32,711 bases of DNA from an uncultured Bacteroidota bacterium (lineage in GTDB: Bacteria > Bacteroidota > Bacteroidia > Chitinophagales > Chitinophagaceae), in the NCBI GenBank assembly GCA_946479615.1, contig CAMLGR010000037.1, positions 1 to 32,711 of the forward strand, read 5' to 3'. The position numbers were made by a program, and so were the translations under genes. Below are positions 1-32,711 of the stretch, piece after piece; within the stretch, counting starts at the first letter, position 1; the number at the start of each line of letters is the position of its first letter. The notes beneath the pieces are model-generated. The model saw only the letters and a program-made list of their open reading frames with translations. It did not search any database and had not been told where the DNA came from.

Positions 1-24
1 ATTGGCCATCAAAATCCATATTAA

Positions 25-53
25 ATCCTTCCATCCGTGTCATCCGTGTTCCA
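25..53. repeat. Partial ATCCGTGTTC-family repeat (family E)
   Basis: Two tandem ATCCGTGT words end in a TTCCATT tail, matching the word that forms the arms of the complete inverted repeat at 16408-16635. The partner arm is not seen here and may lie left of the window. Confidence 0.5.
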
Positions 54-136
54 TTGCTCCTTACATAAATGGAAAGCGATCGAGCAAATGACGAAGCCAG
101 CAAAGAAATAATTTATCCAAAAAACAGTACTCATAA

Positions 137-165
137 AAAGCCTTCAACGTTGAATTGAAGGCTTT
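137..165. terminator. Hairpin, probable transcription terminator
   Basis: An 11-bp perfect stem (AAAGCCTTCAA, 137-147, with TTGAAGGCTTT, 155-165) closes a 7-nt loop. The T-run is better on the minus strand (TTTTT) than on the plus strand (TTT, then TTTT after a gap). No minus-strand gene ends here, so it most likely ends a plus-strand gene located before the window. Direction is unresolved. Confidence 0.5.
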
Positions 166-412
166 ACTGTTTTCATGAATCCCTGGTATAAAGCCCTGCT
201 TATTTAACAGCAGCATTGAAGCTATTAGCTGCGATTTAAAAAATTGTCCCCTTTGATCAACAGTTCAGGCAGCCCCTTATTATGATATCCATTTTGTAAA
301 GAAAGAAATTGACGGAATTCACCCACAAGTTGTCGTTTCTGCACCGCGTCAGATTCTGAAATGTGCTTCATCTTTGTATTGTCAATCAAATCAAAGAAAA
401 TTAAATAGCGTT

Positions 413-1288
413 ATGAAAAATTTATCCGACACACGCAATATTCTTACATCAATACTGCTAATTGCCATCGCAATATGTACAGCATCTTCTTCAACTGCCC
501 AGCAAATCAAACCTTCCGGCAGTGGCTATGCACCTGTTAATGGCATCAACGTTTATTACGAAGTTTATGGTGAAGGCAGACCTGTTGTTTTACTGCATGG
601 TGCTTTTATGACAATTGATATGAACTGGGGGCAATTAATTCCTGAACTGGCGAAAACTAGAAAAGTAATCGCTGTTGAATTGCAGGGACATGGACATACC
701 CAGTATTCCGATAGAAAATTATCGCATGCTACTTTAGCGAACGATGTAAAAAAAGTAATGGATTACCTGAAAATCGACAGCGCTGACCTGGTTGGATATA
801 GTTTTGGCGGCACTGTGGCTTACCAGTTTGCTATCCAAAGTCCTGAACGGGTAAGAAGATTAGTGATCATTTCTTCTACTTATAAAAGTAATGGCTGGTT
901 ACCTGAAGTAGCCAATGCATTTAAAAAAATGAAGCCTGAAATGTTTGCCAATAGTCCTATGCAAACCGCATACGAGGCAATAGCGCCTGATAAAACAAAA
1001 TGGACAAAATTCCTGCAACAGATGATGGCTTTCGCTGCGTTACCCTTCAATTTAGGTGATGCCAATATCCCGAAAATTACTGCGCCTGTATTGATCATAT
1101 CCGGCGACAATGATGGATTGGATAAAATCGAGTTGATGAAAACATATAAATTATTGGGAGGCGATGTTTCTGCCGACCTGGGCACCATGCCAAAATCTCA
1201 ATTGGCTATTGTTCCTTCACAAAGTCATGTCAGCCTGATGATGCAGACGACAACGATTTTGAATTACCTGGATAATTTTTTAAAATAA
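413..1288 (+). CDS. Secreted alpha/beta-fold hydrolase
   Basis: About 291 aa. An N-terminal signal peptide (hydrophobic stretch near residues 11-26, ending ...SSSTAQ) points to export. The hydrolase fold shows the oxyanion-hole motif VVLLHG, the nucleophile elbow GYSFGG with Ser130, an acid in GDNDG (Asp234) and a catalytic His272 in SQSHVSL. The order Ser-Asp-His and the spacing fit the family. The substrate cannot be told from sequence; esterase, lactonase and haloperoxidase-like members share this layout. The ATG at 413 is preferred over an upstream TTG at 374 because the extra 13 residues would sit in front of a normal signal peptide. The gene stands alone, followed by an 89-nt gap before the next plus-strand gene. 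Confidence 0.85.
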   Translation: MKNLSDTRNILTSILLIAIAICTASSSTAQQIKPSGSGYAPVNGINVYYEVYGEGRPVVLLHGAFMTIDMNWGQLIPELAKTRKVIAVELQGHGHTQYSDRKLSHATLANDVKKVMDYLKIDSADLVGYSFGGTVAYQFAIQSPERVRRLVIISSTYKSNGWLPEVANAFKKMKPEMFANSPMQTAYEAIAPDKTKWTKFLQQMMAFAALPFNLGDANIPKITAPVLIISGDNDGLDKIELMKTYKLLGGDVSADLGTMPKSQLAIVPSQSHVSLMMQTTTILNYLDNFLK

Positions 1289-1377
1289 CAGGATAAATAA
1301 TCACCGGGGATGAAAACGAAGATCCGGTGCACAGTTAAAACGAATACCTTTTATCTACATCATAAAAAACGAATACA

Positions 1378-1971
1378 ATGAGGAAAATAATTGTTTTGTC
1401 AATGATCACACTGGATGGTGTTATGCAGGCGCCCGGCGGACCCGGGGAAGATGTATCAGGCGGTTTCCAATATGGCGGCTGGACAGCATCTTATGGCGAC
1501 GAGATTTTTGGTAAGATCATGGAAGAAGAATTGAAACCGGCCGATTATCTTTTGGGCAGAAAAACATTTGAGATTTTTGCCTCCTACTGGCCTCATCATG
1601 CTGAATTTTGGCCGGGCATCAATGACGGCACCAAATACGTTTTATCACAGACTATGAAAAAATCAGGTTGGAAAAATACCATCTTCCTCAACACTGTGGC
1701 AGATATCGAAAAGATGAAGCATTCGGAGGGAGCCGACATCCAGGTTTGGGGCAGCAGCAAGCTCGTTCAACTCTTGCTTACACATGATCTTGTAGACGAA
1801 CTGCGGCTTAAAATTTACCCGTTAACTCTTGGTGAAGGAAAAAGATTATTCGAAAACAGCGCGATACCGGCAGCATTTACGCTAACAGAAAGTCATATAA
1901 CATCAAAAGGAGTTATCATAGCCAATTACAAGCGGGCCGGGGAAGTGAGTACAGGCAATGTGGGACCATAA
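1378..1971 (+). CDS. Dihydrofolate reductase family protein (RibD C-terminal-like)
   Basis: 197 aa, cytoplasmic, no signal peptide. The N-terminus RKIIVLSMITLDGVMQAPGG is typical of the YwjB/YyaP-like branch of the RibD_C/DHFR fold. Further signs are the LLGRKTFEIFASYWP segment near residues 60-74 and the VWGSSKLVQLLLTHDLVDEL segment in the second half, which is the usual G-S-x-x-L-x-x-x-L-L nucleotide-binding part. Such proteins are predicted NADPH-dependent reductases, but most, including this one, have no known substrate, and it should not be taken as the true folate enzyme. It follows the hydrolase on the same strand with an 89-nt gap, so co-transcription is possible but not shown. Confidence 0.85.
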   Translation: MRKIIVLSMITLDGVMQAPGGPGEDVSGGFQYGGWTASYGDEIFGKIMEEELKPADYLLGRKTFEIFASYWPHHAEFWPGINDGTKYVLSQTMKKSGWKNTIFLNTVADIEKMKHSEGADIQVWGSSKLVQLLLTHDLVDELRLKIYPLTLGEGKRLFENSAIPAAFTLTESHITSKGVIIANYKRAGEVSTGNVGP

Positions 1972-1988
1972 GAAAGCGGGTAAGAAAA

Positions 1989-2021
1989 AAGGGACAAGTT
2001 GATATTTCTAACTTGTCCCTT
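1989..2021 (-). terminator. Rho-independent terminator of tRNA-Lys
   Basis: A perfect 12-bp stem (1989-2000 with 2010-2021) and 9-nt loop lie 4 nt past the 3' end of the tRNA on the minus strand, followed in that direction by a T-run (six T including the stem end). The plus-strand side lacks a T-run, so the direction is minus. The converging reductase gene may also use it. Confidence 0.85.
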
Positions 2022-2025
2022 GATG

Positions 2026-2099
2026 TGACCCCCCTGGGGCTCGAACCCAGGACCTACTGATTAAGAGTCAGTAGCTCTAACCAACTGAGCTAGGGAGTC
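2026..2099 (-). tRNA. tRNA-Lys (anticodon CTT)
   Basis: Read on the minus strand, the 74-nt sequence folds as a full cloverleaf. The acceptor stem is GACTCCC with GGGGGTC (one T-G pair) and discriminator A. The D arm contains AGCTCAGTTGGTTAGAGC. The anticodon stem ACTGA/TCAGT encloses CTCTTAA, and the T arm is CTGGG-TTCGAGC-CCCAG. The loop gives anticodon CTT, decoding AAG lysine. The 3' CCA is not encoded. It has its own promoter (2107-2135) and terminator (1989-2021), so it is a single-gene unit. Confidence 0.97.
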
Positions 2100-2106
2100 G
2101 GGGCTG

Positions 2107-2135
2107 CAAATATAAAGCATCCGGGTTAATTACAA
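2107..2135 (-). promoter_or_regulatory. Bacteroidota-type promoter of tRNA-Lys
   Basis: On the minus strand a perfect -7 element TATATTTG (2107-2114; consensus TAnnTTTG) sits 7 nt before the mature tRNA end. A TTG -33 element (2133-2135) lies 18 nt upstream of it. Match and position are what the primary Bacteroidota sigma factor uses. Confidence 0.75.
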
Positions 2136-2212
2136 TGAATGCCGGTACCTGTAAATGTTTACCGGGATAACAGGAAGGAATTGAAATAGGAACAGTATGA
2201 TCTGCTTATTCT

Positions 2213-2791
2213 TTACACATCAAGTAATCCTTTCCCTTTAAGAATATGTTTCTGGTATTTTTCAATCCGCGATTCCCTGGTTTTGGATTGTTTGGGTGCA
2301 GCAAAGTAAAGAAGATAACCCCGTTGCCGTCCCGGTGTGAGTGCTGTAAAAGCTTTTTTCAATGCAGGTAGTTTCTCCAGCTTTTTTTTAAATTCTTCGG
2401 GCATGCTGAATTCAGTGGTCTTTTTCAGCTTCACTTTCAAACCGGCTTTTTCCACCTCGATCGCTTCATAGATATAAGCCTTCAATACAGGTTTCAGGCT
2501 AACGATCTCTTTTACATTCGTAAAGCGCACCTGCCTGGCCGCCTGCACATTTTTTGTCTGCCGGATCAGTATGCCTTCGGCATCATGCAGCAAGGCGCCT
2601 TTAAAGAACAGGAAGGCACAATATTCTTTAAATGTATGTATCAACACGATATTGCTTTGTTCAAGCGTGTAGCAGGGACAACCCCATTTCAATTCCTCCG
2701 TCAATCCACAATCAAGAGCAATCTTTCTTAGTTGTTCCAGCTCCTTTTCCCATTTTTTGTCTTCAAAATAAAAATCAACTTTCGGATTCAT
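2213..2791 (-). CDS. YdeI/OmdA-like protein with DUF1801-type N-terminus
   Basis: 192 aa, no signal peptide or membrane segment. Residues about 1-110 resemble the DUF1801/YdhG fold (ELKWGCPCYTL, then FKEYCAFLFFKGALL). The C-terminal part carries the OmdA-type signature with PEEFKKKLEKLPALKKAFTA followed by LTPGRQRGYLLYFAAPKQSK and a basic tail (ESRIEKYQKHILKGKGL). This two-part layout is that of Bacillus YdeI-like proteins; the biochemical role is unknown. It lies 30 nt downstream of the DUF4256 gene on the same strand, so the two are probably co-transcribed. Confidence 0.8.
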   Translation of the reverse strand: MNPKVDFYFEDKKWEKELEQLRKIALDCGLTEELKWGCPCYTLEQSNIVLIHTFKEYCAFLFFKGALLHDAEGILIRQTKNVQAARQVRFTNVKEIVSLKPVLKAYIYEAIEVEKAGLKVKLKKTTEFSMPEEFKKKLEKLPALKKAFTALTPGRQRGYLLYFAAPKQSKTRESRIEKYQKHILKGKGLLDV

Positions 2792-2821
2792 GCAATTCTG
2801 TTTAGTGTGACCCTACAAAAA

Positions 2822-3388
2822 TCAGACCCGCAGCGAACCACGGAATCCCCTGACTGCATAATATGATTGCGCCCCATTGTGATATACGAACACGGCGCCA
2901 TAACGATAATCGGCGAAGATCGCACCACCCAACTCCCGGATCGGATCAGGCGTTTTTAACCAGCTCGATGTTTTGGTATCGAAATTCCCCCATTGCTGCA
3001 GTTGCCGGTATTCTTCTTCAGTTAACAACTCTATTCCCATAGCTGCTGCCATATCGATCGCGTTATTCGCAGGGCGGTGTTCTTTTCTCGATTCCAGTCC
3101 TTCGTTATCATAACAAATACTCCGGCGGCCCTTCGGACTTTCGGGCGAGCAATCATAAAATACATAGTCGCCCGTTTTCTTATCATGCAGTACAACATCC
3201 GGTTCACCACCGGTGGTTTCCATTTCATAGAGTGACCATAGCTTTTCCGGGCTGGCTTCCAGCTTTGCCTGCACATTCGTCCATTCAACACCCTTGTGCC
3301 GGGCCCTGTTTTTCTCAAAGCGGATTTTTAATACACTCAATAATTCCTGCTGCTGAGCGGATGATAGTTTCTTTTTGGTAGTACCCAT
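2822..3388 (-). CDS. DUF4256 domain-containing protein
   Basis: 188 aa, soluble. Recognised as DUF4256 from the overall pattern: an N-terminal helical part (LSSAQQQELLSVLKIRFEKN), then GGEPDVVLHD, YVFYDCSPESPKGRRSICYD, a long helix with AAAMGIELLTEEEYRQLQ, and the C-terminal GGAIFADYRYGAVFVYHNGA. Length is normal for the family. The function is unknown. It is the first gene of a probable two-gene unit with the YdeI/OmdA-like gene, starting just beyond a long inverted repeat (3396-3510) that separates it from the DoxX gene. Confidence 0.8.
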   Translation of the reverse strand: MGTTKKKLSSAQQQELLSVLKIRFEKNRARHKGVEWTNVQAKLEASPEKLWSLYEMETTGGEPDVVLHDKKTGDYVFYDCSPESPKGRRSICYDNEGLESRKEHRPANNAIDMAAAMGIELLTEEEYRQLQQWGNFDTKTSSWLKTPDPIRELGGAIFADYRYGAVFVYHNGAQSYYAVRGFRGSLRV

Positions 3389-3395
3389 TTTATTC

Positions 3396-3510
3396 AGGTG
3401 TTAGGTGTTAAGTTTTAAGTGTTAGGTGTTAAATGTTAGATGCTAGATGAGAAATCTCCTGGCATAGAACCGTTCACATCTAACACTTAAAACTTAACAC
3501 CTAAAACCTA
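3396..3510. repeat. Long inverted repeat, TTAAGTGTTAG family (family C)
   Basis: The left part (about 3396-3442) is made of repeated GTGTTAGG/TTAAG words. The right arm (3475-3510) is its reverse complement over about 36 nt with roughly four mismatches. The right arm ends exactly one base before the stop codon of the DoxX gene, so the hairpin would lie in its 3' UTR. The DUF4256 start codon is only a few bases from the other end. Confidence 0.85.
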
Positions 3511-3885
3511 TTACAGAATGATCTTCCTGTCCGCGGGTCTGAAATACCAGGATACTAATGTCAGTGCCAATAATAGTATCGCTCCGCCGATTTCTTTCAG
3601 TGGATTACCGACGGCGATATGAGAAAAAATGGCTCCTGACATGATAAAGAAAAATCCTGCATATGTCCATTCTTTTAATAAAGGAAATTTAGGAATAAGT
3701 ACGCTGATTACACCCAGAATTTTCCAGACACCAATTATTGTCAGGAAAAAAACAGGATAACCCATATTGATAATAAACGCTGTTTCCGATTTCAGGTGAA
3801 GTACCTGCACGATACCGGTTGACAGCATTCCCAATGCCAGCCAGAGGGTGGCGACCCAGTAAATGATTTTATTACGCTTTGTCAT
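3511..3885 (-). CDS. DoxX-like family membrane protein
   Basis: 124 aa with four predicted membrane helices, around residues 8-27, 40-64, 72-92 and 97-114. The opening RNKIIYWVATLWLALGMLS and the internal GVWKILGVISVLIPKFPLLK-EW segment are typical of DoxX-like_4 proteins. These are found again and again downstream of an ArsR regulator and an AHSA1/SRPBCC gene, as here; the gap to the SRPBCC gene is 6 nt. The molecular role is not established. The stop codon touches the family C inverted repeat. Confidence 0.85.
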   Translation of the reverse strand: MTKRNKIIYWVATLWLALGMLSTGIVQVLHLKSETAFIINMGYPVFFLTIIGVWKILGVISVLIPKFPLLKEWTYAGFFFIMSGAIFSHIAVGNPLKEIGGAILLLALTLVSWYFRPADRKIIL

Positions 3886-3891
3886 GGTTGA

Positions 3892-4359
3892 TTATTTTGA
3901 TTTACCAACGATATCCTGCAGGCGGTCATGCGCCATATTGATACCATATTCAAAAGGCATTTTCAACACCTGGTCACGCTGTTCGGCCGACCGGTAGATG
4001 ACATGCATGGTAAGTTTGCTCCTGTCATCTGTTAACGATTCAAATTCGAGGAACTCGAGTTGCACATCGAAGGGTGTATTCTCCATTTCGAAAGTGCGGG
4101 TGATCCGTTGATTGGGAGTAAATTCATGAATCACACCATTGGCACGGAATACCACGTTTCCTTTGGGGTCGGATGTTTCAATCTGCCAACTGCCATGTTT
4201 TTTATTTTCCTGCTTGATTACTTTCGTTCCCATCCATTGTTCTACAATTGCAGGTTCTGTATAGGCTTTGAAGAGCAGTTCCAGGGGCAGGTCAAATTCA
4301 CGGGTGATCAGTAAATCCTGTTTGCCGTCTTCTGCATTGATCTTTGTTTTCCGTTCCAT
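3892..4359 (-). CDS. SRPBCC (AHSA1-type) domain protein
   Basis: 155 aa, a single START-like helix-grip domain. The entry strand LLITREFDLPLELLFKAYTE, the EQWMG motif, the NGVIHEFTPNQRITRTFEM middle strand and the C-terminal long helix (MPFEYGINMAHDRLQDIV) match the AHSA1 branch. Such proteins bind hydrophobic ligands or act as co-chaperone-like factors; the ligand here is unknown. It sits between arsR (6-nt gap) and the DoxX gene (6-nt gap), so the three form one tight operon and this protein probably works in the response controlled by the ArsR regulator. Confidence 0.88.
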   Translation of the reverse strand: MERKTKINAEDGKQDLLITREFDLPLELLFKAYTEPAIVEQWMGTKVIKQENKKHGSWQIETSDPKGNVVFRANGVIHEFTPNQRITRTFEMENTPFDVQLEFLEFESLTDDRSKLTMHVIYRSAEQRDQVLKMPFEYGINMAHDRLQDIVGKSK

Positions 4360-4365
4360 GATGAT

Positions 4366-4689
4366 CTATTTTTTGGGTTTATACTTTTTCATGATTGATT
4401 CAAGTTTATCAAACCGGTCGTCCCACATCTTGCGGAAGGGTTCGATGAAGTCAGCTACCTCTTTCATTTTTTTTGCATTGATATGGTAATAAATTTCTCT
4501 CCCGTTTTGATCCTGCTGCAATAGTTCGCATTCCGTCAATATCTGCAAATGTTTGGATACTGTGGGACGGGCCGTATCGAAATTAGAAGCGATCGCGCCG
4601 GCTGTCATGGATTGTGTAGCAACCAGCAACAGGATAGCCCGGCGGGTAGGGTCTGCGATGGCCTGGAATACATCTCTTCTTAAATTCAT
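4366..4689 (-). CDS. ArsR-family transcriptional regulator
   Basis: 107 aa, winged helix-turn-helix. The N-terminal [20 protein letters not shown] is the family hallmark. The recognition helix lies in [18 protein letters not shown], and the wing is [14 protein letters not shown]. There is no obvious metal-binding ELCVCDL box, so it belongs to the non-metal group commonly paired with SRPBCC proteins. It heads a three-gene operon. Its promoter overlaps a perfect 8-bp inverted repeat (4702-4725), which fits autoregulation as a repressor. The inducing signal is unknown. Confidence 0.92.
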
Positions 4690-4701
4690 TATGAAGCTAT
4701 T

Positions 4702-4739
4702 TGACTACAAATATATGTGTAGTCATTCAGCTACACAAA
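4702..4739 (-). promoter_or_regulatory. arsR operon promoter with palindromic operator
   Basis: On the minus strand, TTTG (4736-4739), a 20-nt spacer and TATATTTG (4708-4715) form a full Bacteroidota promoter. A perfect inverted repeat TGACTACA-N8-TGTAGTCA (4702-4709 and 4718-4725) covers the -7 element. A further half-site CTACAC (4731-4736) reaches the -33 element. A dimeric ArsR protein bound here would block the polymerase. Confidence 0.8.
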
Positions 4740-5128
4740 TTTTTTTGCCTGGTTTATCCTGGATATCCGGCAACCTTTCTACAAAAAGTCAATTGTTCCG
4801 GAAGCCTTTTTCAGCCAGGTCGCTCAGTCTCAGGAGGTTCCAAAGACAGGCTCCAATTCTCCGGTAACCCCTGCCAGAACGCGTGTAAGAGATTGATAAT
4901 TAATCAATTAATTTTTAACTAAAAAAACATCCGGGATACGTAGTTTTTCAGACCGGGAAACCTTTCAATTTGCTAATTTTGATATCTACTCCCCTAACCC
5001 ATACAAATTCTCCCATTATCCAACTGTTTTGATCAAGAAAGGAGATCGTTTATTAACCCATTTATTCGGCTTGTTCTATTGATTGGTAAGGATGATTTAA
5101 ACAAAATAAAATAAAGAAGGGGGGCCGT
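4740..5128. other. Long intergenic region, no gene seen
   Basis: This gap lies between the divergent arsR operon and the small acidic gene at 5129. The open frames here have no homology I recognise and poor codon character. It contains a small perfect inverted repeat ATTGAT-N5-ATCAAT (around 4893-4910) and a -7-like TAATTTTG at 4974-4981. If that is the promoter, the acidic gene has a leader of roughly 140 nt. Confidence 0.5.
4974..4981 (+). promoter_or_regulatory. Possible -7 element for the small acidic gene
   Basis: TAATTTTG fits TAnnTTTG exactly, but no TTTG -33 element lies at the usual distance and the start codon is about 150 nt downstream. Treat as tentative. Confidence 0.3.
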
Positions 5129-5398
5129 ATGTACACTTATGATTTGATGGAAAAAGGATGTTATTACCTGGTAAAAGAAAAAGAAGGTGACCCGATCACC
5201 CTGATCAAGGTTGCCGTGGAAACCGATCATTGCCTGTTTATCCAGCGTTTTGACGATCCTACACTGACAGAATGGAAATTGAAAAAAGATAACCTGGCCG
5301 ATATTATCGAGTGCCTCACAGACGAAGCGGTGAAAGAATGGGAAGAACATTATACTACCGAAGACGCTTATTCTGAAGAGGAAGACGATGATGATTAA
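5129..5398 (+). CDS. Small acidic hypothetical protein
   Basis: 89 aa; family not recognised. It is strongly acidic, ending in EEEDDDD, with an N-terminal beta-rich part (CYYLVKEKEGDPITLIKVAV, then DHCLFIQRFDDPTLTEWKLK) followed by a helix (DEAVKEWEEHY). There is no signal peptide or membrane segment. A purine-rich GGGGGG stretch a few bases before the ATG could serve as ribosome-binding site. The orderly beta-beta-helix pattern and clean codon use suggest a real gene. A strong terminator follows at 5454-5501, which makes it a single-gene unit. Confidence 0.7.
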   Translation: MYTYDLMEKGCYYLVKEKEGDPITLIKVAVETDHCLFIQRFDDPTLTEWKLKKDNLADIIECLTDEAVKEWEEHYTTEDAYSEEEDDDD

Positions 5399-5453
5399 TG
5401 AGGCACTGGTCCTGGTTGCAGGAGCATAAACCATTCATGTATTTTACAAAGAG

Positions 5454-5501
5454 GGGTGATGGGAATGAATTATTTTTAATTCACACCAATCACCCTTTTT
5501 T
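5454..5501 (+). terminator. Strong terminator abutting the next start codon
   Basis: An 18-nt left arm (5454-5471) pairs with 5478-5495 at 15 of 18 positions around a 6-nt loop, followed by a run of six T (5496-5501). The ATG of the aminopeptidase begins at the very next base (5502). It should end transcription of the small acidic gene and, if read through, would bury the next gene's start region in a stem. Confidence 0.85.
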
Positions 5502-6965
5502 ATGCCCGCAACTTCAATCAAGCGCATTCTATTCTTCCTCACATTCATTGCGAGTTGCTGTTATGCAATGGCGCAGGAAGACCTTCCCAAAGATTACCTG
5601 ACCAAAGAATTTCATGCCGGTCGCCGCGCCGCCTTGCGGCAGGCCATGCCTGATAATTCAGTAGTGATGGTACTCGCCTATCCCACCCGCACTTTCTCCA
5701 ATGATGTCGACTATTTCTATCATCCCAATCCCGATATGTATTATTTCAGCGGTTACCGCGAGGCCAATTCATTGCTATTGATCTTTAAACAACCGCAGAC
5801 TGCTGCCGATGGCAGCCAGTATACCGAGCTTTTATTCGTGCAAAAAAGAAACCCGCAACAGGAAAAATGGACGGGCAAAAGATTGGGTACGGAAGGCGCT
5901 ATTAAAAACCTCGGCATCAAGACCTCTTATAATGGTGAAGAGTTCAGGGATTTCAATATTGATTTGTCAAAATTCGATAAGCTCATTTTCGATCGTATTC
6001 CCGACGACATGAATAAGAACGATTATGAAAAACCAGGTCTGTATGATCTTGTGCAAACCTTTAAACAAAAGGCAGGACTGCCTGATGATTATGCAGCAGA
6101 TAAAAGAGTGGACAATAAATTGTATTATCAACTCACCGCCGGGTTGCGTGAAATAAAGACACCCGAGGAAATGATATTGCTTCGCAAAGCTGTAGAAATA
6201 TCCTGCCAGGGACAAAATGAAGTGATGAAAGTCATGCAGCCTGATATGTCTGAACTGGAAATACAGGGATTGCATGAATATGTACATAAGAAATATGGAG
6301 CGGAAGGTGTCGGCTATGGATCGATTATCGGTTCCGGTGAAAATGGTTGTACCCTGCATTATGAAGAAAATACCAAAACCCGTATCGGCGCCTCGCTTGT
6401 ATTGATGGATGTAGGCGCAGAATACCATGGTTATTCATCTGATGTTACCCGCACTGTTCCTGCCAAAGGAAAGTTCTCAGCAGAGGAAAAGATCATTTAT
6501 CAACTGGTATACGATGCACAGGAAGCCGCTTTCACATTATTAAAAGATGGCGCCAAATGGAGCGATGCCGATAAAGCGGCCCGCACCGTGATCGAAGATG
6601 GTCTCTTAAAACTGGGTATTATCAAGGACAGGAAAGACGGACGTAAATATTACCCGCATGGTCTCTCCCATCATATCGGCCTGGATGTGCATGACCGGGG
6701 AAATTATAATACGTTGAAAAAAGGAATGGTGATCACGATAGAGCCTGGTATTTATATTCCGGCTAACAGTGACTGCGATAAAAAATGGTGGAGCATTGCC
6801 GTGCGTATTGAAGATGATGCGCTGGTAACGGAGAAAGGATATGAATTGCTTTCGGGGTTTGCTCCGCGTAAAATAGAAGATGTAGAAAAGATGATGTCGC
6901 AAAAGAGCGCGGTCGATGATTTCAAATTACCCGCATTGCAATCAGGAGAAAAGAAAGGTTTCTGA
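5502..6965 (+). CDS. Secreted Xaa-Pro aminopeptidase (M24B) with AMP_N domain
   Basis: 487 aa. A signal peptide (about residues 1-24, ending SCCYAMA-Q) indicates export, most likely to the periplasm. Residues about 30-170 form the aminopeptidase P N-terminal domain (FHAGRRAALRQAMPDNSVVM, then YFSGYREANSLLLI). Residues about 220-455 form the pita-bread domain with all five metal ligands: Asp303 and Asp314 (DVGAEYHGYSSDV), His390 (HGLSHHIGLDVHD), Glu414 (TIEPGIYI) and Glu437 (RIEDD). It should remove N-terminal residues before proline using two metal ions. No alternative start keeps the signal peptide, so translation begins one base after the terminator T-run. The convergent lipoprotein gene is separated by a CACATAGG inverted repeat. 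Confidence 0.93.
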   Translation: MPATSIKRILFFLTFIASCCYAMAQEDLPKDYLTKEFHAGRRAALRQAMPDNSVVMVLAYPTRTFSNDVDYFYHPNPDMYYFSGYREANSLLLIFKQPQTAADGSQYTELLFVQKRNPQQEKWTGKRLGTEGAIKNLGIKTSYNGEEFRDFNIDLSKFDKLIFDRIPDDMNKNDYEKPGLYDLVQTFKQKAGLPDDYAADKRVDNKLYYQLTAGLREIKTPEEMILLRKAVEISCQGQNEVMKVMQPDMSELEIQGLHEYVHKKYGAEGVGYGSIIGSGENGCTLHYEENTKTRIGASLVLMDVGAEYHGYSSDVTRTVPAKGKFSAEEKIIYQLVYDAQEAAFTLLKDGAKWSDADKAARTVIEDGLLKLGIIKDRKDGRKYYPHGLSHHIGLDVHDRGNYNTLKKGMVITIEPGIYIPANSDCDKKWWSIAVRIEDDALVTEKGYELLSGFAPRKIEDVEKMMSQKSAVDDFKLPALQSGEKKGF

Positions 6966-6970
6966 TTCAG

Positions 6971-7070
6971 CCTATGTGAAAAACTATACTTCTATGTGCT
7001 TATGTGGTGAGATTACACCAGTCAGCCTTTTTACCACATAGGCACATAGAAACATAGGTTTCACATAGGG
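6971..7070. repeat. CACATAGG-family inverted repeat, copy A1 (23-24-nt loop class)
   Basis: The left arm (6971-7008) and right arm (7033-7070) are reverse complements with a handful of mismatches. The loop (7009-7032) begins GAGATTAC and ends CCTTTTT. It starts 5 nt after the aminopeptidase stop and ends 8 nt before the convergent lipoprotein stop. The right arm is identical over 38 nt to that of copy A2. Confidence 0.92.
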
Positions 7071-7078
7071 TTATGGTA

Positions 7079-8431
7079 TCAGAAGATGGAGTGCCTGCGG
7101 AGTTCTACCTGTCCCAGTGAAGTGTTGGCTGCATCGAATGCTTCCTGTTTGATCACACCCACATTGCGGGCATAATAACTTTTGGAATAATAATCCAGCG
7201 CAGACGTGGCATCGGTCCATACACCATTGAACAATACATCCAGTTTTTCTTCTACTACGATCGTGTTGGGATAAGTAATACCATTGATGACTATGGAAGC
7301 ATCTTTTTGTGCAATCTTGTAATTCAGGCGGAACGTGATCGCATTACCCGAGACTGTTCCCGAGTAAGCGGCGCTTTGCCAGGAAGTATTCGCTGCTATA
7401 TTATCCTTCAGGAAAATATATTCCACCCATAACGGATCATCCAATCCCCATAAACCACCCATATCCACAAATTCATAATAATCGCCGCCGGCTTTCCTGT
7501 AATAGCCCGATGAATCAAATCCGTTCAGGGTATTATCAGTTGCCGCGAAGATCGTATAGGAGCTGGCGCCGACGGCTTTTGTAAACGTAGTGGCGACACG
7601 AAGCAGGGTATCATTCACATCATCATCGATCTCATAACTCCAGTTGCTGTTGCTGGTCCTGGGAAAATAATCATCCGTGGATGGCGCAGCCGCCACCACG
7701 ACCGGAAAACTGCAACTGGTCGCACCAGCTGTTACGGCGATATTAGTCGTGCCGGCTGTGGAAGGTGTTCCATTGGCAGTAAGCGTAATAGTCTGGGAAC
7801 CGGCCGCCAGGGTGCCTGAACCAGTAAAAGTTAGCCCGTTATTCAGCGTGGTTGTGATGCTATAAGTACCGGGCGTGGTAACAACCACTTTTATAATGAC
7901 TTTATCGGAAGCATCGGCAGGTACATCTTTGGTATAGGTTCCCTGCAAGGTATAATCCATACAGGTGCCTGGTGAACCATCCAATGTATATACTGCCGCC
8001 ACAGGAGGTGTGCCCCCCGCGGGAAGCACCGTTACAGGCACTACGCATTCCGTAGTATCATAAGTAACGGTAAAATCAAATGATCCGTCTGCAACCGGGG
8101 TGCCGGTGCCTGGCAATTTGATGGTATTTAGTCCTGCGGCTGTAAAAGAACCGATCGCACGAAAATAGATCCCGTTGATAGTATCAGTATAAACGGTATA
8201 GGTCCCGGTCTTTGTTACATTCACCTGCACTTCGATATAATTCGCTGCTGCAGCCAGGGCAGTGCCGGCTTTATAATCACCCGTCACTGTCTTGGGCAGA
8301 CATTCACCATTGGCATCATCCTGTAAGGAGCCACCGGATTTTCCATCACCGGATGTAAAACTCACTTCTTTCTGGCAGGCTATAAAAAGAGTAAATACGG
8401 AGATAAGCAGGAATAGCAGGGTCTTTTTCAT
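7079..8431 (-). CDS. Repeat-containing lipoprotein A
   Basis: 450 aa. The N-terminus MKKTLLFLLISVFTLFIAC gives a lipoprotein signal with lipidated Cys19, so it is probably on the outer membrane. Two similar units of about 90 residues follow (roughly 43-140 and 155-250). Each starts at a cysteine (CLPKTVTGDY, CMDYTLQGTY), contains a G-T-Y-x-I/V-x-T-x-x-N-G core and a second cysteine near its end, which suggests a paired-cysteine beta-sandwich. The C-terminal part (about 255-450) is different: NWSYEIDDDVNDTLLR, later KLDVLFNGVW and YYSKSYYARNVGVIKQE. The function is unknown. It is a paralog of the next gene upstream, with which it shares the N-terminal half and the promoter region. Confidence 0.8.
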   Translation of the reverse strand: MKKTLLFLLISVFTLFIACQKEVSFTSGDGKSGGSLQDDANGECLPKTVTGDYKAGTALAAAANYIEVQVNVTKTGTYTVYTDTINGIYFRAIGSFTAAGLNTIKLPGTGTPVADGSFDFTVTYDTTECVVPVTVLPAGGTPPVAAVYTLDGSPGTCMDYTLQGTYTKDVPADASDKVIIKVVVTTPGTYSITTTLNNGLTFTGSGTLAAGSQTITLTANGTPSTAGTTNIAVTAGATSCSFPVVVAAAPSTDDYFPRTSNSNWSYEIDDDVNDTLLRVATTFTKAVGASSYTIFAATDNTLNGFDSSGYYRKAGGDYYEFVDMGGLWGLDDPLWVEYIFLKDNIAANTSWQSAAYSGTVSGNAITFRLNYKIAQKDASIVINGITYPNTIVVEEKLDVLFNGVWTDATSALDYYSKSYYARNVGVIKQEAFDAANTSLGQVELRRHSIF

Positions 8432-8449
8432 GAGCTGTGGTTATAGTTG

Positions 8450-8457
8450 CTAAAATA
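8450..8457 (-). promoter_or_regulatory. Shared -7-like element of lipoprotein A
   Basis: On the minus strand TATTTTAG lies 18 nt before the ATG. The same octamer is found at the same 18-nt distance before the paralog at 8650-10131, with similar sequence in between. It resembles TAnnTTTG with two changes. No clear -33 element is seen. Confidence 0.4.
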
Positions 8458-8482
8458 AGGATTTTACCAGCCCGTTGGTTTT

Positions 8483-8584
8483 CTATGTGTGTATTCCTAT
8501 GTGCCTTATATGCCTATGTGGTAAAAAGCTGCCTGGCGTAATCTCACCACATAGGCACATAGAAACATAGGTTTCACATAGGGG
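8483..8584. repeat. CACATAGG-family inverted repeat, copy A2 (inverted loop)
   Basis: The left arm (8483-8522) and right arm (8546-8584) enclose a 23-nt loop (8523-8545) that is the reverse complement of the loops in A1 and A3 (starts AAAAAGC, ends AATCTC). The two arms match each other less well than in other copies: the left resembles copy A4, the right equals A1. It lies between the two lipoprotein genes, beyond the terminator of the upstream one. Confidence 0.92.
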
Positions 8585-8593
8585 TTTATGTAT

Positions 8594-8625
8594 AAAAAAA
8601 GCTGCCTGTTTTTTACACAGACAGC
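8594..8625 (-). terminator. Terminator of lipoprotein B
   Basis: On the minus strand GCTGTCTG (8618-8625) pairs with CAGGCAGC (8601-8608), with one G-T pair, followed by seven T (8594-8600). It lies 25 nt past the stop codon of the gene at 8650-10131. Confidence 0.85.
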
Positions 8626-8649
8626 CTGATCATATTTTAATTGAATATC

Positions 8650-10131
8650 TTATTGGTAAGTGCCGGTGAAAGTGCCAGCGGAGATCGTTTTGGTAACATT
8701 TGCTTCGTTCTTGACCGTACCGCTGAACGTACCTGTTATCGTTTTGGTAGTGGTATTATGACTGGTTACTTTCAATGTCATAGTAACCCCGGAGATACTG
8801 GGATCGGCATTGTATTCAGCGCTGCCGGAGCCCGTATAATAAAACGCCAGGAAGTTGGTAGTACTGGTCGCTGCACTTGAATATGTTTCATTATTAGTGA
8901 TACCACCTGCAAAATCACCGAGTGTAAAGTCTAAAATCTCCCCGGTGGAAGTGGTTCCTTCGTAAATCAAAGAGGTAAGTGTGCCAACACCCGGTACGGT
9001 GGTTACATCGAGAGATGCATCGGTAAAAGCGCCTTCGTAAGTGGTTGTGCCTTCCTTGAATGACCAATCAGTCGTGGCAGGTCCCGAACCCGGCGCCACT
9101 GTTACGTTGAAGCTGCAAGCGGCTGTGCCACCGGCCAGCGGAACACTCAATGTACCTGCTGCTGTAGGTTTACCACTTCCGGTCAACGTAACAGGTACAG
9201 TTCCGGTAGACGGGAAATTGCCGCTCGCTGAAAAAGTCATTCCGCTTACCGTACCGGTAATGTTATATCCACCGATGGTAGTAACGTTAACCTGTATGTC
9301 TACTGTATTACTTCCATCCAGCGCTACATTTTGTGTATAGACACCATTTGGTACTGCAGATCCGCAATTGATGGTGTATACAGCAGGCCCGGTAACATTG
9401 ATCGGGAAGCTGCAGGAAGAACTGCCAACCGTTACTGTGATATTGGTAACTCCGCTGGCAGAAGGCTGACCATTACCTGCGAGTGTGATCACCTGTGGGC
9501 CTGTATTGAGTACTGCGCCACTACCGGAAAAAATCATCCCGTTATTCGCAGTCGTAGAAATATTATAGGTACCGATGGTTGTTACATTCACGCCGATATC
9601 AACTTTATTTGTCCTATCGAGCGCGACACCTGAAGTATAATTGCCCTGCAGGTTATAGGACATACAGGTAGCAGGCGCACCATCCAGAACCATGGCAGCC
9701 GGTCCGCCTGCTCCTGATGGAAGCGTGGTCACCGCAATGATGCAAACAGATGCATCATAAGTCACTACATAATTATTGATACCGGAGGCAAGCGGGGTGC
9801 CATTGCCTTTTAATTGAATCGTCGTCAGACCGGTAGAGGTGAAAACACCGGTTGCCCTGAAATAAACACCATTGAGTGTATCGGTATAAATTGTATAAGA
9901 ACCGGGGGTGATCACATCAACCTGTACCTCGATATAATTGGTGGCCCCGTTAAGTGCTGTACCTGCTTCGTACGTACCCGCCACTGTTTTAGGTAAACAA
10001 TCGCCTCCTGTATCGCTCTGCAAAGATCCGGCAGAAAGCGCGCCGCCGTTTTCATGGCTGAATTCTTTCTGGCAACTATTAAAAAATGCTATAATAAAGA
10101 GAAGGGAAAGGAATAAAAACTGTTTTTTCAT
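8650..10131 (-). CDS. Repeat-containing lipoprotein B
   Basis: 493 aa. A lipoprotein signal ends at FFNSC with Cys20 as lipidation site. Three tandem units of about 90 residues follow (roughly 45-145, 155-255 and 258-350), each opening at or next to a cysteine (CLPKTVAGTY, CMSYNLQGNY, NCGSAVPNGVY). They share VNVTTIG-Y-NI, an FSGSG/FSASG strand, a G-x-G-x-P-x-A-x-G turn and a late cysteine (SSSCSFP, TAACSFN). The C-terminal 130 residues (from TDWSFKEGTTTYEGAF) form another beta-rich domain ending KNEANVTKTISAGTFTGTY, similar in pattern to DUF6252-like domains. Surface location is inferred; the ligand is unknown. It has one more repeat unit than its paralog downstream. Confidence 0.8.
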   Translation of the reverse strand: MKKQFLFLSLLFIIAFFNSCQKEFSHENGGALSAGSLQSDTGGDCLPKTVAGTYEAGTALNGATNYIEVQVDVITPGSYTIYTDTLNGVYFRATGVFTSTGLTTIQLKGNGTPLASGINNYVVTYDASVCIIAVTTLPSGAGGPAAMVLDGAPATCMSYNLQGNYTSGVALDRTNKVDIGVNVTTIGTYNISTTANNGMIFSGSGAVLNTGPQVITLAGNGQPSASGVTNITVTVGSSSCSFPINVTGPAVYTINCGSAVPNGVYTQNVALDGSNTVDIQVNVTTIGGYNITGTVSGMTFSASGNFPSTGTVPVTLTGSGKPTAAGTLSVPLAGGTAACSFNVTVAPGSGPATTDWSFKEGTTTYEGAFTDASLDVTTVPGVGTLTSLIYEGTTSTGEILDFTLGDFAGGITNNETYSSAATSTTNFLAFYYTGSGSAEYNADPSISGVTMTLKVTSHNTTTKTITGTFSGTVKNEANVTKTISAGTFTGTYQ

Positions 10132-10149
10132 GAAAGGTAATTGTAGCCA

Positions 10150-10157
10150 CTAAAATA
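10150..10157 (-). promoter_or_regulatory. Shared -7-like element of lipoprotein B
   Basis: TATTTTAG on the minus strand, 18 nt before the ATG, the same octamer and spacing as upstream of lipoprotein A. Conservation between the paralogs is the main support. Confidence 0.4.
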
Positions 10158-10240
10158 GCTCTTTTTTGGCTTTCGGGCAGGGAAAGAACCCTGCTGAAAT
10201 ATGGCCCAAAGCTTATATCTTGTCAACGATTTGTTATAAT

Positions 10241-11272
10241 ATGATAAAAACCAGATTCTTCTTATCGGCGCTGTTTATAAGCGGGTTTGTTAATGCACAA
10301 ACCCCCAGGCTGGAAATGCTGGTAACCGCTGGTAAAACCAGTATCAGGGGTCTTAGCGTGGTCACCGATAATATCCTGTGGGTGAGCGGCAGCAATGGTA
10401 CCATCGGGAAAAGCGCCAATGGCGGCAAGAACTGGAAATGGGTGGTGGTAAAAGGCTTTGAAAAAACAGAGTTCAGGGATATTGAAGCCTTTGATGCTAA
10501 CGTCGCTATTATCATGGCAGCAGGTGAACCGGCTTATATTTTAAAAACGATTGATGGCGGCGATAGCTGGAAAGTAGTTTACGAGAACACCACGAAAGGA
10601 ATGTTCCTGGATGCGATGGATTTTGCCACTACCCGGAAAGGGATTGTTATCGGCGATCCTGTCAATGGAAAAATATTTGCGGCACAGACAGAAGACAATG
10701 GGAATACCTGGACAGAAATAAATCCCGGTCAGGATAAGCTCGTTGCTGATAGTGGTGAAGCATTTTTTGCAGCAAGCGGTAGCAATGTAAGGCTGTTTGA
10801 AAATGATAGTTATTTCATGGTCTCGGGTGGTAAACGTTCGCGGTTGTTCACCAATAAATCGGTGATTGATCTGCCGGTGGTGCAGGGAAAAGAAAGTACA
10901 GGCGCCAATTCGATCGATATTTATGATAATGGCATTCCTGATAAACCGGGTTCGCGTATGATCGTTGTAGGAGGTGATTTTGCAGCCGATTCTTTATCTG
11001 CCAATAATTGTTTTTATAGTACCAATGGCGGAAAGACATGGAACCGGCCTAGGATCCCACCGCACGGATACAGGAGTTGCGTAGAGTATTTATCAAAAAG
11101 AGATGTACTGGCCTGCGGACTGACCGGTGTTGATTATTCTGCGGATGGTGGCCATACCTGGAAACTGATCAGTAAAGAAAGTTTTAATGTTTGCCGCATC
11201 GCCCGTATCGGTACCACTATTTACCTGGCAGGTAATAAAGGGAGGATAGCCAGGATATCGATGGATTATTAA
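10241..11272 (+). CDS. Secreted BNR/YCF48-like beta-propeller protein
   Basis: 343 aa. A signal peptide (MIKTRFFLSALFISGFVNA-Q) supports the ATG at 10241 rather than an upstream TTG at 10166 that would add 25 residues in front of it. Five Asp-box motifs (S/T-x-D/N-G-G-x-x-W) are visible: SANGGKNW, TIDGGDSW, TEDNGNTW, STNGGKTW and SADGGHTW. They are regularly spaced as blades of a propeller like the YCF48/HCF136 or BNR families. Members of this group in Bacteroidota are often labelled oxidoreductases without proof. No sialidase catalytic set (Arg triad, FRIP) is seen, so sialidase activity is unlikely. It is divergent from lipoprotein B and convergent with the peroxiredoxin gene. Confidence 0.85.
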   Translation: MIKTRFFLSALFISGFVNAQTPRLEMLVTAGKTSIRGLSVVTDNILWVSGSNGTIGKSANGGKNWKWVVVKGFEKTEFRDIEAFDANVAIIMAAGEPAYILKTIDGGDSWKVVYENTTKGMFLDAMDFATTRKGIVIGDPVNGKIFAAQTEDNGNTWTEINPGQDKLVADSGEAFFAASGSNVRLFENDSYFMVSGGKRSRLFTNKSVIDLPVVQGKESTGANSIDIYDNGIPDKPGSRMIVVGGDFAADSLSANNCFYSTNGGKTWNRPRIPPHGYRSCVEYLSKRDVLACGLTGVDYSADGGHTWKLISKESFNVCRIARIGTTIYLAGNKGRIARISMDY

Positions 11273-11360
11273 TAATTTTTATTCCTGTGCATACATTGAT
11301 TTATACAATGATGAAAGGTTTTATTAAAAAATCCGTCTTATTGAGAATATCAGTGTATGA

Positions 11361-11951
11361 TCATTTAAGGTTATCGAGTATTTCCTGGATAGAAGGTCTT
11401 TTTTTATAGTCGGTATTAAAGAAACGGTAGGTGATAGTGAAATCTTTATTAATGATGTAGGTAGCAGGAACAGGCAGGTAATTACCATTTTTTCCATTGT
11501 TCTCTTCCAGTTTGATGCCTGTATTCCGGTAACGTGCAAGTGTATTTTCGGGCACTTCGTATTCTACTTCATAGGCTTTCATGATCTTTAACCCTTCATC
11601 GTAAAGAATAGAAAATTGTGCGTTTGTTTTTTCGATGGTCTTTGAGATATTTTCAGGCAGTTCAGGGGTAACGGCGACAACGGTAGCGCTTTTTGCCTGG
11701 ATCAGCGATAGTGAATCCTGTAGTTTCTTTAATTGTTTATTGCAATAGGGGCACCATTGTCCGCGGTAAAAAATAAGTACTACATTTCCTTTTTTCAACA
11801 GATCGCTCAACCGTATTTCTTTACCATTTTGATCTTTGGCTTTGAAATTGTAGGCTTTTGAATTGATAAAAAGACCCTCGGGCGCTTCCTGTGAAAAACC
11901 GGCAGCAGCCGTGAACAGTATAATTAAAAACGAGAACAGTAATTTTTTCAT
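11361..11951 (-). CDS. Exported peroxiredoxin-like protein (AhpC/TSA family)
   Basis: 196 aa. A signal peptide (to about residue 20, AAAGFS-Q) is followed by a thioredoxin fold. VVLIFYRGQWCPYCNKQLKK carries Cys67 and Cys70 in a CPYC arrangement within the peroxiredoxin-like context Y-R-G-x-W-C-P-Y-C. The end of the fold contains the cis-proline region LPVPATYIINKDFTITYRFF. This variant resembles the peroxiredoxin-like (DUF899-unrelated) redoxins that reduce peroxides or thiols in the periplasm. The electron donor is unknown. It is a stand-alone gene between convergent and divergent neighbours. Confidence 0.88.
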   Translation of the reverse strand: MKKLLFSFLIILFTAAAGFSQEAPEGLFINSKAYNFKAKDQNGKEIRLSDLLKKGNVVLIFYRGQWCPYCNKQLKKLQDSLSLIQAKSATVVAVTPELPENISKTIEKTNAQFSILYDEGLKIMKAYEVEYEVPENTLARYRNTGIKLEENNGKNGNYLPVPATYIINKDFTITYRFFNTDYKKRPSIQEILDNLK

Positions 11952-12079
11952 GATGGTAATTTACAATGTATAAAATTAAGTTTTCGCGTACTTATACCTA
12001 AGGGTTTTTCAAATATTAACAAATTGGCTTTTTTACTATTTTTACCCACTTATTAACCAGAACCCGGAACAAAACTATT

Positions 12080-12334
12080 ATGAGCAACTCCCACGAAAAA
12101 AAGTTTATAATCAACATGTTCTTCGGGCTGTTATTTACAACGGCCGGTATTTCATCTATTATTTACGCTTGCTTTACCAAAGAAAACGAACATGACTGGA
12201 TCTTCTGGGCCATTGTGCCGGTGATCACTATAAATACAGGTCTCCTGTTTATAGGCAGTTCTATTATCCATAAAGTAAAGGCCGATCTGATCCGTCGTCA
12301 GAAGCAAAAGACAAGGACGGAGAAACCGGACTGA
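12080..12334 (+). CDS. Small membrane protein with two helices
   Basis: 84 aa; no family recognised. Two hydrophobic segments (about residues 10-30, NMFFGLLFTTAGISSIIYAC, and 41-62, WAIVPVITINTGLLFIGSSI) are followed by a basic tail (KVKADLIRRQKQKTR). By the positive-inside rule the tail is cytoplasmic. A hairpin repeat starts 6 nt after the stop. Role unknown. Confidence 0.65.
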   Translation: MSNSHEKKFIINMFFGLLFTTAGISSIIYACFTKENEHDWIFWAIVPVITINTGLLFIGSSIIHKVKADLIRRQKQKTRTEKPD

Positions 12335-12340
12335 TAAATA

Positions 12341-12474
12341 CAGTGGGCAGTGCGCAGTTTGGCAGTTGGCAGTCAATGGTTCGATAGTTGTACTGTCATT
12401 ACTGTATTGAATTAATCGCCTGATTATTGAAAGGCTGCCGGCTGCCCAACTACTGAACTGCAGACTGCCCCCTA
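12341..12474. repeat. Long inverted repeat, CAGTTTGGCAGT family (family D)
   Basis: The left arm (12341-12374) consists of CAGT/GGCAGT words. The right arm (about 12433-12474) is its imperfect reverse complement (about 75-80 percent). The middle is about 60 nt and AT-rich. It begins 6 nt after the stop of the small membrane protein and runs into the last codon of the convergent DUF486 gene (12472). Confidence 0.75.
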
Positions 12475-12810
12475 TCCGAAGCGTTTGGTGAACATGAAAT
12501 AAACAGCTCCCAGTAAAAATGCGAAGCTCACGAGATAGCGCCAGTGAAAGGATTCTTTCATGACTACAATCGCGAAGATGGAGAATACGATCAGTGTCAC
12601 TACTTCCTGGATAATCTTTAATTGAAACAGTCCTATCCCCTCCTGTTTGCCCAGCCTGTTGGCCGGAACAGCCAGGCAATATTCGATCAGGGCGATCAGC
12701 CAGCTTAGTACGATCGCTTTCCACAAAGGCCATCCTTCGTATTTTAAATGATAATACCATGCAAAGGTCATGAAGATGTTCGATGCTGCGAGTAATAAGA
12801 TAGTACGCAT
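12472..12810 (-). CDS. DUF486 (DMT-type) small membrane protein
   Basis: 112 aa with four predicted membrane helices. The start MRTILLLAASNIFMTFAWYYHLK, the middle SWLIALIEYCLAVPANRLG and the GLFQLKIIQEVVTLIVFSIFAI segment are characteristic of DUF486, a half-size relative of drug/metabolite transporters. The end AFLLGAVYFMFTKRF is also typical. Transport substrate unknown. It stands alone; the gap to the cutC operon downstream-upstream boundary holds no clear signal. Confidence 0.88.
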   Translation of the reverse strand: MRTILLLAASNIFMTFAWYYHLKYEGWPLWKAIVLSWLIALIEYCLAVPANRLGKQEGIGLFQLKIIQEVVTLIVFSIFAIVVMKESFHWRYLVSFAFLLGAVYFMFTKRFG

Positions 12811-12940
12811 GATAGAATAAAAATTAATATTTCTATGTTATGGGTTTTGTTAGCAGATTTCCGCCCAGGGTTAAAACCATGGGCGTGGTTAGGCGAGATT
12901 AAAATGATGAGCAAAAATTAAACTACGAATGAAATGACCA

Positions 12941-13678
12941 TCAGGATAATGCCTTCCGGAATGCCCTTACTTCTTCCGGGTCGATATAATTGTTCTGGTA
13001 ACTTTCTGCTGAATTTTCAAAAGCCGGGTGTTTGAATTCCATTTTGCTACCGGTTTTTCCCCGCAATGAAGAATGAAATTCATAGCAACCTGTTTGTTCC
13101 GCCAGTGATCTGATATTTTCTTTTCTGACACCACTGCCCGGCATGATAATGATGCGATGATCCGCTTTCTGATTTAATTCAGCGATCAGCGCTGCTCCTT
13201 CCGGTGCACCTGGTTGCTGACCCGAAGTGAGTATTCTTTCACAACCTATCTCTATTAATTGCTCCATTGCTTCGAACGGGTCTCTGCAACGGTCAAAAGC
13301 CCGGTGAAAGGTAACACCCAGCGGATACGCTGCACCGGCAAGCGCCGCTGTTCTTTTTATATCGATCGTTCCATCCGCCAGTAATAATCCGGTAACCACA
13401 CCTTCGCAGCCTAGTTCTTTACATAGAATCACATCCTGCAACATAATTTCAAACTCGTCTGCGGTATATAAAAAATCGCCGCCTCTTGGACGGATGATCG
13501 GGTACAGCGCCACATCGAATGCCGAACGGCATTGTTTGATCATACCCAATGAAGGTGTTACTCCTCCTTCTGCCAGGTTTGCACAAAGTTCTATCCTGTC
13601 TGCACCACCTTCTACTGCTGCTTTTGTGGTGATAAAATCAGTAGTGGCAATTTCAATAATATAATTAGTGTCTTTCAT
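12941..13678 (-). CDS. cutC: CutC family protein
   Basis: 245 aa, TIM-barrel family named for a proposed role in copper homeostasis, a role that has been questioned. Signature segments are EIATTDFITTKAAVEGGADR, IELCANLAEGGVTPSLG, PIIRPRGGDFLYT, GVTFHRAFDRC, ILTSGQQPGAPEG and IIIMPGSGVRKENI. The ATG at 13678 is preferred; a TTG directly before it (13681) would add one residue. The stop TGA of the upstream glycosylasparaginase shares its last base with this ATG (TGATG), so the two are translationally coupled. That link to a glycoamino-acid hydrolase suggests a role in sugar or glycan metabolism rather than copper. Confidence 0.93.
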   Translation of the reverse strand: MKDTNYIIEIATTDFITTKAAVEGGADRIELCANLAEGGVTPSLGMIKQCRSAFDVALYPIIRPRGGDFLYTADEFEIMLQDVILCKELGCEGVVTGLLLADGTIDIKRTAALAGAAYPLGVTFHRAFDRCRDPFEAMEQLIEIGCERILTSGQQPGAPEGAALIAELNQKADHRIIIMPGSGVRKENIRSLAEQTGCYEFHSSLRGKTGSKMEFKHPAFENSAESYQNNYIDPEEVRAFRKALS

Positions 13679-14700
13679 CAATACCAGCTTTTTGCAGTGA
13701 CCAGTTTTTCTACCGTATTCGTTCTGATCGCATAATTAAATCCCTTTTGAAGTGCAAATGCGCCTGCACGGCCTTGTTTGTCCAGGGCGATAAAAGCGAC
13801 CTGTATATCTTTTGAGCCGGCGCCTTTTATGCGGACAATTCTTTCGATCGCTTTTTTACAGGCAGCTTCGGGTGATAATCCCTGCCGCATTAATTCAATA
13901 ACGGTATGCGATCCTGCTATACGTATCACATCTTCTCCCTGTCCTGTAGCTGTGCAGGCTCCGACGGCATTATCTACAAACAAACCGGCGCCGATGATAG
14001 GTGAATCGCCAAGGCGACCCCGCATTTTAAATCCCATGCCGCTGGTGGTACAACTGCCACTCAGGCTACCGGATGCATCCATGGCAACCATGCCGATGGT
14101 ATCATGATTCCATTCGCCATTAGGTAGTCTTTGTGGTGCAGAAGGTCCGTGGTTGCCTTTGTTTTCGATATTGATCTGTGGTTTGTATTCTGATTTTTGT
14201 AACCATTTATCGTATTCTTCGCGGGCCCTGGGAGAAAGCTTGTCTTCTTCCAGGGGGAATCCTTCCGCAACAGCGAATTGCTGTGCACCAATTCCGACCA
14301 GCATGACATGCGGTGTTTTTTCCATTACTCTCCGTGCTACGGAAACGGGATGTTTGATCCGTTCCAGGAAAGCAACGCTGCCGCAATTGAAAGATTCATC
14401 CATGATACAGGCATCGAGGGTTACAAATCCATCTCGATCGGGATTGGCCGATAATCCAACACAACAGTTATTGGAAGCTTCGGTGACCATTACTCCTTTT
14501 TCCACGGCATCCAGCGCCCTGCCACCTGTTTTCAATACTTCCCAGGCCGCTTTATTGGCATCGATGCCGGCTTCCCAGGTGGAGATCACTATCGGCTGTC
14601 CTTTACGGGCCACCGGCGGTGCAGCCTGTATTTTGGACGAAGCCATACCCGCGAGCGATGTAAATAAGGAAGTCCGGATGAACTTTCTGCGATTGAACAT
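13678..14700 (-). CDS. N4-(beta-N-acetylglucosaminyl)-L-asparaginase (glycosylasparaginase)
   Basis: 340 aa from the ATG at 14700; an in-frame start 28 codons earlier is less likely because the shorter form opens with a Tat-like signal (NRRKFIRTS, then SLFTSLAGMASS, ending IQA). This Ntn-hydrolase is made as one chain and cleaves itself before the nucleophile threonine, here Asp200-Thr201 in NHDTIGMVAMD. Other conserved parts are STWEAG at the start of the mature protein, DGFVTLDACIMD, GSCTTSGMGFKMRGRLGDSP (substrate arginine region) and GACTATGQGEDVIR. It splits GlcNAc-Asn, the last core of N-glycoproteins, into aspartate and a glucosaminylamine. Export fits scavenging. It is coupled to cutC. 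Confidence 0.92.
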   Translation of the reverse strand: MFNRRKFIRTSLFTSLAGMASSKIQAAPPVARKGQPIVISTWEAGIDANKAAWEVLKTGGRALDAVEKGVMVTEASNNCCVGLSANPDRDGFVTLDACIMDESFNCGSVAFLERIKHPVSVARRVMEKTPHVMLVGIGAQQFAVAEGFPLEEDKLSPRAREEYDKWLQKSEYKPQINIENKGNHGPSAPQRLPNGEWNHDTIGMVAMDASGSLSGSCTTSGMGFKMRGRLGDSPIIGAGLFVDNAVGACTATGQGEDVIRIAGSHTVIELMRQGLSPEAACKKAIERIVRIKGAGSKDIQVAFIALDKQGRAGAFALQKGFNYAIRTNTVEKLVTAKSWY

Positions 14701-14880
14701 TGTTTTGAGTTTAACGTATTCGAAATTAAAGGATTCGGCTGCAACTACCGTTTTCAATCCTGACAAAATGCTTGAAAACAACACATATATTATCGTTAAT
14801 ATGACACTAAGCCGGGAGGGCTGTCAAAAAATGGTATACTTGCAGGATGGGAACGCTTTTTGATGTTTAAACACCGAATA

Positions 14881-14885
14881 AGGAG
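14881..14885 (+). promoter_or_regulatory. Shine-Dalgarno site fixing the FMN reductase start
   Basis: AGGAG lies 4 nt before the ATG at 14890 (AAGGAGTAACATG). It rules against an ATG at 14860 or 14863 that lacks such a site. The same AAGGAGTA string precedes the pirin gene. Confidence 0.75.
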
Positions 14886-14889
14886 TAAC

Positions 14890-15453
14890 ATGAAAATAGA
14901 GATCATTTCAGGAAGTCCGAGAATAAACAGCATGACAAGACGCGTGGCTTTTCACCTGCGCAACTGGTTGAAACAGAATTCCAGGCATGAGATCGGTTTT
15001 ATCGATTTAAAGGATTGGAACCTGCCTCCTATTCAAAATGTATTTGTTTCGGTAGATAATACACCGGAGGAATTTAAACCACTGGCCGAAAGGGTATTCA
15101 ATGCCGATGCTTTTATACTGGTGACTTCTGAATATAATGGCAGCTACTCTCCTGCTTTGAAGAATTTGCTGGATCATTTTCCCAAACAGCATCATAAACC
15201 GTTTGGGCTGGTAACAGCTTCCCCGGGTCCGATGGGTGGAATGCGGGCCGCACAGCAATTATTATTACTGGTGCCTGCGCTGTTTGGCATTGCATCGCCT
15301 TATTTATTGATCGTACCCGGAGTTGATAAGAAGTTCAGTGCAGATGGAGATTTGATCGAAGCGGGTTTTTCAAATAATGTACACAATTTCATGAGTGAAT
15401 TTTTATGGCTGGCGGAGAAAGTGGTTACAGAGATTGTTCCAGCCAATATATAA
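14890..15453 (+). CDS. NADPH-dependent FMN reductase family protein
   Basis: 187 aa, flavodoxin-like fold. The FMN phosphate loop SGSPRINSMTRR is at residues 6-17. TSEYNGSYSPALKNLLDHF around residues 78-96 is the second FMN-binding loop, followed by GLVTASPGPMGGMRAAQQL. These match the ChrR/YieF/azoreductase-type NADPH:quinone reductases. The start is set by the AGGAG site; ten upstream in-frame residues are left out. It diverges from the glycosylasparaginase gene. A TATACTTG at 14835 is one base off the -7 consensus. The pirin gene follows on the same strand; quinone reductase and pirin pairs often act in redox or quercetin-like responses. Confidence 0.9.
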   Translation: MKIEIISGSPRINSMTRRVAFHLRNWLKQNSRHEIGFIDLKDWNLPPIQNVFVSVDNTPEEFKPLAERVFNADAFILVTSEYNGSYSPALKNLLDHFPKQHHKPFGLVTASPGPMGGMRAAQQLLLLVPALFGIASPYLLIVPGVDKKFSADGDLIEAGFSNNVHNFMSEFLWLAEKVVTEIVPANI

Positions 15454-15454
15454 C

Positions 15455-15557
15455 CTATGTGTGTATTTCTATGTGTCCTATGTTTCTATGTGGTGAAATT
15501 ACGCCAGTCAGCTTTTTACCACATAGAAACATAGGACACATAGAAAGACACACATAG
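15455..15557. repeat. CACATAGG-family inverted repeat, copy A3 (best paired)
   Basis: The left arm 15455-15494 and right arm 15518-15557 pair at 39 of 40 positions around a 23-nt loop (15495-15517) starting GAAATTACGCCAGTCAGC. It begins 1 nt after the FMN reductase stop and lies 31 nt before the pirin start, with the pirin ribosome-binding site just beyond it. Confidence 0.95.
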
Positions 15558-15577
15558 AATAAAAGTTGTAAAAACAC

Positions 15578-15583
15578 AAGGAG
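15578..15583 (+). promoter_or_regulatory. Shine-Dalgarno site of the pirin gene
   Basis: AAGGAG, 5 nt before ATG 15589. Such a strong site is uncommon in this window and matches that of the FMN reductase gene. Confidence 0.7.
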
Positions 15584-15588
15584 TATAT

Positions 15589-16299
15589 ATGAAAAAGGTT
15601 TTACATAAAGCAGATACCAGGGGTCATGCGAATCATGGCTGGTTGAATGCTTATCATTCATTCAGTTTTGCCGGTTATCATGAGCCATCCAGGGTTCATT
15701 TTGGCGCACTGCGTGTATTGAACGATGACACAGTATCCGGTGGAATGGGATTTGGTACCCACCCTCATGATAATATGGAGATCATTACAATTCCATTATC
15801 CGGTCAGCTGGAACATAAAGACAGTATGGGCAATACCGGTATCATCAGCAAAGGCGAGGTACAGGTAATGAGTGCGGGCACCGGTATACAACACTCGGAA
15901 AAGAATAAGAACAGTAAAGAGGACCTGAAGTTGTTACAGATATGGGTCTTCCCTGATACAAAGAACGTGGAACCACGTTATGATCAGAAAGCATTTGACC
16001 TGGCTGCTTCCAAAAACCAGTTGATCAATGTAGTATCTCCCATCGGGGAGAAAGAAGGCCTGAATATTCACCAGCATGCCTGGTTTCATTTGGGAAAACT
16101 GGATAAAGGTACCCGTATCCAATATGAATTAAAGGATAAACACAACGGTGTATATGCATTTGTGATCGACGGCGATGTAACGATCAATGGAGAAAAGCTC
16201 AACCGCCGTGATGGTCTTGGCGTATCGGAAACAGATACACTGGAGATCATGGCAGACAGCGAAGCAGAGTTGTTGCTGATGGAAGTGCCGATGTATTAA
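15589..16299 (+). CDS. Pirin family protein
   Basis: 236 aa, bicupin. The N-terminal cupin has the full pirin metal set: His58 and His60 (GTHPHDNMEIITIPLSG), His102 and Glu104 (GTGIQHSEKN). Also typical are RGHANHGWLNAYHSFSF and the ending TDTLEIMADSEAELLLMEVP. It is closest in pattern to the YhhW-type branch, of which some members oxidise quercetin; others act as redox sensors. The activity of this one is not known. It follows the FMN reductase gene with a long hairpin repeat between, and is closed by a strong terminator. Confidence 0.93.
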   Translation: MKKVLHKADTRGHANHGWLNAYHSFSFAGYHEPSRVHFGALRVLNDDTVSGGMGFGTHPHDNMEIITIPLSGQLEHKDSMGNTGIISKGEVQVMSAGTGIQHSEKNKNSKEDLKLLQIWVFPDTKNVEPRYDQKAFDLAASKNQLINVVSPIGEKEGLNIHQHAWFHLGKLDKGTRIQYELKDKHNGVYAFVIDGDVTINGEKLNRRDGLGVSETDTLEIMADSEAELLLMEVPMY

Positions 16300-16335
16300 G
16301 GAGTTTCATGAATGTTGTAAGTATATTTTGATTGG

Positions 16336-16371
16336 AACGCCGCGGGCTGAAAAGTTCGCGGCGTTTTTTTT
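16336..16371 (+). terminator. Rho-independent terminator after pirin
   Basis: AACGCCGCG (16336-16344) pairs perfectly with CGCGGCGTT (16357-16365), closing a 12-nt loop and followed by a run of T to 16371. It lies 36 nt past the pirin stop. Confidence 0.92.
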
Positions 16372-16407
16372 ATACGGAATGGATGGTTGATAGCGGGAAG
16401 GTAATGA

Positions 16408-16635
16408 AATAGAACACGGATAGAGGTGGATGAACGGATTAAATTGGATATACAATAATTGTTCAAAAAATCCTTTATATCCTTTTATCCGTATTATCTA
16501 TGTTGCATTCATTAGATCGGCATAAATAGAACACGGATTGGATGGATAGAACGAATGCAAATTGATTGTAAGCATTTCACCTGCCAGGGGCGATCCACAT
16601 AACATCCGTTCATCCACCTCTATCCGTGTTCTATT
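16408..16635. repeat. Nested inverted repeat, ATCCGTGTTCTATT family (family E)
   Basis: The outer arms 16408-16439 and 16604-16635 are a perfect 32-bp inverted repeat. Between them lie further diverged copies of the same words (about 16474-16513 and 16524-16558) that form an inner inverted repeat with TTGCATTC ends. It fills the gap between the pirin terminator and the GH20 stop (16666). Two ATCCGTGT words at the window's left end belong to the same family. Confidence 0.92.
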
Positions 16636-16665
16636 CCACCAACAATCCAAATGCCTCTTTACTAT

Positions 16666-19026
16666 TTAGTTAATCTCAATTTCATCGACAAATAACCAGG
16701 CTCTGTTACCAGCGCCGGTATTGCCTTCTTCGATCACCCCATGATTGCGGATCAGGACTTTTACAAAACGTGTTTTAACAGGTTGCCGGAATGTATAGAT
16801 CATCCGGTTATCGAGGATCTGCATATCGAAAGAAGGAATGGCGGTATATTTTTTACCATCTGCTGAAGCAGAAATTTCTATGCCAGCCGGCAGCCAGATC
16901 CAGCTTGCTTTCTGATCGAGTGTATGTGCGGTCAGCGTAGTGATCGTTGTTGATTTTCCCAGGTCAATGATCGCCTGGCAATCGGTTCCTTCAAACCCGA
17001 GAAATTCACTCGAACGCGATAGTTTCTTTTCATTCTGTACACCATTGACAAGTGTAAAAGCGCCATCACCGGGATATTTGGGTGATGTGGGCGTTAGTAA
17101 CGTGATCTTCTTTCCTGTCGCTTTATTGAAATAGAATTGCTGGTCGATAGGAGCAGAAAGATATTCATACATCGTATCGGCTCTTGTACCTGTAGCCGAT
17201 TTAATGATCACTTTTCCCCAGGCAGCGCGATATGCACCAAATTTAGAAGAGGCGGTTATCTTATAATTATACGATGATCCATTGACGGCTATATGATTTT
17301 CATTATCACCTACAATGATAGAACCGGTATTGCTTTTCTTTTCCAGTTTCCATACTACCCCATTCCTGTCGGCTGATGGCACTACGGTAGCTTTCAGATC
17401 AAACAGGGCCTTGCTATAGTTGGCTTTCCACAGATCATATCTCCTGATCTGCGTTTGTAAGCGGTTCTCAAAATCATTCCAGTTTCTTTTTGCTTTCGGG
17501 CTCCATAATATTTCACTCAATGCGCTCATGCGCGGAAAGATCATGTATTCAACTTTTCGTTCATTGCCGATGTATTCAGTCCATAAGTTAGCCTGTCCTC
17601 CAAGAATATATTTTGCCTGTTCTGCATTCAACTCCTTGGGAACGGGATCATACGCGTATACTTTTTCAATCGGATTATATCCACCGATCGTTACCGAATC
17701 TTCTTTGCGGCTTTGTGTATGATCGAAATATACCGGATCTCCGGGGCTCATGACCACCAGATGTTTTTGCCTGGCTGCTTCGATGCCACCGCTTTCACCA
17801 CGCCAGCTCATCACTACTGCATTAGGAGCCAGTCCGCCTTCGAGGATCTCATCCCAACCGATCAATGTTTTTCCTTTATCGTTGAGGTATTTTTCCATCC
17901 GCTGGATAAAGTAACTCTGTAACTGGTGCTCATCTTTCAGGTGGTTGTCTTTCATCCGTTGCTGGCAAAGCGGGCATCGTTTCCAGTTGGCTTTGGGAGA
18001 TTCATCACCACCGACATGCAGATATTTCGATGGGAAAAGCGGGATCACTTCATCCAGTACATCCTGTAAAAAAGTAAAGGTGTTTTCTTTACCGGCACAA
18101 TAAACATCTTCAAACACGCCCCATGTCTGCTGCACCTGTTTACCGGTTGTGTCACCGGCCCAGGCGCATTGCGGCGGATGTTTGGTAGATTCACCAGGAA
18201 AACAACTCAATTCAGGATAAGCCGCAATAGCAGCGGAAGAATGTCCCGGCATTTCTATTTCAGGAATTACCGTAATGTATCGTTGCGCTGCATATTTTAC
18301 CACTTCTTTTATTTCTTCCTGTGTATAAAAACCACCATAGCGGAGGCTGTCATTACCGGTTCCTGGATAGCGGCCGATAATCGTACCATTGCGATATCCT
18401 CCGACAGATGTGAGCTTCGGATATTTTTTTATTTCGATGCGCCAGCCCTGGTCGTCGGTCAGGTGCCAATGGAAATAGTTCAATTTATGCAACGCCAGGT
18501 AATCGATATATTTTTTTACAAATGATATGGGAAAGAAATGACGGCACACATCGAGGTGCATACCGCGCCAGGCGAAACGCGGCTGGTCCTGGATCGAACA
18601 ATACGGTATCTGTATTTTAGTAGACGAAGGCGGCAATAATTGTATCAGGGTTTGAATACCATAAAACACACCGGGTTCATTATCGCCAGCGATATACACG
18701 CCTTTACCATCGACAGTCATTATATAAGCGCCCTCGATCGGGTTATCCAGTCTTTCATAGTTGAGGCGGATTGCATTGGTACTCGTGCTGGTGGTTACCA
18801 CTTCCAGTTTCAGGTGATAAAACTGTTCCAGGTAACCATTCAGCAAGCTGGCGGTGGATTCCAGGTTGCTCCCTTCCAGTACAATCACAGTGGCTGCATC
18901 CAGGTTGAATTTGGCAGCGATCCTGGGCTGCTTGAGTGATGCAGGCTGCGGAATAATATTGATAGATTGTGCGGGCAACAGGGTTGTAACAAGAAGGGTA
19001 ATAAACAGGGTAATCGTTAAACGCAT
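16666..19026 (-). CDS. Beta-N-acetylhexosaminidase (GH20) with C-terminal discoidin-like domain
   Basis: 786 aa. The signal peptide ends LLPAQ near residue 20. Residues about 21-145 form the GH20b domain (IIPQPASLKQ). About 148-500 form the catalytic barrel, which starts RFAWRGMHLDVCRHFFP and holds HLTDDQGWRIEI, VIPEIEMPGHS and the catalytic pair Asp341-Glu342 in HVGGDESPK. Then come YDHTQ-type and LWTEYI substrate-binding segments. About 560-630 is a chitobiase C-like part, and about 650-786 a F5/8-type C domain (AIIDLGKSTTITTLTAHTL). It should release terminal GlcNAc or GalNAc from glycans outside the cytoplasm by substrate-assisted catalysis. It lies downstream of the SusD gene but behind a terminator, so it has its own transcript. 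Confidence 0.95.
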   Translation of the reverse strand: MRLTITLFITLLVTTLLPAQSINIIPQPASLKQPRIAAKFNLDAATVIVLEGSNLESTASLLNGYLEQFYHLKLEVVTTSTSTNAIRLNYERLDNPIEGAYIMTVDGKGVYIAGDNEPGVFYGIQTLIQLLPPSSTKIQIPYCSIQDQPRFAWRGMHLDVCRHFFPISFVKKYIDYLALHKLNYFHWHLTDDQGWRIEIKKYPKLTSVGGYRNGTIIGRYPGTGNDSLRYGGFYTQEEIKEVVKYAAQRYITVIPEIEMPGHSSAAIAAYPELSCFPGESTKHPPQCAWAGDTTGKQVQQTWGVFEDVYCAGKENTFTFLQDVLDEVIPLFPSKYLHVGGDESPKANWKRCPLCQQRMKDNHLKDEHQLQSYFIQRMEKYLNDKGKTLIGWDEILEGGLAPNAVVMSWRGESGGIEAARQKHLVVMSPGDPVYFDHTQSRKEDSVTIGGYNPIEKVYAYDPVPKELNAEQAKYILGGQANLWTEYIGNERKVEYMIFPRMSALSEILWSPKAKRNWNDFENRLQTQIRRYDLWKANYSKALFDLKATVVPSADRNGVVWKLEKKSNTGSIIVGDNENHIAVNGSSYNYKITASSKFGAYRAAWGKVIIKSATGTRADTMYEYLSAPIDQQFYFNKATGKKITLLTPTSPKYPGDGAFTLVNGVQNEKKLSRSSEFLGFEGTDCQAIIDLGKSTTITTLTAHTLDQKASWIWLPAGIEISASADGKKYTAIPSFDMQILDNRMIYTFRQPVKTRFVKVLIRNHGVIEEGNTGAGNRAWLFVDEIEIN

Positions 19027-19065
19027 AAGTACTTATATTTACCTAATCATTTAAAATGTAAATGT

Positions 19066-19551
19066 ATGAATGATAACGCATTGGTTGTCGAACAGTTTTA
19101 TACGGCCTTTCAACAGCTTGATCATAAAAAAATGAATGCCTGCTATAGTGATGACATTGTTTTCAGCGATCCTGTTTTCCTGCTCCTTCACGACGATGAG
19201 GTCAGGTGTATGTGGGAAATGCTTTGTACCAATGCAAAAGATTTCTCACTGACGTTTTCCGATATTGAATTGCTCGATGAAGAATATGCTACCTGCAAAT
19301 GGACGGCCAACTATACGTTTTCAAAGACCGGCAATAAAGTGGTCAACAATATAAAAGCGTTTATGAAACTGAAAGACGGGAAGATCATTGAGCATAGTGA
19401 TGGTTTTCGTCTTAGTACCTGGATCGGCCAGGCATTGGGATGGAAAGGTGTTTTATTCGGCTGGACAGGTTTTATGAAACGGGCCGTACAAAAAAATGCA
19501 CGTAAGAACCTGTACCGGTTCATGGAAAAAAAGATCTCCGTCAATAAATAA
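19066..19551 (+). CDS. NTF2-like (SnoaL-type) nuclear transport factor 2 family protein
   Basis: 161 aa, soluble cone-shaped fold. The N-terminal helix (LVVEQFYTAFQQLDHKKMNACY), the strand SDDIVFSDPVF, the ATCKWTANYTFSKTGNKVVNN hairpin and KAFMKLKDGKIIEHSDGFRL are the usual NTF2-like order. The basic C-terminal tail (FMKRAVQKNARKNLYRF) is common in stand-alone bacterial members. Catalytic function is unknown. It starts 39 nt from the divergent GH20 gene, so the promoters must overlap, and it ends at a shared bidirectional terminator. Confidence 0.88.
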   Translation: MNDNALVVEQFYTAFQQLDHKKMNACYSDDIVFSDPVFLLLHDDEVRCMWEMLCTNAKDFSLTFSDIELLDEEYATCKWTANYTFSKTGNKVVNNIKAFMKLKDGKIIEHSDGFRLSTWIGQALGWKGVLFGWTGFMKRAVQKNARKNLYRFMEKKISVNK

Positions 19552-19553
19552 GG

Positions 19554-19579
19554 AAAGGCTGTCTTACGGGACAGCCTTT
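19554..19579. terminator. Bidirectional terminator between NTF2-like and SusD genes
   Basis: The perfect 10-bp stem AAAGGCTGTC (19554-19563) with GACAGCCTTT (19570-19579) has a 6-nt loop. T-rich tails are present on both sides (TTTGTTATT on plus, TTTCCTTATTT on minus). It serves the gene ending at 19551 and the minus-strand operon ending at 19604. Confidence 0.85.
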
Positions 19580-19603
19580 GTTATTCTAACTGCTTAACCC
19601 GAA

Positions 19604-21160
19604 CTAAGGTTTATCCCACCAAACTCTTCCTGATAAAACATCTCCGCCTGCTACGGCATCGTGTGCTACCTGGTAATTCGCTGAATTGGTATTGGATTCA
19701 GAAAGCGGGTAAGGGAAACGACGAGGCACTGTGCCGTTCGTTACATTACCGGGATATACAACCGGCGTCAATACCGGGTAACCGCTTCTTCTCCAGTTGC
19801 TCCATCCTTCATAAAAATCAAACATGGTAGCTGTCAGTGTATGATATTGTGTGTTGATCATATTCAATCCATCCGCTGCATTGTAAGGATGCGCGGTAAG
19901 ATAAGTATCCGCTGCAGAGCCTGGTATAGCTGCTGCCGGATCATAAGGCGTCATATACGTGATCGCGGCTTTTACTCCATTGTTATAATGCGAAGCGGCA
20001 GTTCCCAATCCTGTTATGGTCCATCTGGCAGCTGCATCGGCGAGCAGCAATTCCGATTCGGCATACGTTAAAATGAATGTAGGTGCATCGAGTTTGACAA
20101 AATAATCGCTTGGCTTTGAGTAGTCACCTATTGATGTATAACCAGGAGCAGAAGAGATATCACGTCCGGCCACACCACTCAGGTCGTAACCATTCGGCAT
20201 CCCTTTCTGGTTAGCTGGTGTTTTGTCACCATTCGCCAGTTGTGCAATGATGGGAAGACGGGGATCATTATTGGTTTTTAAGAAATCGATTATTTTCTGT
20301 GACCATTTTACATAATCCACTTCCGGTTGTCCCTTCAATACCTGGAAATTGCGGTTTACAGTTGGACGTCCACCGGGAATGCTATGTTTTAAATATGCGT
20401 CATCATCGATGCCTTGCATAGTTTTACCGATCACTTTCAATACGATTGCCTGTGCTTTGGCAGGATCGGCTTTTGTCAGGCGCATACCAGCACGAAGCAA
20501 TAAGGTATAGGCAAAGCGTTTCCATTTATCGATCTGGTCCGGTTGTCCGCCATAAAATGCGTCGCCGGTTGGTTTATCAGCAGCGGGATCGAGTTTGTTG
20601 GCTGCATCTTCTACCTGTGTCAGGATATCATCATAAATCTTTTGCTGCGGATCATAAGTGGGAAAATAAACACCGCTATAATAACCAAGCCCGGCATTGA
20701 AGTAAGGAATATCGCCATACAGGTCTGTGATACGCTGCATGATCATGGCCCGCACGATACGGGCGATCTCATGGAGATTTTTATATTGGGGTTTACCTTC
20801 TGTCAGTTTGACCAGGTCAGCCACCGGTTTTACCTGTTCAGGATAAGCCACCTGCCAGTAAGCAGCGGTATAATCCGCATTGAGCAAATATTTATCACCG
20901 GCCCAGTAACCGATCACGGTAGATAACTGTTGCATCAGTGTAGAAGAATAGATCAGGTTGCCCCTCCATGTTTCATAACTGAAATCAAAACTACCGGTAT
21001 AGGCCAGTTGCGCGGTCGTCAACAGGTAATTAGGTTCGAAATTAGTCGGGTTATACGCTGTCGGGTCCGTATTTAATTCATCAAACTTCTTTGTACAACT
21101 GCTGTACACCACAGCTATGACTGAAAATACAGCGACAAGTTTTATTAATTTATGTTTCAT
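19604..21160 (-). CDS. SusD/RagB-like outer-membrane lipoprotein (SusD-like_2 type)
   Basis: 518 aa. The lipoprotein signal ends SSC with Cys22. The mature start TKKFDELNTDPTAYNP is typical of the SusD-like_2 branch. Tetratricopeptide-like helices follow (VADLVKLTEGKPQYKNLHEI, then RIVRAMIMQRITDLYGDIPY), with WKRFAYTLLLRAGMRLTKAD and a C-terminal EGWSNWRRSGYPVL that is conserved in these proteins. It acts as the surface lid that captures oligosaccharide or peptide ligands and hands them to its SusC partner, encoded 23 nt upstream. The ligand cannot be read from sequence; the GH20 gene nearby suggests an amino-sugar glycan. Confidence 0.95.
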   Translation of the reverse strand: MKHKLIKLVAVFSVIAVVYSSCTKKFDELNTDPTAYNPTNFEPNYLLTTAQLAYTGSFDFSYETWRGNLIYSSTLMQQLSTVIGYWAGDKYLLNADYTAAYWQVAYPEQVKPVADLVKLTEGKPQYKNLHEIARIVRAMIMQRITDLYGDIPYFNAGLGYYSGVYFPTYDPQQKIYDDILTQVEDAANKLDPAADKPTGDAFYGGQPDQIDKWKRFAYTLLLRAGMRLTKADPAKAQAIVLKVIGKTMQGIDDDAYLKHSIPGGRPTVNRNFQVLKGQPEVDYVKWSQKIIDFLKTNNDPRLPIIAQLANGDKTPANQKGMPNGYDLSGVAGRDISSAPGYTSIGDYSKPSDYFVKLDAPTFILTYAESELLLADAAARWTITGLGTAASHYNNGVKAAITYMTPYDPAAAIPGSAADTYLTAHPYNAADGLNMINTQYHTLTATMFDFYEGWSNWRRSGYPVLTPVVYPGNVTNGTVPRRFPYPLSESNTNSANYQVAHDAVAGGDVLSGRVWWDKP

Positions 21161-21183
21161 TGCAGTATAGTTGAGTGTGTGAA

Positions 21184-24100
21184 TTAAAGTTTTACATTAA
21201 GGTTAAGACCATAGCTTCTTACCGGAGGCACACCTCCCAGTTCCAGCCCCTGTGAATACCCGGAATAACTTGCTTCAGGATCGATATTATCTGTTTTCTT
21301 CATAATGATAAACAGGTTGCGCGCTACGAGACTGATGGTTGCTCCCTTAACCTTGTTGCCAAAAAAGCTTCCCGGCAAACTATACCCGATCGTTAACTGG
21401 CGGAACTTGATAAAACTCGCATCATACACAAACAATTTGGATACATTACCGGCGATTTGCGAGTAATAAGCATCCGCATAGGTAGTTGGCCCGGGATTGG
21501 GATTAAAGTTTCCTTCCCGGTTAACCAATGTATTTTTATGCAAGCCAAAGAAGTAACCGTAGTAATCAGTCGCTGAAAACACTTTGCCACCGAATTTTCC
21601 ATCGATAAGAAATCCAAGCGTAAAGTTTTTGACACTGAATTCATTGTTCCATCCGAGTGTATATTTCGAATACGCCGATCCCCAGGGTTTCAGGTCTCCC
21701 CTGTCAGGCACACCATTCGCGCCGATCACGATCTTACCGGAAGCATCATACTTATAATCGAATGCCATTACCTGGTTCGCAGCTTCTCCTACAATATGAC
21801 GGGTAAAACCTACACCGGTACGTGAAGTGCCTACTGCGAGTTCAGCCTGTCCTTCCGTGAGTGAAATGACTTTGTTATCATTGACAGATCCGTTGACAGA
21901 ACTTGTCCATTTCAAAGGGCTGGCATTGGATAAAGGTTGTCCTGTTACCAGGAATTCGATACCCTTGTTCTGCAATTCACCGATATTCAATACCACGGCA
22001 GTATACCCGGATGTATTGGAAGCAGGTGATTCAAATATTTCGTTCTTTGATTTTTTGCTATACCAGGCCAGGTCGACACCCACCCTGTTATTGAATAATT
22101 TCAATTCTGTTCCTACTTCGATCTCACTGGCATTGGAAGGTCTTAATTTACTGTTAGGAATTGAAGTATTGGTGATATTTCCCAATGGCAATGTGCCTAA
22201 CTGTACAGGGAACAAACCATAGTTGAGCAATGTTTTATAAGGCAATGTTCCACCACCTACATTGGCCCAACCTACACGCAGCTTACCGAAATTCAACCAG
22301 GATGGATGAAAGAAATCAGTGAATAAGAAAGCTGCATTGACGGATGGATAAAATACATCCAGGTCATCCGATGGGGCCAGTGTAGAGAACCAGTCATTAC
22401 GGCCCGATGCATTCAGGAATAAAAATCCTTTATAATTCATATCCAGTGTGGCATACACAGATTGTACTTCCTGGCGGAAATCCGTGTATTCAATCGTTTT
22501 GTTTTTTGCATTCAGGATCGTATATACAAATGGTATTGCGAAATCGGTACCACCTTCTACTGTTCCTTCCGATCTTGCCTGCATCAGGTTGGCGCCTGCG
22601 TTGGCAGTAATGGAGAAATCGCTGTTTACTTTAAATGTTTTGCCGACTAATACATCTGTGTTCAGTTCCGATACCCTGTTGTATTGTTCCGTGATATTAC
22701 GGAAGGCTTGTGCATAATAACCGGTTCCGTTGGGAACAACGCCTTTATACCTGTCATAATAGAAATCACGACCGGCGCGGGCCTGTATAAACAGACCATC
22801 TTCGAAAGTGTAGCGCGCGCTGACAGAAGCGATCAACCTGTTACGAAGAGTATTGTTGATAAACTTATAGGCAGCAAACCAGGGATTCGTGGCATAGGTA
22901 TTATTCGTGAACAATAATTCATCGCCATTTGGTTTGGAACCAGGTTTCAATGTATTTACATCAAGACTAGTTGGCAGGAACATTACCTGGAAATTGGCAT
23001 TGCCTGCTCCATCGGCAAGGATCGGCCTGTTGATCGCTTTATCATTCACAAATGATGCTTTGGCATCGATCGTCAATCTTTTATTTACATTGAAGACAGC
23101 GGAAAGATTCAGTGTATTGCGATTCAATCCGGAGTTAGGGATCACTGCTTTGTTGCTAAGATCGCTGGCTGAGAAACGAATCGAACCGCCATCAAAGGCT
23201 TTCCCAAACGAAACAGTATTGGTGAAAGTGCTGCCGGTGCGGTAAAAATTCTCGATATTATTTTTCTGTGCTACATACGGTCTTGACACACCATCAAACT
23301 GCACAACAGAAGTGCCATCGAGTTTAGCGCCCCAGCTGGAGTTACCTGCATCATAAGCGGCTGTGGCGTTGGAAGGTTTCACTCCATTCGCACCATTTCC
23401 ATATTGGTATTGCCAGTCGGTCACATCGATCACCTGGTCCATTACAAAATTGGAATTGTATTCGATCGTTCCTTTTCCACTACCGTTCTTGGTTGTGATC
23501 AGGATCACACCTGCTTTTGCTCTTGAACCATACAGGGCAGAAGCAGCAGCTCCTTTCAGTACAGATATTGTTTCGATATCATCAGGATTGATATTCTGAA
23601 TACCATCTCCATAATCGGGAGAGTTATAATATTGTCCTTTTGCATTATCGAGGTTATTACCCATATACAGGTCATTGTTCATGGGTACTCCATTGATCAC
23701 ATACAAAGGCTGGTTATTACCGGATAAACTCGATACACCACGGATGATAACACTGGTGGATGCGCCGGGTCCGCCGGAAACAGAATTCACATTTACACCG
23801 GCTACCTTACCAATCAGCGAATTGGCCACATTTGTTTCCCGTGCCTGCGTGAGTTCGTTACCTTTTACTTCGGTAACAGAATAGCCCAGTGATTTTCTAT
23901 CCTTACGGATCCCCAATGCGGTAACAACGACTTCGCTCAATTGCTGGTTGATCAATGCCAGCGGCACATTGAGCGTTTTATCATCACCTACTGTTATTTC
24001 TTTGGCATCATATCCTACATACGAAATCACAAGTATATCGCCTTTACTGGCAGCAATAGAAAACTCTCCCCTGCTGTTGGTAGTTACTCCTTTGGAAGTA

Positions 24101-24612
24101 CCTTTTACAGTAACGCTTACACCTGCGAGCGGGATATTGTTATTATCTGTTATTCTTCCGGTGATCAGCTCAAAGCGTACAGATTGTTTATCTGTATTAT
24201 CGGACAGATCGGCCTGTATATAATCTTCACTGGCATTTTTCTCTGTGCTGCTGACGATCACGAATGTATTGCCGGATATTTTTTTATATTTGAGGCCGGT
24301 GTTTTTCAATACCTGGTCGAGTATTTTTTCAACATCACCCTGTGTATCTTTTAAAGGGTTCACGAGTTTTTCGCTCATGTTTTTTTCTGAGTAAAGAAAA
24401 TAAACACCTTTCTGGCGGTTAAGGTCTTTTAAGACGGAGATCAATGTTTGTTTGCCATTAGTGTCCTGGGCACCTGCCGTGGCAAAGCTGTTGCTCCGGG
24501 TTTTATTAATAGCATACGTGTAGCCGTTCTGTGCTATCAGATTCGTGGACAGGGTAAGTGCTACCGCTGGCAAAAATCTGTATAGCCGAAAGCTTAATTT
24601 GGTTTTCCTCAT
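21184..24612 (-). CDS. SusC/RagA TonB-linked outer-membrane transporter with STN domain
   Basis: 1142 aa, full length. A signal sequence is followed by a secretin/TonB short N-terminal (STN) domain at about 50-120 (LISVLKDLNRQKGVYFLYSE, ending LKYKKISGNTFVIV). Next is a carboxypeptidase-regulatory-like domain (about 150-220, GRITDNNNIPLAGVSVTVKG). The plug (about 225-380) has SEVVVTALGIRKDRKSLGYS and SGGPGASTSVIIRGVSSLSG. A large 22-strand-type barrel ends in PPVRSYGLNLNVKL. It imports ligands captured by SusD, driven by TonB. The STN domain is the part that contacts a FecR anti-sigma factor, which is encoded 27 nt upstream, so uptake is coupled to sigma-factor control. Confidence 0.96.
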   Translation of the reverse strand: MRKTKLSFRLYRFLPAVALTLSTNLIAQNGYTYAINKTRSNSFATAGAQDTNGKQTLISVLKDLNRQKGVYFLYSEKNMSEKLVNPLKDTQGDVEKILDQVLKNTGLKYKKISGNTFVIVSSTEKNASEDYIQADLSDNTDKQSVRFELITGRITDNNNIPLAGVSVTVKGTSKGVTTNSRGEFSIAASKGDILVISYVGYDAKEITVGDDKTLNVPLALINQQLSEVVVTALGIRKDRKSLGYSVTEVKGNELTQARETNVANSLIGKVAGVNVNSVSGGPGASTSVIIRGVSSLSGNNQPLYVINGVPMNNDLYMGNNLDNAKGQYYNSPDYGDGIQNINPDDIETISVLKGAAASALYGSRAKAGVILITTKNGSGKGTIEYNSNFVMDQVIDVTDWQYQYGNGANGVKPSNATAAYDAGNSSWGAKLDGTSVVQFDGVSRPYVAQKNNIENFYRTGSTFTNTVSFGKAFDGGSIRFSASDLSNKAVIPNSGLNRNTLNLSAVFNVNKRLTIDAKASFVNDKAINRPILADGAGNANFQVMFLPTSLDVNTLKPGSKPNGDELLFTNNTYATNPWFAAYKFINNTLRNRLIASVSARYTFEDGLFIQARAGRDFYYDRYKGVVPNGTGYYAQAFRNITEQYNRVSELNTDVLVGKTFKVNSDFSITANAGANLMQARSEGTVEGGTDFAIPFVYTILNAKNKTIEYTDFRQEVQSVYATLDMNYKGFLFLNASGRNDWFSTLAPSDDLDVFYPSVNAAFLFTDFFHPSWLNFGKLRVGWANVGGGTLPYKTLLNYGLFPVQLGTLPLGNITNTSIPNSKLRPSNASEIEVGTELKLFNNRVGVDLAWYSKKSKNEIFESPASNTSGYTAVVLNIGELQNKGIEFLVTGQPLSNASPLKWTSSVNGSVNDNKVISLTEGQAELAVGTSRTGVGFTRHIVGEAANQVMAFDYKYDASGKIVIGANGVPDRGDLKPWGSAYSKYTLGWNNEFSVKNFTLGFLIDGKFGGKVFSATDYYGYFFGLHKNTLVNREGNFNPNPGPTTYADAYYSQIAGNVSKLFVYDASFIKFRQLTIGYSLPGSFFGNKVKGATISLVARNLFIIMKKTDNIDPEASYSGYSQGLELGGVPPVRSYGLNLNVKL

Positions 24613-24639
24613 ACGTGCAGAGTTTAGTTAGTTTATAAA

Positions 24640-25644
24640 TTATTTGCTGGCAGAGAAAACGATCTCTCCTTTATCCGTTTTGGTGACCTGGACTTTTCCA
24701 TTTCCTGCAGCTGAGATGGCAGCCAGCAGATCTTCCAGGTTATTATTGGCCATGATACCGGTGATGGGTTCAGCTGTGACGCCTATATTACCGGCTAATG
24801 TTACTTTCACTCCATAGTGATTGGTGATCACCTGTGCTACTTCCGTCAATGAAGCATTATCGAATGCCAGTTTGCTTTCTTTCCAGGCGAGTATATTTTC
24901 TTCTTTGGCTTGTTTACGTTGAATAGTTTGTCCGCCCATTTCCACATAATCGCCCGGTTTCATTTTTAATTCCTGCCCGTCTTTGGTATGAATGGTCACG
25001 CTTCCTTCGGTAAGCAATACCGATGTTTTATCCTGGTAATGGGAAACGTTGAACTGTGTACCGGTTACGATCACATCGAGGTTATCGGTGTGCACGATAA
25101 ACCGGCTTTTATGTGGTGTTTTGGTGACTTTAAAAAATGCTTCGCCGTTCAGCCATACTTCCCTGTCATGACCATCTTTCCAATCATTGCTGAGTTCAGC
25201 TTTACTATTCGCATTCAGGATCATCATGGTTCCATCGGGAAGACGGTTACTGCGTACTTCGCCATACACGGTATTGACCTTTGATCTTGGCTGGTTGAGT
25301 GTAAAAAAAGCAACACCGCCGGCAATCAATAAGATCGCTGCTGCTGCACTGATCCACCAGCGCTTGCGGGAAGTATTCATTTTTATGACAGGTGTTGCCA
25401 TTTCATCGATGCGGGCATTCAGTTGTGCCAGTTTCTGTTCAACCTGTTCTTCTGCAACCGATTTCTCCTGGCGGGAAAGTCTATTCATAAATGCAACCGC
25501 TTGTTGTACCAGTGGTTGCTGATCAGGATTAGCAGCCAGCCAGTTTTCCCATGCTTTTACCTGTTCCTCTGTTTCCTTAAAATACCAGCCAAGAAATAAC
25601 TCATCAGCCACTACTTCATCTATCAATTGAAAATTTTTTGCCAT
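24640..25644 (-). CDS. FecR-family anti-sigma/sigma-regulator protein
   Basis: 334 aa. The cytoplasmic N-terminus (about 1-85) has the DUF4880-like opening and a helical WLAANPDQQPLVQQA region. One membrane helix lies at about 95-115 (WWISAAAAILLIAGGVAFFT). The periplasmic FecR domain runs about 120-215 (NTVYGEVRSNRLPDGTMMIL, then FIVHTDNLDVIVTGTQFNVS). A DUF4974 C-terminus lies at about 255-325 (LAFDNASLTEVAQVITNHYG). It relays the ligand-bound state of the SusC STN domain to the ECF sigma factor. It is the first gene of the fecR-susC-susD operon and starts 143 nt from the divergent sigma-factor gene. Confidence 0.95.
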   Translation of the reverse strand: MAKNFQLIDEVVADELFLGWYFKETEEQVKAWENWLAANPDQQPLVQQAVAFMNRLSRQEKSVAEEQVEQKLAQLNARIDEMATPVIKMNTSRKRWWISAAAAILLIAGGVAFFTLNQPRSKVNTVYGEVRSNRLPDGTMMILNANSKAELSNDWKDGHDREVWLNGEAFFKVTKTPHKSRFIVHTDNLDVIVTGTQFNVSHYQDKTSVLLTEGSVTIHTKDGQELKMKPGDYVEMGGQTIQRKQAKEENILAWKESKLAFDNASLTEVAQVITNHYGVKVTLAGNIGVTAEPITGIMANNNLEDLLAAISAAGNGKVQVTKTDKGEIVFSASK

Positions 25645-25787
25645 AAAAAAATCTTTCCGTTTAAATAATAAGTGTCAGAAATTCCGATTTTGTAATGTGT
25701 TTTGTAAAACTTTTTTAATTTGGAGTACCGAAGCTGCGAAAAAAACGATAGGTTACATCACTGCTGCGTAAAAAAATAACTGCTTAG

Positions 25788-26336
25788 TTGAACGATATTG
25801 CTGCCGATATTGTGTTATGGAATGCCTTTAAGGAAGGCGACAGGCAAGCCTTTGACGACCTGTTTCGCCGGTATTATCCCATGCTTCTCCAGTATGGGTC
25901 GAAAATATGCGCCGATGATACGATGACGGAAGACAGCATCCAGGATCTCTTTATTGAATTATGGCAAAGCAGGACCACAACACCGTTGCAATCCGTTAAA
26001 GCCTATTTGTTTAAGGCATTGAAGTATAAATTATTCCGGCAGTTGAAAAAACTGCGGACAGTGCAACAGGTAGATGATGAACAGGACAACCTGTTTGAGA
26101 TCAGCGAGGAGCATTTTATATATACACGTGAAGAAGAAGCCTCCACTACTCAAAAGATAATAGCGGCGATCAACGGGTTGCCAGCACGTCAGAAAGAGAT
26201 CGTTTACCTGAAGATCTACCAGGGATTGAATTATGAAGAGATCAGCGAGGTAATGAATATCAATTACCAGGCAGCGCGGAATCTTTTCTATCAATCTGTC
26301 AAATCCCTGCGGCAATTAATAACCAAAAGAGAATAA
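25788..26336 (+). CDS. ECF sigma factor (RpoE-like)
   Basis: 182 aa. Region 2 lies at about 10-80 (DRQAFDDLFRRYYPMLLQYG, then SIQDLFIELWQ and VKAYLFKALKYKLFRQLKK). Region 4 lies at about 120-178 (INGLPARQKEIVYLKIYQG, then LNYEEISEVMNINYQAARNL). It should direct transcription of the adjacent fecR-susC-susD operon when FecR is triggered. The start is unusual: the frame opens with TTG at 25788 right after an in-frame TAG, and the first in-frame ATG would remove about 31 residues of region 2. A GTG at residue 9 is the only other option. It is divergent from fecR instead of upstream on the same strand. Copy A4 of the CACATAGG repeat begins at the base after its stop. Confidence 0.94.
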   Translation: MNDIAADIVLWNAFKEGDRQAFDDLFRRYYPMLLQYGSKICADDTMTEDSIQDLFIELWQSRTTTPLQSVKAYLFKALKYKLFRQLKKLRTVQQVDDEQDNLFEISEEHFIYTREEEASTTQKIIAAINGLPARQKEIVYLKIYQGLNYEEISEVMNINYQAARNLFYQSVKSLRQLITKRE

Positions 26337-26472
26337 CCCTATGTGGTATATTCCTATGTGCACCTATGTGCCTATGTGGTGAGATTACGCAGTTCTGTAA
26401 TAGTAATATATCAGATTGGCGTAGATTTTACCACATAGGCACATAGGTGCACATAGGAATACACACATAGGG
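26337..26472. repeat. CACATAGG-family inverted repeat, copy A4 (49-nt loop class)
   Basis: Arms 26337-26380 and 26430-26472 are nearly perfect reverse complements (43-44 nt, two to three differences). The 49-nt loop (26381-26429) starts GAGATTACGC and ends GCGTAGATTTT. The left arm starts at the first base after the sigma-factor stop codon. Confidence 0.95.
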
Positions 26473-26545
26473 CTCGCAAAAAGCTGCAAACAGATTCATG
26501 CAAACGTTTTCATTGCAATTCATGTGCATGGTAATTACATTTTAA

Positions 26546-26553
26546 TATCTTTG
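26546..26553 (+). promoter_or_regulatory. -7 element of the nagB fusion gene
   Basis: TATCTTTG matches TAnnTTTG exactly, 27 nt before the ATG. No good TTTG at the -33 position is seen, so an activator may be needed. Confidence 0.45.
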
Positions 26554-26580
26554 AACCTCTGAAAAAGAAAAATCAGCTTC

Positions 26581-28509
26581 ATGGCTAAAAAAGCAATCCC
26601 CATCGATCTTACAGATAGTTTTGAAAAAATACCGGTAAAAATATTTCCTGATCTCAAACAAGGCTCCCTCGCAGTTGCACAGGAGATCGCTGCACTGATC
26701 CGGGAAAAACAAAAGAAGAAAGAGAAGTGTATTCTTGGTTTGGCAACCGGCTCTACTCCTAAAACATTATACGCAGAACTTGTGCGCATGCACCGCGAAG
26801 AGAAATTGAGTTTCAAGAACGTTATCAGTTTCAATCTCGATGAATATTACCCGATCGATAATGATGCCTTGCAAAGTTTCAACCGGTTTATGCACGTGAA
26901 CCTGTTCGATCATATCGATATCAATCCAAAGAATATTCATATCCCGAATGGGGAAACGTCAAAAGAAGATATCAAAGCACATTGCCTGGAATATGAAAAG
27001 ATGATCGAAGATGCGGGAGGTATCGATCTGCAGATATTAGGTATCGGCACCAACGGACATATTGGTTTTAACGAACCCGGTTCCGGTATTTATTCCAAAA
27101 CCAGATTGATCACGCTCGATAACTCCACGCGGATCGTGAACTCGTATGAGTTTGCCAATATATCGGAAGTACCACGACTGGCCATTACCATGGGCATCAG
27201 TACCATCCTGAAATCAAAGAAGATCATATTGATGGCCTGGGGTCCGGCAAAAGCACCTGTTATCAAAAAAGCAGCAGAAGATGATGATACGGAACAGGTG
27301 CCGGCTTCCCTGCTGCAGAATCATGACAATGTCAATTTTATTATCGATGAAGCAGCCGGCGCTGAGCTCACACGTAATAAATCGCCGTGGCTGACCGGTG
27401 AATGTGAATGGACACCTGCCATGATCAAGAAAGCGGTCGTGAATATGGCATTGAAATTAAAAAAACCGGTACTGAGCCTGACCAATGCCGATTATACAGA
27501 ATACGGGTTAAGCGATCTGATCGTAGAAAAGGGCGATGCATACGAGATCAATCTCGAAGTATATTATTTATTGCGTGATACGATCACGGGCTGGCCTGCC
27601 GGCAAACCGGGTACAGATATACCTAATCACCCGGAACGTTCGGAACCATATCCTAAAAAAGTCATCATCTTCTCCCCTCACCCGGATGATGATATTATTA
27701 GTATGGGTGGAACTTTTCAGCGTTTATTCGACCAGGGACATGATGTGCACGTCGCTTATCAGACCAGCGGAAACATTGCTGTGACGGACGAGTTTGTTAC
27801 CCGCTACCTTGATTTTGCGGTGGGCTTTGAAGAAATAGCAGGTATCGATACCAGCAAATCGGGAAAGATACTTGCTGATGCACGAAAATTCATTTCAAGG
27901 AAAAAATCAAACCAGGTAGATACACCCACTATACGCTCGATCAAAGGGTTGGTACGAAGAGGAGAAGCCAAAGCTACCTGCCGGTATGTAGGATTGAAAG
28001 ATGAAAACATTCATTTCCAGGATCTGCCTTTTTATGAAACAGGCATGGTGGAGAAAAAACCAATGAGCGAAAAAGATGTAAAGCTCACGATGGAATTATT
28101 GCGGGAGATACAACCGCAACAGATCTATTGCGCCGGCGATTTTGCCGATCCGCATGGAACGCATAAAACCTGTTTCGATATTGTAGCGGAAGCATTGCGC
28201 AGGATCAAAAAGGCGGGTGATGAATGGATCGATGATTGCTGGGTTTGGTTATATAAAGGCGCCTGGCAGGAATGGAACATCGAAGAAATACAAATGGCTA
28301 TTCCTATGAGCCCGGGGCAAGTGATGAAAAAAAGATTCGGCATCTTCATACATCAATCACAAAAGGACATGGTGCCTTTCCAGGGTTCGGATGCAAGAGA
28401 GTTCTGGCAACGGGCTGAAGACCGCAATGCCAACACCGCCAATCTTTACGCGCAACTGGGCCTGACAAAATATGCTGCGATGGAAGCGTTTGTGAGATGG
28501 AGATTTTGA
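26581..28509 (+). CDS. nagB: Glucosamine-6-phosphate deaminase fused to PIG-L deacetylase domain
   Basis: 642 aa, more than twice a normal NagB. Residues about 15-280 form the deaminase: LATGSTPKTLY, Asp87 in FNLDEYYP, then Asn158, His160 and Glu165 in GIGTNGHIGFNEP. The E. coli enzyme has Asp where this has Asn158; Asn is common in other NagB groups. Residues about 358-540 form a PIG-L/LmbE domain with zinc ligands His367 and Asp370 (SPHPDDD) and the later HxxH His525/His528 (DPHGTHK). The deaminase converts glucosamine-6-phosphate to fructose-6-phosphate and ammonia. The second domain may remove the acetyl group from GlcNAc or its 6-phosphate, which would make a NagA-NagB function in one chain; that is inference. 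The architecture is known from Bacteroidota. Confidence 0.93.
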   Translation: MAKKAIPIDLTDSFEKIPVKIFPDLKQGSLAVAQEIAALIREKQKKKEKCILGLATGSTPKTLYAELVRMHREEKLSFKNVISFNLDEYYPIDNDALQSFNRFMHVNLFDHIDINPKNIHIPNGETSKEDIKAHCLEYEKMIEDAGGIDLQILGIGTNGHIGFNEPGSGIYSKTRLITLDNSTRIVNSYEFANISEVPRLAITMGISTILKSKKIILMAWGPAKAPVIKKAAEDDDTEQVPASLLQNHDNVNFIIDEAAGAELTRNKSPWLTGECEWTPAMIKKAVVNMALKLKKPVLSLTNADYTEYGLSDLIVEKGDAYEINLEVYYLLRDTITGWPAGKPGTDIPNHPERSEPYPKKVIIFSPHPDDDIISMGGTFQRLFDQGHDVHVAYQTSGNIAVTDEFVTRYLDFAVGFEEIAGIDTSKSGKILADARKFISRKKSNQVDTPTIRSIKGLVRRGEAKATCRYVGLKDENIHFQDLPFYETGMVEKKPMSEKDVKLTMELLREIQPQQIYCAGDFADPHGTHKTCFDIVAEALRRIKKAGDEWIDDCWVWLYKGAWQEWNIEEIQMAIPMSPGQVMKKRFGIFIHQSQKDMVPFQGSDAREFWQRAEDRNANTANLYAQLGLTKYAAMEAFVRWRF

Positions 28510-28511
28510 TA

Positions 28512-28600
28512 TGGTATTAGGTGAGGAATTAAGAATGATGAATGAGATCTTCCTTTCACACTGCATTTTGTATTCCTAATTCCTAATTCTTAATTTCATC
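28512..28600. repeat. Inverted repeat, AATTCCTAATTCTTAATT family, copy B1
   Basis: The left part (about 28523-28552, GAGGAATTAAGAATGATGAA) and right part (about 28571-28600) are imperfect reverse complements made of GGAATTAAGAATTAG-like words, around 70 percent pairing. It fills the gap between the nagB-fusion stop (28509) and the PAP2_C gene, and shares its words with copy B2. Confidence 0.75.
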
Positions 28601-28624
28601 TAAATCTAAAACCAATTACGCATC

Positions 28625-29239
28625 ATGAGATGGAAAGAAGCCTGGAAGGGAAAATTCAGAACCGCTTTCTGTGCCGGATTCATTATACTGATTCTTATTC
28701 TTGCCTTCTTCCCGGTGTTCTTTCAATGGATTGAAAAAAGAAAAGGTATCACGCTTCATGATCCTTTACTGGCAGCTCTCCCGGCTTACGATCTTTCAAT
28801 TCCTATATTTATTCTTATCTGGTCAATGACAATTTTGATATTGGTGCGATGTATTCAATCGCCTCTTACCTGTTTTCTCTTTTTATGGGGTTACATCTTC
28901 CTATGTCTTTCGAGAATGCTTACATTGGCACTTGTACCGCTGGCGCCACCGGTTGGGTTGATTGAACTAAAAGATCCATTGACGAATATATTTTATGGCG
29001 GAAAGTTTATTGCTACTGATTTATTTTATTCGGGTCATACAGCCACGCAATTCCTCATCTTTCTTTGTCTTTCACGCAGAACAGATAAACTGATCGCTTT
29101 GTCAAGTACGATTGCCATCATCATTATGCTATTATTGCAGCATGTACATTATACGATCGATATAGGTGCAGCACTTCTTTTTTCCTTCCTGGTTTACCGG
29201 GCTGCAAGATCATTCACCTATATGTGTACTTCTATGTGA
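28625..29239 (+). CDS. PAP2_C (sphingomyelin synthase-like) membrane phosphotransferase
   Basis: 204 aa with about six membrane helices. Two motifs match the sphingomyelin-synthase/PAP2_C group. The first, ATDLFYSGHTATQFLI, has His138 and corresponds to the C-G-D-x3-S-G-H-T motif with the Asp kept. The second, HYTIDIGAALLFSF, has His175 and Asp179 and corresponds to H-Y-T-x-D-V. These three residues form the catalytic triad that moves a phospho-head-group between lipids. Bacteroidota make sphingolipids, so a ceramide head-group transferase is plausible, but another lipid phosphatase or transferase cannot be excluded. The last eight codons (from about 29217) are made of repeat copy A5, so the C-terminus TYMCTSM is repeat-encoded. 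Confidence 0.8.
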   Translation: MRWKEAWKGKFRTAFCAGFIILILILAFFPVFFQWIEKRKGITLHDPLLAALPAYDLSIPIFILIWSMTILILVRCIQSPLTCFLFLWGYIFLCLSRMLTLALVPLAPPVGLIELKDPLTNIFYGGKFIATDLFYSGHTATQFLIFLCLSRRTDKLIALSSTIAIIIMLLLQHVHYTIDIGAALLFSFLVYRAARSFTYMCTSM

Positions 29240-29345
29240 TCATGTGCCTAGTGGTAAAATCTATGCCAATCTGATACATTACTATTACAGAACTGCGTAG
29301 CCTCACCACATAGGCACATAGACACAAAGGAAGGCACACATAGGG
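29217..29345. repeat. CACATAGG-family inverted repeat, copy A5 (49-nt loop, inverted, overlaps a CDS end)
   Basis: Arms about 29217-29255 and 29305-29345 are more decayed than in other copies. The 49-nt loop (29256-29304) is the reverse complement of the A4 loop with about five differences. The left arm runs through the stop codon of the PAP2_C gene and supplies its final codons. Confidence 0.9.
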
Positions 29346-29460
29346 TTTAACATATTCACAAAGTATGTTAATACCATGCAAAGGGCTACGTTTTTCTATC
29401 TCAGTAATTACAACTTGTCTAAATTAATGCTGCCACTATCTCATCACTAAATCACTTTAT

Positions 29461-30273
29461 ATGAAAAAATGGTCAGCGGAGTTTACGCTCGACAACGAGG
29501 TGAATACGCAGCATACAGAATATTTTCAGAAAAACGGCGTGATCGTATTCCGGAATTTCCTGAACAAAACAACAGTGACAAAATGCACCGATGAAATCAG
29601 CCGGGTAGAACAACAATGGCTCGATGAAAAGCGAGACAAAGTAAATGGAGTGCCCTTGAAATTCGGTAAAGATGAAGCAGGCAACCCAACGATCCAGCGG
29701 TTTTGTTTTATGTCCCTGTTCAGCTCTTACCTGCATGAATTATTATTGGATCCGCGATTAGCTTCCCTGACTTCTTTATTGCAACCCTATGATGGCCGTA
29801 TCGGGGAGAATGAAAAAGACGGGCTGGTCATCAATAATTATATCAATACAAAAAACAGCAGTTTCAGCCAGATGGGATGGCATACCGATAGTCCGCGCGA
29901 TCTCTTCATGGGACAAAAAATAATGCCGATGCTGAACGTAGGCATACATCTCGATACCTGTCTTTTTGAGAATGGAGGTTTGCGCGTGATACCAGGCACC
30001 CACAAACAAGGTATGTTTGGATTACTGTTCCGGAAAAAATATTTTATCGATCACACCGAAGATCCGCGTGAAGTGGGGTTTGATATTTTCGCCGGTGATC
30101 TTACCGTTCATGATGGCCGTATCTGGCACCGGGTAAGAAAATCAATCCTGACGGGAGAAGCCAGCCGCCGCCGCGTGATGTATATTCCTATTATAACCGG
30201 GAAATACAATCCCAAACATGAAAAAAGCAAAACACCGCTATACCATTATTTTACCAGGAAAGTACACAATTGA
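29461..30273 (+). CDS. Phytanoyl-CoA dioxygenase (PhyH) family protein
   Basis: 270 aa, soluble double-stranded beta-helix. The N-terminal YFQKNGVIVFRNFLNKTTVTK is the usual PhyH start. Iron ligands are His141 and Asp143 (MGWHTDSPRDLF) and His223 (DGRIWHRVRKS). An arginine-rich stretch following (ASRRRVMYI) should hold 2-oxoglutarate. LRVIPGTHKQGMFG is the typical substrate-side turn. It is a Fe(II)/2-oxoglutarate oxygenase that hydroxylates a substrate not identifiable here; the neighbouring lipid-type genes make a lipid substrate possible. Repeat copies A5 and B2 flank the gene, so it is likely transcribed on its own or as part of a loose plus-strand series. Confidence 0.9.
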   Translation: MKKWSAEFTLDNEVNTQHTEYFQKNGVIVFRNFLNKTTVTKCTDEISRVEQQWLDEKRDKVNGVPLKFGKDEAGNPTIQRFCFMSLFSSYLHELLLDPRLASLTSLLQPYDGRIGENEKDGLVINNYINTKNSSFSQMGWHTDSPRDLFMGQKIMPMLNVGIHLDTCLFENGGLRVIPGTHKQGMFGLLFRKKYFIDHTEDPREVGFDIFAGDLTVHDGRIWHRVRKSILTGEASRRRVMYIPIITGKYNPKHEKSKTPLYHYFTRKVHN

Positions 30274-30278
30274 AGATC

Positions 30279-30376
30279 AATTACGAATTAAGAATTAGGA
30301 ATGTAGAATTATGAATGCAAGATACAGAGCGAAAAACAAAGAGATTGTTCATAATTCATAATCCTTAATTTTATCC
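30279..30376. repeat. Inverted repeat, AATTCCTAATTCTTAATT family, copy B2
   Basis: The left part (about 30279-30318: AATTAAGAATTAGGAATG, then AGAATTATGAATG) pairs imperfectly with the right part (about 30345-30376: TTCATAATTCATAATCCTTAA). It begins about 6 nt after the PhyH stop and ends shortly before the SDR start. Confidence 0.75.
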
Positions 30377-30397
30377 TTACTATCACCAAACCATATT

Positions 30398-31174
30398 ATG
30401 CCCCTTGCTTTAATTACCGGTGCCAGCAAAGGAATAGGAAATGCCATTGCTATTGAATTGGCAAAACGAAAAACAGATGTGTTGTTAGTAGCCCGGAGTA
30501 ATGACCTGCTCGGACAAACTTCTGAATGGTTATCGAAAACGTATGAGATAAAGACAGATTATCTGGCGCTAGATCTTACTATACCCGGCGCTGCCCAACA
30601 GGTAGTGGATTGGTGCAAAGAGAAGAACTATTCACCTGATATTCTTGTCAACAATGCAGGATATGCGATCAGTGGTCCGTTTTTAAGTCATACACTGGAA
30701 GAAGAATTAAAAGTAATGACGATCAACATGCAGGTGGTAGCAGAGCTTTGCCACCTGCTGTTACCTGGATTACTCCAGCAACCGCGTTCCTATATACTCA
30801 ATATATCCAGCCAGGCCGCTTTTCAATCAGTACCGGCTCTGAATGTGTATGCTGCATCAAAAGCATTTGTGCTTAGTTTCAGCCGCGGGCTGAGATTTGA
30901 GTTGAAAAAGACCAATGTATCGGTGACGGTGGTATGTCCCGGATCGACCGATACCCATTTTGCCAAAGAAGCGCGGGTAGGCGCCAAAGCATTGAAAGCG
31001 GCCAAACGGTTCAATATGCCGGCGGCGGCTGTTGCCCGGATAGCCGTGAATGCCATGTTCAGGCGAAAGGCGGAAGTTACTACCGGGTTTATCAATAAGA
31101 TGGGGCAGTTCCTGGTGTGGCTGCTACCGGCTTCCTGGAGCGAAAAAACCGCAGCTGCCATCTATGAATTATAA
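30398..31174 (+). CDS. Short-chain dehydrogenase/reductase (SDR)
   Basis: 258 aa, classical SDR. The cofactor loop TGASKGIG is at residues 7-14, followed by a basic region (ELAKRKTDVLLVARS) that favours NADP(H). Also seen are NNAG (ILVNNAGYAISGP), the catalytic Ser138 (NISSQAA) and Tyr151-x3-Lys155 (YAASK), then VCPGSTDTHF. The C-terminal tail (GFINKMGQFLVWLLPASW) is hydrophobic, as in membrane-associated SDRs acting on lipids. Sequence alone does not give the substrate. Position after the PAP2_C and PhyH genes allows a lipid-modifying role, for example a keto-sphinganine or keto-acyl reductase, which is speculation. Confidence 0.93.
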   Translation: MPLALITGASKGIGNAIAIELAKRKTDVLLVARSNDLLGQTSEWLSKTYEIKTDYLALDLTIPGAAQQVVDWCKEKNYSPDILVNNAGYAISGPFLSHTLEEELKVMTINMQVVAELCHLLLPGLLQQPRSYILNISSQAAFQSVPALNVYAASKAFVLSFSRGLRFELKKTNVSVTVVCPGSTDTHFAKEARVGAKALKAAKRFNMPAAAVARIAVNAMFRRKAEVTTGFINKMGQFLVWLLPASWSEKTAAAIYEL

Positions 31175-31213
31175 GGATTTCTACGTGAACAGGTTCCCTC
31201 CTCCTCTTATTGA

Positions 31214-31244
31214 TTTGTTGTTAACAACGATCTGATTATCTTTA
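31214..31244 (+). promoter_or_regulatory. Promoter of the Bax-inhibitor-like gene with palindromic spacer
   Basis: TTTG (31214-31217), a 19-nt spacer and TATCTTTA (31237-31244, one base off TAnnTTTG) lie 14 nt before the ATG at 31259. The spacer contains a perfect 12-bp palindrome GTTGTTAACAAC (31217-31228), a possible operator. Confidence 0.6.
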
Positions 31245-31258
31245 GAAAAATATTTTTT

Positions 31259-32023
31259 ATGGCATTGTTCAATTCAGGTAATCCTGTTTTAAAAGAAAGC
31301 TCTTATGAGGGAACTATTTTCAAAGGTATGGATGTCGCAGAATCCATGACCCTGAGAGGAACCGTTAATAAGTTTGGTTTTCTTTTTTTAATGATGATGG
31401 GCACCACCCTTTTTTCCTGGTCGTGGTTTTACAAAGGCAATAACCCGATGCCGCTGATGATCGCGAGTATATTTGGCGGATTGGCGCTGGCCCTGATCAT
31501 GGCTTTCAAAAAACAATGGTCACCTTACCTCGCTCCTGCGTATGCATTGCTGGAAGGTCTGTTTGTAGGATCTGTTTCTGCTTATTATGATTTTGCTTTC
31601 AAGGATAAATATCCCGGCATCGTATCACAGGCGGTATTACTGACTTTGGTGGTAACCGTAGTGATGTTCCTGATCTATAAATACAGGATCATTAAAGTAA
31701 CCCAAAAGTTCAGGGCTGTTATTTCGATTGCTGCGTTGAGTTTGGGTGTGTTTTATTTAATACAATGGATTTATTTCCTCGCAACCGGCACCAACTTCGC
31801 TGCTTTTACCAATGCCGCCACACCACTGGGTATTGGCTTTTCCGTAGTAGTAGTTTGCCTGGCAGCGCTATATCTTCTGCTCAATTTCGATACCATCGAA
31901 AAAGGAATTGAAATGCAGGCGCCAAAATATATGGAATGGTACAGCGCCTTTGGTTTACTTGTTACACTGGTATGGCTGTATCTTGAGATATTGAGATTGT
32001 TATCTAAACTAACCAAACGATAG
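31259..32023 (+). CDS. Bax inhibitor-1/YccA family membrane protein
   Basis: 254 aa with seven predicted membrane helices after a soluble start of about 40 residues. The N-terminal MTLRGTVNKFGFLFLMMMGT and the YLAPAYALLEGLFVGSVSAYY segment are typical of the YccA/YbhL-like BI-1 group. NFDTIEKGIEMQAPKYMEWYSAFGLLVTLVWLYLEILRLL near the C-terminus holds the conserved acidic residues thought to form the pH-sensing pair in bacterial BI-1 proteins. It probably works as a calcium-leak or membrane-quality-control protein; this is family knowledge, not visible in the sequence. It has its own promoter and is followed by the F repeat. Confidence 0.92.
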   Translation: MALFNSGNPVLKESSYEGTIFKGMDVAESMTLRGTVNKFGFLFLMMMGTTLFSWSWFYKGNNPMPLMIASIFGGLALALIMAFKKQWSPYLAPAYALLEGLFVGSVSAYYDFAFKDKYPGIVSQAVLLTLVVTVVMFLIYKYRIIKVTQKFRAVISIAALSLGVFYLIQWIYFLATGTNFAAFTNAATPLGIGFSVVVVCLAALYLLLNFDTIEKGIEMQAPKYMEWYSAFGLLVTLVWLYLEILRLLSKLTKR

Positions 32024-32031
32024 TTCACAAG

Positions 32032-32192
32032 ATCTCTGCGAAACCCTGTGTATTCTCTGTGGCCCTCCGTGTATAATTCTTGTAAGAGAGTTTCTATTCA
32101 TAAGTTCTGAATACTAAATACTTTGATCTGATATCTTACTACTGGAGTTATACGCAGAGGGCCGCAGAGAAGACACAGGGTTTCACAGAGAT
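32032..32192. repeat. Long inverted repeat, TCTCTGTGGCCCTC family (family F)
   Basis: Arms 32032-32077 and 32147-32192 pair over 46 nt with about six mismatches; most of these are C/T changes that still allow G-T pairs. The middle is a 69-nt AT-rich segment. It lies between two convergent genes, 8 nt after the BI-1 stop and 15 nt from the AI-2E-family stop. Confidence 0.93.
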
Positions 32193-32207
32193 ATAAACAG
32201 GTCGCGC

Positions 32208-32711
32208 TCACTTATCTTTAATTGCTTTCTCCTTTGCTTCTTCCTCCTGTTCTACGTGTTCGGCCATTTTGGGAACATCTTTGTTGACGAACTCATTCAT
32301 ATAGATATTGAAGAGCACGATGATATAGTTGACCAGCAAAGGCCCGAAGACAAGACCGATAAATCCAAACAGTCCCAGTCCCACGATCACGCCAAGTATG
32401 GTGATCACAGGATGCACATCTCCCATGCGTTTCAACAAACTGATACGCGCAATATAATCGACATTACCGGTAACAATTACGCTGTATAACAATAAAGCGG
32501 TGGCCTGCCAGTTATCACCCATAGCATACGTATAAATAACCAGTGGCACCCATACAGCCATGGTACCAATCACCGGGAAGAAAGCGAATACACCGGTAAG
32601 AAAACCCCAGAGCGCCCATTCTTTTACCCCGAAAATAAAATAGCCCAGTGTAGCGGTTAATCCCTGTATGATCGATATAATTGGAATACCCAATGCATTG
32701 GCGCGCACCAT
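32208..32711 (-). CDS. AI-2E family transporter, C-terminal part (cut by window end)
   Basis: 167 aa visible; the frame runs to the last base, so the N-terminal half lies outside. At least four membrane helices are seen. GLTATLGYFIFGVKEWALWG, the FFPVIGTMAVWVPLVIY stretch, DYIARISLLKRMGDVHPVIT and LGLFGFIGLVFGPLLVNYI are the hallmarks of the PerM/YdiK/AI-2E exporter family (UPF0118). The charged tail (EHVEQEEEAKEKAIKDK) is cytoplasmic. Substrates vary in the family (autoinducer-2, sodium/proton antiport), so none is assigned. Confidence 0.9.
   Translation of the reverse strand: MVRANALGIPIISIIQGLTATLGYFIFGVKEWALWGFLTGVFAFFPVIGTMAVWVPLVIYTYAMGDNWQATALLLYSVIVTGNVDYIARISLLKRMGDVHPVITILGVIVGLGLFGFIGLVFGPLLVNYIIVLFNIYMNEFVNKDVPKMAEHVEQEEEAKEKAIKDK

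Follow-up and report, generated by a model that had tools for sequence, protein, structure and literature searches.

Introduction

Among the described systems closest to the hairpins analysed here are the RAYTs of Bacteroidetes, which passages of PMC6006769 describe as flanked by atypical hairpins that have copies elsewhere in the genome and lack the GT[AG]G foot. Intervening sequences of 23S rRNA, associated with the protein S23p/IVP, have been suggested to be selfish, their mobility being given as unknown in the part of PMC4990558 that treats them. In the Beggiatoaceae, arrays of the heptamer TAACTGA comprise 169 direct-repeat sets and one indirect set, according to the section of PMC4679880 devoted to them. 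Here we describe five hairpins, A1–A5, built from short degenerate words and located in a stretch of 32,711 nucleotides that was analysed as a whole (the window). The window has a G+C content of 43% and encodes a SusC/RagA-type receptor whose plasmid matches are mainly from Bacteroidota, suggesting a Bacteroidota host.

Results and discussion

Five hairpins with conserved cores

The five hairpins were found where the preliminary description had placed them, to within 1–3 nt. A1 (6971..7071, plus strand) comprises a left arm (6971–7008), a core of 24 nt (7009–7032) and a right arm (7033–7071), and occupies the interval separating a pair of convergent stop codons. A2 (8483..8586) has a 23-nt core in minus orientation (8523–8545), and A3 (15454..15557, plus strand) a 23-nt core at 15495–15517. 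The cores of A4 (26337..26473, plus strand; core 26381–26429) and A5 (29217..29346, minus orientation; core 29256–29304) both measure 49 nt. The division into two core size classes, 23–24 nt and 49 nt, and the occurrence of both orientations, with A2 and A5 on the minus strand, were accordingly confirmed. The A4 and A5 cores, which differ at 4 of 49 positions rather than at the approximately five claimed earlier, both contain an inner stem (TACGC/GCGTA plus TCTG/CAGA in A4); the 23-nt cores have no comparable stem. A ten-base core start common to both classes, GAGATTACGC, had also been proposed; it is exact in A2 and A4 but not in the other three copies, which begin with GAGATTACAC (A1), GAAATTACGC (A3) and GAGGCTACGC (A5).

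The arms likewise proved to consist of CTATGTG/CACATAG words, as described: 29 occur in the window, compared with an expected mean of 1.97 under a second-order Markov model (100 runs, maximum 6). All arms of A1–A5 start with ACCAC at the core side. In a related hairpin (32032..32192), situated between convergent genes, CAGAG words replace the CATAG words on a common scaffold (CAGAGGGCCGCAGAGAAGACACAGGGTTTCACAGAG, compared with CATAGGCACATAGAAACATAGGTTTCACATAG in A1). An Rfam scan of the window at the gathering score matched only a tRNA (2026–2099, minus strand); none of A1–A5 matched a family above this score.

Several further word arrays were observed in the window. Related stretches at 16405–16638 carry ACACGGAT/GGATGAACGGAT words in inverted arrangement, and another CACGGAT array lies at about 23–50 on the minus strand. 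Two intergenic hairpins (28527–28595 and 30293–30370) are composed of AATTAGGAATT/AATTATGAAT words, and a similar array is present in viral contig L004, near the CACATAG hairpin of that contig.

Arm pairing and arm sharing

The arms had been described as usually matching within a copy. The match of 39/40 in A3 was reproduced, and within-copy alignment scores were 38 for A3, 35 for A4, 27 for A1 and 21 for each of A2 and A5, compared with a mean of 22.2 between copies; the description therefore holds for A3 and A4 and mostly for A1, whereas matching is poor in A2 and A5. When the ten arms were paired at random, only 15 of 945 pairings were as good as the within-copy pairing. On the plus strand, A1 and A2 have the same right arm over 38 nt despite the mutually inverted cores of these copies, and the other arm of A2 is similar to an arm of A4; the two A2 arms match each other poorly outside the core-proximal words. 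Because arm sequence is common to different copies despite core inversion, the arms of A1–A5 form a mosaic. The homogenisation of arms suggested earlier is visible, but there is as much arm sharing between copies as there is pairing within them. The pattern resembles exchange between copies accompanied by core inversion more than it does strict pairing inside each copy.

The 13-mer AAAAAGCTGCCTG (plus strand) occurs both in the A2 core (8523–8535) and, at 8596–8608, in a terminator-like hairpin 60 nt away, which suggests local conversion between the two. The base that gives the A2 core this match with its neighbour differs from that in A1 and A3.

Placement relative to genes

A1 starts 5 nt past one stop codon, and its end adjoins the stop of the convergent gene. 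A3 and A4 start 0 nt past the stops of ORF 14860–15453 and of the sigma-70-like ORF 25788–26336, respectively, while A5 runs into the C-terminus of the PAP2-like ORF 28625–29239, and A2 is intergenic, away from any stop codon. For comparison, of 9176 positions sampled in the window as a control, 256 fell −4 to 15 nt from where an ORF of at least 80 codons stops. In other genomes, 102 CACAGAG array heads had upstream sequence of sufficient length; 46 of them are placed where a long ORF stops, compared with 112 of 2140 random positions, and as this holds for only 46 heads, we regard stop-codon placement as a tendency.

These positions bear on the possibility that the hairpins are non-mobile palindromes, grown or kept symmetric by template switching, slippage or gene conversion, and retained as 3'-end RNA structures acting as terminators or mRNA stabilisers. 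Such an origin would fit hairpins directly behind stop codons, the location of A1 and the 32032–32192 hairpin between convergent genes, the mosaic arms, and the 13-mer common to the A2 core and the terminator-like hairpin. However, unlinked loci carry conserved cores in opposite orientations, which requires copying from one locus to another, and none of the hairpins is directly followed by a run of at least four T. Also against it are the presence or absence of a comparable hairpin at one junction in other genomes and the many genomes in which GxxExxY genes are array-flanked (both below). On this evidence we consider a non-mobile origin rather unlikely.

At the five hairpin junctions we saw no target duplication, and no precise excision was observed. 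Palindromes of about 100–137 nt that have internal conservation would be in keeping with a classical MITE whose parent insertion sequence lies elsewhere in the genome and whose terminal inverted repeats are the arms. Yet conservation is lowest at the outer ends, and variable ends without duplication are the reverse of transposase-recognised termini; the make-up of the arms is, moreover, common to the flanks of GxxExxY genes. We regard this explanation as highly improbable.

Searches for the core and words in other sequences

An exact pattern spanning the arm end and core start, which would itself overlook A1 and A5 and leaves inexact core copies beyond its scope, gave no matches in viral contigs and one in genome contigs: a coding sequence of Comamonadaceae without a hairpin, which we read as a chance match. 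Two other candidate patterns were set aside. Inward-facing pairs of CACATAG words were found in 14 stretches of viral contigs as isolated pairs without arrays, attributable to chance, and CTATGTGCCTATGTGGT was found in 9 stretches, several of which are coding matches without arrays.

Palindromes of AACCACATAGGCACATAG... are present in viral contigs L004 and L010, the latter with a CACAGAG-word array next to its palindrome. L009 and L011, which represent one and the same stretch, contain a single array that by eye directly follows a stop. The sister pattern AACCACAGAGRCACAGAG matched 69 stretches in viral contigs and 14 of 398 Pseudomonadota genomes, none of which matched the reversed control pattern; for the CACATAG array pattern, the same 398 genomes gave one match, compared with two for its reversed control. 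An array of the sister pattern (L120) aligns with an A1 arm, the main difference being a T in the window for a G in L120 in each word. BLAST searches with A4 returned no plasmid records and three phage records at E 5, and the L010 hairpin returned six weak plasmid records (best E 0.09). The 16-base forms of the words were not found in the literature searched, which excluded subscription papers and preprints.

RAYTs as candidate mobilisers

The preliminary description had pointed to a RAYT-type mobiliser, and the hairpins could be REP-like, with a Bacteroidetes-type RAYT (TnpA-REP subclass 2.6) as their mobiliser. Both orientations and the lack of target duplication fit single-strand transposition. 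GTGG 5' and CCAC 3' of the core, with heads facing inward, formally resemble the subclass 2.4 'double foot' REPs as set out in passages of PMC6006769, although the GTGG of A4 lies about 6 nt from the inner stem, compared with 0–2 nt in the double-foot REPs of those passages. A REP foot (GTAG/GTGG), as defined there, is absent from the outer base of A1–A5. No Y1 match was found in G333 or G252, the genomes with the most exact CACAGAG heads in the Pseudomonadota pattern scan (13 and 14, respectively); inverted arrays were present at 0 of 10 tested Y1 transposase loci, and Y1 in 0 of 50 array-bearing viral records. A RAYT mobiliser is thus not supported in the sequences covered by these tests, among which there was no Bacteroidota chromosome; on plasmids, the 38 RAYT records listed included none from Bacteroidota. 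We judge this origin unlikely, and retain it for the GTGG/CCAC around the core and for the Bacteroidetes RAYTs with atypical flanking secondary structures and genomic copies reported in the relevant passages of PMC6006769.

GxxExxY genes lie between inverted word arrays

What generalises across genomes is the arm, with an 'ACC' head followed by degenerate words. Inverted arrays of this kind flank GxxExxY genes (PF13366/TIGR04256) at 56 of 73 Pseudomonadota loci, at a threshold set by the 99th percentile of shifted windows, with words that include CACAGAG, CACGAAG and CGCAGAG. On plasmids they occur at four of eight GxxExxY loci. Clear inverted arrays are missing at 17 of the 73 loci and at 3–4 of the 8 plasmid loci. 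GxxExxY is predicted to be a Cas4/RecB-like PD-(D/E)XK nuclease; a Foldseek search gave no match at E 0.001 or better, the best being SSO0001 (3e-3). A Pfam scan of 10 window ORFs revealed no GxxExxY gene, no GxxExxY gene with CACATAG words at its flanks was seen, and the protein was found in 0 of 50 array-bearing viral records (50 of the 69 above). Arrays of such words around GxxExxY were not found in the literature searched, subscription papers and preprints excluded, and in two papers that name GxxExxY the passage concerned does not treat mobility or repeats.

The window arms have the 'ACC' head and degenerate words of 7–10 nt, and align to an array of G333, with composition explaining part of the similarity. 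Against GxxExxY flanks they gave maxima of 15–21 and means of 9.5–10.8, compared with maxima of 14–18 and means of 9.3–10.4 for reversed arms; as the reversed arms score nearly as high, much of the similarity reflects composition and word make-up. In a profile built from 72 GxxExxY arms at 40 loci, three window arms were within the top four window hits, with scores of about 10. Window arms scored below the shuffled maxima (mean 12.1, highest 17.8), and because these scores lie under the mean shuffle maximum we do not take the ranking as proof.

Two GxxExxY loci have unusual borders. In L140 (1492–1926), the start and first residues of GxxExxY (MNHRDTEVQ...) are encoded by the word array itself, and the adjacent OppC ORF, close to its start, runs through the array on the other side. 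In L137, an array and a diverged version of the beginning of the downstream gene lie upstream of the GxxExxY element; by eye, this looks like a duplication of about 90 nt.

Presence, absence and array layout

The junction between OppB and OppC matched in 53 genomes, of which 30 loci were obtained and 28 were readable. It is clean in 23 of the 28 relatives, where the OppB stop and a conserved OppC motif are 62–119 nt apart. Two loci (L222 and L223) contain a GxxExxY gene within arrays starting just past the OppB stop, and in one (L227) a gene-less word hairpin occupies the position of the GxxExxY element; one of the remaining junctions has 159 nt and the other a different ORF. This pattern of presence and absence fits insertion, with loss as an alternative.

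For 107 CACAGAG heads, a matching tail was found within 100 nt downstream (heads outward) in 45 cases and upstream (heads inward) in 8, compared with about 3–4 expected from density in each direction. The window departs from the heads-outward layout: in all five copies the heads face the core. With inward heads and a conserved core, the window family does not simply reproduce the common layout. As speculation, an inward layout could arise from a circular junction reopened in its loop.

IVP genes and a parallel class of arrays

IVP (PF05635) is present in 51 of 299 genomes, and the gene for this four-helix protein lies inside inverted arrays at 22 of 30 fetched loci (L253–L280, L148 and L149), with words such as TAGGCAG, AGTAGTGAG and GTGAGG. 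The 23S rRNA IVP is listed among the proteins of a CRISPR-association screen in a figure legend of PMC10910872. In the window, a long imperfect hairpin of TTAGGTG/TTAAGTG words (3396–3510) fills the gap between two minus-strand ORFs. Its words weakly suggest the IVP-array type, the arm comparison standing at 2/29.

A proposed element class

Tentatively, and with slightly less than even confidence, we propose that A1–A5 are gene-less, MITE-like, inside-out members of the word-array elements associated with GxxExxY. The ends of such elements would be arrays of a degenerate 7–10 nt word behind an 'ACC' head (ACC-ACATAG-GCACATAG-AAACATAGG-TTTCACATAGG). The commoner layout would have two facing arrays, heads outward, around a short loop or a GxxExxY gene, often at a gene end and touching the stop codon; in the window it would be turned inside out, with heads inward onto a conserved core of 23–49 nt. 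GxxExxY would act in trans by cutting the palindrome, and repair from another copy would then spread and homogenise the arms. It is our inference that the window copies belong to this class and are, or used to be, mobile, with GxxExxY mobilising them in trans. The small non-autonomous element family put forward in the preliminary description is in part sustained, as it fits the repeated copies, their two orientations, their gene-end placement and the finding that, in other genomes, one junction either has or lacks a hairpin of this kind.

A broader proposal is possible but on balance doubtful: inverted arrays of co-changing words may be the ends of minimal mobile elements found across phyla, on which a Cas4-like GxxExxY nuclease of about 120 residues and, in parallel, the four-helix IVP would act. 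The word could drift freely if both arms drift together, and the window hairpins would be an inside-out derivative that lacks the gene and spreads in trans, perhaps formed when a circle junction reopened in the loop. If right, the proposal identifies what carries a widespread repeat type and places GxxExxY and IVP relatives, common proteins of unclear function, in small elements ended by word arrays. It would also extend Cas4-like nucleases beyond CRISPR and recombination pathways, and make the question of how arms change yet stay matched testable with one nuclease and one substrate.

Comparison with known systems

Like REP/REPIN elements and their RAYTs, the window hairpins are small intergenic palindromes in several copies and both orientations, with no target duplication seen and a presumed trans-acting enzyme. 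They differ in having no outer GTAG/GTGG foot, with GTGG instead lying inside and adjoining the core, in arms made of tandem degenerate words, and in that the array-associated gene elsewhere encodes a predicted nuclease. The intervening sequences of 23S rRNA, as portrayed in part of PMC4990558, similarly place a small ORF within inverted repeats, which together form a single long stem; there, however, the gene family and word type are other ones, and the window copies are gene-less and outside rRNA. The TAACTGA arrays of Beggiatoaceae are also intergenic short-word arrays, some adjoining stop codons, and are common to distant lineages, but the section of PMC4679880 concerned names no conserved-core hairpin or enclosed gene family. 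The GxxExxY genes (TIGR04256/PF13366 PDDEXK_3) lie between inverted arrays whose make-up is like that of the window arms.
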